Assembly (NCBI GenBank): GCA_030040895.1
Contig: JASHSJ010000031.1
Coordinates: 1 to 64,000 of the forward strand
From: Microcaldota archaeon
GTDB taxonomy: Archaea; Micrarchaeota; Micrarchaeia; Micrarchaeales; Micrarchaeaceae
Length of the DNA: 64,000 nucleotides
Reading direction: 5' to 3'
A program made the position numbers and the translations under genes. The notes under the pieces are model-generated. The model was not told the DNA's origin and searched no databases. It worked only from the letters and a program-made list of their open reading frames with translations. Each line of letters starts with the position of its first letter. Within the stretch, counting starts at the first letter, position 1. Below are positions 1 to 64,000 of this stretch, one piece after another.

Positions 1-2
1 AT

Positions 3-239
3 GGAAAACTAAGCCCGATCAAGATAAAGATGAATGTCAAGACAGTAGAAGGATTCTCTGGTCATTCTGACAGAAGGCAGCTGATCGATTATCTGGAAAA
101 CCTGAGGCCAAGGCCGAAGAATGTCTACACTATGCACGGAGAAGAACAAAAGTGCGAAGATCTTGCAAGGATGGCGGGAAGGATGTTACACGCAGATACA
201 AGGGCTCCAATGGACTTGGATTCAATAAGATTGAAGTAA
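3..239 (+). CDS. C-terminus of beta-CASP ribonuclease / archaeal CPSF (FttA-like), 5' partial
   Basis: Frame open from window start (GKLSPIKIKMNVKTVEGFSGHSDRRQLIDYLENLRPRPKNVYTMHGE); FSGHSDRRQL motif and conserved C-terminal HGE of the metallo-beta-lactamase/beta-CASP family. Confidence 0.8.
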   Translation, partial: GKLSPIKIKMNVKTVEGFSGHSDRRQLIDYLENLRPRPKNVYTMHGEEQKCEDLARMAGRMLHADTRAPMDLDSIRLK

Positions 240-243
240 GAAT

Positions 244-957
244 TCAACCAAAGAAAGATTTCTTTCCTGATTTCTCTGCCTTGATCCTGAACTTCTCGTT
301 CACGACTATGCTACCCCTTCCTCTGCACTCTCTGCACTCTTTATCATAGACTTTTCCTCTTCCTTTGCACTTGTTGCACATAGTGTCGAACATGAAGACT
401 CCAAACGGCCCGCTCTGTCTTGACTGAATCCTTCCTCTTCCATTGCAAGTCGGGCATTTGCTCTGCTTGGATCCTGGCTCTGCTCCATTGCCCTTGCAAT
501 TATCACATACCTTTCTCCGCTGAACTTCGAATTCCCTTTCCACTCCTCTCTCTATGTCGTTGAATGAGAGATAGACATTTACACCGCTTGCCTCCTGTGG
601 TTGTCCAAATCCCATGCCTTCTTCAAACATGTTTCCTCCGAAGCCACTGAATCCCATATCCTCGAAGTTCACGCCCATCTGCCTGAGAACTTCGTTTATG
701 TCAAAGTTCCTGAATATGTCATCCTGACTGAACCTTTGTCCAAACCCTTCAGGGCCGAATGTGTCGTATTGCTTGCGCTTTTCTGGATCTCCAAGTACAG
801 CATATGCTGCATTTATTTCCTTAAACTTCTCTTCTGCACTCTTCTCCTTGTTGCGGTCTGGATGGTAGCGCATGGCAAGGTCTCTATAAGCTCTTTTTAT
901 ATCATCAGCGCTAGCGTTTCTCTTGACTCCTAGCACATCATAATAATCTCTTGCCAT
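244..957 (-). CDS. dnaJ: DnaJ-like co-chaperone, truncated after the zinc-finger domain
   Basis: J-domain ([33 protein letters not shown]), G/F region, four CxxCxGxG motifs; stops at 237 aa. Confidence 0.93.
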
Positions 958-965
958 TCATTCAC

Positions 966-2804
966 TCAGAGATCAGAGGGCCTTGGGCCTCCCTGCGCAC
1001 CATCAGTAGTTCCTCCATCGCCTCCTCCGCTTGAAGGACCTTCACTTCCTGGCGCCCCTCCTTTGTACATACTGCCCCCAATGCCTTCCAATGCTTTCTT
1101 GAGACTCTCTATCTTTTCATTGAGCCTGTCCAGCTGCTCCTTCTTCACTGCCTCATCAAGCTCTGCCTTTGCCTTCTCTACTTTCTCTGCCACATCGCTT
1201 GGTATCTTGTCTTTGTATTCTTCAAGCGCACGATCCGCAGTATATACTAGTGACTCGGCGTTGTTCTTTAGCTCTACCTGCTCACGTATCTTATTATCAG
1301 CCTCTTCGTACTTCTTGGCCTCTTCCATCTTTCTCTCTATGTCCTTCGAGTCCATCTTATGCGGAGCAACTATGTCCATGCTCTGCGCCTTCCCTGTTGC
1401 CTTGTCTGTTGCAGTTACATGAAGTATTCCGTTCGAGTCTATGTCAAAAGTTACTTCTATCTGAGGGATTCCTCTCCTAGCTGGCGGTATTCCAGTCAGC
1501 ATGAACTTTCCTAGCTCTATGTTGTCCTTTGCCATCGGCCTTTCTCCTTGTATTATGTGGATTTCTACTCCAGGCTGGTTGTCATCAGCTGTCGAGAATA
1601 TCTGGGACTTCTTTATTGGGATTGTTGTATTTCGCTCTATTATCTTTGTTGCAACTCCGCCCAATGTCTCTATGCTCAATGTCAATGGAGTAACATCAAG
1701 AAGCACTATGTCTTTGACCTCTCCACTAAGAACTCCTCCTTCTACGGCTGCACCTAGCGCAACTGCTTCCATAGGATCTACTCCTCTCTCTATTTTCTTG
1801 CCGAGCAGTTGCTCAACGTATCTCTGCACTATCGGCATCCTAGTCGGTCCCCCAATCATGATGACCTTGTCGATGCCGGTTGGCTCCATCTTCGCGTCCT
1901 TGAGCGCCTGCATAACGGGCTTTGCCGATCTCTCAACGGTTGGAACTACTATGCTCTCGAGCTTGGCCCTTGTGAACTCGTATGTGAAATTGAATGGGCC
2001 CCCTTTCTTGTCCTTTGCAAGGAACGGTAGGTTTATCTCTGTGCTCATTACAGTCGAGAGTTCTATCTTCGCCCTTTCTCCTGCCTCTCTTATCCTCTGC
2101 ATTGCCTGCCTGTCCGTAGTCACATCAATTCCATGCTTGCTCTTTATCTCATCAGTGAGGAAATTGACTACGGAGTTGTCCATATCAGTCCCTCCTAGCT
2201 GAGTGTCTCCGCTTGTTGACTTAACTTCAAATACTCCTTTTCCGAACTCCATGATGGTTACATCAAGCGTTCCTCCTCCAAGGTCATACACAAGGATCTT
2301 CATGTCCTTGTTGTGCTTGTCCACTCCGTAAGCAAGCGCTGCTGCCGTTGGCTCGTTGACAAGCCTCGATACCTTGAAGCCTGCAATTGCTGCTGCGTCC
2401 TTTGTCGCCTGCCTCTGATTGTCGTTGAAGTAAGCAGGCACTGTTATGACTGCCTCGTTTACTTCGTCTCCAAGGAACGTTTCTGCATCCTTCTTTATCT
2501 TCTGAAGCAACGTAGCTGACAGTTCCTGCGGTGTGTATTCTTTGCCGTATATCTTGTATCTGTAGTCAGTTCCCATCTTCCTCTTGAATGCTGTGAGCGT
2601 CCCTTCTGCATTCGCCACCGCCTGTCTTCTTGCTGGCTCTCCAATGAGTCTTTGTCCATCTTTTGTGAAAGCAACATAGCTAGGAAATGCCTTTCCGTAG
2701 AGCGTAGTGCCTTCAGTGCTCGGTATTATAACCGGCCTTCCTCCCTCAAGCGTTGCTGCCGCTGAGTTTGAAGTTCCCAAATCTATTCCTATGATTTTTG
2801 CCAT
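966..2804 (-). CDS. dnaK: Molecular chaperone DnaK (Hsp70)
   Basis: [22 protein letters not shown]..., [22 protein letters not shown]; 612 aa. Confidence 0.98.
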
Positions 2805-2812
2805 ATTATCAC

Positions 2813-3337
2813 TTATTTATCGTTTTTCCTTTCTGCTTCTTCTTCCCTTTCCTTTGAAACTATCACAGATGCGGGACGAAGCAATATCCCGTTGAACGTG
2901 TAGCCTTTCTTTGTTACCTCGATTACTGTCCCCGGCTTAGCATCGTCTTCTTGTGTCATTACTATCTCGTGCTTGTATGGGTCGAACACTCCATTACATT
3001 CAACTTCCGCAAGACCGCTTTTCTTCATCACATCGTAGAAGTTCGAATACAGGAGCTCTACGCCTTTGACCATGTTCTTGTCATCTGACTTTCTTACTAC
3101 TACAAGCGCAAGCTCGAATTCATCTAGGATCGGGAGCAGAGATTTTGCGAATTCTGCTCTTCCAATTCCCTTTGCTCCTTCAATATCCGTCTTTATTCTT
3201 TTCTTGTAATTATCAAATTCAGCTGCAAGCCTCAAGAGTCTGTCTTTGTAATCTTCTTTTGGTTCGTTAGCCTCTTTCTTTTCCTTCTTCTGCTCCTGCT
3301 CTTCCTTTCCTTCCTTCTCTTCAGCCAAAGCAATCAC
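2813..3337 (-). CDS. grpE: Nucleotide exchange factor GrpE
   Basis: [51 protein letters not shown]; upstream of dnaK. Confidence 0.93.
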
Positions 3338-3750
3338 TTTTCATCGTCACCGAAATGTTCTATCATCATTCTGTCAAACTGCCTGGCCATGTCAAGCATG
3401 CGGTGCATCTCCCTTTCTATGTCATATTCAAGCTCTTCTATGGTTCTTGTCATCTCTGCTGCCCTAAGATAGTACTTATGACCCCTCTTTACTACCAATC
3501 CAGCATCAATGAACCTATTGAGATGATAGATAACTGTACTTCTAGCCAGCTTAGGTTTGAAGCTGAACTGTGAACTGGAAAGGCCTACGTCTTCGCGCGC
3601 GGCCTCAACAAACTTCTTTAGCATCTGTTCTTCTACGCTTATGCTCTTGCTGTCTGCAGTAAGGCCTAGTGCCTCGCAGAACCATTTTATCATCTGATCC
3701 GGCCTGTCTTGCCTTGGCATGTCTACTGTTCTGATTACTATCTTCCCCAT
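3334..3750 (-). CDS. Winged-helix transcriptional regulator, first gene of the heat-shock operon
   Basis: LARSTVIYHLNRFIDAGLVVKRGHKYYLRA wHTH signature; 4-nt overlap with grpE. Confidence 0.75.
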   Translation of the reverse strand: MGKIVIRTVDMPRQDRPDQMIKWFCEALGLTADSKSISVEEQMLKKFVEAAREDVGLSSSQFSFKPKLARSTVIYHLNRFIDAGLVVKRGHKYYLRAAEMTRTIEELEYDIEREMHRMLDMARQFDRMMIEHFGDDEK

Positions 3751-3839
3751 GAGTATAGTTATGTGGCGATATGTTTAAATAATGTTGCTTTTATAATAAT
3801 ATTAGTTGAAATATCGAAAAATAATTGACAAGTGATGCA
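3751..3839. promoter_or_regulatory. Shared divergent promoter region between the wHTH-grpE-dnaK-dnaJ operon and hsp20
   Basis: AT-rich; TATA-like gtttaaat (about 3773-3780, minus operon) and tttataata (about 3790-3798, hsp20); inverted CGATAT (3767-3772) / ATATCG (3811-3816). Confidence 0.5.
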
Positions 3840-4280
3840 ATGGCAAAACAACCAAAGAAGACAAGAAACGACGACAAGATAAGGATACGAGAGAAGGAAC
3901 AGCAGCCGGAACAGCCTCAGCTCCAGCTTTCATGGATACAGCCCATGCAGCTATTTGGCCTTCCGTCCATTGAGAACGTATTTGGCGGCATGCCAAAGAC
4001 AGATGTAATGGACAAGGGAAACATCATAGAAGTGAGGGTTGATCTTCCAGGAGTTCAGGAGAAGGACATAGATCTCGAGGTCTCAAATCAAACGATAAGG
4101 ATAACGGCATCGAGATCGGATGGAACTGAGCAAAACACAGCAGGCTATTACTACAAGGAGAGCTCAACTATGGGCTACCAAAGGCTTGTGACATTGCCTC
4201 AGCCAATAGTACCGAAGAGTGCAAAGGCAAATCTCGAGAATGGAATTCTTGAGATAATAGCAAGGAAGGCTGCCGCATAA
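3840..4280 (+). CDS. Small heat-shock protein Hsp20/alpha-crystallin
   Basis: VRVDLPGVQEKDIDLEVSNQTIRITA and GILEIIARK alpha-crystallin motifs; start chosen at ATG 3840 after gtga (track start is TTG 3825). Confidence 0.9.
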   Translation: MAKQPKKTRNDDKIRIREKEQQPEQPQLQLSWIQPMQLFGLPSIENVFGGMPKTDVMDKGNIIEVRVDLPGVQEKDIDLEVSNQTIRITASRSDGTEQNTAGYYYKESSTMGYQRLVTLPQPIVPKSAKANLENGILEIIARKAAA

Positions 4281-5870
4281 TCAGGCGGCCTTCCAAAGCT
4301 GTGCGCTGCCATTCTCAGCGTATAGATAGTAACCGTTCTGATTGATGTAATTTGCAGTGAACTGCTGTTCATTCATTGGATATGCGTAGCCAAATTGCCA
4401 CAACGTAGCTACGCTAGTGTTGAAATCAACTACAATGTATTCTGGCTTGAAGAACACATACTGCTCCTGCGGCCATTCATAGTACTCTCTGGCGAAGAGA
4501 TGCGGGCTAAGATAGTGAGGTGCCATGACGCTGGCATTATCCGGTATCATGTTTATTATTGAATATAGTTGAGAATAAGCTTGCTCTTGGGTTGAATTAC
4601 TCTGAAATAAGAATGCCTGCCATATGTCAGTTACATGAGGATTGACATTTGATACCAGCAACAGCGGGGAGAAAGCAAGTATCGCAAAGTTGATGAATAA
4701 AAGAGTCGATTTGACCAGCGGCAATATCGCGGGATTTTTTCTGCCCAGCATCTTTACAATAATGCCCTTGTTTTCGCTAATCAAGATAAGTCCCAATATT
4801 GCTGCAACTACAGTTCCACCTAGCACATACGAATAATCCTGGAGTGATATGAATGTGAAGCTGAAGTCTTTGATTATAAGAACTTCTACTATCCATGGCA
4901 AAGTGAGCAATAAAGTTACTAAAGGATCTGAAAGAACAAGTATTCCAAAGCAGAATATTCCCACAAGGAGTCCATAAAATATGTAAATTCCATAGGCGCC
5001 ATAAGATAGTCCCGAGGTTCCTGATGCCACGTTCTGGTAAAATAGACCTAGCTGCTGCGGAAGCAGTTGTATGACTTTGAAGTAGCCTGGTATACTAGCA
5101 TATGATGCAGCATAAGCAGATGATAGGTTAGATATTATGTAAAGATAAATTAGGAAAGCAAGCACAGAAAGCAATATTGCTGAAACAGCAAGCTTAATTC
5201 TCTCAGTTCTGATGCGTTTGTCTTTTGTGTGAAGGAAATCAAACGTAAAAAGCCCAAGCGCAAGCGAAAAGCCAATGATCGGTGCAAATTCAAGGGCCCC
5301 AAGTAGAAGCGCAAACGATGCGAAGAACCATGGTCTATTTATCTTCATGTAGAAGTAAAAGGCAAGTATCGTGAAAGGAACGAGCAGATCTTCAACATGA
5401 TAGTCGAATATCATGATTCCGTGAGTTCCGGGGTTTATTAGAAAAATTATGCAGAAAACTAGTGCCCAAGCCGAGCTTCCAAGGAGTTTCTGCACTACAA
5501 AGAAGATCAGGAGCCCAGTGAGCGACATAAGCACTGCTTGGAATAAGAGCAACGTTATGGCCGATTGATAGAGAAAGAATACTGGAAGCACAAGTAGCTG
5601 ATCAGGTGCAACATGTCCCCAGAAAACCAAATATCCAAGGCCACCGACAACTGATGGATAATGTATGTGATAGTACATCGCATATGCGTTTATTCCAAGA
5701 TCGCCAAATTCATTGAATGTGCTATAGGCATTTATTCCATAAGCTGACCAATACGCAGCGCTAAGTATAGTTACAGCAATCGCTATTGCCAGGTATACCT
5801 TATTTCTTTTGTCTGCTCCCATGAACAAACCGATATCATCTATTAAAATAGATAATTTATATCTCTGCAT
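4281..5870 (-). CDS. Polytopic membrane protein, DUF2079-like
   Basis: 529 aa, many TM segments; FNEFGDLGINAYAMYYHIHYPSVVGG...FWGHVAPDQLLVLPVF. Confidence 0.6.
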   Translation of the reverse strand: MQRYKLSILIDDIGLFMGADKRNKVYLAIAIAVTILSAAYWSAYGINAYSTFNEFGDLGINAYAMYYHIHYPSVVGGLGYLVFWGHVAPDQLLVLPVFFLYQSAITLLLFQAVLMSLTGLLIFFVVQKLLGSSAWALVFCIIFLINPGTHGIMIFDYHVEDLLVPFTILAFYFYMKINRPWFFASFALLLGALEFAPIIGFSLALGLFTFDFLHTKDKRIRTERIKLAVSAILLSVLAFLIYLYIISNLSSAYAASYASIPGYFKVIQLLPQQLGLFYQNVASGTSGLSYGAYGIYIFYGLLVGIFCFGILVLSDPLVTLLLTLPWIVEVLIIKDFSFTFISLQDYSYVLGGTVVAAILGLILISENKGIIVKMLGRKNPAILPLVKSTLLFINFAILAFSPLLLVSNVNPHVTDIWQAFLFQSNSTQEQAYSQLYSIINMIPDNASVMAPHYLSPHLFAREYYEWPQEQYVFFKPEYIVVDFNTSVATLWQFGYAYPMNEQQFTANYINQNGYYLYAENGSAQLWKAA

Positions 5871-5882
5871 CTAAGATCAATC

Positions 5883-6521
5883 ATGGCAAGCTCATTTACA
5901 ATGCAAGATCTTACTAGAATGCTGATAGAAGGAGGGTTTATACGCACGAAGAAAGTATCTGATGCATTTCTGAGATTTGATAGAAAGGATTTTGTTAGAG
6001 AAGAGGATCAGAGATGGGCTTATGAAGATACTCCGTTGCAGATAGGAAACGATTCTACTATATCACAGCCTTCAACTGTTGCAATGATGCTTGAACTGCT
6101 GCATCTTGAGGAAGGTGATAATGTACTTGAGATCGGAACTGGAAGCGGATGGGAGGCATGCATAATATCTTATTGCATAGGAAAGGGAAAGCTCACTACA
6201 ATAGAGATAGATCCTGATATCATGGAGTTCGGAAAGGCAAACATCAAGAAGTATGGCATTAAGAACATAAAGTCGATACTTGGAGACGGATCAAAAGGAT
6301 ATGCCCAAAACGGACCATACAATAAGATAATATTCTCTGTTGCTGCGCCGACAATCCGTAAAGATGTTTTGGCACAACTAAAGAATGGTGGAAGGCTTAT
6401 AGCACCAATTGGAACTGGACACCTGCAAACAATGAAATTGATAGAGAAGACAAAGACAGGTTTCACAGAAACAAATCATGGATGGTTCTCGTTTTCCGAG
6501 CTTAATGAAAACATTGCCTGA
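5883..6521 (+). CDS. pcm: Protein-L-isoaspartate O-methyltransferase
   Basis: NDSTISQPSTVAMMLELL, VLEIGTGSGWEACI, RLIAPIG motifs. Confidence 0.93.
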   Translation: MASSFTMQDLTRMLIEGGFIRTKKVSDAFLRFDRKDFVREEDQRWAYEDTPLQIGNDSTISQPSTVAMMLELLHLEEGDNVLEIGTGSGWEACIISYCIGKGKLTTIEIDPDIMEFGKANIKKYGIKNIKSILGDGSKGYAQNGPYNKIIFSVAAPTIRKDVLAQLKNGGRLIAPIGTGHLQTMKLIEKTKTGFTETNHGWFSFSELNENIA

Positions 6522-6564
6522 CCAGCATGCATAAAAACCTGATTTTCTAATGACATTTGATCTT

Positions 6565-6918
6565 ATGGAAGTCAAGCAGACAATCATAGTCAGAAAAGAT
6601 CTTGACATGGGTGCAGGAAAGCTGGCAGCTCAGTGCGCTCATGCATCAGTGCTAAGCTTTCTTGAAGCACAGCGTGTGGACAAAGATATTGCAAGGCAGT
6701 GGCTTGACTCTGGTCAGAAGAAGATAGTGCTGAAGGTAGAGGATGAAGATTCATTAAAGAAACTATACGAAGCATTCAAGTTCAAGAAGATTCCATGCGC
6801 ACTGATCAACGACGCTGGACTAACACAGCTGCCGCCAGGAACCACAACAACTCTTGGCATAGGCCCATGGGACAGCGCAGCAATAGATCAGTTTACTGGA
6901 AAGTTAAAGCTAATGTAA
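6565..6918 (+). CDS. pth2: Peptidyl-tRNA hydrolase Pth2
   Basis: QTIIVRKDLDMGAGKLAAQCAHASV, LINDAGLTQLPPGTTTTLGIGP; Met at 6565 preferred over 6550. Confidence 0.95.
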   Translation: MEVKQTIIVRKDLDMGAGKLAAQCAHASVLSFLEAQRVDKDIARQWLDSGQKKIVLKVEDEDSLKKLYEAFKFKKIPCALINDAGLTQLPPGTTTTLGIGPWDSAAIDQFTGKLKLM

Positions 6919-6921
6919 AAT

Positions 6922-7842
6922 TCACTTCACATAAGTGAGCCAGTTTCTGTATTCATGATCTCTTCCATGCACTACATCATCAAACTTCTTTGCGATCTTC
7001 TTTGTAATAGCTCCTGGTTTTCCATTTCCAACTTTTATCCCATCTATGTTTACTACCGGAGTAATCTCTGCAGCCGTTCCGGTGAAGAAAACTTCATCTG
7101 CAGAATAAAGCTCTTCTTTGTGAACCTGACGTTCATCAATTCCTATGCCAAGATCATCTGCTATCTCCATAACACTATCCCTTGTAACTCCCAGAAGTAT
7201 ATCCGATCCCTTATCCGGTGTAACCAGCGCATTCTTCTCCACCAGAAATATGTTTTCTGCCGTTCCCTCTGCCACATATCCTTCACTTGCAGAAAGAAGT
7301 ATTGCTTCTTCAAATCCGGAATCTTTTGCTTCATAGTTTGCCATTATGGAGTTTAGATAATTGCCACTTCCCTTTGCCTCAACTGGGAGTATATCTGAAT
7401 TTATCCTGCGCCAAGATGAAACCTTGCATCGTATTCCTTGATCCTTGCCCTTTCCATAATACGCTCCAAGTGGTATGGCTGCAATAAATATGCTTACTGG
7501 CTTTCCGTATGCCCCAACTCCTATCTCATCTGTGTTGTAGAATGCAAATGGTCTTATGTAACATGAGCTTAGTTTGTTGGCCTTGACAACATCAATTACT
7601 GCCTTCTCAAGCTGTTTCTGTGAGTATTTTTGTTCTATGAAGTAGATCTTCATGCTACTCAGGAATCTTTTCATATGATCTTGCAGCCTGAATATCACCG
7701 GCCCGTCTTCTGCTTCATATGCCCTAATTCCTTCGAATACTCCGCTGCCGTATTGCAGCGAATGAGTAAGTATGGGCACTCTTGCCTTTGGATATGGAAT
7801 GATCTTTCCGTCAAGCCAGACTTTCAATTTGGGGCTCTGCAT
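6922..7842 (-). CDS. ilvE: Branched-chain amino acid aminotransferase
   Basis: SLQYGSGVFEGIRAYE, EAKGSGNYLNSIMANYEAKDSGFEEAILL, VAEGTAENIFLV, EVFFTGTAAEITPV. Confidence 0.95.
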   Translation of the reverse strand: MQSPKLKVWLDGKIIPYPKARVPILTHSLQYGSGVFEGIRAYEAEDGPVIFRLQDHMKRFLSSMKIYFIEQKYSQKQLEKAVIDVVKANKLSSCYIRPFAFYNTDEIGVGAYGKPVSIFIAAIPLGAYYGKGKDQGIRCKVSSWRRINSDILPVEAKGSGNYLNSIMANYEAKDSGFEEAILLSASEGYVAEGTAENIFLVEKNALVTPDKGSDILLGVTRDSVMEIADDLGIGIDERQVHKEELYSADEVFFTGTAAEITPVVNIDGIKVGNGKPGAITKKIAKKFDDVVHGRDHEYRNWLTYVK

Positions 7843-7861
7843 CTTATCAGTATCATGATAG

Positions 7862-8227
7862 ATGGAAAAGCTAATAACCCTTCTTTGGCAATATCAAAAT
7901 GGTGGTTATGTGAAAGACTCAGATGTATCAAGTACGCTAAAGCAGAAAGGATTCACCGATTTCCAGATAAAAGTTCTTGTGGAAACGAACAGAATAAAGA
8001 AAGGCGAAACTGTAACGTACAAGCAGCTAGCACAGAGAATAGGACATCCTCATGCTTATCGCGCGGTGGGCAGCGCGCTGAAGATAAATCCACTTGCTCC
8101 TGCCGTTCCATGCCACAGAGTGGTCCGCAGCAACGGTTCTGCTGGAAACTATTCAGCACCTGGTGGAACTGGGAAGAAGCTGCGCATGCTAAAGGAAGAG
8201 GGAGTTGACACTAGGATATTTGCCTAG
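7862..8227 (+). CDS. Methylated-DNA--protein-cysteine methyltransferase, minimal
   Basis: GETVTYKQLAQRIGHPHAYRAVGSAL...PAVPCHRVVRSNGSAGNYSAPGGTGKKLRML; active-site PCHRV. Confidence 0.9.
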   Translation: MEKLITLLWQYQNGGYVKDSDVSSTLKQKGFTDFQIKVLVETNRIKKGETVTYKQLAQRIGHPHAYRAVGSALKINPLAPAVPCHRVVRSNGSAGNYSAPGGTGKKLRMLKEEGVDTRIFA

Positions 8228-8245
8228 TCTCTGTAACAACCCAAT

Positions 8246-8650
8246 TCACATACCGGCTACCGCTCTTCCTACTATGAGATTATTCCGCTGACTCCAAGCG
8301 CTCAGATATACGTTATCGGGGACGGGCGCAGTTTCCTGCGCTCCGGCCTCGAAGTCAGAAATCCTTATTCCGGATCTCTCCAGGCTCTGCAACTCCCGCA
8401 AACCATCCCGTGTCAGCATTAATACTTTGCCTGGTTCTTCCTTTGTTGCAAAGTCAGCAAGCCCGAGCTCCTTGAGCCTATTCAAGTTGTACCAGATGGA
8501 ACTCTTCGAGTATCCGTAGCTCTCAGTGATATAATCCACGAATGCGGAAGCGCTGTCTATGCTATCCCTTCCTACTTCTAGGATTATCAGTTGCTCGCGC
8601 TTGCCCAAGCGCATCTTTTCCACTCTAGTTGTTATAGACATCTGGCCCAC
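8246..8650 (-). CDS. Winged-helix DNA-binding protein
   Basis: YGYSKSSIWYNLNRLKELGLADFATKEEPGKVLMLTRDGLRELQ; GTG start or internal ATG at 8641. Confidence 0.6.
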   Translation of the reverse strand: MGQMSITTRVEKMRLGKREQLIILEVGRDSIDSASAFVDYITESYGYSKSSIWYNLNRLKELGLADFATKEEPGKVLMLTRDGLRELQSLERSGIRISDFEAGAQETAPVPDNVYLSAWSQRNNLIVGRAVAGM

Positions 8651-8666
8651 AAACCCACCTAAAATC

Positions 8667-8680
8667 GTTTTTTAAAAAAC
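8667..8680. promoter_or_regulatory. Perfect 14-bp palindrome GTTTTTTAAAAAAC upstream of the wHTH gene
   Basis: Read directly; overlaps probable TATA/BRE position 17-30 nt upstream of the start codon. Confidence 0.45.
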
Positions 8681-8895
8681 TTAAGCGGATTATGAGGCCA
8701 AACCTATAGGCATATTAATGACGCAATTTGACTTAGTGCTGTCGCTGCCAATGTACCAGAAAAAGTGTCTTTGCAGCGATTGCGCCATCATACCACTTGG
8801 TTTGCTGGAACCAATGTCCAGTACCTGAATCTTACAAAGCGTTATGAGCGTGTCAGTTATATAAAGGTTTTGTACACCTACGCCTTTTGCTGATT

Positions 8896-9948
8896 TCATA
8901 TTGCAGCGATGTCTCCAAATGAATGAAGTTGTGTTCCTACCTCGTCTCCGGAATTAAACACCTCTATCCTGATTTTGTTTTTCTCGGCCATTGCAAGTAC
9001 CTCCTGTATTTCCTTCTGGCCGATAACGTTGTCGTTTACAATTACGGTCTTCGCCTCATAGCTTTCTATCGCATTGCCAACGGCATGGGGCCCGTAGCTT
9101 GCCCTCTCCATGCCGACGTTGCTGAGGAATTCCTCCATGAGTACAAATTCCATTCTTATGCGCTCCTTCTCAAGGACCTTTGCCACTCTTTCGCTCCTTA
9201 TCAGCTCGTATACCCCTGAGCTTTCCGCATTGCTGGCAAACTCGAAGAATAATCTCTTGCCAATCTTCTTTATCGCCCCGCTATCATCTCCAAACTTCTT
9301 TATGTCGTCCTTCGTGAATCCAGGGCCTGCTATTATTACTGTGTCTACTTTCATTCCAGCCGCGAAATCCAAAACCTCTTCATAATAATGTTTTTGCCGT
9401 TCGGTGAAATCTTTCTGCGACATCCTCTTGCTCAGCTTGCTGTATACTTCCGGCTTGAGCTCAACCCCATATCCAAGAAGATACGCCGGCAGCGCCTTCT
9501 CGTCATCTACGACTATGATACCGAGTACCGCCTTCTTGGTGTCCCTCACTGCGTTTCTGATGACATCCAGCATGTACCCATGCCACAGTTCTTTTGTTAT
9601 CTCCAGTTCATCGCTTGGTCCTATGTTGAGAGTGTGATAGCTGTTTAGCTTTATGTAATCGAGCGGCCTTCCATCAATTATTTTGCCCATTATCCTGAGC
9701 CTTACCGCCGTTTTGTCGAACTCTGTCTTTTCTACCTTCAGTTTTATCACGACCTCCTTGAGCTCGCCAACATCGCTCTCGCTGGCCTTGAACCTTCTTG
9801 TGCTCTCAGACTTTACAAGGTCGCCAGGAAATACAACTCTTTGGACGGTCCATAGGTCATATGGCGTATCTATCCTGACCTTTAGGATTCCTTCCTGCTC
9901 CCTGTATCTTATAACTTTCATGTATTCAGAGAAGTGTGAAGGCAACAT
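8896..9948 (-). CDS. pelA: mRNA surveillance protein pelota (Dom34)
   Basis: VRIDTPYDLWTVQRVVFPGDLVKSESTRRFK, VIIAGPGFTKDDIKKF, SYGPHAVGNAIESYEAKTVIVND. Confidence 0.95.
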   Translation of the reverse strand: MLPSHFSEYMKVIRYREQEGILKVRIDTPYDLWTVQRVVFPGDLVKSESTRRFKASESDVGELKEVVIKLKVEKTEFDKTAVRLRIMGKIIDGRPLDYIKLNSYHTLNIGPSDELEITKELWHGYMLDVIRNAVRDTKKAVLGIIVVDDEKALPAYLLGYGVELKPEVYSKLSKRMSQKDFTERQKHYYEEVLDFAAGMKVDTVIIAGPGFTKDDIKKFGDDSGAIKKIGKRLFFEFASNAESSGVYELIRSERVAKVLEKERIRMEFVLMEEFLSNVGMERASYGPHAVGNAIESYEAKTVIVNDNVIGQKEIQEVLAMAEKNKIRIEVFNSGDEVGTQLHSFGDIAAI

Positions 9949-9986
9949 TAATAATGTTTACATAATCTATCTATTGGGGGCGTATA

Positions 9987-10625
9987 ATGACTGGATTGCT
10001 GGTCCTATTGCAACTGGCACCGCCATCAGTGGGCATGATAATGGCGTGGCTGCGGCAGTACGGATACGCAGCAATATTCGTGCTGACAATGGTGGAGATA
10101 GTATTTCCTTTGGTCCCTAGCGAAGCCCTCCTGCCGGCTGTTGGGATACTAGCATCGCGTGGCATAGTGAACGTTTATCTGGGTTTTGCCGTGGCGCTGT
10201 TCGGAAGCCTCGTCGGAATATCGATCGATTATGCGATAGGATACTATCTTGGCAAGAGGGTGGTTTACAGGCACTTGGCACTGCTCAGGATAAAGAAAGC
10301 TGACATAAACGCGTTTGACTCCTGGTTCACAAGGAACGGTGCGTTCACAGTGTTCATAGCCAGGCTAGTTCCTATTGCAAGGGCCCTGATCAGCTTTCCT
10401 GCTGGATTCGCGCGCATGCCCCTCCACAGATTCATAGGATATTCATTGCTCGGAAGCGCGATATGGAATGCGGCGCTCATTGGATTTGGTTATTACATAG
10501 GCAGGTCATCGGACAATGTGACACTGGTTATAATAAGCGCAGCAATCCTTGCGGTCATGATGTATGCATTGTACAGATACGGTATGAAACTGGGCAGAAA
10601 ACGAGGTGCGAAGGTTTTTAATTGA
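9987..10625 (+). CDS. DedA/SNARE-associated (VTT domain) membrane protein
   Basis: FPLVPSEALLPAVGILASRG, RNGAFTVFIARLVPIARALISFPAGFARMPLHRF. Confidence 0.92.
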   Translation: MTGLLVLLQLAPPSVGMIMAWLRQYGYAAIFVLTMVEIVFPLVPSEALLPAVGILASRGIVNVYLGFAVALFGSLVGISIDYAIGYYLGKRVVYRHLALLRIKKADINAFDSWFTRNGAFTVFIARLVPIARALISFPAGFARMPLHRFIGYSLLGSAIWNAALIGFGYYIGRSSDNVTLVIISAAILAVMMYALYRYGMKLGRKRGAKVFN

Positions 10626-10689
10626 TAGTAACTATTATCTAATGTCTCGGAAAATCGGAAGACAGAAATGATATCAAGTCATTGATAAC

Positions 10690-13600
10690 ATGAATACGAA
10701 AATCATGCTTCTGATTGCAGCGCTGTTGTTAGCGGTTCCGATGCAGCTCTACAGTGCAGCAACCCCGAGCTGCTCCAACTTTGTAGTAACTGCAAAACTT
10801 GGCACAAGCAACACGCTTACGTGCTCATGGAGCGGAGGCGTGCTGGACGGATTTTCCCACCTGAATACTCCAGACCAGATCACTTTAACAGTTACAGGAG
10901 TTAGTGACGGGAAAACATATCTATCGGTTACGCGCAGTTCCGCTAATTCCTGCGCATGGAATGAGGATCTTGCTCCACTGCCGCTGCCCGCACAAAGCTA
11001 CACGGTAAACATAGTAGCCAGCGACGCCGGCAGCGCATGCCAGAAGTCTGGTCCAGCAAACTTTACTTTTGCTGGTCCAGAGACAATGACTCTATCATCC
11101 AGCACTGCAGTATATGGCACTGAAATCGGCGTGACCGCCACATACAACTCGGAGCTGACGACGACTCTAGGAGTCTACGTATGCGGCAGCTCAACGTCGT
11201 GCGGCGACCTTTCCACTGCAACTCCGCTAAACTCAGTAACTGTTGGTACTTATAGCACTGGTACGAAGACCATCTATATCTGCACCACATCCTCTGACCC
11301 CACGTGCCTGCAGGACGGGACTTATACTCTTATCACCTGTATGGGCGATGGAGCCGACTGCAGCAATCTGGCTACGCTAACAATACAGAGCGCGCCGGCA
11401 ATATCTGTGCCTACAGTAATGCCGATTTCCGACCAGCCCGATAACCAATATACTGTCAGCGCATCTGTAGCAAATCCCCCATCTTCGTATACTGTGGCAT
11501 TCCGCTACTGTGCAGGATCAGGCTGTGTTCCGACTTCGAGCAGCACTTTGATGGGCTCATTCACGAATAATCCAAGCCCTTCATCCACTTATTGCGAATC
11601 TCCGACATACACACTGTGCCTGACCCAGAACATATACAACATAATAGCCTGCATAACATACTCAAGCACCACTACGTGCAGCAGCACCTATACAACATTG
11701 TCTGTCTCAAATCCGGCTCTGACAGCTCCGAAGGTAGCGCCGACGAATCCAACGTATGACACGTCTTATACCATGAGCTCCACCGAGAGCGGCCTGCCGT
11801 CATCGTATACAGCAAATGCATATTACTGTTCCGGAGCGTGTACCCCGACCGCGAGCAGCACACAGCTCGGCTCTACAATAACTAGCAGCCTGTCATTCTC
11901 GCTCTGCAGCACTCCAGGCTCGCCGTCGTGCCTGAGTCCGGGTCCCTATAATGCTATTGTGTGTGCCAGCTGGAACGGCGGAATGGGAACCTCGTGCAGC
12001 TCGGCTGGCGCCTTCTCTATAGCAAGGCCGCCGCCCAACATTGTCATAACGGGGCCCACTCCACCGTGCCCAAATCCAAGTTCATCGTGCAAGGTAGGCC
12101 AGGGCACTTCAGTATCAATAACTGCCACGTGCTGGACAGGCGATGGATGTGAAATAACATCGGCTTCTCCGTCAGCATGCTCGCCAACCGATATATGCAA
12201 TTCATGCGCAACAAGCACCTGCACATACAGTACGCCAACGTCTCTTGGAACAGGCACATACAGCTACACGGCCGAGGACACAAATACACTTATAGTATCG
12301 TCATCTCCTGTCACGGTTGTTGTGGCTGCCCCTCCTGTGATAACGTGCAACGGGCAGAGCACTTGCTATACCGCAGTCGGAACCAGCGCCAGTATCACAG
12401 CGTCATCGTGTTCAGGCACAGGAGCATGCCAGATATACCTGCAAAGCCCCCCAACTCTCGAGTGCAGCGTCGTTTCAACCCAGTGCACTTATCCATCTCC
12501 AACTACTTTGGCTGTTGGAACATACGAATATAATGCCATAGACCAGGGCACCGGAGTGCAATCATCATCACTAGCTACCCTGATAGTTGCGAATCCGCCA
12601 ACCATATCAATATCCGTAGGCGCAAACCAGTGCGCATCGCCCTGCACAGTCGGCGTAGGAACAACAGTAACTATAACCTCAACGTGCCCAGACAGCGGAT
12701 ACTGCGCCGTGGACACTGGCGCCGACACACCGGTTGTGCCTGTGGACAGCGAAACCTACGTCTGCTCTGGAACTACGTGCACGTTTACCACCAATTACGA
12801 GAGCGAGGGTCCAGGCACCTATACGTACAAGGGAGCCGACACCCATACGGGACTATTGACGAGCGCTGTCGAGGTTATCACGCAAACACCGCAGCCTCCC
12901 ACTATGGGCTTCACGCCCGCATCGCCGGTCTATCCTGGCCAATCAGTCACTGCCAATGACGTGTGCTATCCCATCGGATCAGTGACTACAGACCAGTGCG
13001 ACATAGACGTGGCAAGCCCAGGCAACTACGTTGCGCAGTGCCCCACAGGAAACCAGTGCGGATTCAACATACCCACATCATGGACCAGCGCAGTGGGAAG
13101 TATAGTATTCTATGCGAATGACGTGACAACAGGGCTCACGCAGCAGTACACGTTCGTGATACAGGCATCTCCCCCGCCGCAGATTACATTTTCGTCCAGT
13201 AGCGTATACGTCGGCGCCACTGGAGCTACTGTTACAGCCACGTGTACGCCATCCTGGGATTCATGTTTTGTAGATTATCCGCTCGGCACGCATCTCACAT
13301 GCCTGCCCAGCAGCCCGCAAGGCACGTGCATAGCAGACGTTCCATCGTACGTGACTGCAAACCCTGGCACATACACATTCTACGCCAACGACACAACATC
13401 GAACCTTAACACTCCAGGAACTCTAAGCGTCATTGTGCCGCCTCCGCCAACCATAACATCAAATCCGGCATCGCCAATAATAGTGGGAACAGCAACACAG
13501 GTATACGCAAGCTGCCCGCAAACAGAATCCCAGCCAGATCAATGCTCAGTTGATTATCCATCGCTTGGCACGCACGTGTCAGGATGCCCGGGCTCAGGCT

Positions 13601-14304
13601 CGTGCCTATACCAGCTGCCATCGTCTATCGTTGACACCCCCGGTTCGTATACCTTCTACGCCAACGACCTTACAACAGGAGCCACGAACAGCATAGTGAT
13701 AAGTGTAATATACGCTGCGCCAATACTCAGCATATCGCCCCCATTCCCGCCCGGATGGTTCCCAATAGCCCAGGACCAATTCACTCTCACGGCATCATGC
13801 GGCGGAACTGATAACTGCGAAGTGACAGAGGGATCGCAAACAGGAACTCCGCTGTGCTCACAGCCTACAGGTTGCACAACACCGACCTTGACAGCCATAA
13901 GTCCAGGTTCATACTGCGCAGTTGACACGTCGCAGAACCCGATCACTTACAGCTGCCACTACCTCGATGTTATTATACCATCTCCTGGGTCAACTATAGA
14001 TACGGCTGACCTTCTTACAAACAATCCAGGAGTCTGCGGCCTCATTGCCACGTACAACGACGCCGAGAGCATAATATTCGTGCTTGGCCTTATGCTGATG
14101 GTTTTGGGCGGTGCGCTATACGGCGCCGGAACATTCCTTGATGTAAGGTCGAGGGCAATAGTCCAGAGCTATGGCGTCGGCATGGTAATAGGAGGTCTCA
14201 TAGGTATAGCAATAGCTGTTCTCGCCCCATACATACTCTATGCTATCACAGGATACAGCGTGCCGCAGGTGGAGGGAGGGTTTACCTCAACGTTCACCTG
14301 CTGA
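10690..14304 (+). CDS. Large secreted Cys-rich repeat protein with C-terminal two-TM pilin-like (VirB2-like) module
   Basis: Signal peptide; about 10 Cys-containing beta-sandwich-like repeats (e.g. ...PGTYTFYANDTT...); C-terminal CGLIATYNDAESIIFVLGLMLMVLGGALYGAG...FTC. Confidence 0.75.
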   Translation: MNTKIMLLIAALLLAVPMQLYSAATPSCSNFVVTAKLGTSNTLTCSWSGGVLDGFSHLNTPDQITLTVTGVSDGKTYLSVTRSSANSCAWNEDLAPLPLPAQSYTVNIVASDAGSACQKSGPANFTFAGPETMTLSSSTAVYGTEIGVTATYNSELTTTLGVYVCGSSTSCGDLSTATPLNSVTVGTYSTGTKTIYICTTSSDPTCLQDGTYTLITCMGDGADCSNLATLTIQSAPAISVPTVMPISDQPDNQYTVSASVANPPSSYTVAFRYCAGSGCVPTSSSTLMGSFTNNPSPSSTYCESPTYTLCLTQNIYNIIACITYSSTTTCSSTYTTLSVSNPALTAPKVAPTNPTYDTSYTMSSTESGLPSSYTANAYYCSGACTPTASSTQLGSTITSSLSFSLCSTPGSPSCLSPGPYNAIVCASWNGGMGTSCSSAGAFSIARPPPNIVITGPTPPCPNPSSSCKVGQGTSVSITATCWTGDGCEITSASPSACSPTDICNSCATSTCTYSTPTSLGTGTYSYTAEDTNTLIVSSSPVTVVVAAPPVITCNGQSTCYTAVGTSASITASSCSGTGACQIYLQSPPTLECSVVSTQCTYPSPTTLAVGTYEYNAIDQGTGVQSSSLATLIVANPPTISISVGANQCASPCTVGVGTTVTITSTCPDSGYCAVDTGADTPVVPVDSETYVCSGTTCTFTTNYESEGPGTYTYKGADTHTGLLTSAVEVITQTPQPPTMGFTPASPVYPGQSVTANDVCYPIGSVTTDQCDIDVASPGNYVAQCPTGNQCGFNIPTSWTSAVGSIVFYANDVTTGLTQQYTFVIQASPPPQITFSSSSVYVGATGATVTATCTPSWDSCFVDYPLGTHLTCLPSSPQGTCIADVPSYVTANPGTYTFYANDTTSNLNTPGTLSVIVPPPPTITSNPASPIIVGTATQVYASCPQTESQPDQCSVDYPSLGTHVSGCPGSGSCLYQLPSSIVDTPGSYTFYANDLTTGATNSIVISVIYAAPILSISPPFPPGWFPIAQDQFTLTASCGGTDNCEVTEGSQTGTPLCSQPTGCTTPTLTAISPGSYCAVDTSQNPITYSCHYLDVIIPSPGSTIDTADLLTNNPGVCGLIATYNDAESIIFVLGLMLMVLGGALYGAGTFLDVRSRAIVQSYGVGMVIGGLIGIAIAVLAPYILYAITGYSVPQVEGGFTSTFTC
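14035..14301 (+). other. Two-TM Cys-bracketed module, 89 residues
   Basis: TGC at 14035 to TGC at 14299-14301; shared with 7 other ORFs. Confidence 0.8.
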
Positions 14305-14355
14305 TCCAGAATACTCACGCATGGGTATTTATCATTTCATTTCCATAAGCCATTA

Positions 14356-14411
14356 GTGATGACTGAGGTGAAAACTGAGCTTCGGCGATGAAGAGAACGC
14401 AGGCGGGCTGA
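14356..14411 (+). ncRNA. Putative archaeal C/D-box guide sRNA
   Basis: Box C GTGATGA (14356-14362), guide CTGAGGTGAAAA, D' CTGA (14375-14378), C' GCGATGA (14385-14391), guide AGAGAACGCAGGCGGG, D CTGA (14408-14411), then T6; TATA-like tatttat at 14326-14332, about 24-30 nt upstream. Confidence 0.65.
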
Positions 14412-14424
14412 TTTTTTGGATCCT

Positions 14425-15285
14425 ATGCAAAAACTGCACAAGACCAGCATAAGGGCCACTGACGTGGCGGCGCAGTACTGGTGCGAGCGTCAGATGGAGC
14501 TCAACTATCTCTTCGGCGGCAAGATAACAAAGGAGATAAAGCAGGGCAAGCAGCTTCATGAAGCACTTGAGAGCGAGACTAATGTCCCAATTGTTATGGA
14601 ACCTCGCTCGTACGCGGATGTGGTGTACAAGACATTGTACACAAGCTACGCCGCATTGCAGGCCCTTCTCAATAATGGAAGATCAAGGGAGATCCAGATA
14701 TACGGTAGGATCAACGGCTTTGACATGGCTGGAAAGATCGACATGCTCGAGATAAAAGATGGATCCACAATAGTCTGGGAGGACAAGACGAAGGCCAGCG
14801 ACAACCTTCCATCAGATCCACAGTTCCTGACTCACAGGGTCCAAATAATGCTCTACAAGAGGCTCATTGATGAGATAAGGAATGGAAAATACACAGTTCA
14901 AGAATACAAGAAAACCCACGGAACGTCAAGGCTGGTACCCACAAGCCAATTCATAAGGCAGCTTGACGCGCTTTCGATAGGCAAGGAGCTGCAGACCGTA
15001 GATGCTGTTGCGGATAGTTATTTCGAGGAGTATATGAAGCTGCCAGACCTGTCACCAAAGTTGAAGATAAGGTATCTCAATCAGTTCACAGGAAAGGAGA
15101 TCAAGACATACGAAGTGGATTACGACGCAGATGAGATGGGCAGCATGCTGGATTTTGCACTTGGATATTGGAAAGGTGAGCGCGAATCGCTTCCTGTGCC
15201 AAAGGAAGAAGCATGGAAGTGCAACTACTGCGTGTTTTTTGGCAAGGAGTGTAAGGCCTGGTGGAAGCAGAAGCCACTTATATAA
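14425..15285 (+). CDS. PD-(D/E)XK exonuclease, Cas4/Exo5-like, Fe-S cluster type
   Basis: DMAGKIDMLEIKDGSTIVWEDKTK nuclease core; YWCERQ and C-terminal CNYCVFFGKEC cysteines; start ATG 14425 or TTG 14416. Confidence 0.75.
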   Translation: MQKLHKTSIRATDVAAQYWCERQMELNYLFGGKITKEIKQGKQLHEALESETNVPIVMEPRSYADVVYKTLYTSYAALQALLNNGRSREIQIYGRINGFDMAGKIDMLEIKDGSTIVWEDKTKASDNLPSDPQFLTHRVQIMLYKRLIDEIRNGKYTVQEYKKTHGTSRLVPTSQFIRQLDALSIGKELQTVDAVADSYFEEYMKLPDLSPKLKIRYLNQFTGKEIKTYEVDYDADEMGSMLDFALGYWKGERESLPVPKEEAWKCNYCVFFGKECKAWWKQKPLI

Positions 15286-15317
15286 AGCCGTTTTCATAAT
15301 ATGCAGCATCTGGTGTA

Positions 15318-17114
15318 ATGATGATTTCAAGCACTGAGCTCAAAAAGCGATACCTAGATTTTTTCCAGAAGAAAGGCCACAAGCTCATACCTAGCGCATC
15401 GCTTATCCCAGAGAATGATCCAAGCGTGCTTTTCACGACCGCTGGTATGCATCCCCTTGTCCCATTTCTTCTTGGGGAACCACATCCGCTTGGGAAAAGA
15501 CTATGTAATGTACAGAAGTGCATCCGCACTAATGACATCGACGAGGTAGGCGATGCATGGCATCTGAGCTTCTTCGAGATGCTCGGCAGCTGGTCACTGG
15601 GCGATTATTTCAAACAGGAGGCAGTATCAATGAGTTTTGAGTTTCTTACAAAAGAGCTTAAAATACCGCTCGAGAGATTCAGCGTTACGTGTTTTGGAGG
15701 AGACAAAGATGCGCCGCGTGATGAAGAAACTGCACAAACATGGGCAAAACTCGGTGTAGCAAAAAGCAGGATTCACTTTTTGCCGAAGGTGGATAACTGG
15801 TGGGGACCGGCTGGAGAGACCGGCCCCTGCGGCCCAGACACTGAAATGTTTTATCATACGAAAGACATTCAAGAAAAGAATACGGAAGAATTCTCGAAAC
15901 TCTCAAATACCGGACCATTCTGCGAGATATGGAATGATGTTCTCATGCAGTACAACAAGACTGCGGATGGGAAGTTCGAGGAGCTCGAGCAGAAGAATAT
16001 CGATACTGGAATGGGAGTAGAGCGAACCACCGCAGTGCTAAACGGCGCAGACAGCGTATATGCATGCGATACGCTTGCACCGATTCTTGATAAAGTCATT
16101 TCACTCTCTGCCCCTGGTACAAACAGGACAAACCGTAATGCGCGCATAATAACGGATCACATTCGTGCGGCTGTTATGGTTATGGGGGATGATAAGGGCG
16201 TTATACCAAGCAATGTTGACCAAGGATACATTCTTCGTAGATTTATCAGGAGGAGCATAAGGCATGCAAGGATCATTGGCATAAAAGGCAATTTCTGCAA
16301 CGAAATCGCAAAGGTTGCAATCGATGTAATGGATGATTCATATCCTGAAATAAAGAGAAATAACCTACGTATATTTGAAGAATTTGAAAAAGAGGAAGAG
16401 AAGTTTTCAGTTGCCCTGGAAAACGGAACAAGGATACTTGAGAGGGAATTGCGACTTCTTGAAGAATCACACAAAAAAATACTAAGTGCAAAGAGCGCGT
16501 TCGACCTTTTCCAGAGCTTCGGCTTCCCGCTTGAGGTTACTGTTGAGATGTGCAAGGAGAATGGATTCTCAGTAGATGAGCTCGGATTCAATTCTCTTAT
16601 GAAAGGACATCAAGAACTTTCGCGCAAAGGCGCTGAACAGAAGTTCAGGGGAGGACTAGCCGATCATAGCGAGGAGACAACAAAGCTTCATACTGCGACA
16701 CATCTGCTAAACGAGGCTCTAAGACAAGTAGTAGATCCATCTATATATCAAATGGGATCCAATATTACAAAGGAACGCCTTAGATTCGACTTCAACTATG
16801 ATAAAAAACTTACAGACGAGCAAATCAAAGGAATAGAAAACTGGGTTAACAACGTAATAAAGGCAGAAGCTGACGTATCTTTTGAAATGATGAGCATTGA
16901 AGATGCAAAGAAACTCGGGGCCCAGGGAGTATTCGAAGCCAAGTACGAAAAAGTCGTAAAAGTATATACAGTAGCAAAAGGCAGCAAGATATATTCAAGA
17001 GAAGTGTGCGGAGGTCCTCATGTAAAGAACACACGTGAGCTCAAAAGCTTCAAGATAATAAAACAAGAGGCAGTAGCCGCTGGCGTAAGGAGGATAAAAG
17101 CAGTTGTGGAGTGA
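15318..17114 (+). CDS. alaS: Alanyl-tRNA synthetase, short form lacking the C-Ala domain
   Basis: FTTAGMHPLVPFLLGEPHPLGKRLCNVQKCIRTNDIDEVGDAWHLSFFEMLGSWSLGDYF; editing-domain HTATHLLNEAL and CGGPHVKNT; ends at 598 aa. Confidence 0.95.
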   Translation: MMISSTELKKRYLDFFQKKGHKLIPSASLIPENDPSVLFTTAGMHPLVPFLLGEPHPLGKRLCNVQKCIRTNDIDEVGDAWHLSFFEMLGSWSLGDYFKQEAVSMSFEFLTKELKIPLERFSVTCFGGDKDAPRDEETAQTWAKLGVAKSRIHFLPKVDNWWGPAGETGPCGPDTEMFYHTKDIQEKNTEEFSKLSNTGPFCEIWNDVLMQYNKTADGKFEELEQKNIDTGMGVERTTAVLNGADSVYACDTLAPILDKVISLSAPGTNRTNRNARIITDHIRAAVMVMGDDKGVIPSNVDQGYILRRFIRRSIRHARIIGIKGNFCNEIAKVAIDVMDDSYPEIKRNNLRIFEEFEKEEEKFSVALENGTRILERELRLLEESHKKILSAKSAFDLFQSFGFPLEVTVEMCKENGFSVDELGFNSLMKGHQELSRKGAEQKFRGGLADHSEETTKLHTATHLLNEALRQVVDPSIYQMGSNITKERLRFDFNYDKKLTDEQIKGIENWVNNVIKAEADVSFEMMSIEDAKKLGAQGVFEAKYEKVVKVYTVAKGSKIYSREVCGGPHVKNTRELKSFKIIKQEAVAAGVRRIKAVVE

Positions 17115-17619
17115 TTTCTTGGCTATTGATCTTTATAGTTGGATAATCTATCCATTGATCTACATCTTTCCGGCCTATGTTGCAAATGCCCTCCCGGTCA
17201 TATTCGGAGGAGGCCCTCCTCTTGACTTCGGGAAGAAGATAAACAGGCACAGGGTACTTGGCGACAACAAGACGATAAAGGGAACAGCGGCCGGAATAGC
17301 TGGAGGAGTCGTAGTAGGGCTCATCGAATGGCCGTTTCTCGGCTTCATGCTCGCTATCGCAGCCTGGCAGGCGTTCGGTGCAGTATTCGGCGATCTTGCC
17401 GGCAGTTTCATAAAGAGAAGGCTCGGATGGAAGTCAGGGTCAATGCTGCCGATCATGGACCAATATGGTTTCTTCATATTCGCAATTGCGTTTTCCGCGT
17501 GGCTGGGACATCTGCCCAGCGTAATAGGACTTGTATTCATAGTAATTGTCACAGGAATAGCCCACGTCCTCTCAAACAGGATAGCTCACAGGCTCAGGCT
17601 CAAGGACGTTCCGTGGTAA
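17104..17619 (+). CDS. carS: CDP-archaeol synthase (CarS)
   Basis: ANALPVIFGGGPPLDFGKKI, RVLGDNKTIKGTAAGI, GAVFGDLAGSFIKRRLG, PIMDQYGF. Confidence 0.95.
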   Translation: MWSDFLAIDLYSWIIYPLIYIFPAYVANALPVIFGGGPPLDFGKKINRHRVLGDNKTIKGTAAGIAGGVVVGLIEWPFLGFMLAIAAWQAFGAVFGDLAGSFIKRRLGWKSGSMLPIMDQYGFFIFAIAFSAWLGHLPSVIGLVFIVIVTGIAHVLSNRIAHRLRLKDVPW

Positions 17620-17622
17620 AGA

Positions 17623-18105
17623 TTATTTCATCTTCCTCCAGGAATCATGGATCGCATCGTAGCTTAGAAGACCAAGTCCTTCTCCCCAGTGCACCAGCAC
17701 CTTCCTTAGCACATCCGTGTTGCCCTTTTCGTCCGTCATGTAGAGTATTCCTTTCCTCGCCAGCCTTCTAGAGAGGTCTATCGTCATGGTATAGCCGCTG
17801 CGGGAAAGGACTGAAACCGCGCTCCTGAAGGGCTCGATCGCCGCAAGCTCTCCCCTTACTATGTCTTTGAAATTGCCCGAATTCAGCCTGCTGCCGTCCT
17901 TTGTGAGTTTTACCACACCATCGCCTACGCTGCACAGCCCTAGATCCTCGGCAGCCTCGACTATGGGCAGGAGCACATCTATGTTCTTGCCGGTTTCATA
18001 TGCCAGTTTGGACAGCCTTATCCGGCCTTTGTCGGAAAGCGACTTCGCTATGCTCATCATGCCCCTTACCTCTGTTATGCTTGCTCCAGCATGAAACATT
18101 TTCAT
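17623..18105 (-). CDS. AAA-associated C-terminal domain-like protein of an ABC transporter locus
   Basis: Position after the ABC ATPase; resembles C-terminal AAA-associated domain of NitT/TauT-type ATPases. Confidence 0.6.
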   Translation of the reverse strand: MKMFHAGASITEVRGMMSIAKSLSDKGRIRLSKLAYETGKNIDVLLPIVEAAEDLGLCSVGDGVVKLTKDGSRLNSGNFKDIVRGELAAIEPFRSAVSVLSRSGYTMTIDLSRRLARKGILYMTDEKGNTDVLRKVLVHWGEGLGLLSYDAIHDSWRKMK

Positions 18106-18109
18106 AATA

Positions 18110-18880
18110 TCATCGCTCGGTTAGCTTTGTGTATATCTCATCCACGAGCGCAAGAAACTCCTTGCTATGCTTGTCCCTCGGGTGCTTCATCTCGATTTTC
18201 TTTATCCACTTGACATGACTCGGTTTATCTGAAAGCATTACTATCTTGTCCGCCATCCATGCCGCCTCTTCAACGTTGTGCGTCACCATTACGACCGATC
18301 TAATTGGGAATTTTCCTTCCCTGAGGAGATATAGAACGTCTTCTCTCAGAGTATTTGCCGTAAGTTCGTCTAGCGCGCTGAATGGCTCATCCATGAGAAG
18401 AACTACAGGATTTGACGCTATCGCCCTTGCTATTCCCACCCTCTGCTTCATTCCGCCGCTCAGCATGTTTGGATATGCATCCTCGAATCCCGAAAGGCCG
18501 AACTGGTCGAGAAGCTCCGTCGCCTTCCTGTCCTTCTCTGCATTTCCAATCCTCATCCTGCTGAGCCCGAGCTTGACATTTTCTTTGTTTGTCAGCCACG
18601 GCAGCAGCGCAAAGTCCTGGAACACGAACGAGAACTGCGGTACGGGCCCCGCGACCTTCTTCCCGTTGAACACGACAGCGCCGGTCAATGACTTCACAAG
18701 GCCGGCCATTATCCTGAGAAGCGTGCTCTTGCCGCAGCCTGATGGGCCTATTATGGCAACTATTTCCTCATCATTTGCTGTAAACGTGGCATCGTCTATG
18801 ATCCTTATCGTGTTCTCTCCAGTATATGCGAATGATACGCCGTTCACGTTTATTATTGGTTCATCGCGCGCTGCCAACAT
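18110..18880 (-). CDS. ABC transporter ATP-binding protein, NitT/TauT type
   Basis: IGPSGCGKSTLLRIMAGL, LSGGMKQRVGIARAIASNPVVLLMDEPFSALD. Confidence 0.95.
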   Translation of the reverse strand: MLAARDEPIINVNGVSFAYTGENTIRIIDDATFTANDEEIVAIIGPSGCGKSTLLRIMAGLVKSLTGAVVFNGKKVAGPVPQFSFVFQDFALLPWLTNKENVKLGLSRMRIGNAEKDRKATELLDQFGLSGFEDAYPNMLSGGMKQRVGIARAIASNPVVLLMDEPFSALDELTANTLREDVLYLLREGKFPIRSVVMVTHNVEEAAWMADKIVMLSDKPSHVKWIKKIEMKHPRDKHSKEFLALVDEIYTKLTER

Positions 18881-18881
18881 A

Positions 18882-20600
18882 TCACTTGTACACTCTGCTA
18901 ATATTTCTGTAGAGCTTCCTCCACACGAACGTGTTTATCAGTATTATCATTACAGTCAGGTTAATTAATGCAATCACCATGAGCTGGAAGTTGCCACCAA
19001 TAAGCGAGCCCACTTGCGAAACGGCACTCGGCAGGCAGTTTATGGTTCCGTTGATATACTGGACCGCATACTGCACGGTGCTGTTGCTAGAGCACGACAG
19101 CGAAAGGTCGAGCAGCTTTCCTATTCCGACATTGACTGAGCTTAGCACGGTTCCCGGGCCAACTCCGCTTGACGTGAAATATTCCGCGACTATTGTGGCG
19201 TTCCACTCTGCGGCTATGCCTGTCACAGCACCCGTCACTATGCCGGGCAGTATTGCCATTATGTATATCTTCTTCCATGCGGCCCATCCCTTTATGCCAA
19301 ACACGTTCTTGACCTCCATTACGCTGCTCTGCAGGGTTCTGGATCCAGACATGGTGCTAAACACGACGTACCAGATTCCGCTCAGGAAGAGGACGGCACC
19401 AGCAACAAGTTCCTGATGATATGGGCTGCCAGCCAGCAGATACACTATGAGCGGAAGCACTATTGTTGCCGGAATGGAAGCAAGTATCTGGAATAGGCCC
19501 ACGTAGCTTTCCGAGTCCTTCCTCATGAAGACTAGGTATACGCATAGCGGTATGCTCACCACTATTATCGCTATGAAGACCAGCCAGACCCTTGCAAACG
19601 TATAGGCAAGGGAAATGAGCGAAAGATATTCCTCGCCCGCAAGGCCTGCGTTCAGGAATCCGGCAAAGTAAAACACCACGATCATTATAGCGGCTGCATA
19701 CGTAACGTATAGGAGCCTTCTTGCGCCAGTGGCACTGGAGGCCTGTCTGACTATCGGTGTATCGGGCTTTTTCGACATTCCGAGCCTTTCCGCCATCCTC
19801 CTGCCGAATCTCTCTATCCTTGTTTCTTCCTTGTAGTAGACGTGCTCTATCTCATTGAGCATCCTTATCTTGTGTATGGGCCCGCTTATTCCGGCGCGTA
19901 TCCTGTCGCGCTGGTGCTTCATCTCGCTGGCCCCCCAACGGTTTGCGTACTTGCTGAACGGGACAAACAAGAGATATCTTGTCGCGACAACGAAGAACAG
20001 GAAGATTAGTAGCCCGAGCGCATAGGCGTATAGATTTCCAGCCACTGCAAGGTGGGTCAGCGCAACTCCTATTCCGTTGGTGACCTGGTAGCTGCTGGGC
20101 CCGGCCGAGAAGATCTCGCTGGTCACAAGATAGAAGAGCCCGACAGCCCAGGATAGCGCAGACTGTTCCGACATCTTTGGAAGGGCCGCGGGCAGGTAAA
20201 CCTTGGTGAACCTAGTCCACAGGCTCATCTTGTAGAGCTCCATAACCTCCATGATCTCCACCGGCAGTGTTTTGATGGCTTCATACACGCCGAAGATTAT
20301 GTTCCATAGCATGCTGGTTATTATGAGGAATACCACAGCAATGTTTACGCCGGCGCTGCCAGGCACAAAGCTCACTATTACGAATATGGCGAACGGGAAG
20401 AACGCCAGTATAGGAAGCGTTTGGAATATGTCAATTACGGGGAGGAGCACGCGCTCCAGCCTTTCCGATCTTGCGGCCATTATACCGATGATGAGGCCCA
20501 GAACCATCGAGACGAATAGCGCGATCAGCATCCTCGCCCAAGAATATATGGTGTCTATGACGAGCGAGGCTGGCAGCACAAGTGGCGTCGGCAGCAGCAT
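18882..20600 (-). CDS. ABC transporter permease, two fused permease units
   Basis: EAA-loop-like regions in both halves (EVMELYKMSLWTRFTKVYLPAALPKM; EVKNVFGIKGWAAWKKIYIMAILPGIV). Confidence 0.88.
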   Translation of the reverse strand: MLLPTPLVLPASLVIDTIYSWARMLIALFVSMVLGLIIGIMAARSERLERVLLPVIDIFQTLPILAFFPFAIFVIVSFVPGSAGVNIAVVFLIITSMLWNIIFGVYEAIKTLPVEIMEVMELYKMSLWTRFTKVYLPAALPKMSEQSALSWAVGLFYLVTSEIFSAGPSSYQVTNGIGVALTHLAVAGNLYAYALGLLIFLFFVVATRYLLFVPFSKYANRWGASEMKHQRDRIRAGISGPIHKIRMLNEIEHVYYKEETRIERFGRRMAERLGMSKKPDTPIVRQASSATGARRLLYVTYAAAIMIVVFYFAGFLNAGLAGEEYLSLISLAYTFARVWLVFIAIIVVSIPLCVYLVFMRKDSESYVGLFQILASIPATIVLPLIVYLLAGSPYHQELVAGAVLFLSGIWYVVFSTMSGSRTLQSSVMEVKNVFGIKGWAAWKKIYIMAILPGIVTGAVTGIAAEWNATIVAEYFTSSGVGPGTVLSSVNVGIGKLLDLSLSCSSNSTVQYAVQYINGTINCLPSAVSQVGSLIGGNFQLMVIALINLTVMIILINTFVWRKLYRNISRVYK

Positions 20601-20646
20601 ACTACATGATGATAAAGAATCAATATAAGCTTTTGCCGAGGGCGGC

Positions 20647-23061
20647 TCAGTTGGTGTAGTTTATCTTGAATATCTTGCTGTCAGAGTTCTCGTAAACCAG
20701 CTGCATCTGCACTCCTGACCCCGGGACGTTGTAGGCGCACTGCTGGTAGTTGCACTCCATGAGCAGCTTGAATAGATTTGTTCCGGGCAGCGAGGGCCCG
20801 AGCAGCACTGCCCCAACTATCTGCTGTCCAGAGAATAGGAGCAGCAGAGTGTAGTTTGCTGCAGTGCCTGTGTAGTTCGCTATGCTGTATGCGCCGCTGG
20901 TGCTGTTCTCGAACATCACGTGCTGGATTGGGGCAAGGCCACCGCCCGAGGCAAGGCCGACGTAGGCAGACACCGTCCTGTTGCCGTTTGCAAGATATTT
21001 TATCAGGAGCTCAGCGTCGTACTGGCCGTTTCCAAACGTGTACGTCTGGTTTGTGGCCGTGCCGCTGGCGTTGAATGCGGTGAACTGCGAAAATCCATAC
21101 GAAGTAAGATTGCTGCCTGTTATGTTGCCTTCTATCGCTATTCCAGCAAGCTCTGCGAACCAGAAGCTCCTTGTGAAAAGATAATCCGGCCTTTGCGCAT
21201 CATTCACAAGATATCCATATGCCGGGGTGTCGTTGAAGAGGAAGTCCTGCGAGAACTGCTCTATTCTAGTAGTGTTCTCGCCGAACGTGCTGTCCATGAA
21301 GCTGGTGCGGTTGCCCCAGCCCTCTATTACGCTTCCGTCAGGCCAGAGCGTGAGCACGGTTGCGTTCGTGGCGGTGTTGTTGCTGAGCCACAGCGCAGCC
21401 TGCAAGAACGACGGGTTTATCCCGTCTGCCTGCGTGCTTGAAAATGATTCCTGTGCAACAAACGCCCCCTGGTATATCAGTATTACAAAAACTATGCCTC
21501 CGAACAGGTACACCAGCTGGATCTGGGTCTTTCCAAGGTTGAAAGCATAGGGCTTTATCAGCGTTCCTGTGATGTAGACAGCATACGCAGCAAACAGCGC
21601 TATCGGCACTGACACAAGCGCGTTGTATCTTATCGCACTGCTCTGCAGATATGAAGTGATAAGCAAATACGCGAGCAGGATTGCAAAGCCGTAGCTTGCG
21701 TTTATCCCAAGTGCTCCGTTCCTGAACGTGGTCTTGCTCGTATTGCTGTCAATCTTGTGCGCAAACAGCAAGTACAGTATCACTCCTATCGGCGCAAGGA
21801 ACAGTTCAAAGCCGAAGCTCGCAAACAGGAAGTCGAAGTCCGGCTTCTGCAGTTCCTGAGTAGTGTATCCTATGTTGTTGTTGGCTACAACCCCGTTCAG
21901 ATACAGTATGGACGAGAACGTTGACGGGGATACTATGATCAGGACTATCATCAGCACAGCGCCTAGCACGCACAACGCAGCGATCCTCTTCAGCATGCTG
22001 CCGAGCACTGCCTGAAGCTCTTTTGCTTCCAGAAGCCTGATCGAGGCCACATTCGCAACCAGCACAGCCCCGAATATTATCGCGAAATCAGTCAGTGTTA
22101 TGTTCGTGGTGTTGGCAAAGTGCAGCATAACGAACATGTTCTCGAGGAGGTAGCCGAGCAGCAGCGCGCCAAGCATCATTATGTTGTTCTTGAGCACTGA
22201 CTTATCGGCAAATACGAATCCGTAGAGAAACACTAGCAACGTAGAGCCAAGATATACAGCAAGCGTTAGCGAGCCGCCGTTCCACACAATGTCGCTTATC
22301 CCGATTATTATCGCAGCGCCCAGCATGAGCCCATACTTCCAGGATTCCCTTTTCTCACGGAATGCCATGAGCGTGAACAGCAGCGCAAGGAGTACAAACG
22401 CGCCTATGAAACTATCACCCCTATAAACGCCGCCTGCCGTCCTTGCCACGTTGCCGCTCGACAGAGCTATGAATATCATGGCGAGAAGCCCCAGCATCTT
22501 GCTGTTTGACAGGTATTTCACGACGAAGTAGCAAAGCACTGCAGTCGCAAGGCCGAAGAATATCGCAACATAACGCATTACCTCGAGGGGAGTTATTCCA
22601 ACGAACTGTAGTATTGCATATGGTATTAGAGTTGCGTACAGCAATCCGGGTGCCTCGCCGAAAGTATTGTGCCACGGATATCCTGAAAGATTCACTGTAT
22701 TGTTCTGCAGCACGAAGCCCTGCGATATTGCCTGCTTTATTGCTGTGTAGTATTCAAATCCATCCGGCTCAAATAGTCCCTGATACTGGAGAAGGCCCAT
22801 TCTCACGTATATCGCCATTGCGAGTATAGCTATGATTATTATTGCAAACAGCATCTTGTTGTCAAGGCTGAATCTGCCTGACTTGGCGGCAGGCGCTGTG
22901 CTAGCACCGGCTGGCGCTTTCAGTTCTCCGGTAACGTTGCTCTCCATAGTCATTGCACACAAAGAAAAGATTAGCTGATTAAGATAGAAGAGATTAGCGG
23001 ACAAGCTTTTTATTAATTTGTACAACCTAAGTAATTTTAAGCCCTCCGTGAGATTGATCAA
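20647..23061 (-). CDS. AglB/STT3-like oligosaccharyltransferase
   Basis: Polytopic N-half with FEPDGFEYYTAIKQ and GVYRGDSF; C-half LTLWPDGSVIEGWGNRTSFMDSTFGENTT in place of the WWDYG region; probable start about 22953 (MTMESN). Confidence 0.75.
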   Translation of the reverse strand: MINLTEGLKLLRLYKLIKSLSANLFYLNQLIFSLCAMTMESNVTGELKAPAGASTAPAAKSGRFSLDNKMLFAIIIIAILAMAIYVRMGLLQYQGLFEPDGFEYYTAIKQAISQGFVLQNNTVNLSGYPWHNTFGEAPGLLYATLIPYAILQFVGITPLEVMRYVAIFFGLATAVLCYFVVKYLSNSKMLGLLAMIFIALSSGNVARTAGGVYRGDSFIGAFVLLALLFTLMAFREKRESWKYGLMLGAAIIIGISDIVWNGGSLTLAVYLGSTLLVFLYGFVFADKSVLKNNIMMLGALLLGYLLENMFVMLHFANTTNITLTDFAIIFGAVLVANVASIRLLEAKELQAVLGSMLKRIAALCVLGAVLMIVLIIVSPSTFSSILYLNGVVANNNIGYTTQELQKPDFDFLFASFGFELFLAPIGVILYLLFAHKIDSNTSKTTFRNGALGINASYGFAILLAYLLITSYLQSSAIRYNALVSVPIALFAAYAVYITGTLIKPYAFNLGKTQIQLVYLFGGIVFVILIYQGAFVAQESFSSTQADGINPSFLQAALWLSNNTATNATVLTLWPDGSVIEGWGNRTSFMDSTFGENTTRIEQFSQDFLFNDTPAYGYLVNDAQRPDYLFTRSFWFAELAGIAIEGNITGSNLTSYGFSQFTAFNASGTATNQTYTFGNGQYDAELLIKYLANGNRTVSAYVGLASGGGLAPIQHVMFENSTSGAYSIANYTGTAANYTLLLLFSGQQIVGAVLLGPSLPGTNLFKLLMECNYQQCAYNVPGSGVQMQLVYENSDSKIFKINYTN

Positions 23062-23077
23062 ACAAATGGTTGAGCTA

Positions 23078-24091
23078 ATGAAGACATTGTTTCTCTATCA
23101 AGATCCTAACTACTTTCATGCGGAACTGGCCAGAGCGGTTGGGGCGCATTTTCTTGCAACTCCAGGGATAGAATCAATGCAAAGCGGGCCCATCGAGACC
23201 CTGAGCGGCGCCGCAAAGCTGGCACACTACGCAGCAACCATACCGGAAGGTTATGATGTCTATCTCTGCGAAGGCACTTACGTATATCCTGCAATGGCCA
23301 AGAGGATGGGCAGGCTGAAAGATGCCAAGATAGTGAACATACTGGCCAGCCCTCTTTTGTATTACATAAAGACTAAAAGGCTTAGTGCGCTGAAGAGCAG
23401 GTTTGCTATCGCCATGCTGGATGAAGTTGATGCCTTCATTGCTGTGGGAAAGATGCAGGTCGATCTGCTGAGGGGCATAGTCGGCAGGTGCGAAGTAATG
23501 ACAACATATCCATTTGTGAAGCCGGGGCTCAGGCGGGCCATGCGTGCACAGCCTGACATAGATTCTCACAGTATACTCTTCAGGGGCAGTAAGGATGCAT
23601 ATTATAAGGGAATAGACATACTTACGCGAGCGTTCAGGATAGTGAAGGAAAAGTGGCCGGACGCGGAGTTGACCATAGCTGGCGGCCTTCGTGATGTAGA
23701 AGGTGCCAGCAAGAGCGCAAGAGGTGTAAGCTTCACGGGATACTACAAAGAGAAAGAGGTCCCAAAGCTCACGAGGCAATCTGCGCTCTACGTCCACATG
23801 GGGAGGGGTGATGCGTTTCCGATGACAGTTCTCGAATCAATGTGCGGTGGCCTTCCGGCCCTTGTTTCCGAGTGGACCGGAACCAGCGAGGTAGTGTCAA
23901 GGATGAGCCCCAGATATGTTATTCCCTTAGATCATATGGCTGCCGCCAGGCAGATAAACGCGTATTTCGCAGCTAGTCCGGAATACAGGGAGGACTTGTC
24001 AAGGAGGGCGAGAGCAGTGACAGCGCGGTTCACAAAAGATCGTTCTATCACAGGATTCAGGAAAGCTTACGCCAAAATGATGGGTGGGTAA
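23078..24091 (+). CDS. GT4-type glycosyltransferase
   Basis: SILFRGSKDAYYKGIDILTRAFRIVKEKWPDAELTIAGG...MGRGDAFPMTVLESMCGGLPALVSEWTGTSEVV; start at MKTLF (23078) preferred. Confidence 0.85.
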   Translation: MKTLFLYQDPNYFHAELARAVGAHFLATPGIESMQSGPIETLSGAAKLAHYAATIPEGYDVYLCEGTYVYPAMAKRMGRLKDAKIVNILASPLLYYIKTKRLSALKSRFAIAMLDEVDAFIAVGKMQVDLLRGIVGRCEVMTTYPFVKPGLRRAMRAQPDIDSHSILFRGSKDAYYKGIDILTRAFRIVKEKWPDAELTIAGGLRDVEGASKSARGVSFTGYYKEKEVPKLTRQSALYVHMGRGDAFPMTVLESMCGGLPALVSEWTGTSEVVSRMSPRYVIPLDHMAAARQINAYFAASPEYREDLSRRARAVTARFTKDRSITGFRKAYAKMMGG

Positions 24092-25156
24092 TTGGAGAAA
24101 CTCTCGCTCATGACATTCTCAAGGAACCACACGAGCCAAGTTCTTGGAATGGTAGACGATCTATACAGCCTTGTAGATGAGATAATATTGGTGGACAGCA
24201 GCAACAAAGAAGGGAGGAAGGAGCTGCTAAGCGCCAAGCGCAAGAAGGGATGGAAGAAGCTTAAGATCTTCTACATGGTGCCCCTCGGATTTGTAGAAAC
24301 GTGCAGGAGCTACGGGCTCACGAAGTGCACTAACGACTGGGTCCTTTATCTCGATGCTGATGAAAGGCCATCCGAGGAACTGAGGTCAGACATAAAGAAA
24401 ATCATAAGCACAGCAAAGCACAGCGCGTTCATAATAAAGAGGTACGAAGACGTTTCAGGCGGCGAGCTGCGCAGCTTTACCTTCCAGACAAGGATATTCA
24501 AAAAATCAATGATAAGATACAAGGGCATAATCGATGAGCGCCCAGAAGTAAGGGGCGGCACAGACTATCTCGATTCCCCATACTACATAACGCACGAAAG
24601 AGTGCTCATGCGACACCAGTTTAACGAGTATTATAAAAGGCGCCATTCGTTTCTGGAGTTTGAAAGCATTTCCTACAGCCAGTACAACCAACTCATACAG
24701 GAATACATATCCAGGCTCAGGGGCATGACTTATGAAGAGGGCAGGGCTTCGCTCCTGGCAAGGGTAGCCAAGAAAACGATGTTGGCATATGAATCGATAG
24801 GGCTCAAAAGGCAGGAGCAGGAGCTCAGCAACTTCGATTACTTCGCATTCGCCTTAATCAAGGAGTTTGCATTTGGCGCAAAAGGGGGCAATCCAAATGT
24901 CATACTCAGTGGCCCCCGCGTAGCATACATGCGTGCAAAAGAGATGGCGCGCCTGAAAGCTATGCCAGACCATAGCGCATCTTTCAAGATCGCAAAGATA
25001 ATAAACAATGTCGGGATGGTGAAGTTCCTCGGTCTTGACAAGGACAGTGTCATATCAAAGCTTAATAGACAATACATGGATAACAGGAAGGGCATGCAAG
25101 GGCTCAGCCTGTTGGCGCATCTGCTAAGGGAAAAATACAAAGAACGGCCACACTGA
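24092..25156 (+). CDS. GT2-family glycosyltransferase
   Basis: LMTFSRNHTSQVLGMVDDLYSLVDEIILVDSSN...DWVLYLDADERPS; TTG start. Confidence 0.85.
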   Translation: MEKLSLMTFSRNHTSQVLGMVDDLYSLVDEIILVDSSNKEGRKELLSAKRKKGWKKLKIFYMVPLGFVETCRSYGLTKCTNDWVLYLDADERPSEELRSDIKKIISTAKHSAFIIKRYEDVSGGELRSFTFQTRIFKKSMIRYKGIIDERPEVRGGTDYLDSPYYITHERVLMRHQFNEYYKRRHSFLEFESISYSQYNQLIQEYISRLRGMTYEEGRASLLARVAKKTMLAYESIGLKRQEQELSNFDYFAFALIKEFAFGAKGGNPNVILSGPRVAYMRAKEMARLKAMPDHSASFKIAKIINNVGMVKFLGLDKDSVISKLNRQYMDNRKGMQGLSLLAHLLREKYKERPH

Positions 25157-25184
25157 TATTGTATGGCAAAGAGCAAGTGATATT

Positions 25185-26006
25185 ATGAACTGGAAATGGA
25201 AGTGGCTCAAGGTCGAGGTCTATTATAGCTTCCTCCATCCGCTGTTCCATAGGCAGGAACACGATGGAACCCCGTGGGCAGACAAGCCAAAGGAAATCAC
25301 ACAATCAGGCTTCAAGATGGAGCTTGACAACACAAGCATTCAGGACAAGGGCTACTGGGAGCAATCCAATCATGCAGGCATAGCACCGCCCATGACAAGC
25401 TACATGAAGGAAAACCTGAAGCAGGGCATGACATTCATAGATGGAGGCGCAAACAGCGGCTACTTCACAATGCTTGCATCAACGCTGGTCGGGGAGAAAG
25501 GAACGGTCTATGCGTTTGAGCCAGCAGAAAGGGCGTACAAGAGATTGTGCAGGAACATAGAGCTTAATCGCTTCAAGAACATAGTGCCTATAAAAAAGGC
25601 ACTCGGCAGCGCAGGTGGGACGGCGAGGCTATTCATCGGCGAGGGAGGCGATGGCGGCAACACGCTTCTTGGCGGTATGCCGGAAATGTCAGGCAAATTC
25701 GAGGACGTCGAGGTAATCACGCTTGATTCATTGAACATAAAGCCGGACATGCTGAAGCTAGACCTTGAAGGATACGAGGCAGAGGCGCTCAAGGGTTCAA
25801 TGGCAACGCTGCAAAGGCACAAGCCGATAGTGATGTTCGAGTTCAACTATGATACTCTGTTCAAGAAGGACGGGCAATTCAACCAGGCATTCGACGCGCT
25901 GAGGCTCGCAGGATATGGCGACTTCACGGACATGAACTCGTGGCAGAAGGTACAAAGTTATCTGGAACTGAGCTATGGACTGACAGATGTCGCGGCAAGG
26001 CAATAA
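25185..26006 (+). CDS. FkbM-family methyltransferase
   Basis: FIDGGANSGYFTMLASTLVGEKGTVYAFEPAERAYKRL...LDSLNIKPDMLKLDLEGYEAEALKG. Confidence 0.9.
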   Translation: MNWKWKWLKVEVYYSFLHPLFHRQEHDGTPWADKPKEITQSGFKMELDNTSIQDKGYWEQSNHAGIAPPMTSYMKENLKQGMTFIDGGANSGYFTMLASTLVGEKGTVYAFEPAERAYKRLCRNIELNRFKNIVPIKKALGSAGGTARLFIGEGGDGGNTLLGGMPEMSGKFEDVEVITLDSLNIKPDMLKLDLEGYEAEALKGSMATLQRHKPIVMFEFNYDTLFKKDGQFNQAFDALRLAGYGDFTDMNSWQKVQSYLELSYGLTDVAARQ

Positions 26007-26092
26007 CAACAGCATCATCACCGGCCGGGCACTGCGGCGAAGCGCAACATGCAATGGTTAATAAATATGGAAACGAGAGCTGTACATAGTAT

Positions 26093-27190
26093 GTGCAAAA
26101 ATCACTGATAATCATGCGGCCACTCATAATAACACACAGGGCAAATTACAATGCGTTCATTACTAAGAGCATGGCCGGAGGTAACGGTACTTTTGTCGAG
26201 GCGCTTTTTACGGCTTTGAATAAAAAGATGGCCTTCGATATAATCACGTTTCAAAATATACTGGCCTCATACGCACTAAGGATTGGCGATAACCCCGTCA
26301 TACACGACATTGATGGCGTGCCGAAACTGCGGCTTTCAGGCAAACAATGGGACAAGTTTGCCTTTACGATACATTCGCCAGATTATTTCCTGGTGGATGA
26401 TTGGAACGTGTACCAGAACGCAGATCGGAGCCTGAAAGCCAGAGTGTGGTGGGCAGTGTCAAAGGCCAGCATCAAGGAAAAGATAAGGCGCTCTGCGATG
26501 ATCGTGGCAGTTTCTTCAAATATAAGGCAATTCCTTATCGATAACAAGGACGTCGAGAGGGACAGGATACGCGTCATAAATCACGGCATTTCGAAGAAAT
26601 ACGGATATCATCCAATCGCCCACGAAAACTTCGTGGTCGGCACGCTCAACAACATGTGTCCTCAGAAGAACCCACTATTCCTGATAAATGCATTTAAGAT
26701 GTTCAGGGATTCCTTGCCCAACAAGGAAAAGCCGGATGTCAAGTTGAGGCTGTACGGCGGCCTCTACAGTGAAAAAGTTAGAGCATTCCTGCAAGCAAAG
26801 ATAAGCGAATACAATTCCAGGCAAAAAAAGACAAGCATCGAGCTGATGGGCCCGCTGACTCCAAGCGAGAAGCTGATTATGTACAATAGCATAGATGCAT
26901 TTTGTTACCCAAGTTTTGAGGAGGGGTTTGGCATACCCATACTGGAGGCGCAGGCGTCGGGTTTGCCAGTGATAATAAACGGGAACGGCATTATCGCAGA
27001 TGAGGTACAAAAGCACTGCCTCAAAGCGTTCACCGACGAACAGTGCGCTGATATGCTGAAGAAGCTCTATGAGCACGGGTATCCAAAAGGCGTGAGAAGC
27101 ATTTCAACCAAATATGCGCAAAGCTTTACCTGGGAAAAGGCCGCAGCTATGCACATATCAATGTACGAAGACATAGAAAGGAAAAATTAA
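26093..27190 (+). CDS. GT4-type glycosyltransferase
   Basis: VVGTLNNMCPQKNPLFLINAF...YNSIDAFCYPSFEEGFGIPILEAQASGLPVI. Confidence 0.88.
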   Translation: MQKSLIIMRPLIITHRANYNAFITKSMAGGNGTFVEALFTALNKKMAFDIITFQNILASYALRIGDNPVIHDIDGVPKLRLSGKQWDKFAFTIHSPDYFLVDDWNVYQNADRSLKARVWWAVSKASIKEKIRRSAMIVAVSSNIRQFLIDNKDVERDRIRVINHGISKKYGYHPIAHENFVVGTLNNMCPQKNPLFLINAFKMFRDSLPNKEKPDVKLRLYGGLYSEKVRAFLQAKISEYNSRQKKTSIELMGPLTPSEKLIMYNSIDAFCYPSFEEGFGIPILEAQASGLPVIINGNGIIADEVQKHCLKAFTDEQCADMLKKLYEHGYPKGVRSISTKYAQSFTWEKAAAMHISMYEDIERKN

Positions 27191-28212
27191 TCGGCCACCC
27201 GCCTGATTAAGCTCATCCATTTCTTTTTGAATAATGGTATGGCCTCAGATTCCCTCAAATGTTTTGCGGCGTTCCTGAATTTTTGGGACAGCACTGTTCT
27301 CTTTTCTGGTGAGAGCTCGAAGAAAGCCCTTATCTGATCTGCTACCTGATTTGCATCAAGCTCGGTCACAAAAGGCGGATAGGCCCTTGAAACAATTTCC
27401 TTTGTTCCAGTGTCTACAGAGACTAGCGCGGGGATCCCGGCTTGCATGGACTCTATGGTTCCTAACGGGTACGTGTCTCCCCTCCCCGGGTTTACGCATA
27501 TGGCCTTGTTATGGAACACTTTGGCGTAGTCCTCATCGGATTTCTTAAACCCGGTGTTTATGATGAATGGGGATTCATAGTTGCTGGATCCAGTACAATA
27601 CAGCTTTATATCGGGGTAGTCGTTTTTCAGCAATTCCATCGCCTCCAGAACCAAATCAATTCCCTTGTATTTGAGCCTATTCGCGCGCAATTCGCCCGCG
27701 AAGAGCAGATCATGGTTAATGCCCTTGCCTTTTATCGGTATTTTGATTAGAATATTATAGAAGCTGTCTCTGGTCGCCGCAGGTATTTCTATATACGGCT
27801 TGTTTATGCCCAGTTTCTTCAGCAAGAATCCCCAACGCCCGTTTATTATGTAGCCATCGACTTTATCCAGCAATTTCTTCTGTAATAATTCCGACATCGA
27901 TGGGTTTTTGGCATATACGAGGTCGTACATGACCGGATCAGCGGTTATGTTTATTATCTTGGCGTTTCCAAGTCTGCCAAGCATTTTTGCCACGACCGGT
28001 ATTATGAATACCGTTTCGCTTACGTATATGTCATAGCCCTTTGGCAGCGTAAGCGCCGCGCGTATTACCGCCAAAGCCCTTTGTAGCGTATTTGAATCGT
28101 AGCCACCGGCGTTGAACTTTGATATCCAGAGATCCGCGTTTACGCTTTTCATTGCAGAAACAAAATAGCGAGGACGCAGGTGGTCGGATCCAGATATGAA
28201 AAGTACCTTCAT
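27187..28212 (-). CDS. GT4-like glycosyltransferase, paralogue of the 23078 gene
   Basis: LPKGYDIYVSETVFIIPVVAKMLGRLGNAKIINITADPVMYD vs IPEGYDVYLCEGTYVYPAMAKRMGRLKDAKIVNILASPLLYY; NPGRGDTYPLGTIESMQAGIPALVSVDTGTKEIV. Confidence 0.83.
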   Translation of the reverse strand: MKVLFISGSDHLRPRYFVSAMKSVNADLWISKFNAGGYDSNTLQRALAVIRAALTLPKGYDIYVSETVFIIPVVAKMLGRLGNAKIINITADPVMYDLVYAKNPSMSELLQKKLLDKVDGYIINGRWGFLLKKLGINKPYIEIPAATRDSFYNILIKIPIKGKGINHDLLFAGELRANRLKYKGIDLVLEAMELLKNDYPDIKLYCTGSSNYESPFIINTGFKKSDEDYAKVFHNKAICVNPGRGDTYPLGTIESMQAGIPALVSVDTGTKEIVSRAYPPFVTELDANQVADQIRAFFELSPEKRTVLSQKFRNAAKHLRESEAIPLFKKKWMSLIRRVAD

Positions 28213-28259
28213 GTCTATACCAATAGATTAATGCTTCCTATAGTTGACATTGCTGCAGA

Positions 28260-29114
28260 TTAAATAAGTTCCGCGTACAGGAGCCCCTGCTGGAGCACTT
28301 CCCCGCTATCACTATGCCCCTTTAGAGCTGGCGTATATGATACCCTAAATCCGCACAGCCTTAGTTTCTCTGCGATATTCACATAACCATTGTGATATTC
28401 AAGTTCTATTTTCTTGAATCGCCGTAGCACTTCTGGTTTTTCATTGAGTATGGCTTCATATTCGCATCCTTCGCAGTCCATCTTAAGGAACGCGTTTTCG
28501 AGCTTCAGAGATTCTAGGATTCCTTTGAGCGTAGTAACATTTATTAGCACCCCCTTTTTTGCATTCCTTGACAGACCATCAGTGTAGATGGCTTTCTCAT
28601 CCATTATAATCTTCCGTTCATGTCCTGCCACACCCACGTTCTTGACCGTAACTTTATTGCCAATTTTATTGCGTTTTATATTGTTTACAGCTATCTTATA
28701 CCATGCGGGGCTCAGTTCATATGCGTAAACGTGCTTGGCACCCTTTGATACAAAATATATCGCGCTGTCCCCGTTCTGGGCGCCTACGTCTATGACTACC
28801 TCACCATCTGGACTGAATTTTCCATAGTCGGAGTCCATCGTTTCCATCTGCAGCCTGAAATAAGTGGTATTGGGCTCAAGCACATTGTTTATGCACATTT
28901 CGTCCCATAAGCTGTAGTAGTCATTTTTATCCTTAAGTGTTATCTTCTTGCCATCGTAGCCAACCACGATGTTCTTTGCAATTCCAAGCCTGAGCATGAC
29001 TATTGATATCCAGTTATTGAAATGCCTCCTTATTTGCATGAACTTATCAACAGATATCTTTATCCTGTAGAAAAATGCAAACACTCCGTTCCCAAGCGCT
29101 ACATTATTGCTCAT
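28260..29114 (-). CDS. FkbM-family methyltransferase
   Basis: VVIDVGAQNGDSAIYFVSKGAKHVYAYELSPAWY...LENAFLKMDCEGCEYEAIL. Confidence 0.88.
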   Translation of the reverse strand: MSNNVALGNGVFAFFYRIKISVDKFMQIRRHFNNWISIVMLRLGIAKNIVVGYDGKKITLKDKNDYYSLWDEMCINNVLEPNTTYFRLQMETMDSDYGKFSPDGEVVIDVGAQNGDSAIYFVSKGAKHVYAYELSPAWYKIAVNNIKRNKIGNKVTVKNVGVAGHERKIIMDEKAIYTDGLSRNAKKGVLINVTTLKGILESLKLENAFLKMDCEGCEYEAILNEKPEVLRRFKKIELEYHNGYVNIAEKLRLCGFRVSYTPALKGHSDSGEVLQQGLLYAELI

Positions 29115-29211
29115 AAGCTCATCTGTGTCTACTGCTGGTTTATAATATCACAATCTGCACAATGCCAATAAAATATAAATATCAATTCCAAGTATATAAA
29201 TAAATGGTTGA

Positions 29212-30120
29212 ATGGCTAGCGACAAGCAGATTCTAATAACTGGATGTTCCGGGTTCATAGGCAGGCACGTATCCGCATACGCCGTGGCCGCCGGATACAG
29301 AGTAGTTGGCTTGGACCTAAAAGACTGCGATGTAGAGGGTGTAAGATTTATCAGGGGAGATTTAAGGGACAAAAATATTGTAGAGAATGCAGCAAAGGGC
29401 TGCGATTATGTTATCCATCTGGGCGCAATAACCATACCGCAGCGTTTTAAAGAGGATCTAGTCGGCAACTATGAGATAAACATAAATGGCTTCATCAATG
29501 TGATAGAGGCAGCAAGGAAAAACAACTGCAAAAAGTTCCTTTATGCTTCAAGCGCATCAATGTACCTTCCGGAAAGTTTCTCAGAAGATGCGGTGATAGA
29601 CACGCACAGGCAACGTAATCATTATTCCAAATCAAAGATGGTTGATGAAATGATAGCAGATTCATTCAATGATGTGTATGGTTTCAAGTCAATAGGCCTC
29701 AGATTTTTTAATGTCTATGGGAAGGACGAGGAAAGAAAGGGCCAGAGTGCGTGTGCGCTAGGCCAGTTTCTTATGGCCAAGATGAATGGAGAGCCACTGC
29801 TAATATATGGCGATGGGAAACAGTCAAAAGATTTCATTTATATGGATGATGCAGTGAAGATATTATTTTTGATACTGGAGAAAACAGACAGCGGCGTATA
29901 CAATGTCGGAACTGGCGTGAATACACAATTTAATACCATTGCAGACCTGATAGACAAAGGCGCTAAAAAATACATACCAATGCCATTACCAACATACCAG
30001 TATATAACTAAAGCCGATACTAGACGACTTTTATCATTGATAGGGAAGTACAAATTTGTAAGCATAGAAGAAGGTATCACTGAGCTGCTCTCCTATTATA
30101 AACTCAACTATGGCAAGTAA
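29212..30120 (+). CDS. NAD-dependent sugar epimerase/dehydratase
   Basis: ILITGCSGFIGRHVSAYAVAAGYRVVGLD; HYSKSKMVDEM (YxxxK); FFNVYG. Confidence 0.93.
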   Translation: MASDKQILITGCSGFIGRHVSAYAVAAGYRVVGLDLKDCDVEGVRFIRGDLRDKNIVENAAKGCDYVIHLGAITIPQRFKEDLVGNYEININGFINVIEAARKNNCKKFLYASSASMYLPESFSEDAVIDTHRQRNHYSKSKMVDEMIADSFNDVYGFKSIGLRFFNVYGKDEERKGQSACALGQFLMAKMNGEPLLIYGDGKQSKDFIYMDDAVKILFLILEKTDSGVYNVGTGVNTQFNTIADLIDKGAKKYIPMPLPTYQYITKADTRRLLSLIGKYKFVSIEEGITELLSYYKLNYGK

Positions 30121-30730
30121 ATTTTCTTGGTTAATTGAGCTAAAGACGGTTGATTCATTGGACAAGACCATTATACTAATAAGACATGGCCAAAGCGAGC
30201 CCAATGTATCAAATACACTGACAAGCAGGATAGGCGGATACCAACTCACAAGCCTGGGCAGGCTGCAAGCCGAGAATGCAGGAGAGCTCATAAGCCCTCT
30301 TAGGATAGATTCACTATATCATAGTCCTGTCCTGAGAGCTGTACAGACAGCCGATATAATAGGAGCAAAGATAAAAATGGTACCCAGGCCTGACTATAGG
30401 CTTAGGGAGAGGCATTTGGGCATATACGAGGAGATGCAACGTCCCAGCGGCATGGAGTGGAAATTCGAGCCAAGCTCCAAGCTGGAACCATGGGAATATG
30501 TCAAGGCAAGGATGAGCTCATTCATGGAGCATGTAGATGGAAGAATAATAGCCGCCACTTCTCATGCAGATCCAATATCCGCGGCCTGCGACTCCATCGA
30601 CGGGAAGGGCATGAGGTTCCATGCTTCTAATATACCTGGGCCTGGAACCCTAACCATTATAGACATTGGCTCACAAAAGGTTCTGGGAAAAGGCGTTCTG
30701 TCGCTGCCAGGCGAGCTGTCGTCGGTATAA
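30110..30730 (+). CDS. Histidine phosphatase (phosphoglycerate mutase-like)
   Basis: IILIRHGQSEPN...YHSPVLRAVQTADIIG...RERHLGIYEEM...ATSHADPI; true start may lie internally. Confidence 0.85.
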   Translation: MASKFSWLIELKTVDSLDKTIILIRHGQSEPNVSNTLTSRIGGYQLTSLGRLQAENAGELISPLRIDSLYHSPVLRAVQTADIIGAKIKMVPRPDYRLRERHLGIYEEMQRPSGMEWKFEPSSKLEPWEYVKARMSSFMEHVDGRIIAATSHADPISAACDSIDGKGMRFHASNIPGPGTLTIIDIGSQKVLGKGVLSLPGELSSV

Positions 30731-30811
30731 CTCTATTATATAGTAGTTGACGTCGAAGGTTTTGCTAAAGACAGAATGTACATATGACAATCATCGTAGT
30801 ATAAAATGATG

Positions 30812-30852
30812 TTTATATAAAAAGTTTTATGCATGACAGATGTATTTAAATA
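30812..30852 (+). promoter_or_regulatory. Candidate S-layer promoter(s)
   Basis: TATA-like tttatata (30812-30819) and atttaaata (30844-30852) upstream of ATG 30895; gtga SD-like at 30887. Confidence 0.5.
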
Positions 30853-30894
30853 CCTTTCATGCAACATAGATTCACAAATGTTTGAAGTGAGAGA

Positions 30895-33861
30895 ATGAAG
30901 ACTCTAAATGCAAAGAGAATAACCGCTGTAGCTGCAGGCGCAGCTCTTCTAGGCCTTGGTCTTGCGTTCGCAGGATCCCTATCCATTGATAATGGATTCC
31001 AGATAATCAACAGCAACGGACAACCGGTGGTGCAAGTAGTCGTAGGACACGCTGCACAACCAAGCGACGGAGTTGCCGCTGCCAACATCGCTGCTGCTAT
31101 CGGAAACCTGGCATACACAAGTGTTCCAGTGACGGCAACAGTGAACGCAACACAGGCCGCATCAGTGCTGCACGCACAGGTGTCAGGAAGCTCTGGCTAC
31201 ACAATAACAAACGCACAGGTTTGGCTGAACGAAACCGGTGCGACAAGCGTATCAGGTGCATATGCTTTCTCATCGCTAATCGGCTCAGTAATAAACAGGG
31301 CCGTAACACTGAACCTGCCTATATATACTAAGACGTTGCAGAGCTCAGGACAGTATTCATATCCAAACTACGGGGGCACAATATCAACAACTGCAAGCCC
31401 GCAGGCAAGCGCATATTCCGGAGTAAGCGCCCCAGTAAACTCAACCCCATCATACAACTATAATGGAGGCGGAGTAACATTCTCCCAGTTCGGAGGCAGC
31501 AAGACAAGCAACAACGACAACATACTTGCACTGTCAGGCACACAGGTGCCAGGATTGCTAAGCAGCTCTGGGTCGTATTCGGAAACTGAATACCTTTGGG
31601 TTACAGGATTCCCAGTGTACAACCAGAATGCAGGAGAGTTCACCTTGCTATCGGCAGGAGGAGCATACCAGGTCGTATTTGGCAAGCCTATATACATATG
31701 GGCAAGCAACAACAACTACAACCAGGCAACCTTCACAATGCTTGGACAGCAGTGGACAATAATCAATGCAACACCTCCATCAACAACCGCAACACAGACA
31801 ACAGCGGTTCAGGGATCATCGTCAATGTATCTGGCTCAGTCACTAGTTCCTCTGACTACAGTATATGTTGGACAGAACTTGACAGCTGGCGCATACACTG
31901 TGACGTTGACTGACTTGGGACAGCCAAACTCAAACGGCGTGTCAACGGCGTCAGTAAACCTGTACTACAACGGAGTACTTACAAACACGTCGCAGATAGC
32001 TCCAGGAACGACCGCAAAGTTCAACGTGTCCGGAAAGACAGTTGACGTCAAGGTCAACAGCACATTCGCAGGACTTTATGCATACCAGAAGTGGGCAAAG
32101 ATGCAGATATTCTCGAATGTCTACAAGGTAACGAGCGGACAGGCGTTCAACAGCACATACGACAAGGGCTGGATAACAGACCTGTGGTGGACTAACACAA
32201 CATCCACATCAGGAGCTGCCGCAAACGCGCTGTACTCTATAGTAATATACAACGCAAGCCCAGTGACATTGGCACAGGGACAGAGCCTTGTCTTCATCCA
32301 GCAGCCACAGGCGTGGAAGCTCACTTTCGTGGGTGAGACTCTTGGTGCATCAAACCAGGACCCAGTGACATTGTCCACAACGTCCGAGGGACTGACAGCG
32401 TACCAGAACTTTGGACAGCAGGCAGCATTGGGATACAGCGTTCCATACATAAACGAGCCTGGACAGCTATTGACTGTATCTAGCGGAATATCTGGAGCGT
32501 TCACTGCACCAGGCGGACAGAGCAACATGGTAACATACCTGTTGACTCCATACCAACTGGCAACAACTGCGAACGCCGCATCAACAGCGTCCAACTCAGA
32601 AGTAGACACGTCCAACGTGGTCCTCGCATACACAAACGTAAACGGTGCAAACTGGATAACAGCGAACATACCGCTTACAGTGCTTGTAACGGGATACACT
32701 GAATCGTACAACGGCGTAGTGTGGAAGCCATCAGGGGCCGCGACAACGCAGAACTTCCAGTTCACGTCAAACGCCCAGTCGCAGACAACCAGCACGCCGT
32801 TCTTCAACATAACAGGGGTCCAGTTGCAGAGCAACAGGGCACTTCCTGGAACGTTGAGCATAGCTGTTGTGTCAGAAAACTCGTTGGGCACAAGCGCAAC
32901 AACGCTGGCAACCCTGTCGAGCATGTCAGGGCCCGCAATACAGACTGCATCGACAAGCCTCTCATACCAGGGCACGTCGTATGCCGCATTGTATCCAGTA
33001 ACTGGAAACTCAGTGCTGTATAGCGGAACGGGAACTCCAGTGGCGTTCACACTTGGAACGCATGCTGCAAGCGGTGCCGCATCGAGCGAGTACTTCACCT
33101 ACTCAGTCAACGAAATAGCTGTGCCAGGCACTACGAGCTATGACCAATTGGCAGTAGGATTGTACAACAACACTGCAGGAGTTCAGGCAAGCACTCTGTT
33201 CATAATGAACTACTCGACGCTAGGCCAGCGCCAGAATGCAACATATGTTCCGTATTCTGGATCTGCAAACAGCATAAGCGTCAAGCAGGGCTTCTCAACA
33301 GAGCGCGGCTCAGTTGTGTCATCCATAACACCAACACAGGTCGTGTTTGGAATGGCGGAACAGCAGCAGTATCTTGAGTTCGCAGTAGGACCTGCATCAG
33401 GGGGCGCGATAACGCGCAACTACGCAACATACGGGCCATACGGAGTAGGACAGAACACTAACATCCCGAATGTCAGCATTGGAAAGGTTACGGCCAACGT
33501 GACTGTGCCGGCAGGCGCAGGAGTAACGGTATCTGGTATAAACCAGGTGCAGGCAACTCCTTCAGTCACATCAGCTGACCAGCCAGTGTGGCTAACGGGA
33601 TTGAGCTCAACAGCCCCAATAGCAGTGCTTGACACAAACGCAAACCCACAGAGCAACTTGATTCTGGTAGGAAGCGGATACGTCAACTCGCTATCACAGC
33701 AGCTGCAGAACTCATACAACGTGACTGTAAGCCCAACCAGTGCGCCAATAGTGCAGCAATACGGAGCGAACAGGATCCTGGTAGCAGGTTATTATGCCAA
33801 CCAGACAACGGCTGCGGCTGACCAATTCATCCAGCAGCTATACGCACAAGCAAGCGTCTGA
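30895..33861 (+). CDS. S-layer protein, Methanococcus type
   Basis: Signal peptide; QVVVGHAAQPSDGVAAANIAAAIGNLAYTS; C-terminal GANRILVAGYYANQTTAAADQFIQQLYAQ; 988 aa. Confidence 0.9.
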   Translation: MKTLNAKRITAVAAGAALLGLGLAFAGSLSIDNGFQIINSNGQPVVQVVVGHAAQPSDGVAAANIAAAIGNLAYTSVPVTATVNATQAASVLHAQVSGSSGYTITNAQVWLNETGATSVSGAYAFSSLIGSVINRAVTLNLPIYTKTLQSSGQYSYPNYGGTISTTASPQASAYSGVSAPVNSTPSYNYNGGGVTFSQFGGSKTSNNDNILALSGTQVPGLLSSSGSYSETEYLWVTGFPVYNQNAGEFTLLSAGGAYQVVFGKPIYIWASNNNYNQATFTMLGQQWTIINATPPSTTATQTTAVQGSSSMYLAQSLVPLTTVYVGQNLTAGAYTVTLTDLGQPNSNGVSTASVNLYYNGVLTNTSQIAPGTTAKFNVSGKTVDVKVNSTFAGLYAYQKWAKMQIFSNVYKVTSGQAFNSTYDKGWITDLWWTNTTSTSGAAANALYSIVIYNASPVTLAQGQSLVFIQQPQAWKLTFVGETLGASNQDPVTLSTTSEGLTAYQNFGQQAALGYSVPYINEPGQLLTVSSGISGAFTAPGGQSNMVTYLLTPYQLATTANAASTASNSEVDTSNVVLAYTNVNGANWITANIPLTVLVTGYTESYNGVVWKPSGAATTQNFQFTSNAQSQTTSTPFFNITGVQLQSNRALPGTLSIAVVSENSLGTSATTLATLSSMSGPAIQTASTSLSYQGTSYAALYPVTGNSVLYSGTGTPVAFTLGTHAASGAASSEYFTYSVNEIAVPGTTSYDQLAVGLYNNTAGVQASTLFIMNYSTLGQRQNATYVPYSGSANSISVKQGFSTERGSVVSSITPTQVVFGMAEQQQYLEFAVGPASGGAITRNYATYGPYGVGQNTNIPNVSIGKVTANVTVPAGAGVTVSGINQVQATPSVTSADQPVWLTGLSSTAPIAVLDTNANPQSNLILVGSGYVNSLSQQLQNSYNVTVSPTSAPIVQQYGANRILVAGYYANQTTAAADQFIQQLYAQASV

Positions 33862-33930
33862 ACAGGCGCTTCTTTTTTCTTTTTTGTTTCTGGGGACTTT
33901 GTTCCCCAAAATCTTTTTCTTGTTGTTTTT
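33853..33930 (+). terminator. Tandem hairpin/U-tract terminators after the S-layer gene
   Basis: AGCGTC-TGAACA-GGCGCT then TCTTTTTTCTTTTTT; TGGGGA-CTTTGT-TCCCCA then TCTTTTTCTTGTTGTTTTT. Confidence 0.65.
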
Positions 33931-33968
33931 CACGAACTAGCGTAAGCTCCACATTGTCGTCGGAATAA

Positions 33969-36116
33969 ATGCAAAGGCTAATGCCAGCATTTATAAAGAT
34001 TTTCAGACAATTATCTAGCACTGGTGTTTTGTTGAAGCTGCAACTCCTATGCCTTATGTCAATAGTGCTCATGGCCACAATATCATCAGCTTCACTTCCT
34101 GCCAACACAAGCCAGGGGCTGGTATCCTATCTCCAAATATACATTCCAAATTCAATAATATTCAACAGCACGTACATAAACCAGAGCATAGGAACTTCAT
34201 CGTATTCCATAATGCTGATGACAAACGGCAGCATGATAGTGACAAATACCACGTCCAGGCAGTATCAGATGGTCATTGATGCTAATACCGCAGCGTACGC
34301 GCTAGCACCTTACGTCTTCTACAAATACTATCCAAATTCAACTATACTGAGCAGCCTTGTGACCGAGATGCAGGCCTATCGGCAGAGCGCACAGGCCCCG
34401 CTGGCCGACTGCCTGACAGAAACAGGCCTTGCTGCATACGCGTGCACTGCATCAACTGGATTATCAACATGTATTACCAATTCATGCCAGTCTGTTCCGG
34501 TCTGCGATGAAGTCATCAGGTCAGTGGGCGCAGCAAGCCCGTTCGGCGCCGGAATAATAAACTTCTCCGTCAATTATACTGCATACAATGGCGCAATAAA
34601 CAGCTATATAAGCATAGCAAGCTCCATAAACCAGTCAAACGTCGGCACCTCAATCCCCAGGCTGCAGAGCCTGGCGAGCAATATATCGGGCATAAGCAAC
34701 AAGATGGTGCAAAACCCGTTATTCCCATTGCCGCAGAGCCTTGTATCCACAGCGGGCAGCGTATGCTCGCAATACAACGGCTTTGGAGGACCTTGGTACT
34801 GCTATGCGCTCGGGTTCTGCCAGAGCGTGTCGTTCAATACAACAGCGCTTAGCGACGCACAGACATCGCTCGCGGCCATAGCAGCGCTGCCCCTCACTAA
34901 TGCAAGCCTGAAGTCATATGGAATACAGTCGGCGTCGCTGGCCTATTCATTCTACTGGCCGGTCGAGAGCCAGATCCAGGCAAAGCTTCTTGGAGGCTTC
35001 CTGAATTCGACGTCAAAGCAGTATATTGCCCTTGAAACAAACATGTCGTTCGTTGCATCAAGATACAACAACGCAAGCCTGGACATAGCGCTATCAAACC
35101 TGGTAACCACGTACAACTCTATAGTGTCAGCAGGAGGATCACAGAACTTCACAAGCGCAAGCGCAGAGCTATCTGCAGCAATGGCGAACGCAAGCGTTGC
35201 CTATAAGACCTACGGAACTCCGTACATCAGCGTTTACAATACCGCCTTCAACAATACGAGAGACCTGACTCTGGCCCAACTCGACTACAACCCAGTCCCA
35301 TACCAGATTGCATTCCTGGCTACCCAGCAGGCAGCGGTGAATGCCCAGCTGGCCGGAAAGCTGAACACCAGCTCGCTCAATACACTTTCATCCGTAATGG
35401 CTGGCGTGACTTCTGGAGCGTCATCTGCGCAAACATCATTAACGGCAGCGACAGTGACAAAGGATCTTTATGGAGGCATTATAAACTCGCTCCTCTACAG
35501 CGCATCGGCGCCCGCGGATCCGGCAAACCAGATGTCGCAGACCTATGTGGCCGCATTCGCATTTGTCGAGGGAATAGTAGTTCTTGGAATAGTATATTAT
35601 TTCACATACCACAGGCTCAGGCGTAAGGGCAGGATCCGCGTGCAAGGGAACGTAAGGAGGGCATGGACCATACTATTCGCAATATTCTTCATAGTAGTGC
35701 TAATTTACACATATTCAGAGTACGCGATAGCAGGGGCGGCAAATTCATTCCTTCCGGTCAGCAGTTTCGTTAACGCGCTGTCAGGCAGCAGCAAGGCGTA
35801 CATATTGGTAAACAGCTCAATATCGTCGAATTCATCGATATCGCAGTGCGTAGGAGCCCTCAAGGGCGAGCTGACGCAGGAAGGCAAGACGCTCATAAGC
35901 ACTACATACACCGGAGGCTATTCGTGCAGCATAAACTCATCTGTGAACGGCCCCGGATGCTTCAGCGGAATACTGAGCAGCGGATATCCGGCCATAGTGG
36001 TCACCGGCATGACAAACACCAGCATAGGATATTACGGCATGTATGGCACTGCGCTGTTTGCGAGCGGCGGCGTTGCGATGGGGCAGTCGTGCGAGCTGGC
36101 GTACATACTGAAGTGA
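33969..36116 (+). CDS. Large secreted/membrane protein with TM segments and C-terminal extracellular Cys domain
   Basis: 715 aa, N-terminal hydrophobic segment, Asn/Ser-rich ectodomain, TM near 35550-35730. Confidence 0.7.
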   Translation: MQRLMPAFIKIFRQLSSTGVLLKLQLLCLMSIVLMATISSASLPANTSQGLVSYLQIYIPNSIIFNSTYINQSIGTSSYSIMLMTNGSMIVTNTTSRQYQMVIDANTAAYALAPYVFYKYYPNSTILSSLVTEMQAYRQSAQAPLADCLTETGLAAYACTASTGLSTCITNSCQSVPVCDEVIRSVGAASPFGAGIINFSVNYTAYNGAINSYISIASSINQSNVGTSIPRLQSLASNISGISNKMVQNPLFPLPQSLVSTAGSVCSQYNGFGGPWYCYALGFCQSVSFNTTALSDAQTSLAAIAALPLTNASLKSYGIQSASLAYSFYWPVESQIQAKLLGGFLNSTSKQYIALETNMSFVASRYNNASLDIALSNLVTTYNSIVSAGGSQNFTSASAELSAAMANASVAYKTYGTPYISVYNTAFNNTRDLTLAQLDYNPVPYQIAFLATQQAAVNAQLAGKLNTSSLNTLSSVMAGVTSGASSAQTSLTAATVTKDLYGGIINSLLYSASAPADPANQMSQTYVAAFAFVEGIVVLGIVYYFTYHRLRRKGRIRVQGNVRRAWTILFAIFFIVVLIYTYSEYAIAGAANSFLPVSSFVNALSGSSKAYILVNSSISSNSSISQCVGALKGELTQEGKTLISTTYTGGYSCSINSSVNGPGCFSGILSSGYPAIVVTGMTNTSIGYYGMYGTALFASGGVAMGQSCELAYILK

Positions 36117-36122
36117 GTCATC

Positions 36123-36683
36123 ATGGCTGAGAAAGCTGCACAGAAGAAGGCATCCAAGGAGGAAAAGGGCAGGTCGTCAAAAACACAGGTGGTATTGCTG
36201 CTCGTATTCGCAGCGATAGTGGTGATCGCGGTATTCTTCGGATCATATTCACTATTGTCATCGGGAAGCGGCTCGTCCGCCAACTACACCGTTTTCTGGA
36301 ATAACTTCGCGGCAGCGCCCAGGGCGGGCATAGTTATAGATTATTACAACAGCAGCGTCTTCTCTTCCGGGCTTTCGTGCGCGACGTCGCTGATCCAGAA
36401 CATAATAGAGAGCCAGTCGCTGCACAGGAACTCGTCAACGCTTGATTTCTACGTGATAAACTCTACTGCCTGCACGTATTCGTTGGGCCTGGGCGGAACA
36501 TCATCAAATTCACTCACTGGCACTCCATCGCAATGCGAAAGCCTTAGCGCAGCTGAGCCCAGGATAGTCATAGGATACGCGCTGCGGAACATTACCAAGT
36601 TCAACTCTACAGTGCTCAGCATAGAAGGAAATGCAGACTATCTGCAGATGTGCGGGGTTTCCAGCACATTGGCCAGCAGCTGA
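36123..36683 (+). CDS. Membrane-anchored extracellular protein, related to C-terminus of the previous ORF
   Basis: N-terminal TM anchor; four-Cys ectodomain; 6-nt gap to upstream ORF. Confidence 0.65.
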   Translation: MAEKAAQKKASKEEKGRSSKTQVVLLLVFAAIVVIAVFFGSYSLLSSGSGSSANYTVFWNNFAAAPRAGIVIDYYNSSVFSSGLSCATSLIQNIIESQSLHRNSSTLDFYVINSTACTYSLGLGGTSSNSLTGTPSQCESLSAAEPRIVIGYALRNITKFNSTVLSIEGNADYLQMCGVSSTLASS

Positions 36684-36737
36684 AAAACGCCAGCTTTTTA
36701 TACTTTATGAGTGAATGACATCAAGTAGGGCGAGTCT

Positions 36738-37130
36738 ATGAAAGCGAATCTGGGCATGGCATTCCTGTTCATGGCATATGTTTGCATGGCCGCAAGTGCG
36801 GTACAGCCGCACGTATCTTTTCAGGCATCTGTAACAGTGGTCATATCAAAAGGCAATTCCACTACAAACCAGACAACACCGACCACAATATATAATTCAT
36901 CGACATACAACACGTCCACGGCAGCTACATCGTCCATAGCTGGCGGAGGGGGCGGGGGAGGCGGTGGCGCGTCTACTACAGTAACAGTCACAAATAATCC
37001 AACTAACAGCACCACTATATCAACAGGATCCCAGCCTGGCAACTACGGTGGCAGTGCATTCTATGTGGTAATCGGCATAGTGGCCATAGGGGCTGCATAC
37101 TATCTGATCAACAGAGAGCGAGAAAAATGA
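36738..37130 (+). CDS. Small secreted Thr/Asn-rich, poly-Gly protein with C-terminal TM anchor
   Basis: Signal peptide, NTSTAATSSIAGGGGGGGGGASTTVTV, terminal TM plus NREREK; 4-nt overlap with next ORF. Confidence 0.65.
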   Translation: MKANLGMAFLFMAYVCMAASAVQPHVSFQASVTVVISKGNSTTNQTTPTTIYNSSTYNTSTAATSSIAGGGGGGGGGASTTVTVTNNPTNSTTISTGSQPGNYGGSAFYVVIGIVAIGAAYYLINREREK

Positions 37131-38521
37131 ACAGGACAGCCCCGATAGTGGCCCTGTTAGCCCTTATACTCCTATTCCAGATATCTGGCATTGCTGCGGC
37201 AGCTGGCCCCACCAATGACGGCTCTCTGCAGATAGACACAGGCCAGACTATAACTCTGACAGCCACCAGCACTGGCGGTAAGGCGCCATATACCTATACG
37301 TGGTATCAGGACGAAGCGTGCACCGGAACCGTCATATTCACCGGAAATCCGTATACAAGCCCGGCTCTTACTTCTAATACCTACTACTGTGCAAAATCTA
37401 CGGATAGCAGCGTGCCCAACGTTATATCCGAAGCATATATCGAGATCATAGTCAATCCGCAGCTCGTGGCCGGGCCTATAACGCCAGCCTCGCCGTCGAT
37501 AAGCAGCGGCGGGTCGGTAACGCTCACCTCTCATGCGAGCGGAGGAACCACCCCGTATTCCTATGAGTGGTACACAGGAAGCTCGTGCAACTCTGCGATA
37601 TCCGGTACGAACAGCGTTACATATCTTGCAAGCCCGCCCACGTCGACTTATTACTGTTATACGGTGACCGACAGCAGCGAGGCGAACCAGGGGCCGGAAA
37701 CGGCCACGTCTTCGCCGGATCTCGTGACAGTGTTATTATCATCTTCTACAACCACGTTCAAGTCTTCATCAACGCTCTCATCCTCAACACTCTCTTCATC
37801 AACACTATCATCGTCTTCAACAACGCTTAGGACATCTTCCACACTTTCTTCGTCAACACTTTCTTCGTCAACGCTCTCGTCCTCAACGCTCTCGTCCTCA
37901 ACACTCTCTTCATCAACACTATCATCGTCTTCAACAACGCTTAGGACATCTTCCACACTTTCTTCATCAACACTCTCATCCTCAACGCTCTCTTCCACAT
38001 CCCTGTCAACATTGACATCAACTTCACTATCTACGCTCTCTTCCACATCCCTGTCAACGCTATCCTCAACATCATTGTCATCAACAACCACAGTTCCAGT
38101 GGGCCAATACTCATCCACTAGCATATCGTCTTCATCGTCCACAAGCCTGTCGTCTTCGACCAGCACCATAATGGCTCTGTCTACAACTACCCTGCTGGGG
38201 CTTCAGAGCACCACCACGATAGTGTACGAGCTTCTAGGCATGCCGCCGTTCTGCACCATACTCACCATATACATTGACGTGGTGAACATACTTTTCATAC
38301 TTGGGCTTATGCTGATGGTGCTGGGCGGGGCACTCATGGCAGGATCGCAGCTCTTCCCCGGCAACATGAAGGGCACCATAATGGGCTACGGCATAGGCAT
38401 ACTAGTGGGAGGGATAATGGCGGTATTGATCGGAATACTGAGTCCTTACCTTGTGTCAGTGTTGACCGGACTGTCGGCCAACCAGATCACAGCCGCATTC
38501 ATCAAGAATTTCATATGCTGA
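37127..38521 (+). CDS. Surface protein: Ig-like repeats, Ser/Thr-rich stalk, C-terminal two-TM pilin-like module
   Basis: Two Ig-like repeats (GGKAPYTYTWYQDEACTG / GGTTPYSYEWYTGSSCNS), SSTLSSSTL stalk, CTILTIYIDVVNILFILGLMLMVLGGALMAG...FIC. Confidence 0.75.
   Translation: MNRTAPIVALLALILLFQISGIAAAAGPTNDGSLQIDTGQTITLTATSTGGKAPYTYTWYQDEACTGTVIFTGNPYTSPALTSNTYYCAKSTDSSVPNVISEAYIEIIVNPQLVAGPITPASPSISSGGSVTLTSHASGGTTPYSYEWYTGSSCNSAISGTNSVTYLASPPTSTYYCYTVTDSSEANQGPETATSSPDLVTVLLSSSTTTFKSSSTLSSSTLSSSTLSSSSTTLRTSSTLSSSTLSSSTLSSSTLSSSTLSSSTLSSSSTTLRTSSTLSSSTLSSSTLSSTSLSTLTSTSLSTLSSTSLSTLSSTSLSSTTTVPVGQYSSTSISSSSSTSLSSSTSTIMALSTTTLLGLQSTTTIVYELLGMPPFCTILTIYIDVVNILFILGLMLMVLGGALMAGSQLFPGNMKGTIMGYGIGILVGGIMAVLIGILSPYLVSVLTGLSANQITAAFIKNFIC
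37781..37965 (+). repeat. Low-complexity coding tandem repeat with exact 71-bp direct repeat
   Basis: Identical 71-bp copies at 37781-37851 and 37895-37965 (offset 114 bp, in frame) inside a (T)SSTLS-encoding tract. Confidence 0.75.
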
Positions 38522-39021
38522 AATTAATGCAGAACTCCAGTGATATAGTGGAAAGCATTCTTGGATTTGGATCATATGCGACAGTGCCAAGGCTCAAAGT
38601 TCTCCTTTTTTGCATAACGATGCTTGCGCAGCTGGCAGCGGGCGCAGCGCAGCTATACTCAACAACCACAATAGGAGGGCCAGGCCAGAGCACCACCACC
38701 ATAGGAATAAAGTTCGGCCCAACACCGCAGGTCTGCGCCACGCTTGCCGCTTATAACACCATAACGCAGACCCTATACGTGGCCGGGCTGCTGCTGCTGG
38801 TCGCAGCTTTGCTCGTGTACATGAGCCCCAAGATGTTCCCGAAGAAGATAAAGACCAAGACAAGCGGATACGCGATAGGCCTGCTGATAGGAGGAGTAGT
38901 GGCACTTATCCTGTCGTTTACCAGCGTGTTCTTCGTGCAGCTCTTCACCGGATATCCGGCAAATGAATTGTCCGTTTCCGCGATACAGGCGCTGGGCTGC
39001 AACACCGTGTCAGTTTTCTGA
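38515..39021 (+). CDS. Small secreted two-TM pilin-like (VirB2-like) protein
   Basis: 168 aa; module CATLAAYNTITQTLYVAGLLLLVAALLVYMSPKMFPKKIKTKTSGYAIGLLIGG...ALGC (38734-39000), 89 residues Cys to Cys. Confidence 0.72.
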   Translation: MLKLMQNSSDIVESILGFGSYATVPRLKVLLFCITMLAQLAAGAAQLYSTTTIGGPGQSTTTIGIKFGPTPQVCATLAAYNTITQTLYVAGLLLLVAALLVYMSPKMFPKKIKTKTSGYAIGLLIGGVVALILSFTSVFFVQLFTGYPANELSVSAIQALGCNTVSVF

Positions 39022-39024
39022 TCG

Positions 39025-40248
39025 TCATTGCCTGTATTTCAGCATGCCCGCAACCCCGCCAAATCCCATCAGAAGCTGCTTGCCGTACTGCGTGCTGTCG
39101 GACACGAACGTTATCTCTATTCCTTGCTTGTCTGCCATGTCTACGAGCTCCTCTATCGCATCGCTTTGCTTCGTGACCTCCAGCGTTCCGCCGCAGTCGT
39201 GCTTTGAAAGGCGCTTGTTGCCCGATTCTATTGCGTCGAGCTCCTTGCCGCAGTTGCTGCACTTGTAGTGGACGTTCCAGAGATCGGCCCCCTCGCTGAT
39301 AATTATCTTGCTTATGTTGCCTGACATCAGGGCGTTTAACACTTTTTCGTAGCCGTAAACTGCAAGGCTGCCCTTCGCAACCTCGTTGAGGAAGCGTTCC
39401 ATCACCGCACGCTCCTGCATCATGGACTGCTCCTCGAGGACTTCCTTAGACCTTTCAAGTAGTTCGTTTATTCCCTCATCTTCGTCCGTATATCCTGTAT
39501 TGAAGACCCCGAGAACTTTTATCTGATAGTTAAGATTCTTCGAGGAAAGGAAGTCCTCCTTGGCTGGACCAGGCCCACCGACAACTAGAGCCTTTATTTT
39601 GAACTCGTTCTTCGCATATAGTTCGTTGATCGAATCCGCCACCCTCTTGTAATATTCCTCGATGCTCTCCGATATGAGCCTCTGATACCTGTTTTGTGAT
39701 TGTCCGCCCTTCCTTATCTTCGCGTGTGCGAGCGAATGGATCTTCTTTTCAACCATTACGCTTGACCCCTTGAGCAGTGCAACGGTCGCATCCCTGCCGT
39801 CCATGACAACCAGCGCATACATCTCCTTTGCCTCGATCATGGATTCTATCGGATCGAGAAGGAATACGGAATCACATCTGTAGATGTTTGACTTCAGGGG
39901 ACTTGGCGGCTCCATTGAAAATAATTCTATGTCGGGCTTTGACTGCTCGCTCGATATGTTGCCACAGAATATGGCAAGCCCGTTCTTTGGAGGCGCTTTG
40001 TAGAGCTTTAGATAGGAAAGGATTTTGTCTATCGCTCCCTGGACGTTCGTCCTTGTTGTCTTTGACTTGATGTTTGACGCCTGGCCATGCTCTTCCCTCA
40101 GCTTGCTGGTAACGTCAGATATCTGCGCTCCTGGTGGGACATAGAGGCTTATCAGCTCGGTTCCACTGCCTCTGATCTTCGAAAGCCTTTTCAGTTCCCT
40201 CCTTATGCTATACTCCTTTTTCATAACTATGCGCCAGCGGCATGACAA
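39025..40248 (-). CDS. prf1: Peptide chain release factor aRF1
   Basis: GTELISLYVPPGAQISDVTSKLREEHGQASNIKSKTTRTNVQGAI, GPGPAKEDFL; start likely MKKEYS at 40224. Confidence 0.95.
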   Translation of the reverse strand: MSCRWRIVMKKEYSIRRELKRLSKIRGSGTELISLYVPPGAQISDVTSKLREEHGQASNIKSKTTRTNVQGAIDKILSYLKLYKAPPKNGLAIFCGNISSEQSKPDIELFSMEPPSPLKSNIYRCDSVFLLDPIESMIEAKEMYALVVMDGRDATVALLKGSSVMVEKKIHSLAHAKIRKGGQSQNRYQRLISESIEEYYKRVADSINELYAKNEFKIKALVVGGPGPAKEDFLSSKNLNYQIKVLGVFNTGYTDEDEGINELLERSKEVLEEQSMMQERAVMERFLNEVAKGSLAVYGYEKVLNALMSGNISKIIISEGADLWNVHYKCSNCGKELDAIESGNKRLSKHDCGGTLEVTKQSDAIEELVDMADKQGIEITFVSDSTQYGKQLLMGFGGVAGMLKYRQ

Positions 40249-40254
40249 ATGCTG

Positions 40255-40647
40255 CTATATGCTTTGGACGTCCTTCGATTCAGCATATCCGGCAATCTGG
40301 TTTACTAGCTTTTTATCCGTAGTGACAAGCGGTATATTCATCGCCCTCGCAAAATAAGCATAGGAAGAGTCATAAAAAGAAAGTTTGTATTTGTTTGCCA
40401 AAGCCAGAATACGCCCTTCATGGCCGTTTACGCCCAAAATCGTCATGCTATCGAGCGCATCTACCGCAAGTCTCATTATTTTTTCCTGTTCGCTTCCTGT
40501 CATTCTTTTATGCAGAGCCCCCTCCTTCCATACTATATTTCCAATTTCGTATTTAGCAAGATCTAGAGTATAATTGCCTACAAGTTTACCGATGACGTCT
40601 GGCCCCAGGGCGTTGTAGATCGCAGAGGAATCAAAAAGATATTTCAT
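40255..40647 (-). CDS. vapC: PIN-domain toxin VapC
   Basis: YLFDSSAIYNAL...YDSSYAYFARAMNIPLVTTDKKL. Confidence 0.85.
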   Translation of the reverse strand: MKYLFDSSAIYNALGPDVIGKLVGNYTLDLAKYEIGNIVWKEGALHKRMTGSEQEKIMRLAVDALDSMTILGVNGHEGRILALANKYKLSFYDSSYAYFARAMNIPLVTTDKKLVNQIAGYAESKDVQSI

Positions 40648-40886
40648 CGGCCATCCCTGTCTTCCCTTATATCACGGACTATATCCCCAGGAGGTATCTT
40701 TTTCAGTATCCTGCTCATCTCGCTGGCCTTTTTTCTTAGCACAGCTATCTTCTCCTTCTTTAATTCTTCCTCCAGCCCCACCCTGAATGCCCGGGATGGG
40801 CGAATGCCCAAGCGCCGCATCTTTTGCCTAAGTCTGCTTGGTATCTTTGCAGATACGGTTACGAATGTTTGTGCCATATTCAACAT
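40644..40886 (-). CDS. vapB: VapB-type antitoxin
   Basis: Small basic ORF with 4-nt overlap to vapC; VSAKIPSRLRQKMRRLGIRPSRAFRVGLEEELKK. Confidence 0.7.
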   Translation of the reverse strand: MLNMAQTFVTVSAKIPSRLRQKMRRLGIRPSRAFRVGLEEELKKEKIAVLRKKASEMSRILKKIPPGDIVRDIREDRDGR

Positions 40887-40941
40887 TTAAGTACAAACAG
40901 ATATATAAATCTTACCCATATACTACCTAAAATAGTATTTT

Positions 40942-42273
40942 TCATCCAATCGTGCTCTTTCCCATATATGGGGCTAGCGCTTCAGGAACAGAAATCCTGC
41001 CCGAGCTGTCGCTGTAGTTCTCCGCTATGGCCACCAGCATGCGCTCAGCAGATATTGCGGTGCCATTGAGTGTGTGGACGTACTTTCGTTCATTGCCCTC
41101 GTCATATTTTATGTCAAGCCTCAGGCTCTGCCAATCTCCGACATTCGAGCAGGACATGAGCTCCCTGTATCTCTCCTGGCTTGGCATGTAAACTTCTACG
41201 TCAAATGACCTGTAGTCCTTGGCGCTGAGGTCTCCTATGCATATCTCTACGACACGGTATGGGAGATCTAGCTTCTTCATTATGTCTTCTATGTTATGTA
41301 TCAGTTCTTCATGGTATTTTTCTGAATCTTCTGGCTTGCAGAATATGAACTGCTCGACCTTGTTGAACTGATGTAAGCGGAATATGCCTTTTGTGTCCTT
41401 TCCGTGGGCTCCGGCCTCTCTCCTGAAGCACGGGCTTATCCCGACGTATTTGAGCGGTAGTTCCTTTCCATTGAAAACCTCCTCCGCGTGCATAGCCGCA
41501 AGCGGATGTTCGGCAGTTCCAACAAGAAAGAGGTCTTCTTCCATGTGCTCATAGTCTGTTCTTTTGCCTGCCTCTGCCGTGTCAGTTACCTTGTATAGCG
41601 TTTCTTCAAAGGTTCCGAGCGGCACAGCTCCCCTGTAGTATTTCTGCTTCATGAGAAACGGCGGCTCCACCGGGATGTAGCCCTTCCTAGTCAGTTCATC
41701 GAGAGCGAATCTGAGCACCGATTGCTCCAGGAGCACAAGGTCCCTCTTTAGTATGTAGAATCTTGCACCGCCCACCTTTGCCGCCCTCTCAACGTCTATC
41801 ATGTCGAGCTTGGATAGTATTTCCTCGTGGCTTGGAGAGCTCTTCTTCTTTGGCGTGCCCCATTTCCTGACTTCAGGATTATCCGCATCGCTCTCCCCAT
41901 TTGGGACTTTTGGATGGACAAGATTTGGCAACGATATGAGCAGCTTTTCTATCCTGTCTTCATAAGTAGGAAGGGTCGATTCCATCTCAACTATCTCTTC
42001 CTTGAGCTTGCCTAGCTCAGTTATCCGTTCGCTAACGTCCATGCTTTTTTTCTTTGCCTCCGAGACCTCAAGGCTCGCCCTGTTCCTTCTTGACTGGAGG
42101 TCCTGCAGCTTTGTCTTCATGGCTCTCCATTCCTCGTCAAGCTTGAGTAGTTCATCGAGCGGATACGCGCTCTTCCTTCTTGCAAGTGCATCCCTCACTA
42201 TATCAAGGCGTTCCCTCACTAAGCGCGTTGTGAACACAGAATTCCCTCTCAGAGCTATTGGAAATGAAAGCAT
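40942..42273 (-). CDS. serS: Seryl-tRNA synthetase
   Basis: Coiled-coil N-arm; GYIPVEPPFLMKQ, CFRREAGAHGKDTKGIFRLHQFNKVEQF, EVYMPSQERYRELMSCSNVGDWQSLRL. Confidence 0.95.
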   Translation of the reverse strand: MLSFPIALRGNSVFTTRLVRERLDIVRDALARRKSAYPLDELLKLDEEWRAMKTKLQDLQSRRNRASLEVSEAKKKSMDVSERITELGKLKEEIVEMESTLPTYEDRIEKLLISLPNLVHPKVPNGESDADNPEVRKWGTPKKKSSPSHEEILSKLDMIDVERAAKVGGARFYILKRDLVLLEQSVLRFALDELTRKGYIPVEPPFLMKQKYYRGAVPLGTFEETLYKVTDTAEAGKRTDYEHMEEDLFLVGTAEHPLAAMHAEEVFNGKELPLKYVGISPCFRREAGAHGKDTKGIFRLHQFNKVEQFIFCKPEDSEKYHEELIHNIEDIMKKLDLPYRVVEICIGDLSAKDYRSFDVEVYMPSQERYRELMSCSNVGDWQSLRLDIKYDEGNERKYVHTLNGTAISAERMLVAIAENYSDSSGRISVPEALAPYMGKSTIG

Positions 42274-42304
42274 ATAAAGAATGCGCTCGATAATATCCTG
42301 CCGC

Positions 42305-42388
42305 GCAGGGGTGGCGGAGCCTGGTCAAACGCGCAAGGCTTAGGACCTTGTGCCTTAGGGCTGCGAGAGTTCAAATCTCTCCCCCTGC
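42305..42388 (+). tRNA. tRNA-Leu (anticodon UAG)
   Basis: 7-bp acceptor GCAGGGG/CCCCTGC; anticodon stem-loop CAAGG-CTTAGGA-CCTTG; long variable arm; GAGAGTTCAAATCTCTC T-arm; 84 nt, CCA not encoded. Confidence 0.93.
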
Positions 42389-42426
42389 ATATAAGAAAGT
42401 TTGCTAGCAAGACTTAGTGAAAAGCC

Positions 42427-44136
42427 ATGTACACACTTGGCATATGGGACGGCCATGACTCAGGGGCAGCGCTGATAGAAGGGAACAGCGTCATATTCGC
42501 AGCTAACGAGGAGCGATTTACCAAGAGGAAGCTGGAAGTGCACTTTCCAATACATTCCATAAACGCAGCTCTTAAGTACGCCGGACTAAAGCCCAGCGAC
42601 GTGGAGAAAGTCGCATTTACAACCACGGAGCTAACAAAGACTCTGGAGCGGGCGTTTCCTTACATGAAAGAAAATTACTACCAATTCAGGAGGAGGAAGC
42701 AGCTCAGGCCAAGGTTCGAGAATGCGAGGCACAATCTGAAGTACAGGATGACAAGCATAGGCGTAGTGCCATTTTCTACTTCGATAAGCAAGGGCATAGT
42801 TGCAAGAAACCTCCGCCACATGGGATTTGCGAAGTTCAAGCTTGATGTCGTTGAACACCATACCGCCCACGCCGCGGGTGCTGCGTTCACTTCACATATG
42901 AAGAACGGGGCTATAATAACGCTTGACGGTGTTGGCGATGGGATATGCGGCAGCGTAAATATCCTTGAGAACGGCGAGTTCACAAGGAAGCAGAGCATAA
43001 GTGTCAGAGACTCGATTGGCATATTCTACGAACAGGTCACAAATGTACTCGGGATGCGCGAGATGGAAGACGAGGGCAAGATAATGGCGATGTCATGCTA
43101 TTCGTATCCATTTCCATTCGAGGAGAACAAGCTGAGGGATTTTTTCATAGTCACCGGAACGCTCATCAGGGCAAAGTATGGCCCCACCAAGCAGTTCGAG
43201 ATGCTGCAGAGGATAGCATGGCAAACTCCAAGAGAGCAGTTCTCATACATGGCGCAGCAGCTGATCGAGAACGTTATGGCGAAATACGTTAGCAATGTCC
43301 TAGACAGATACAGCATGTCTGACGTCGCGTTCGCGGGGGGAGTTTTCGCAAACGTCAAGGCCAACATGTGCGTAAGGAACCTTGAACAGCTCCGCCACTG
43401 GTACGTGTTCCCGCACATGGGCGATGGAGGCATAGCGCTGGGATCGGCGCTATATTCAAGCTATCTTGAAAATGGAACAACTGATTATAGGTTTAATGCG
43501 TATCTTGGCAACGAATACACAAAAGACGAAACGCTTGCAGTACTCAAGAAGGACCGCAGCCTCATCTTCCAGGAGGAAAGTCCATTCGACCACACGTCTC
43601 ACGCCGCAGAGCTCCTTGGCATGGGAAATTATCTCCTCTGGTTCCAGGGGCGCATGGAATACGGCCCCAGGGCGCTGGGCAACAGGAGCATAGTTGCAAG
43701 GAGCGACCAGGAAGAGGTAAAGGACCGCCTCAATCTTTATGTCAAGAAGAGGGAGTGGTTCCAGCCCTTCGCTCCGTCAGTGCTTGAAGACGATGTCGGC
43801 AGAATCGTTGAATACGATGGCAAAGGCCTTGACAAATACATGACTATGGCGTACATGGTGAAGAAGGAGATGAGGGAGCACGCAAAATCCGTAATGCACA
43901 TAGACGGATCTGCGAGGCCGCAGATGGTAGGAGAAGAGAATCTCATTTACATGAACCTCATAAGGAAGGTCAAAGGAAGAATGGGCAATGGAATAGTCAT
44001 GAACACGAGCTTCAACATACACGGATACCCAATAGTCATGGAGCCGGGTGATGCTGTTGGCGTGCTCAAGGCAACGAAGTCGAAGTACCTTTTCATAAAC
44101 GGCATCTTTGTGACAAACAGGGCTGGTGTTTATTGA
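42427..44136 (+). CDS. NodU/CmcH-family carbamoyltransferase
   Basis: LGIWDGHDSGAALIEGN, EHHTAHAAGAAF, FAGGVFANVKAN, WFQGRMEYGPRALGNRSIVA. Confidence 0.93.
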   Translation: MYTLGIWDGHDSGAALIEGNSVIFAANEERFTKRKLEVHFPIHSINAALKYAGLKPSDVEKVAFTTTELTKTLERAFPYMKENYYQFRRRKQLRPRFENARHNLKYRMTSIGVVPFSTSISKGIVARNLRHMGFAKFKLDVVEHHTAHAAGAAFTSHMKNGAIITLDGVGDGICGSVNILENGEFTRKQSISVRDSIGIFYEQVTNVLGMREMEDEGKIMAMSCYSYPFPFEENKLRDFFIVTGTLIRAKYGPTKQFEMLQRIAWQTPREQFSYMAQQLIENVMAKYVSNVLDRYSMSDVAFAGGVFANVKANMCVRNLEQLRHWYVFPHMGDGGIALGSALYSSYLENGTTDYRFNAYLGNEYTKDETLAVLKKDRSLIFQEESPFDHTSHAAELLGMGNYLLWFQGRMEYGPRALGNRSIVARSDQEEVKDRLNLYVKKREWFQPFAPSVLEDDVGRIVEYDGKGLDKYMTMAYMVKKEMREHAKSVMHIDGSARPQMVGEENLIYMNLIRKVKGRMGNGIVMNTSFNIHGYPIVMEPGDAVGVLKATKSKYLFINGIFVTNRAGVY

Positions 44137-45905
44137 TGATATCTCCGGCTGGCCTGGAAGAATATGCGTTTACCATTGGAATATTGATAGCGTTCCTCGG
44201 AACCATATTCTTTGCAGTGCGCGGCAGGAAGGACATAATATCAGTTTGCAGGTCTGCCGGGATAAAAAAGAATCATTTGCTCATCGGAGTGGCGCTTGTA
44301 GTGCTGTTCCTGGCTGTCGAGCTCTCACTCGTAATGCCGACGCAGCTCCTGTTCTTTGATGATGTCATATACCAGAGCATGTCGCTGCATCTCATAAACC
44401 TGGGTCAGGCATGGATGTGCAACTACGGCACTCCGACGATGTGCTACATAGGTCAGATATTCCACGAGCCAATAGGCACTTCGTTCGACATAGCAATAGG
44501 ATTCCTCATATTCGGGGTTTCAAGGAACGTGGGCTACGCTGTCGGCGTTGCGATGGCAGCAGTATCTGTATTTCTGACTTATCTAGTCGCGTTCCTGCTG
44601 TTCAGGGACTTCAAGTCAGCTGCATTCTCCGGCCTGCTCATGGCGCTATCCCCTATAGTGCTGGTCTGGGCCATGCCTACCAATTCTGACATGCACTTCC
44701 TTGCATATTCGCTGGTTGCAGTTTTCTTCCTTCTCGTTTTCAGGGAGAAGGAGAATGTAAACACCTTCGGGACGCTTGCGCTTTCGCTGGCTCTCGTGTC
44801 GTACATGAAGATAATCGCGATGCTCCTAGTTCCTGTTGCAATAATAATGTACATGGCTCTGGAAAAGGAAAGGCACAGCGGCGTAATACGCAGGACCTAC
44901 GCCAAGATCAGGAAGAATATAGGAAAAACTGCTGTGCTCGCGATCCTGCTGCTCGCTTTCATATCGCTTACAATAAGCGTAGTGTATGCATACACACAGA
45001 ACACTCCTGGCAATTTCGGCGAGCAGGGATCTCCGGTACAGAACAGCTGCGACAACCTGATGCAGACCATAACATCAGAATCGGACTTCGGGATTCAACT
45101 CTTTGAGTTCAACGTGTGCGGAAACCTGCTTTTCTGGCTCGATACATACCAGAGCCAGTACATAATGCAGCCTGTGTTCTTCACTGCGCTGATGCTTGTT
45201 GGCGGGACAGTGCTGGCCTTCAGGAGGAAGTGGGCCCTGCTTGCCATCGCCATATGGCTTCTGTCGTTCTTCCTAGTCTATACGGCGTTCTACGCTGGCG
45301 ATGTGCTATACGGGGTTGATTGGAGGTTCATGCTTAGCACCATAGCCCAGGCCAGCATCCTTGGTGGCTTCTGCTGCTCGATGGCAATAAGCACCGCCGG
45401 AAGCCTTCCAAAGAAATTCCTGAGGAAAAAGGAACTGAAGAAGATGAAGTCATTTCCAAGCGGAATAAGGCTGGGTGTAGCCATAGTTCTGGTCGGGCTC
45501 ATAGCCGGATCAGTATACCTTCTAGTTCCATATCTTGCGGTCAATCCTTCCCAGATACCGCAGGCGGGCGACGCCAGATTCTACGAGGGCATGGTATACA
45601 ATTCCAGCTCCGTCATACCAAAGTCGTGCATTGTATTCAGCTACGACCCCACGCTCTTCTTCCTTAACAACAGGTCAGCTGCGCAAATGTACTTCCTTTA
45701 CAACAGCACCTTCATCCAGCAGGCGTCGTCGCAGTACAGCTGCATGGTGCTCGACTATGGATACTGGTGCTATACCCCAAACAACGACTGCGAGGGCGTC
45801 AACCAATCATACAATCTCAGCCCGCTCTATCTCAGCACCTACAAACCGCTCAACAGGACATACGGATTCTACTACATAACTCCGAAGGCCAATGACACCC
45901 AGTGA
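44133..45905 (+). CDS. GT-C type membrane glycosyltransferase (GT39/ArnT-like)
   Basis: 590 aa polytopic; LLFFDDVIYQSMSLHLINLGQA acidic first loop; TM-rich N-half. Confidence 0.65.
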   Translation: MMISPAGLEEYAFTIGILIAFLGTIFFAVRGRKDIISVCRSAGIKKNHLLIGVALVVLFLAVELSLVMPTQLLFFDDVIYQSMSLHLINLGQAWMCNYGTPTMCYIGQIFHEPIGTSFDIAIGFLIFGVSRNVGYAVGVAMAAVSVFLTYLVAFLLFRDFKSAAFSGLLMALSPIVLVWAMPTNSDMHFLAYSLVAVFFLLVFREKENVNTFGTLALSLALVSYMKIIAMLLVPVAIIMYMALEKERHSGVIRRTYAKIRKNIGKTAVLAILLLAFISLTISVVYAYTQNTPGNFGEQGSPVQNSCDNLMQTITSESDFGIQLFEFNVCGNLLFWLDTYQSQYIMQPVFFTALMLVGGTVLAFRRKWALLAIAIWLLSFFLVYTAFYAGDVLYGVDWRFMLSTIAQASILGGFCCSMAISTAGSLPKKFLRKKELKKMKSFPSGIRLGVAIVLVGLIAGSVYLLVPYLAVNPSQIPQAGDARFYEGMVYNSSSVIPKSCIVFSYDPTLFFLNNRSAAQMYFLYNSTFIQQASSQYSCMVLDYGYWCYTPNNDCEGVNQSYNLSPLYLSTYKPLNRTYGFYYITPKANDTQ

Positions 45906-45957
45906 CATAAATCCAAACCTATTTATAGCTTGACAGGATTATTTCTGCAGTGAAGAG

Positions 45958-46710
45958 ATGGGAAGCATTCACGGCGGGGCCAGACCCGCGATCCTGATTG
46001 CGGCATTGTTCCTGCTTGCCCTGATGCTGCAGGCACATTCGCAAAGCATTTCAATAGACGGCAGCACCACAAGCCCGCAGGTTTACGCCAGCGATACTCA
46101 GGTTAACTATATCGTTACGGGAAATAACGGAGACCAGGTAATGATAGTATACTGCCCCAGCGCATCATACAGCAGCGCAAACTGCTATACATCAACCACG
46201 TGCACTTCATCATGCACAGGAACGATAGCCGCGGGCCAATTCTTTGCGAGCGACTGCCTCGATTACACCATATTCTCTGGCACCGAGAGCACCGGAACGA
46301 CTTTGTACGTCGGTTTCCTTGACAATGACAATCCGGAGTCGCAGTGGATAGAGGTGCAGATAAGCGGGGGTGGCACAGCGTGCGGTGGCGGCGGTGGCGG
46401 CGGAGGAGGCAACACGTTCGCGCCAACCAGCGTAACGAATACGATATGCTCGATCTATTATGACATAAACACCACGCTCTACGTGCTTGCTCTCGCAATA
46501 ATGCTGCTCGGCGGAGCCATATACGGAGGCGCAAACCTTCTTCCTGGCCAGACCAGGGGTGCGGTGCAGGCATACGGCATGGGCTTGATAATGGGCGGCA
46601 CAGTGGGTGCCATAATAGGCATAGCAGCGCCATGGCTGGTGGGCTCAATAACCACGCAGAATGTTGCAAACGTATTGACTAGCACCTGTCCGCAGTTTAT
46701 CTGGACCTGA
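45958..46710 (+). CDS. Secreted protein with C-terminal two-TM pilin-like module
   Basis: Signal peptide; Cys-rich ectodomain; GGGGGGGGG linker; CSIYYDINTTLYVLALAIMLLGGAIYGGANLLPG...STC (46447-46689, 81 residues). Confidence 0.75.
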   Translation: MGSIHGGARPAILIAALFLLALMLQAHSQSISIDGSTTSPQVYASDTQVNYIVTGNNGDQVMIVYCPSASYSSANCYTSTTCTSSCTGTIAAGQFFASDCLDYTIFSGTESTGTTLYVGFLDNDNPESQWIEVQISGGGTACGGGGGGGGGNTFAPTSVTNTICSIYYDINTTLYVLALAIMLLGGAIYGGANLLPGQTRGAVQAYGMGLIMGGTVGAIIGIAAPWLVGSITTQNVANVLTSTCPQFIWT

Positions 46711-46731
46711 GATTTGGTGCTAGGGGATAAA

Positions 46732-48153
46732 ATGAGGAAGCTCTGCACCATTCTTTCTGAATCCTTTGTTGCTTTCGCAATCATCATGGCGGCAACCGCG
46801 ACTCATGTTCCTTATGCCGGCTCGCAGGCCGCTTCATTTGCCATAAACGTGTCACCATCAAACATAATACCCGGGGCATCAGTCAATCTGACTGCAATTG
46901 GAGCGTGGCTGGATATAGGGGCCCAGAGTTCGCAGCGCTGTCCCAGCGGCGTATGCACCTACCTATTGCCGCCCGCAAGCATGCTGAGCCTTCCCGCGTC
47001 GTGCACCGGGCTTTCAGCCGCGGAATGTTACTGCGGGCAGATAGTGAGCAGCCTAAGCTCCTATCCCGCATGCAATACGATATCAAATTCGCCGATATCG
47101 CTAAATCCGGCGAATATACCGTGCTATCTCAGCCCCTCCGGACCTACGGTTGCGCTGGGCGCCGGATATGACGGATACCAGAGCTACTACACTCCGCATA
47201 CTTTGCCGCAGAACTCGCTGCCGTACCTAGTGTGCTCTTACTACACTCCAAATGGAAATCCAGAATCAGAGAGCTTCTACACGCTGAACGCCTTTAACAT
47301 AACTCCCTCTTCAGCGGGCAGCGGCGGGCTGGAGCTGGGATCAAGCCCATCGCAGTTTGCGCTTGGCACGGCGCCGCTCCTTGCGCTGGGCGCCAGCCAG
47401 TATTACGAGTCACAGCTATCGGTTCCTAACCTGTGCGGACCTTATGGCAACTGCACCATCGAGTTTACAAACAGCAGCATCGGCTGCGTTGCCCCCCCGC
47501 CGTACAACGCGCCGTACAACATGCAGGACTGCAGCTGGCTGAACCCGGCCTCAAACGTTCCGTGCATACTGAGCACATATCCAAATAACGGAGTTAACAA
47601 CCTGAACGGCGGCGGCTATTCATACACGCAGCCGCTAAACACCGCATATCTCCCGAACGGCAATTATCTCGCGTGTGCTTATGACTATCTTGCTCCAGAC
47701 CTGGCCGGCATAGACACCGCAAATACTGGCATCATATCTCCGTTTACCGCAGTCACACAGGTCCTGTGCAGCGGAAACAGCTGCGTAGTTGCTCCGTATT
47801 CGGTCCCCACAAGCACTACATCAATAAACGCCGGGTTCTACGTGACCTTATTTCTGGGCGGGGCGCAGCCCATCATATCAAATACGCTTGGCAGTGCCAT
47901 ATGCTCGGTATATCTGCCGATAAACATGCTGTTCCTGATACTTGCCGTAACGCTCATGACAATAGGAGGAGCTCTCTACGCCCTGTCTACGGTCCTTCCC
48001 GGCGCAATGCAGGGCACCGTCCGCGGATACGCGATAGGCCTGGTCACTGTCGGCGCCGTATCCACAATAATATCCGTTGTAGCTATATGGGCGATAGCTG
48101 TCGGAACCAGCACGGCGCAGGCGAACGTAGTCAGCGTATGCAATATATTTTGA
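46732..48153 (+). CDS. Secreted Cys-rich protein with C-terminal two-TM pilin-like module
   Basis: CSVYLPINMLFLILAVTLMTIGGALYALSTVLPGAMQGTVRGYAIGL...SVC (47902-48141, 80 residues). Confidence 0.72.
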   Translation: MRKLCTILSESFVAFAIIMAATATHVPYAGSQAASFAINVSPSNIIPGASVNLTAIGAWLDIGAQSSQRCPSGVCTYLLPPASMLSLPASCTGLSAAECYCGQIVSSLSSYPACNTISNSPISLNPANIPCYLSPSGPTVALGAGYDGYQSYYTPHTLPQNSLPYLVCSYYTPNGNPESESFYTLNAFNITPSSAGSGGLELGSSPSQFALGTAPLLALGASQYYESQLSVPNLCGPYGNCTIEFTNSSIGCVAPPPYNAPYNMQDCSWLNPASNVPCILSTYPNNGVNNLNGGGYSYTQPLNTAYLPNGNYLACAYDYLAPDLAGIDTANTGIISPFTAVTQVLCSGNSCVVAPYSVPTSTTSINAGFYVTLFLGGAQPIISNTLGSAICSVYLPINMLFLILAVTLMTIGGALYALSTVLPGAMQGTVRGYAIGLVTVGAVSTIISVVAIWAIAVGTSTAQANVVSVCNIF

Positions 48154-48163
48154 TTGGGTTAGC

Positions 48164-50209
48164 ATGAATACAACATTCCGGACAACGATGACTGTGGCGT
48201 TGTTGCTTCTAGCAGCGCAGATGCAGCTCTCTTTTTCACAATATTCAGATTTCTGGGGCACATACATGGGCAGCCAGTATGGCATGTCGATATCGCCGAA
48301 CATAAACTATCAGTCTTCCCCAGGGGCCGTGCCGGCGGGCAGCATCACGATATATACGGATGACGCAACATACACATGCCTCATCGGCCAGAACCTCGCG
48401 GTCTGGTACGCGCCAAATGCGACCTACGGGTCTCCCGGAAACTACATAACCAGCGGAACATGCGGCTCCAGCACCGTGACCCTGACGTTTCCGCAGCCAA
48501 TCCTGACGTACTCCGGAACCTTTGACGGACAGAGCTACTCGCTCTCGCTGGTCGGGAGCCAGGACGTATCACATTTCACGGATGCGAAGTTCGTAGGCAC
48601 GCTCTCGGACTTTCAGACGAGCAACGACATCAACGATCCGCCAAACTCATACGCCTGCATAAACGGGAACAGCCTGGACGTCTGGTCCGCCCCCGACGAA
48701 TATCCGGGAATCTATCTGGTGACTGATTGGAACATGGGCTACCTCTGTGGCACAACATCAGAGCAGAACTTCGTGCTCTCCCTGCCGTTCAATCCGGTTA
48801 TATCGCAGGACATCCAGCTACAGAATACTGCCCTCATACCCGGCGCATACAATCCGCTTACCTTCAACGTGTTGTTTTCCGGAAGCGAGTGCACAAGCGC
48901 TTGTTCGTATGAAATAATATTGTCAAATAACACTGATACCTGCCCACCGCCGTTCTCCATACCCAGCTGCTATCCAACAGAGAATACGCTTGACGGGTGC
49001 ACGATATCGAGCGGGACGGTTTCGAGCACGCCATTAGGCTTGACAACAGGCACACTCAACACGTACACTCCAGGCAACGCATTTCCTGGTAATTCGACAG
49101 CGCCATCTGAGGATGGCATATGCTACTATCTTTCAGATCCTAATTCGGCTACATCAGCCAATGTGTTCTACTACACTGGAACTCCGCAGGATACATACGC
49201 GATACTGCCAGCCTCGCCTCCTCCGCCATATTCCCCAACACTTTCGCTTTCATCTAGCGCAGTGCCGGCGGGACAGCCGATAGTCGCGACGTTCACTCCG
49301 AATTCCCAGATGCTCGGAGTCACAACGTATCTTGAATTCTCCAGCCAGTACGGGGCCCCGTATGGCTCCATCTCGCAGGGATCATCTTCTGAGAACTTCT
49401 GCGTAGCGCCGAAGTTTGCGCAGCAGAACTGCCCTTCGCCACTGACCTCACAAACTCCAGACTGCTTATTGTATACCGGAACCGGCGCCACATCCGTTTC
49501 CATTGCCACATCAGTCCTGGATCCTGGCCTATATACTATGTGCGGATATTCGGAAGGCACTCCGCAGTCCGGGATAACTGAGCCAACGAACGGATTCATT
49601 GACACAAGCTTTGTGATAAGCTCGCCTTGCGGTATATACTGCCCCAGCGCCGAGGCAAACTTCAATCCTTCCAACATATTGATAGTCGCTTGCAACGGCT
49701 ATACGAGCGCCACGTGGTTCATAGTGATACTTGCTCTCGCACTCATAATGCTTGGCGTGATAATATACACAGGATCTACGCTGATGCCAGGGACCGTGCG
49801 CGGGACAATGCAGGGATACGCGGCCGGCATGATACTGGCCGGCGTTGTTGGCGTGGCGATATCAGTGCTATCCATATGGCTGCTGCTGACAGTTACAAAT
49901 ACTAATCCATCAACATTCTTCTCGCAGACCTGCGGCGCATCAGTGACCTACACCTACACCGGGGCGTATCAGGCATCGCAGGAGTCGCTGACAAAGGTGT
50001 CGATAGACCAGGACGTGGCAACTCTGCAAGGGGCCGTGCTGGTCGGGCAGCTTGTCGATTTCCAGACAGACGACCCATCATTTTCCTGCCTTGACGGCAC
50101 CTCCATGGACGTGTACACTGTTCCATATTATGCAGGGCAGGACCTTGCAACTACCACGGACCAGGCCAGCCCCTGCGCGCTGATAACGCTTTCGTTTCCT
50201 TCAACCTAG
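48164..50209 (+). CDS. Secreted protein with two-TM pilin-like module followed by a repeat domain
   Basis: CNGYTSATWFIVILALALIMLGVIIYTGSTLMPGTVRGTMQGYAAGM...QTC (49691-49933, 81 residues), then SFSCLDGTSMDVYTVP repeat. Confidence 0.72.
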   Translation: MNTTFRTTMTVALLLLAAQMQLSFSQYSDFWGTYMGSQYGMSISPNINYQSSPGAVPAGSITIYTDDATYTCLIGQNLAVWYAPNATYGSPGNYITSGTCGSSTVTLTFPQPILTYSGTFDGQSYSLSLVGSQDVSHFTDAKFVGTLSDFQTSNDINDPPNSYACINGNSLDVWSAPDEYPGIYLVTDWNMGYLCGTTSEQNFVLSLPFNPVISQDIQLQNTALIPGAYNPLTFNVLFSGSECTSACSYEIILSNNTDTCPPPFSIPSCYPTENTLDGCTISSGTVSSTPLGLTTGTLNTYTPGNAFPGNSTAPSEDGICYYLSDPNSATSANVFYYTGTPQDTYAILPASPPPPYSPTLSLSSSAVPAGQPIVATFTPNSQMLGVTTYLEFSSQYGAPYGSISQGSSSENFCVAPKFAQQNCPSPLTSQTPDCLLYTGTGATSVSIATSVLDPGLYTMCGYSEGTPQSGITEPTNGFIDTSFVISSPCGIYCPSAEANFNPSNILIVACNGYTSATWFIVILALALIMLGVIIYTGSTLMPGTVRGTMQGYAAGMILAGVVGVAISVLSIWLLLTVTNTNPSTFFSQTCGASVTYTYTGAYQASQESLTKVSIDQDVATLQGAVLVGQLVDFQTDDPSFSCLDGTSMDVYTVPYYAGQDLATTTDQASPCALITLSFPST

Positions 50210-50227
50210 AAAGATATTAAATATGCA

Positions 50228-53200
50228 ATGAACATGAACTATCAATGGGGCAATAGGATGAATACAAGAATAACGGTAATCCATATTGCGATAGTGATTC
50301 TTATCGCTGCAGCAGCCGGAACAACGGCTGCACAGCTGGTAGTAAGTCCGCCAAGGGTAATACAGGGCGCATCAGCAAACGTTTTTTATTACTACAACGG
50401 CAACACAGTGCAAAACTCCGGATATCCTGATACGTGCACGAGCGCTTTCTACGGATTTCCAATAGAGATATCTGCGGCTGGCGAACCATGTGCCGACCCT
50501 AACGAGCTCGCCTATAATCCAGATGATTTCTACTACTGCGACCAGAATACTATAGTTCCTGGAGGTATGGTGACGCAGCCCTCCACGCCGTGCATACTGA
50601 ACGCCAACTACAAAGATCTGGGAGCAAACGGGTGCATGAGCTATTATTTCACGAATCTCAGCCTGCTGCAGGGAACTTACAACGTATGCGCATATTATCC
50701 AGAGGTAAGCATCAACGGCGTCGCCGGCTTTTCGATAACGTATGAGCCATACGCGACTTTATCACTCAACATAACTACCAGCAATTATACCGGGATAAAT
50801 TATGGGCTGCAGATAAACCCGTCCGCGCAGACGTGGAGCGGCGCCACAACGCTAATGCTATCCGCAAACACGCAGACTGGAACGTACCAGGGATTCAGTT
50901 CAAGTTTCAGCATATGCTCATCTGCTAATTCCCAGTGCTATGCGGAGCTGGGCGGTGCGAACAACGCCGGCGAGGGGTGTTTCTCGCCGCTTACGCAGAA
51001 CGGAGCATCTACGCAGCTGCCGCAGTGCTCCTACACCGGCGCAAGCATGAACACCCCATGCCTGCTTGCAGGCGCTCAGTCATCATCAACGCAGTACTCA
51101 ATATCACTGCCGGCATGGATCAGCTCAACAACATCTAACTACATGGTATGTGCGTATCAATACAATGCCATAAGCTATCCATCCGGAACACAGGAATCGA
51201 ATACTGTTAATCCTGGCAATGTGCATCCCTATGTTTCTGAGTTCTATGCTACGCAGCCGATCAGCTGCAGCTCAGCCCAGGGCAGCTGCACAGCGGGACC
51301 GAGCGGAGGCCAAGAGCAACAGTCGGTGGGTGTTGTTGCACCTGGCGGATTCCCATATGCAACTATGCTTGCTTGGCCCGGGCCCACGATAAACACGACA
51401 TGGCAGCAGACAACCGGCCCATATCTGGCGTTCAACGCATTCGGATTCCCTGTGCCCGCCCCATACGAGAACTACAACGCATTCGTCCTTTATGAAGACC
51501 CGGTTTCATCATACAGCGCCGTGGCGCAGAGCGGACTGCAGCAGGCGTGCACGGACGTAATGCAGTCAAGTCCGCCCACATGCTCGTCAGCAATATCGTC
51601 TCTGACATCGCCTCAGACGCTGGACCAACCATGCTATGAGTCGTACATGCTAGGCCAGCCCACTCCCTACTCTTATAGCTGCCAGATAGTTGGTGGGTCT
51701 GGCGCAGACAGCTGCACCAGCCCCGCGCTCACTTCGTATGGATCCGGGGAGTTCGAGCAGAATCTACTCTCATTTTCCGGAACCCAGAACTCGGTGTTCC
51801 AAAACCTTGCAGTAGGAAATTATCTTTTCTGCGGACTGCTCACGCTTCCTGAGCAGCAGCCGCAGCTGCTATCGGCCATAGCTGTCCAGATAGTCCCATC
51901 AACCTCCCCAAGCGCGGCAACAAGCCTGACAAGCCCAAACAACGCCCCGGTGCTTGCCCTTCTTTGCAATGAATACACCATACTTCAGCTGGCGATACTG
52001 CTGATAGCGCTGGCGCTGATAGTCCTGGGAGCCCTCCTATATATTATATCTGCCGTGTTCCCCGCGGAGCAGAGGGGCATAGTGAGAAGCTATTCAGTCA
52101 GCATGATACTGGGTGGAGTGATAGGCCTCGTGGTTTTCGTTTTTGCAACTTACTTCCTTTCCGTGCTTTCATCAGGTACAGTAAGCGACCTCGTAATAGG
52201 TTCCTGTTCATCTGTATCAGGATACGGGCTTGGCCCTCCTCCGTCTCCAAGTTCCCCGCTTGAAGTTACTGTAAATCCTGACCAGCAGAGCATACAATAC
52301 GGACAGCAGGCGACAATAACCGCCACTGCGAGCGGCGGATATCCAAGCTATAACTACCAGTGGTATGACAATTCAGCGTGCACGGATGCGATAAGTGGCG
52401 CATCAGGCCCCGTGCTCACCGCTTATCCGACGTCAGACACTACGTACTGCGTGGAGGTCACCGACAGCGAGTCTGATACAGCGGAGGCAACGGCCATAGT
52501 CACGGTTGCGCCACCCCCTCCCCCGCCGCAATCGCCGTCCAACGCAGTGGTATACTGCATAGGTGGGAACAACGGCGACCCAACCTCGGGAGACAATGTC
52601 TTCAATCCTAATGTGTATTATGCAAACGTGCTAGACACCGGCGGGCTTGCTGAAGCTTCAAGCAACACAGTTTCCGGTACCGTCTGGTCTGAGGCTCAAT
52701 ACCAGGTGCCGCTGCTCCAGGGCTACGGGGGAGTAGCGCTTGACCAGGATCCGAGCATGTATCCGCTCTCCCCATGGCTAGACCTCCCAGTGTATGTATC
52801 TTGCACCGCATACGACTGGTATCTTTACTGCATAGGCGCTTCCGATTATTACGGGGTATTGTGCCCATCATGTTCAGGCCCAACCCCGTCAACAATATCT
52901 GTCATGGAGTTCTCGGCGAATATACTGCAGGACGGGGGCCTGGGCCCGTGGACCACATTCACCAGCGGCCAGAGCACTGCGGGGCAGATGTGGACCACGT
53001 CTTCTCAGCACAATCTTGAGATATCGTCAATAACGCTTGGCGTGAACGGGGACAGCAGCGAGGGCCCGGAGTGTCCTCCGGTAGACATAAGTTCTGGCTA
53101 CGGAACTCTTTATTATAACAACTGCTCGTTCTTTCTGATAGGCTCGGCGTGCCAGGTGTCTGGCAGCGATATGTATTGCACGTGGCCTGAAGGCGCAACT

Positions 53201-54082
53201 GTTGGCGGATACGGCTGCGCGCAGTTCAGCTATGCGGACTTGGGAGCCGGCGGCCAGGTCGGACAGTTCTACAGCTATCAATATGGCCAGGGGCAGGCAG
53301 ACATAGGATATAGCTACAGCTCAGGCTCGGGTGCCGGATGCGTCAGCGACAACTACCTGTTTCCAGGAGTTGCAATACAGCCGGGCACAGGGCTGTTCAC
53401 TGGCACTGGAGGAGTGGACCAGAACGACAATAGCGGCGGCTGCACCGAAGTTTCATGCGACACTGCATACACGTACTATGCATTCCTGAACGGAGGCACA
53501 ACAAACCCATCTCCAATGACCCAGGGACCTAGCCTGCCATCGTACTACAATAACGGGGAGGGCAACTATGGCATGTCTGCTCCCACGTGCCTGTTTGCGC
53601 CATGGATAACGCAGGGCGTTAGCACACCATACTTCTACTGCATGGGAGGCTATATGGACCCAACTGGAGGATATACTGGAGTGTATAGCTTCCTGCCCGT
53701 CAACACTGTTGGCGCAAGCCCATCATTCATCAACTCAGAGTGGAACAACGGCGGATCGCCGCTTGCATATTCTACAGACTATATAAATCCTGCCTGCGCC
53801 GCATATCAGGGAGGACAAACATATAATGGATTCATATACTGTTTCGGCGGCGACACCGGAGGATATACCTACGGCAGCCAGGACGAGGGTGAGCCAGACA
53901 GCACAGTTTATTATGCGGGAGCTGACACGCAGGCGTCGGGCCTGGGCGGAATCCTGCAGTGGCCGGATTGGACTAACGTGCCCTACGACAGCTACGACAG
54001 CCTGAGCTCCACGCTGCCGCAGGCATTATATGGCATGAGTTGCGTGATAGTGAACGATCAAACGGGCAGTTCAACGTCATGA
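50228..54082 (+). CDS. Giant surface protein: Cys-rich ectodomain, internal two-TM pilin-like module, Ig-like domain, Kelch-like propeller
   Basis: CNEYTILQLAILLIALALIVLGALLYIISAVFPAEQRGIVRSY...GSC (51965-52207, 81 residues); GGYPSYNYQWYDNSACTD Ig-like; VYCIGGNNGD / FYCMGGYMD / IYCFGGDTGG Kelch-like. Confidence 0.72.
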   Translation: MNMNYQWGNRMNTRITVIHIAIVILIAAAAGTTAAQLVVSPPRVIQGASANVFYYYNGNTVQNSGYPDTCTSAFYGFPIEISAAGEPCADPNELAYNPDDFYYCDQNTIVPGGMVTQPSTPCILNANYKDLGANGCMSYYFTNLSLLQGTYNVCAYYPEVSINGVAGFSITYEPYATLSLNITTSNYTGINYGLQINPSAQTWSGATTLMLSANTQTGTYQGFSSSFSICSSANSQCYAELGGANNAGEGCFSPLTQNGASTQLPQCSYTGASMNTPCLLAGAQSSSTQYSISLPAWISSTTSNYMVCAYQYNAISYPSGTQESNTVNPGNVHPYVSEFYATQPISCSSAQGSCTAGPSGGQEQQSVGVVAPGGFPYATMLAWPGPTINTTWQQTTGPYLAFNAFGFPVPAPYENYNAFVLYEDPVSSYSAVAQSGLQQACTDVMQSSPPTCSSAISSLTSPQTLDQPCYESYMLGQPTPYSYSCQIVGGSGADSCTSPALTSYGSGEFEQNLLSFSGTQNSVFQNLAVGNYLFCGLLTLPEQQPQLLSAIAVQIVPSTSPSAATSLTSPNNAPVLALLCNEYTILQLAILLIALALIVLGALLYIISAVFPAEQRGIVRSYSVSMILGGVIGLVVFVFATYFLSVLSSGTVSDLVIGSCSSVSGYGLGPPPSPSSPLEVTVNPDQQSIQYGQQATITATASGGYPSYNYQWYDNSACTDAISGASGPVLTAYPTSDTTYCVEVTDSESDTAEATAIVTVAPPPPPPQSPSNAVVYCIGGNNGDPTSGDNVFNPNVYYANVLDTGGLAEASSNTVSGTVWSEAQYQVPLLQGYGGVALDQDPSMYPLSPWLDLPVYVSCTAYDWYLYCIGASDYYGVLCPSCSGPTPSTISVMEFSANILQDGGLGPWTTFTSGQSTAGQMWTTSSQHNLEISSITLGVNGDSSEGPECPPVDISSGYGTLYYNNCSFFLIGSACQVSGSDMYCTWPEGATVGGYGCAQFSYADLGAGGQVGQFYSYQYGQGQADIGYSYSSGSGAGCVSDNYLFPGVAIQPGTGLFTGTGGVDQNDNSGGCTEVSCDTAYTYYAFLNGGTTNPSPMTQGPSLPSYYNNGEGNYGMSAPTCLFAPWITQGVSTPYFYCMGGYMDPTGGYTGVYSFLPVNTVGASPSFINSEWNNGGSPLAYSTDYINPACAAYQGGQTYNGFIYCFGGDTGGYTYGSQDEGEPDSTVYYAGADTQASGLGGILQWPDWTNVPYDSYDSLSSTLPQALYGMSCVIVNDQTGSSTS

Positions 54083-54152
54083 GTTCTTAAATAAAGGCTA
54101 AAAATACGTCAATTGTCCTATCTGAGAACCACTAGCCAGAGCTGGCACAATG

Positions 54153-54193
54153 CTTAAATATCTTGGTTTCTATCACTTCATTACCAATAGGTG
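54153..54193 (+). promoter_or_regulatory. Promoter and SD of the minimal pilin-like gene
   Basis: cttaaatat (54153-54161) about 40 nt upstream of ATG 54200; aggtg just upstream of the start. Confidence 0.5.
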
Positions 54194-54199
54194 TAAACA

Positions 54200-54607
54200 A
54201 TGAACCTACAAACCAAGACCCAGTACCTTATGATGAGGTACTCAAGGCTGCTCATATTAGTGTTCACGCTAATGGGCATGGCTGGAATGGTCCTAGGAAC
54301 CGCAGCGGCACAGTCTACGGGCACGAACTCGGCGATTTGTACGATCTACACGATCTACAACGACGTGATAACGATAATATACGTGCTAGGCTTGATGCTG
54401 ATGATCCTGGGCGGAGCACTGTACGCGGGCGCAAACCTGCTACCAGGTAACGTCAAGGGCCAGCTTCAGGGATACGGCATGGGTATGATAATAGGCGGTG
54501 TGATTGGCATCATAATAGCTCTGTTGGCGCCATTCATAATACAGGCCTTCACTGGAACAAACCCAGCGACATACACAGCCGGATTCACAACACAGTTCGG
54601 CTGCTAA
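54200..54607 (+). CDS. Minimal pilin-like (VirB2/TrbC/CedA1-like) two-TM protein
   Basis: 135 aa: signal peptide ending AAAQS, then CTIYTIYNDVITIIYVLGLMLMILGGALYAGANLLPGNVKGQLQGYGMGMIIGGVIGIIIALLAPFIIQAF...FGC (89 residues). Confidence 0.8.
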   Translation: MNLQTKTQYLMMRYSRLLILVFTLMGMAGMVLGTAAAQSTGTNSAICTIYTIYNDVITIIYVLGLMLMILGGALYAGANLLPGNVKGQLQGYGMGMIIGGVIGIIIALLAPFIIQAFTGTNPATYTAGFTTQFGC

Positions 54608-54633
54608 AGCTGAATGAAGTTGTGAGCATGTGA

Positions 54634-54680
54634 GCGCGTTTCCAGAAATGGAAACCGCATTTTATTTTTTGTTTTCATTT
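54634..54680 (+). terminator. Hairpin plus U-rich terminator after the minimal pilin-like gene
   Basis: GTTTCC-AGAAAT-GGAAAC with flanking GCG/CGC, followed by attttattttttgttttc. Confidence 0.65.
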
Positions 54681-54750
54681 GAACCTTCTTCTCATTTGTA
54701 ATATAATCCAGTTGCACAGCCAATTTAAGCTTAGCTGGCAATAGTAGTCC

Positions 54751-56337
54751 ATGGCCAAGGCAAGCCCAAGGAACGACTGCCCTTATGCATTCATTCCCAT
54801 AATCATAATACTTATTGGCATAGCCATCGCCCTATTCACGTATTCTGGCCCCCTTATAGCATACGATGATGCAGCCTACTTAACTTACGCCCATCAGATG
54901 CTAATTGGCACGTTCGGCATAGGCGAATCAACATACGCCTATGGATTCATATATCCCGCGACTGTCGCAGCATCAATGTTTTTCGGGATAAGCCAGTATT
55001 CGGCTGCAATACCGCAGTTGGTTGAATATATTGCCATAATGGCCCTGACCTTCCTGATCGCAAGAAGGCTCTATGGGACAAGGATAGCAAACATCTCATT
55101 GTTGTTTGTCGCTACCGCCCCGTTCGTTGTTGCCTACGCGACAAGGGCGTTGCCAGACATGCTGGAAGGCGCGTTGGCAGCACTGGCCATATACGTTTTC
55201 GTAGCCGCCTCGCAATCATCAGAAAACAAGCAGTTGTTGTATCTCGCTGCCGGGGCGATAGCCGCGTTGACAATATATGCGCAGCTTTTATCATCAATCT
55301 TCGTCTTCTTCTTCGCATGCGCAATAATCATACTTTCAGTAAGAATCGACAAGAAGCCGAAAAATAACATATCATTCAACAGAATCAGTGCGCTGTACTT
55401 TCTCCTTGGAGTGGCCATAATGCTGGCAGCCTATCTGATGATATTTTACCTGCAGACTGGCAGCGCGTTGACTCCATACAAGTATTCTGAATTTCAGAGC
55501 GCCAACAGGCCAGGCCTGCTCTACAATGCACTCGAGTTCATACTTGTAATATACGGCTACACAATCAGCGGCTCTTCCCCGCTTGTTGGAGTGGTGTTGC
55601 CGATAGGGCCTATGGCGCTATGGGCCATAGCCGGAATCTTTATAGGATATAAAAAGAGGAACAGAGCGGCCATGATGTTTGCAATAATAGGCCTGGGCTT
55701 CATGCTCTACCTGTTCTTCGGCACAATATCATTGTCAAGCTACATCACCGCGTATGTGGTCACGAGATACTTTATTGTTGTAGCAGCGCCGCTGGCTATA
55801 CTAGCTGCATATTCAATTGTTGTGCTTTCCGATCTGTTTTCTCTCGCATTTTCGAACAAGGTCGGGTATGCGGTATTGTCGGCTTTCATACTTATCACGA
55901 TAGGCTTCAACGCATTTGTGATGACATCAGTATATGCTTACAACTATTCAATATACGCAACAACACAGGTGCTCTCCGCTGCCCTGCAAGGAATACCAGC
56001 GGGCGGTTCAACACCAGCGGTAATTTACGTAGCTGACTGGCTACCGCAGTCATCGCTCACGTGGCTGATTGGTGCATACGGCATTCCCCCATACGAGTCT
56101 TTTCTGTATTTCCTTACCGGCTTCAGCCCTAACGTAGCGATAAAGAGCGTCACGATGACAGTTTGCCCGGGTGCAGCCTCAAACCAGTATCTCCTTGGGA
56201 TGTACGGCAACAATACGCAAAATGTCACGGAATCAATAAACACATGGCTTTCAGGAAGCAATTGCGTGCTGGCACTTGTGGGCAATTACAGTGCCACATC
56301 ATCTTTCGTGCGGGTTTCTCTTTACAGGGTAGATTGA
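54751..56337 (+). CDS. GT39/PMT-like membrane glycosyltransferase
   Basis: 528 aa polytopic; IAYDDAAYLTYAHQMLIG, YATRALPDMLEGALAALAIYVF. Confidence 0.65.
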   Translation: MAKASPRNDCPYAFIPIIIILIGIAIALFTYSGPLIAYDDAAYLTYAHQMLIGTFGIGESTYAYGFIYPATVAASMFFGISQYSAAIPQLVEYIAIMALTFLIARRLYGTRIANISLLFVATAPFVVAYATRALPDMLEGALAALAIYVFVAASQSSENKQLLYLAAGAIAALTIYAQLLSSIFVFFFACAIIILSVRIDKKPKNNISFNRISALYFLLGVAIMLAAYLMIFYLQTGSALTPYKYSEFQSANRPGLLYNALEFILVIYGYTISGSSPLVGVVLPIGPMALWAIAGIFIGYKKRNRAAMMFAIIGLGFMLYLFFGTISLSSYITAYVVTRYFIVVAAPLAILAAYSIVVLSDLFSLAFSNKVGYAVLSAFILITIGFNAFVMTSVYAYNYSIYATTQVLSAALQGIPAGGSTPAVIYVADWLPQSSLTWLIGAYGIPPYESFLYFLTGFSPNVAIKSVTMTVCPGAASNQYLLGMYGNNTQNVTESINTWLSGSNCVLALVGNYSATSSFVRVSLYRVD

Positions 56338-56372
56338 TACCCTCAGATAACTTTTTAAAGATGAAATGAACA

Positions 56373-57122
56373 TTGGTTAACGATGAGCAAATGGTAAACG
56401 TACTAGAGCATTCTTGGAACTTCTATGTCAAGAACATAAAGATGCTTCTGCTGTTCTCGCTCCCGTTCATAATAGCGTTCCTCATACCAGTGCTGGCTCC
56501 ATTTCCAACGTTCAACGATGCGGGCGGCATATTCCTGAGGCTGGCCAGCACGTCTTCAAACCTCAACATATTCAACACAGCGGTTATAGTATTCTCTGCG
56601 CTGTTCTCGCTCCTGTTTCTGAGCTTCGCAATTGTTGCGATAAACATACTTGTGAAGCATACGAGAACTAGCACGAGAATAGGTACTGAAGTAATGAAGG
56701 GCCTGGAAACGTACACGTCAAAGGTTTTTGGTATACTGCTCCTATATACTGCAATCCTGGCAGCGCTAAGCGGAATGGCGTACTACTACGGCGTGTCTGC
56801 GCTTGCTCCAGCCATAATAGGGCTCATAATAACGCCATTTTTCTTCTACGCACCTGCATCCATTGTCATAGATGAGCGTGGAACCTACAGGGCGATGCAG
56901 CAGAGCTTCAGGCTTTTCATGAACCAGATACAATATCCGATCCTTTGGCTTGTTGTTGCAATAATACTGGTGAGCTTCTTCGACATACTTTTCATATGGA
57001 TTGGTGGGACTACAATATCACGCTATCTTTTGCTTGTCTTCAACGGCCTTTTCATAATGCCGTTCCTCGTTGTACTCCAGAGCCAGAGCTACATGAAGAG
57101 ATTTCCACTTCTCAAACACTGA
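56373..57122 (+). CDS. Polytopic membrane protein, unknown function
   Basis: 249 aa, about 6 predicted TM; TTG start; APASIVIDERGTYRAMQQSFRLF. Confidence 0.6.
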   Translation: MVNDEQMVNVLEHSWNFYVKNIKMLLLFSLPFIIAFLIPVLAPFPTFNDAGGIFLRLASTSSNLNIFNTAVIVFSALFSLLFLSFAIVAINILVKHTRTSTRIGTEVMKGLETYTSKVFGILLLYTAILAALSGMAYYYGVSALAPAIIGLIITPFFFYAPASIVIDERGTYRAMQQSFRLFMNQIQYPILWLVVAIILVSFFDILFIWIGGTTISRYLLLVFNGLFIMPFLVVLQSQSYMKRFPLLKH

Positions 57123-57170
57123 ATTGGAGCATTCCTTTCCTTTAAATATTTTCTCATCGTTGCATATCTG

Positions 57171-58424
57171 GTGAATATGCGGGGGCGCACCTATGCTATA
57201 GCCGCTGCTCTAGCCGTGCTTGTGCTATTGCAGCTCCTGCCGTACGGCTCAAGCCAGATTACTTTCTACTGCGCGTCTACAGGTACACTTACAGGGTCTA
57301 TAGCCACGTGCATAAACGCAACAATATTCCCGTATGTAGTGGTGGCGCTTCTTTTTTCCTTCCAGCTTGTGGCTTTTACTTATCTCATTGGTGAAGTCAT
57401 AGGCATACCAGCACTCAAGGGATGGTACAGGAACGAGCTCTGGGAGTCTGTCAAAAGCCTGTTAATAGTCGGGCTTCTGCTCTTTGGCATTCTAGTCATG
57501 GGCACCCTGGCCGGTGCTCTGGTATCATCAAATGGCCCTACCGAGGTAAACCTGGGAAACCTTTACACGGCTGCGAACAATTATCTCAACGGGGTAGAGC
57601 AGACCGCACAGGCTTCGTATTATTCCATCATGGGCATAAACGTAGCTGTCGGATATCTCGAGAGCATAAGCCTCACTTATCCGGGATTCATATTCCCATT
57701 ATACATACCACCGTATGAGGTAATAGGCAGCATAGGCACCGGTTCAGGTTTCAACCCGTTCGCCAGCACTATTGTTACCGGCGGGTCGGGTTCCACAATA
57801 ATAACGCAGACGTTCTCGCTGCTGGTAGTGCCTACCTCAATCGTCGTTGCGCTGCAGACCCAGCTAGTTACGTATCTCGCTTACATAGGACTAGGAGTGC
57901 TCCTGCCTATCGGCATTATACTGAGAGCCATACCGTTCCTCAGGTGGATAGGCGGAACTTTCATAGCGCTGGCTATAACTGCCGCATTTATCTATCCTGC
58001 ACTTATAGTGTTTCTGAACCAGACCGTAACAAGCACAGTTCCAAACCTTGCATCGCTAGTCTCCGTAGCCAATCCTGGATCAGATTGCCAGGGATGGTAC
58101 ATACTTGCATGCGGTTTCTTTGCCATAGGAGATGCGCCAGCGTCGCTTCTCTACAGCGGGCTTGGTACTTGCCCCGGGACATATCTTGCCTGCGCCTATT
58201 CTAACGGTTACTCAGCAGGGGAGATAGCATTCTTCGGAGGTGCAAACGGCACGCCAAGCTTCACCCCGATACTCAATGTGCTCATGGATTATGCAATACC
58301 ATTGGGACTGCAGTTCATATTGTTCATACTTGACCTGATAATAGGCGTTACTGTTGCCACAAGCCTTGCCACCGCGCTCGGAGGAAGGATAAGGCTTGGC
58401 ATAGGAAAGTTCAGGGTAGCTTAG
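57171..58424 (+). CDS. Polytopic membrane protein, VirB6/TrbL-like, paralogue 1
   Basis: Signal peptide; IPALKGWYRNELWESVKSLLIV; GIILRAIPFLRWIGGTFIALAITAAFIYPALIVF; tttaaatatt TATA-like at 57141-57150. Confidence 0.7.
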   Translation: MNMRGRTYAIAAALAVLVLLQLLPYGSSQITFYCASTGTLTGSIATCINATIFPYVVVALLFSFQLVAFTYLIGEVIGIPALKGWYRNELWESVKSLLIVGLLLFGILVMGTLAGALVSSNGPTEVNLGNLYTAANNYLNGVEQTAQASYYSIMGINVAVGYLESISLTYPGFIFPLYIPPYEVIGSIGTGSGFNPFASTIVTGGSGSTIITQTFSLLVVPTSIVVALQTQLVTYLAYIGLGVLLPIGIILRAIPFLRWIGGTFIALAITAAFIYPALIVFLNQTVTSTVPNLASLVSVANPGSDCQGWYILACGFFAIGDAPASLLYSGLGTCPGTYLACAYSNGYSAGEIAFFGGANGTPSFTPILNVLMDYAIPLGLQFILFILDLIIGVTVATSLATALGGRIRLGIGKFRVA

Positions 58425-58432
58425 GTGAAATA

Positions 58433-59629
58433 TTGATAAACACTTGCGCACTTTATGCCGGTGTCGGCGGATGGCTAAACATAAATGTCATAGTGCTTCT
58501 CGCAACCGCTGCCGCTATAGCGCTTGTCTTCATGCTTGGCAGGTTCCTGCCGGATCGCGCGAAGGGAAGGATCACCGGAATAATAAGGTCGGAGATAAGC
58601 CAGCTGGTCATAAGCTGCATAGTGCTAGCAGCCCTTGTGGGATTGTCATCTACTGCGTGCAGCGCAGTCAACGCCGTGGCCACCAACCTCCAGCAGTATC
58701 CATCTGCAACGCAATACCAAGCGGGGCCAGTTCCGTGTCCTGCCAATATAATAAGCATTCCGCCAAGCGACCCGTTCACTTATACTGAGACCTATCTGTC
58801 GACGCTCGGATTCGGCCTTGGCCCATCATTGGCTTCCGAAATATTCAGCGTTTCATATGACTTCGGACTGGACTCTGCGGAGGCAACGGTGCGCAGCCAG
58901 ATACTGAACCTAATTCCTACCGCAGGAATTCAGGGGCCCTTCGGCCTGTCATTTCCTATAGGATATAATCTCGGATCTGCGTTCAGCAAAGTGTCGGCAG
59001 ACCTGCTCGATGTGCTGCTGCCGCTCGTGCTGTCGTCCATAGCCGTGGCAGACGTCCAGTATATAGCACTGATAGGAATACAGGCGCTCGCATTCACGAT
59101 ACTGCTGCCTGTCGCGCTTGCAATGAGATCCGCGGCATTCATGGGCCCAGGGCTGCGTGTAGCAGCGAACAGCCTGCTCGCACTTGCTATTGCTGCATAC
59201 ATGATATACCCGATGACCGTTGCGTTCGACCACTACGCGCTGAGCTGGATGTTCACGCAGTGTTCGGGCGGCCAGGGCGCATCTACCTGCAATCCATCTG
59301 CCACGTATTTGTGCACAAGCTATAATTCTGGCGTTAACTTCAACCAGATAGGCAACCTGGTGTCAACGTATTGGGACCAGCTTAACGTACCCATAATAGG
59401 GAACGTTGGCGGGGTGGTGATAAATGCCGGAGCCAACTACCTGTTCGCCGATGCCAGCTCCAGCGCATCAGCAATGACTGTCCTGATAGTTTCGGTATCC
59501 GAATATCTTTTCACAACTGTGCTCATGTTCGTGCTTAATCTGCTGATAACCGTGGGCTTCGCGATGAGCCTTTCCAGGGCACTGTCAAGCGGTACTGAGG
59601 GCGCGGCCTCGTTCTGGAGTAGCATATGA
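58433..59629 (+). CDS. Polytopic membrane protein, VirB6/TrbL-like, paralogue 2
   Basis: RAKGRITGIIRSEISQLVISCIV; ALAMRSAAFMGPGLRVAANSLLALAIAAYMIYPMTVAF; TTG start. Confidence 0.7.
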   Translation: MINTCALYAGVGGWLNINVIVLLATAAAIALVFMLGRFLPDRAKGRITGIIRSEISQLVISCIVLAALVGLSSTACSAVNAVATNLQQYPSATQYQAGPVPCPANIISIPPSDPFTYTETYLSTLGFGLGPSLASEIFSVSYDFGLDSAEATVRSQILNLIPTAGIQGPFGLSFPIGYNLGSAFSKVSADLLDVLLPLVLSSIAVADVQYIALIGIQALAFTILLPVALAMRSAAFMGPGLRVAANSLLALAIAAYMIYPMTVAFDHYALSWMFTQCSGGQGASTCNPSATYLCTSYNSGVNFNQIGNLVSTYWDQLNVPIIGNVGGVVINAGANYLFADASSSASAMTVLIVSVSEYLFTTVLMFVLNLLITVGFAMSLSRALSSGTEGAASFWSSI

Positions 59630-61137
59630 TGATAAAAATGACTAGCATATCGGCGCTCGGGATCCTGTTGCAGCTGCCGTCATTCCCATACGTGCAGCTG
59701 AATCTTTTCAACCTGATAGTGCTGGTACTGCTTGTCGACGGCAGCATAGTTGCAGTTTGGTACATCATAGGCGCGATACTGGGCAACGGCAGGATCAAGT
59801 CATCCGCGCGCGGCGAATTCGAGCAGTTTGCCGGAACCGTGATAATGCTTGCCATAGTAATGGGCGTGATACTGTTCGTAGGATATACATATTATTCGGC
59901 GCTCAACCAGACCAGCCAGTATCCGACCTCAGTGCCAACAATACTTTCAATAGGCAGCATAAGGAATTCGTACTGCGTTCCGCTGAGCACGAGTGCCTAT
60001 TCATTCATATACGCGATGGTGCAGCCGATGTGCGCTGGGGTAATAGACCCGCTGTTCAACAATGCCGGTCCGCCTCCAGATCCCACTCTATATACTGACC
60101 TGCCCCTTGCAAACGCAGGCATAGTGACGGCAAGCCTTGCGCAGCAGGTAGCAGACAATCTGAACTCGACTTTCATAGTAGATTCATACCTCCAGTTCCT
60201 CTCCAGGCTTACTCCGAACGCGGCGCTGTGTTTCCAGCTGACTCCTCCAGATACTGATGGATGTTTCGGGGCCCCTGGACCGCCCTTCACATTCAAGATC
60301 CTGGTCAGCGGTCAGCCGCTTTCCGGACTTCAGATGATAACGCAGTCGCTCACCACGTTCTCCACCATAACATACACCTCGATGGTGATGTTCATAGTGG
60401 AGCTGATGTTCACGCTCATATTCCTGTATACGTGGCCATATCTGGTCTTTTTCGGATTTGCGTTGCGCGCAACTCCGTACACAAGAAAAGTCGGTGGCCT
60501 TCTCATAGCAGTGGGGCTAGGAGGCGTGCTCTTCTATCCTACGGTTTTTTCCATGGAATATCTTGCCGCTTACAACAGCGCCCTCACCGCAGGATTTTAT
60601 CCGCAGAGCGGAATAACTTTCTGCAACAATGGCTCATATACATATTATGAGAACTTCTTCCAGCTGCCAAGTGTCTCTGGGATAGCACAGGATTGCGGCT
60701 GCTGGCCCAAGTTCGGCCTGCTCGCAACGGAATCCATAGAGGCTACCCTCGTATCCAGCCCCGGATACGTGGCTTTCGCTTTTTACGATGGCTTTGCAAA
60801 GGCGCTCTTGAGCATAATCTATGACATATTCGTAAAGCATAGTACGAGCTCGTTGGCGCAGCAGCTGGCAAGCGACCTGCAGCAGGAGGTCTCCGGTCCA
60901 TTCTCGTACCAGAACATGTTCCAGTTTCTGGGATCGTTCGGCTCGTGCGGGCCAGAGACACCGCAGAGCGGAGGCGAGGGCATGCTGTTCGGAATGCTTG
61001 AAGTATATGGCATAATAGGAGTTTCATCATACTTTCTGCCGGTACTCAACACGCTGATCGCGCTATCCGCTATACGCGGACTGTCAGGGATACTAGGAGG
61101 GGATACCAGCCTAGCTGGCCTTTCGAGGATAATATAG
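59626..61137 (+). CDS. Polytopic membrane protein, VirB6/TrbL-like, paralogue 3
   Basis: RIKSSARGEFEQFAGTVIML; GFALRATPYTRKVGGLLIAVGLGGVLFYPTVFSMEY; 4-nt overlap with upstream gene. Confidence 0.72.
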   Translation: MMIKMTSISALGILLQLPSFPYVQLNLFNLIVLVLLVDGSIVAVWYIIGAILGNGRIKSSARGEFEQFAGTVIMLAIVMGVILFVGYTYYSALNQTSQYPTSVPTILSIGSIRNSYCVPLSTSAYSFIYAMVQPMCAGVIDPLFNNAGPPPDPTLYTDLPLANAGIVTASLAQQVADNLNSTFIVDSYLQFLSRLTPNAALCFQLTPPDTDGCFGAPGPPFTFKILVSGQPLSGLQMITQSLTTFSTITYTSMVMFIVELMFTLIFLYTWPYLVFFGFALRATPYTRKVGGLLIAVGLGGVLFYPTVFSMEYLAAYNSALTAGFYPQSGITFCNNGSYTYYENFFQLPSVSGIAQDCGCWPKFGLLATESIEATLVSSPGYVAFAFYDGFAKALLSIIYDIFVKHSTSSLAQQLASDLQQEVSGPFSYQNMFQFLGSFGSCGPETPQSGGEGMLFGMLEVYGIIGVSSYFLPVLNTLIALSAIRGLSGILGGDTSLAGLSRII

Positions 61138-61144
61138 TGAACTT

Positions 61145-62302
61145 ATGAAAACGCTGAAAAAGAGGGCATTCTGCATCATATCGCTAGCCGCGCTTGCTGC
61201 CACTGCCCTGCTACTTGTGATTCCGAATACTGGTGCACAGGGCGGATCAAACGTATTTGCAGACTCAAACATATGCCACCTAGGGCTGGGCTCCAACATA
61301 TTCGGCACAATCGGCTCTGCAACCCCGCTCAACAGCATGGTTGAAGATTCCTTGCTGATCGTGCTGTTCCTTGTCAACATAGCGGTGATAGCATACATAC
61401 TGGGCAATGCTTTCAGGATAAGGAGCCTCGCGAACTTCGGCAGGGCGGAGATGGGAGAGGCCGTAATAACAATCGTAATAGTCGCGGTTTTCCTTGGCAC
61501 GTTCCAAGGCATAACTTTCAATCCGATATTCAACAACCAGGCGCTTGCGCCATCGAGCAATTTCTTCGCCCCCACCCCGTCTGCGGTGCAGCCCAGCACC
61601 TTCCTGGTCGACTGCAACATGCTGGTAGCAGCATCAGGAGTCGCATTCAACAACGCCTTCGGCGTTCTGGCGTTCCAGGACTTTGACGAGCTGGTGCAAT
61701 CGTTCAGCTACTCTATAAACTTCGGAGGCGGAACCCTCGGATACAGCGCGTCGCCGTACGCCGGGCTGTCTGGAGCGATATTCGCTATAGACCAGGTTTC
61801 AAATATAGCATTTGTGCTTGTCGCATTCCCGCTTGCTGTGGCCGGCCTTCTCTGGATATTCTTTGCATTTTTCCCGATATTTTTCTACATAGGATTGGTC
61901 ATGAGGGCCTTTCCTTGGACTAGGGCTGCGGGCGCGTCTTTTCTAGGCATATTCCTGGGATTCTATTTGATGTTTCCAGCATTATTGTTCCTGCTGCTCT
62001 CCGGGCTGGGGCAAACCGCAATAAACCCATACGGATACAGCGCAATACAAACGATCTCATACGTCAATCCGATCGATATACTGGGCCTTGGAGTATCATA
62101 CCTACTGGGAGACCAGGCGCTGCTGCAGTTCATAGGAATAAGCAACGGATTCGGCGGCCAGGGCGAGATATCACAGTTATTTTTCATACTTGTCGCGGTG
62201 CTGCTTTCATTCATCATATCGTTTGACTTTATGGAAGCTATAAGCAACCTGCTCGGAGCACCGAGCCTGCGCGCAGATAACACGCTTAGAAGGGTAATAT
62301 GA
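61145..62302 (+). CDS. Polytopic membrane protein, VirB6/TrbL-like, paralogue 4
   Basis: FRIRSLANFGRAEMGEAVITIVI; GLVMRAFPWTRAAGASFLGIFLGFYLMFPALLFL. Confidence 0.72.
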   Translation: MKTLKKRAFCIISLAALAATALLLVIPNTGAQGGSNVFADSNICHLGLGSNIFGTIGSATPLNSMVEDSLLIVLFLVNIAVIAYILGNAFRIRSLANFGRAEMGEAVITIVIVAVFLGTFQGITFNPIFNNQALAPSSNFFAPTPSAVQPSTFLVDCNMLVAASGVAFNNAFGVLAFQDFDELVQSFSYSINFGGGTLGYSASPYAGLSGAIFAIDQVSNIAFVLVAFPLAVAGLLWIFFAFFPIFFYIGLVMRAFPWTRAAGASFLGIFLGFYLMFPALLFLLLSGLGQTAINPYGYSAIQTISYVNPIDILGLGVSYLLGDQALLQFIGISNGFGGQGEISQLFFILVAVLLSFIISFDFMEAISNLLGAPSLRADNTLRRVI

Positions 62303-63435
62303 CAACACAATCTATGAGACGTGAAATTGCGGAAAGAAACCGCAAGAGGAGAGCAGTGGCGGTGAGGACAGGCATGAGCGCTGCCCTGCTGCTCCTTATG
62401 GTCATTGGCATAGGAAATTCAAAGACGGTGGATACACTGCTCCAGGCAAACCTTCCGGTGCTCCCTACGGAGTGGCTCTCCTTCGCCACTATAGCAGTCC
62501 TTGCACTAGTCTCGGTTGCCGCCATGGTATACATGCTGAGCGGGCTCATAGGCAGCGAGGAAGCGAAGAACTGGTCCAGGAACCAAATATACGAGGGATT
62601 ACTCAGCCTTGTCATACTGATGATATTAATAGCGTTCATCTGGATATTTTCGCAAAACGTCTGGCAGACTTACTATGCCGCGGGGCTGACTGCGCAGCCC
62701 ACTTCCATATACTCCTGCCAGAGCGCGCAGGATCTATTTGAAATTGCAACGTGCAACCTTGCGCAGTTCAACGGCCTCGCCATGGGCTTCTTCCAGTCAG
62801 TGTACTTCTTCGGCGTGATAGCTGGGCTGGCCCCCGGAATCAGCTACAGCTACGATACGTCATACTTCAACACGCAGATAGTCGTGACCTATGGGATCCC
62901 GGCCATACTGCCCGTCACTATCGAGGACATAATGGGCAACGTCTACTCAATACTGATACTGCTCTACATATTGAACCAGGTGCAGCTGCTGTTGCTGGCC
63001 GGTTCGGCACTGTGGCTGTCGTTTTTCGTGACTCTGGGAGTTGTAGCCAGAGCGCTGGGATTCTCCAGATCGTTCGGCGGGGCCATGATAGCGATAGGGC
63101 TAGGGCTTGGCTTAATATTGCCGCTCATGACAAGCATAACATATGGATATTTGGATTTCCAGCTCAGCACGGTGCAGACGCTAACTCCGGCAGGAATAAC
63201 GTCATATTTGCTGGAATATGGTATACCACTCGCCGTTGAATATTTCACTTCGCTGGGAGCGTTCGCGCCTCAGCTCCCCGGAGGGCCAACGCTGTTTCAG
63301 ATAGTATTGCTTGGTGGGGGCATGACGTTCCTGCCGTTTATAAACTTCACAGTAGTTGATGCTTTCATAGTTGACCTATCTTCCGCAATAGGCGAGAGGG
63401 TCAATTTCATGACACTGCTTACTGGTGCCATATGA
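62299..63435 (+). CDS. Polytopic membrane protein, VirB6/TrbL-like, paralogue 5
   Basis: GSEEAKNWSRNQIYEGLLSLVILM; GVVARALGFSRSFGGAMIAIGLGLGLILPLMTSI; ATGA overlap. Confidence 0.72.
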   Translation: MTTQSMRREIAERNRKRRAVAVRTGMSAALLLLMVIGIGNSKTVDTLLQANLPVLPTEWLSFATIAVLALVSVAAMVYMLSGLIGSEEAKNWSRNQIYEGLLSLVILMILIAFIWIFSQNVWQTYYAAGLTAQPTSIYSCQSAQDLFEIATCNLAQFNGLAMGFFQSVYFFGVIAGLAPGISYSYDTSYFNTQIVVTYGIPAILPVTIEDIMGNVYSILILLYILNQVQLLLLAGSALWLSFFVTLGVVARALGFSRSFGGAMIAIGLGLGLILPLMTSITYGYLDFQLSTVQTLTPAGITSYLLEYGIPLAVEYFTSLGAFAPQLPGGPTLFQIVLLGGGMTFLPFINFTVVDAFIVDLSSAIGERVNFMTLLTGAI

Positions 63436-64000
63436 TGAAGAATATCATTCCAAGACTGTTCCTGCTCGTCGTGCTAGCCATGGCCCTGACTGCCACAGCC
63501 AATTACTCCGGTGCGGCATCTGTCGCTATCCCGTCGGGGCCTTGTTCAGTGCCGGCCAGTTTCACTCAAGCACAGGTTGATGGGATATGGGACACCGAGA
63601 TGCCGGTCGCGTTTGTTGCCGTATCTATGGCTTTCATAATAGCACTGATAATCTTCATGATAGGCGCGGCCGCGAAGAGCGACAGGCTCAGGAACTTCGG
63701 GATCGGAGAGATATACGAGGCCATGGTCAGCGCAATGTTCGTGATCGCGTTCGCGGCCCTTGCCGCACTAATATTGCAGACCATACCGCAGTCAGGGCTA
63801 AACGTGGTTTTCGGGACTCCCGGCCCCACATACACGGGGGCACAGGTAACAGATCCATTTGTGACCGCAACAAGCGGCATATGCACACTTGTCGGGAATG
63901 TTGAGACGATATACGACCAGGCACTGAACGGCAATCCGGGCGCTTGCAATGGGGCTTGCATAGTATTTCTGCCCTCCAGCCTGGTGCTTCCGTGCCTTGA
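63432..64000 (+). CDS. VirB6/TrbL-like paralogue 6, 3' partial (runs off window; absent from ORF track)
   Basis: Own translation: MMKNIIPRLFLLVVLAMALTATANYSGAASVAIPSGPCSVP...AAAKSDRLRNFGIGEIYEAMVSAMFVIAFAALAALILQTIPQSGLN...; open to the last base; ATGA overlap with upstream stop. Confidence 0.72.
   Translation, partial: MMKNIIPRLFLLVVLAMALTATANYSGAASVAIPSGPCSVPASFTQAQVDGIWDTEMPVAFVAVSMAFIIALIIFMIGAAAKSDRLRNFGIGEIYEAMVSAMFVIAFAALAALILQTIPQSGLNVVFGTPGPTYTGAQVTDPFVTATSGICTLVGNVETIYDQALNGNPGACNGACIVFLPSSLVLPCL

Follow-up and report, generated by a model that had tools for sequence, protein, structure and literature searches.

A likely T4SS-like system of the Ced/Ted type with an array of six channel-like paralogs in Micrarchaeota

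In Micrarchaeota, tiny and probably host-dependent archaea, the locus described here (the main locus) likely encodes a T4SS-like machine of the Ced/Ted type, chromosomal and inherited vertically. The analysed stretch of DNA, hereafter the window, is the initial 64,000 bases of a contig 70,363 bases long, from a Micrarchaeota genome that is 92% complete. An array of channel-like genes (V) reaches the window end, beyond which follow the rest of the sixth V gene, the genes of two membrane proteins resembling the N-terminal domain of VirB4 (N1 and N2), and an ATPase gene (Table 1). An S-layer gene also lies near the main locus. If the reading is true, a whole archaeal phylum has a near-universal T4SS-like machine; a search of the open literature yielded no description of one for it. 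The connection between DPANN archaea and their hosts has long been an unsolved problem, for which the locus names concrete candidate proteins that are present in ARM-1, a cultured relative, itself. The machinery by which Micrarchaeota contact, or exchange with, other cells thereby becomes testable.

Table 1 Features of the main locus and its surroundings. Coordinates marked "contig" lie beyond, or extend beyond, the window.
Feature	Coordinates	Strand	Remarks
Adhesin-fused pilin, 1204 aa, hairpin C-terminal	10690..14304	+	Pilin profile 2e-21 at 14050-14262; Cys-flanked hairpin in translation
Adhesin-fused pilin A, 464 aa	37127..38521	+	Ig/SprB-like N-domain, Ser/Thr-rich linker, hairpin residues 378-452
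Minimal pilin B, 168 aa	38515..39021	+	Pilin hairpin profile
NodU-type carbamoyltransferase	42427..44136	+	Carbam_trans_N 1e-34, Carbam_trans_C 6e-54; neighbour, membership in system not shown
GT-C glycosyltransferase (PMT_2)	44133..45905	+	PMT_2 1.3e-10; pairs with NodU in relatives; membership not shown
Adhesin-fused pilin C, 250 aa	45958..46710	+	Pilin hairpin profile
Adhesin-fused pilin D, 479 aa	46714..48153	+	Pilin hairpin profile
Pilin E, 681 aa	48164..50209	+	Extra domains flank hairpin on both sides
Pilin F, 1284 aa	50228..54082	+	Mid-protein hairpin (579-649), large domains either side
Minimal pilin G, 135 aa	54200..54607	+	T4SS_pilin 0.003, below cut-off
GT-C glycosyltransferase (PMT_2)	54751..56337	+	PMT_2 1.3e-9; membership not shown
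Six-TM protein heading V array	56373..57122	+	Conserved in 18/21 loci; without Pfam family
V1, putative VirB6/CedA-like channel paralog, array position 1	57171..58424	+	
V2, array position 2	58433..59629	+	N-terminal hairpin similar to pilin
V3, array position 3	59626..61137	+	
V4, array position 4	61145..62302	+	
V5, array position 5	62299..63435	+	Model pLDDT 74, without PDB match
V6, array position 6	63432..64000 in window; whole gene contig 63432-64583	+	Cut by window end
N1, VirB4-NTD-like membrane protein	contig 64642-65475		
N2, VirB4-NTD-like membrane protein	contig 65472-66305		
ATPase, VirB4/CedB/HerA-type	contig 66310-67824		Starts 2.3 kb past window end
Small gene after ATPase	contig 67817-68122		
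Second small gene after ATPase	contig 68132-68500		
Gene after small genes	contig 68571-69326		
Large membrane-anchored protein	starts contig 69502		

An earlier sequence-only reading of the window had proposed a separate T4SS/conjugation-like machine in a DPANN-like archaeon. This proposal is supported, while DNA exchange and host contact are still inferences. That reading lacked an ATPase and had named the absence of a linked or conserved one as refuting; the linked VirB4/CedB/HerA-type ATPase past position 64000 means that this condition was not met. Conservation of gene order, a check it had suggested, held, as the succession of six V genes, two N-domain genes and the ATPase gene is kept in 20/20 relatives' loci examined. 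Co-occurrence of the families held for V and the VirB4-NTD-like protein, each being present in 89/97 near-complete genomes of the phylum with coinciding listed absentees. The search for a coupling protein, likewise suggested, gave no match to the VirD4 type (PF02534) in this 92% complete genome, with positive controls. The array that it had called VirB6/TrbL-like was confirmed, with five complete polytopic V proteins and the start of the sixth in the window; homology to VirB6/TrbL was not detected. It had missed the fixed number of six, the split VirB4, and a second, compact cassette elsewhere in the genome.

The ATPase falls into the VirB4/CedB/CedD/HerA class, with CedB/CedD as the closest or near-closest named families. 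It recurs at 60-77% identity in 56/60 relatives, and in almost all genomes of two families the main locus is found at a comparable place. For the N proteins, sequence searches against the PDB and plasmid VirB4 gave no match, and the fold alone matched, with R388 VirB4 providing the top four hits (E about 0.06). The VirB4 N-domain and the ATPase are found on separate genes and not in one protein. Adjacent N pairs occur in G083 and in the taxonomic order of this genome, to which ARM-1 belongs; the more distant L097, L101 and L103 loci have one N. Because these three loci and the compact cassettes have a single N, pairing of N1 with N2 as a heterodimeric counterpart of the VirB4 dimers was not upheld as a general rule.

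The conjugation-like gene set could also stem from an integrated conjugative element and represent its transfer region, and such elements were suspected in genomic islands in the Mia14 paper (PMC5498576). We regard this as very unlikely. The locus is near-universal in two families at a comparable place and with the ATPase identity given above, the V paralogs are ancient and class-wide, and a VirD4-type coupling protein was not found in this 92% complete genome. The mobile-element reading was rejected on distribution.

The V proteins are mutually homologous in profile comparisons (probability 95.7-99.6), and the remaining multi-TM families of the main locus stay outside this group. Scans of 29 members against Pfam and NCBIfam gave no match to VirB6/TrbL or to any other named family, and HMM/HHalign comparisons with R388 TrwI and R751 TrbL gave none either; a PDB profile search gave no VirB6 link, and Foldseek of the V5 model gave no PDB match. 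Homology of V to VirB6 or CedA thus remains undetected by sequence or fold, direct comparison with CedA sequences not having been made, and the designation "VirB6/CedA-like" is inferred from locus position and topology, which both fit. Without iteration, the pilin seed profile already matched members of V2 (1e-5 to 1e-3; shuffled controls: none), and the similarity between the V N-terminus and the pilins was stronger after profile iteration. Likewise, the CedA N-terminus of the Ced system is reported to be similar to the pilin CedA1 (PMC9905601).

Exactly six V genes were present in 45/45 complete arrays counted across the class. Many genomes outside this taxonomic order carry two six-gene arrays and a singleton V. 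Across arrays, the V genes cluster by array position (1-6), and the six-gene set is therefore older than the array duplication.

Within positions 36738-64000, seven two-TM pilin-hairpin proteins were identified, two of them minimal and five with extra domains. The pilin-like proteins that the sequence-only reading had placed near the array were thus confirmed, but two (starting at 38515 and 54200) and not one are minimal. Housekeeping genes (eRF1, a VapC-like pair, SerS and tRNA-Leu) split the cluster at 39025-42389. A homologue of pilin G is located directly upstream of the V array in most loci of family f1. Shuffled proteins gave zero matches to the hairpin profile. Among 20 pilin members, Pfam matched T4SS_pilin in 9/20 (best 3e-5) and TrbC in 6/20 (best 3e-4), and the profile of the compact-cassette pilins ranked R388 VirB2 (TrwL) first of 54 plasmid proteins (4e-5). 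The proteins thus qualify as VirB2/CedA1-like two-helix pilins, but the link is distant, as all Pfam scores were below cut-off. A match of the pilin profile to R388 TrwL among PDB sequences (E 0.06) was discounted because it ranked behind unrelated membrane proteins, and the first ORF of this region (36738-37130) was ruled out as a pilin by the profile. An eighth hairpin protein (10690-14304) lies outside the region. Fusion of main-locus pilins to surface domains is found mainly in this genus.

The NodU-type carbamoyltransferase and the GT-C enzymes, which the same reading had described as interspersed, are both real; their role in the system remains an inference, and they are neighbours in this family only. 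NodU is near the V array in several f1 relatives and absent from f2 loci. We do not claim these enzymes as parts of the system, since they are linked in several f1 genomes only and often lie on the opposite strand.

The compact cassette consists of four genes, encoding a VirB2-like pilin, one V, one N and one ATPase. A cysteine pair is present in 30/30 main-locus pilins and in 0/26 compact-cassette pilins. A single V suffices in this cassette. Alternatively, V and the hairpin proteins could be parts of an unrelated envelope complex (for the S-layer or for exporting proteins, for example) in which a HerA-like ATPase is simply put to use. The absence of a detectable VirB6/CedA homolog of V and the S-layer gene close by would agree with this. 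However, the pilin-VirB2 match, the VirB4-NTD fold match, the CedA-like V-pilin similarity and the four-gene cassette, taken together, make such a complex unlikely.

In the proposed mechanism, a membrane pore made of the six V proteins would be driven by the ATPase, which corresponds to the VirB4 C-terminal domain, together with the N proteins, which are separate, membrane-anchored and correspond to the VirB4 N-terminal domain. VirB2-like pilins, both termini of which would lie outside the membrane, would polymerise on this pore, and the adhesin-like domains carried by many pilins of this genus may sit along the filament or at its tip as decoration and attach to a partner cell. The likely use would be exchange with an archaeal host or sister cells, although neither the cargo (DNA, protein or metabolites) nor the direction or the partner has been shown.

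Solved VirB6-type rings (VirB6 and DotA) are homopentamers, not hexamers, and in classical conjugative T4SS a VirB6 homopentamer sits on a VirB4 hexamer of dimers. The six conserved V paralogs argue for another arrangement, an inference for which the assembly was not modelled. As all arrays have exactly six V genes that group by position, the pore form favoured by inference is one mixed ring of six distinct subunits, each paralog at a fixed place, although our confidence in it falls short of an even chance. The bolder reading, held just as tentatively, infers a hetero-hexameric pore of six ancient, non-interchangeable VirB6-like paralogs, the whole set duplicated in many lineages and a separate single-paralog version present in the same genome. 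The exact-six rule makes a sharp structural prediction. If true, the mixed ring would be an asymmetric channel able to handle individual ATPase subunits or cargo steps in different ways; no mixed six-paralog ring for a T4SS was found described in the literature searched. It is also possible that the system is T4SS-like but its V proteins form separate homo-oligomeric pores, or a pentamer with one further, accessory subunit, each serving its own step or substrate. The homopentameric VirB6 and DotA rings, the one V that is enough in the compact cassette and the wide range of V lengths (281-1346 aa) favour this alternative. However, independent pores predict single-gene losses or extra copies, whereas the six V genes keep the same positions in 45/45 arrays, even after whole-array duplication.

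The system is likely a variant among the archaeal T4SS-like systems, and apparently an undescribed one. Ced (Sulfolobales) and Ted (Thermoproteales), which are DNA-exchange systems, are also chromosomal and comprise a VirB2-like pilin, a polytopic channel protein and a VirB4/HerA-like ATPase (PMC9905601, PMC11868833). However, Ced has CedA and one paralog (CedE) and Ted has one channel protein, in contrast to six in fixed order in Micrarchaeota; their VirB4 N- and C-domains are in one protein and not on separate genes; and only the Micrarchaeota pilins carry large fused domains or are linked in tandem. Unlike DNA exchange by Ced and Ted, the function of the Micrarchaeota system is not established. 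The T4SS of Patescibacteria also belong to reduced host-dependent cells, are VirB4-based and mostly without relaxase, and have arrays of several VirB2-like pilins, but they are bacterial and related to the FATA class; no PrgB-type adhesins were detected in that study, and the VirB6 homologs were ordinary genes, not six-gene arrays (PMC12102498). The Rickettsia rvh T4SS is similar in having several VirB6 paralogs of varied length in one cluster (rvhB6a-e), vertical inheritance, host-dependent cells and a duplicated VirB4, but is proteobacterial, has five paralogs and not six, possesses VirB8-VirB11 and VirD4, and lacks a split VirB4 and adhesin-fused pilins (PMC2653234). The nanohaloarchaeal SPEARE giant proteins, also from DPANN, tie adhesive domains to a VirB4-like ATPase in a proposed T4SS; there, adhesin and ATPase are in one protein, whereas in Micrarchaeota it is the pilin that bears the fused adhesin-like domains (PMC10266531).

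The machine might instead serve contact with, or secretion towards, a host partner; such an organelle would transport proteins or metabolites and not DNA, or would do no more than attach. The adhesin-fused pilins and the missing coupling protein in this genome would fit, as would the relaxase-less T4SS with pilin arrays retained by epibiont Patescibacteria (PMC12102498) and the protein tubes that join ARM-1 and its host (PMC11329633). However, Ced and Ted, the nearest archaeal systems that have been characterised, exchange DNA, and the tubes were attributed to the host cell (PMC11329633). We lean slightly against this alternative. In cryo-tomograms of ARM-1, nanotubes of the host were seen to dock on a barrel complex of unknown identity in the envelope of the symbiont (PMC11329633). 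A link of this 21-nm barrel to the T4SS-like system is possible but speculative, and VirB proteins did not come up in a text search of the ARM-1 paper (PMC11329633). In ARM-1 and most class-level genomes the V arrays are not adjacent to the ATPase gene; in ARM-1 the V array lies at 343-351 kb, the compact cassette near 384 kb, the ATPase gene at 427 kb and N1/N2 at 450-452 kb.

Every feature listed by the sequence-only reading was present in the window (table below), including one NodU-type carbamoyltransferase and two PMT_2 GT-C enzymes identified by Pfam-type domain matches. That reading had found no ATPase and had proposed looking for one past the window end; the window covers positions 1-64000 of a contig (C2) of 70,363 bases in a genome of 0.76 Mb. 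This expectation was met, as an AAA_10 match falls in a 504-aa protein beyond the window. The protein matched DUF87/HerA (2e-14), AAA_10 (3.5e-13) and the TraG P-loop domain (3.7e-9), all exceeding the cut-off, as well as the solved VirB4-like protein 4ag5 (4e-9), and its NCBIfam neighbours were CedD, VirB4 and CedB. No VirD4-type coupling protein, which had also been proposed as a check, was found in the genome.

Features of the locus and its surroundings on contig C2
Feature	Position	Basis or remark
Adhesin-fused pilin, eighth	10690-14304	Profile match and translation
Surface-glycan type genes (glycosyltransferase, FkbM-like methyltransferase, nucleotide-sugar epimerase)	27187-30120	By eye; upstream of S-layer gene
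S-layer protein gene	30895-33861	S_layer_C, 3e-21
Two conserved membrane-anchored genes	33969-36683	After S-layer gene
Seven hairpin pilins, five with extra domains	37127-54607	
Housekeeping genes	39025-42389	Break up the cluster
VapC-like toxin and antitoxin, small pair	40255-40886	By eye; between eRF1 and SerS
Array of polytopic proteins	57171 to window end	
AAA_10 match in ATPase	66484-67359	Past window end
Coiled-coil and winged-helix protein, conserved	68571-69326 (L004:12572-13327)	After ATPase; weakly EAP30/Vps36-like (3e-4, under cut-off)

Of 60 relatives, 56 encode the ATPase, with identities of 60-77%. The relatives retrieved by means of this protein carry almost exclusively names of Micrarchaeota MAGs; ARM-1, which is in culture, and a Burarchaeum are among them. 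We inspected the sequence upstream of the ATPase in 20 relatives, and the order V1-V2-V3-V4-V5-V6-N1-N2-ATPase (V, VirB6/CedA-like channel paralogs; N, VirB4-NTD-like membrane proteins) was found in all 20, usually with the same accessory genes after the ATPase; a small number of individual genes, for example N1 of G014 and the ATPase ORF of G039, escaped the automatic ORF choice. The N and V families were each present in 89 of 97 near-complete genomes of the phylum, and genomes listed without one also lacked the other, with the absentee list for one search being incomplete. Conserved gene order and co-occurrence, on which the proposal of a linked machine depended, thus both held. Most genomes compared were MAGs, and at least two of the G-numbered genomes duplicate named records (G065/G249 and G151/G252, the latter with identical array coordinates), each being counted once. 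In ARM-1, the main components are dispersed (V array at 343-351 kb, ATPase at 427 kb, N pair at 450-452 kb) and a compact pilin-V-N-ATPase cassette is retained (L175, 384 kb).

The same compact cassette lies on contig C6 of the genome studied here and was seen again in most of 30 fetched loci. Its V protein retrieved array V proteins at E-values of 1e-14 to 1e-5, and profile comparisons joined V1-V6 and the compact V into one family (probability 95.7-99.6), and N1, N2 and the compact N into another (97-99.5); none of the other membrane families of the locus joined either. N1 and N2, each of 277 aa, are placed between array and ATPase and have two N-terminal TM helices (TM counts rest on hydropathy) and a predicted cytoplasmic domain. 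Prior to any fold search, gene order had led us to expect that they represent the missing VirB4 N-terminal domain. For modelling, the N2 orthologue of L076 was used with an alignment of 22 sequences; the model (pLDDT 78) had R388 TrwK/VirB4 as its top four PDB matches (probability 0.93-0.98, E 0.06-0.1). These E-values are not significant by themselves, and the assignment rests on gene order and fold pointing the same way. The V5 model gave no fold match, which is weak evidence at its pTM of 0.67.

A search with a broad V alignment detected tandem V arrays in nearly all class-level genomes, many of which contain two arrays of six and one singleton V. Counting non-overlapping V ORFs in the fetched class-level loci, we found six V genes in 24/24 complete arrays from 15 genomes; three arrays truncated by contig ends had three each, and a seventh weak match in G083 was a 119-aa pilin. 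Together with the 21 loci of this order, each with six, the rule held in 45/45 complete arrays, among which no loss of single V genes was seen. A tree was built from 210 V cores; for each position, the three closest sequences belonging to other arrays held that position in 95-99 of 99 cases. Monophyly was complete for positions 2 and 6 and almost complete for 1 and 5, whereas 3 had the singletons beside it and 4 was split in two; the singletons formed a separate clade of their own. Profiles of the two class-level array types, A and B, matched best on the diagonal (6/6), and those of this order matched diagonally in 5/6 cases with A and only 3/6 with B. From the grouping by position and the A/B match we conclude that six position-specific paralogs predate the array duplication. 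Our preferred reading, an inference held at somewhat less than even odds, is that the six proteins make up a single mixed ring in which each has its own fixed place; the VirB6-type rings solved so far are homopentamers. The nearest precedent for the array is Rickettsia, with five VirB6 paralogs. A predicted surface protein of very large size (family F1, ~1150-1670 aa where complete) comes after the type B array in L176, L183, L186, L189, L192, L198, L200 and L202.

A profile of the hairpin, for which no pilins other than those of the window were used, retrieved the compact pilins at E-values of 1e-5 to 1e-8 and the N-termini of some V2 proteins at E-values as low as 1e-5; it had zero matches among shuffled proteins. 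Among 54 plasmid proteins, the compact pilin profile ranked R388 VirB2 (TrwL) first (4e-5). All 30 main-locus pilin domains have a Cys before the first helix, another after the second and a net-positive inter-helix loop; this Cys pair was absent from the compact pilins (0/26). Such an arrangement fits both pilin ends lying outside, possibly disulfide-clamped, and N- and C-terminal fusions would therefore point outwards. Large fusions occur mainly in this genus, and this genome has 10 pilin domains vs mostly 1-3 in other genera. Concatemers in one frame comprise seven hairpins in G002 (contig C22:3559-5535) and four in G013 (contig C8, 632-aa ORF).

No description of a T4SS in Micrarchaeota was found in the literature searched, which left most subscription journals and preprints outside coverage. 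Gene set, gene order, ATPase family, six-gene rule and pilin likeness are supported directly by sequence or conservation. The proposed mechanism is inferred: V proteins would make a pore, beneath which N would hold the ATPase and upon which pilins would polymerise, and adhesin-fused pilins may bind a partner cell, with cargo, direction and partner not known. By analogy, this mode of working would be closest to Ced/Ted, although function has not been shown; the Micrarchaeota system stands apart in having six genes for the channel, a VirB4 divided in two, and pilins that carry fusions. We do not place it within Ced in the strict sense, since separate genes encode the two halves of VirB4 and homology to CedA could not be shown. 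Outside the machine itself, the block comprising the S-layer gene and the two membrane-anchored genes was found again upstream of eRF1-SerS in several relatives of this genome's family (f1).
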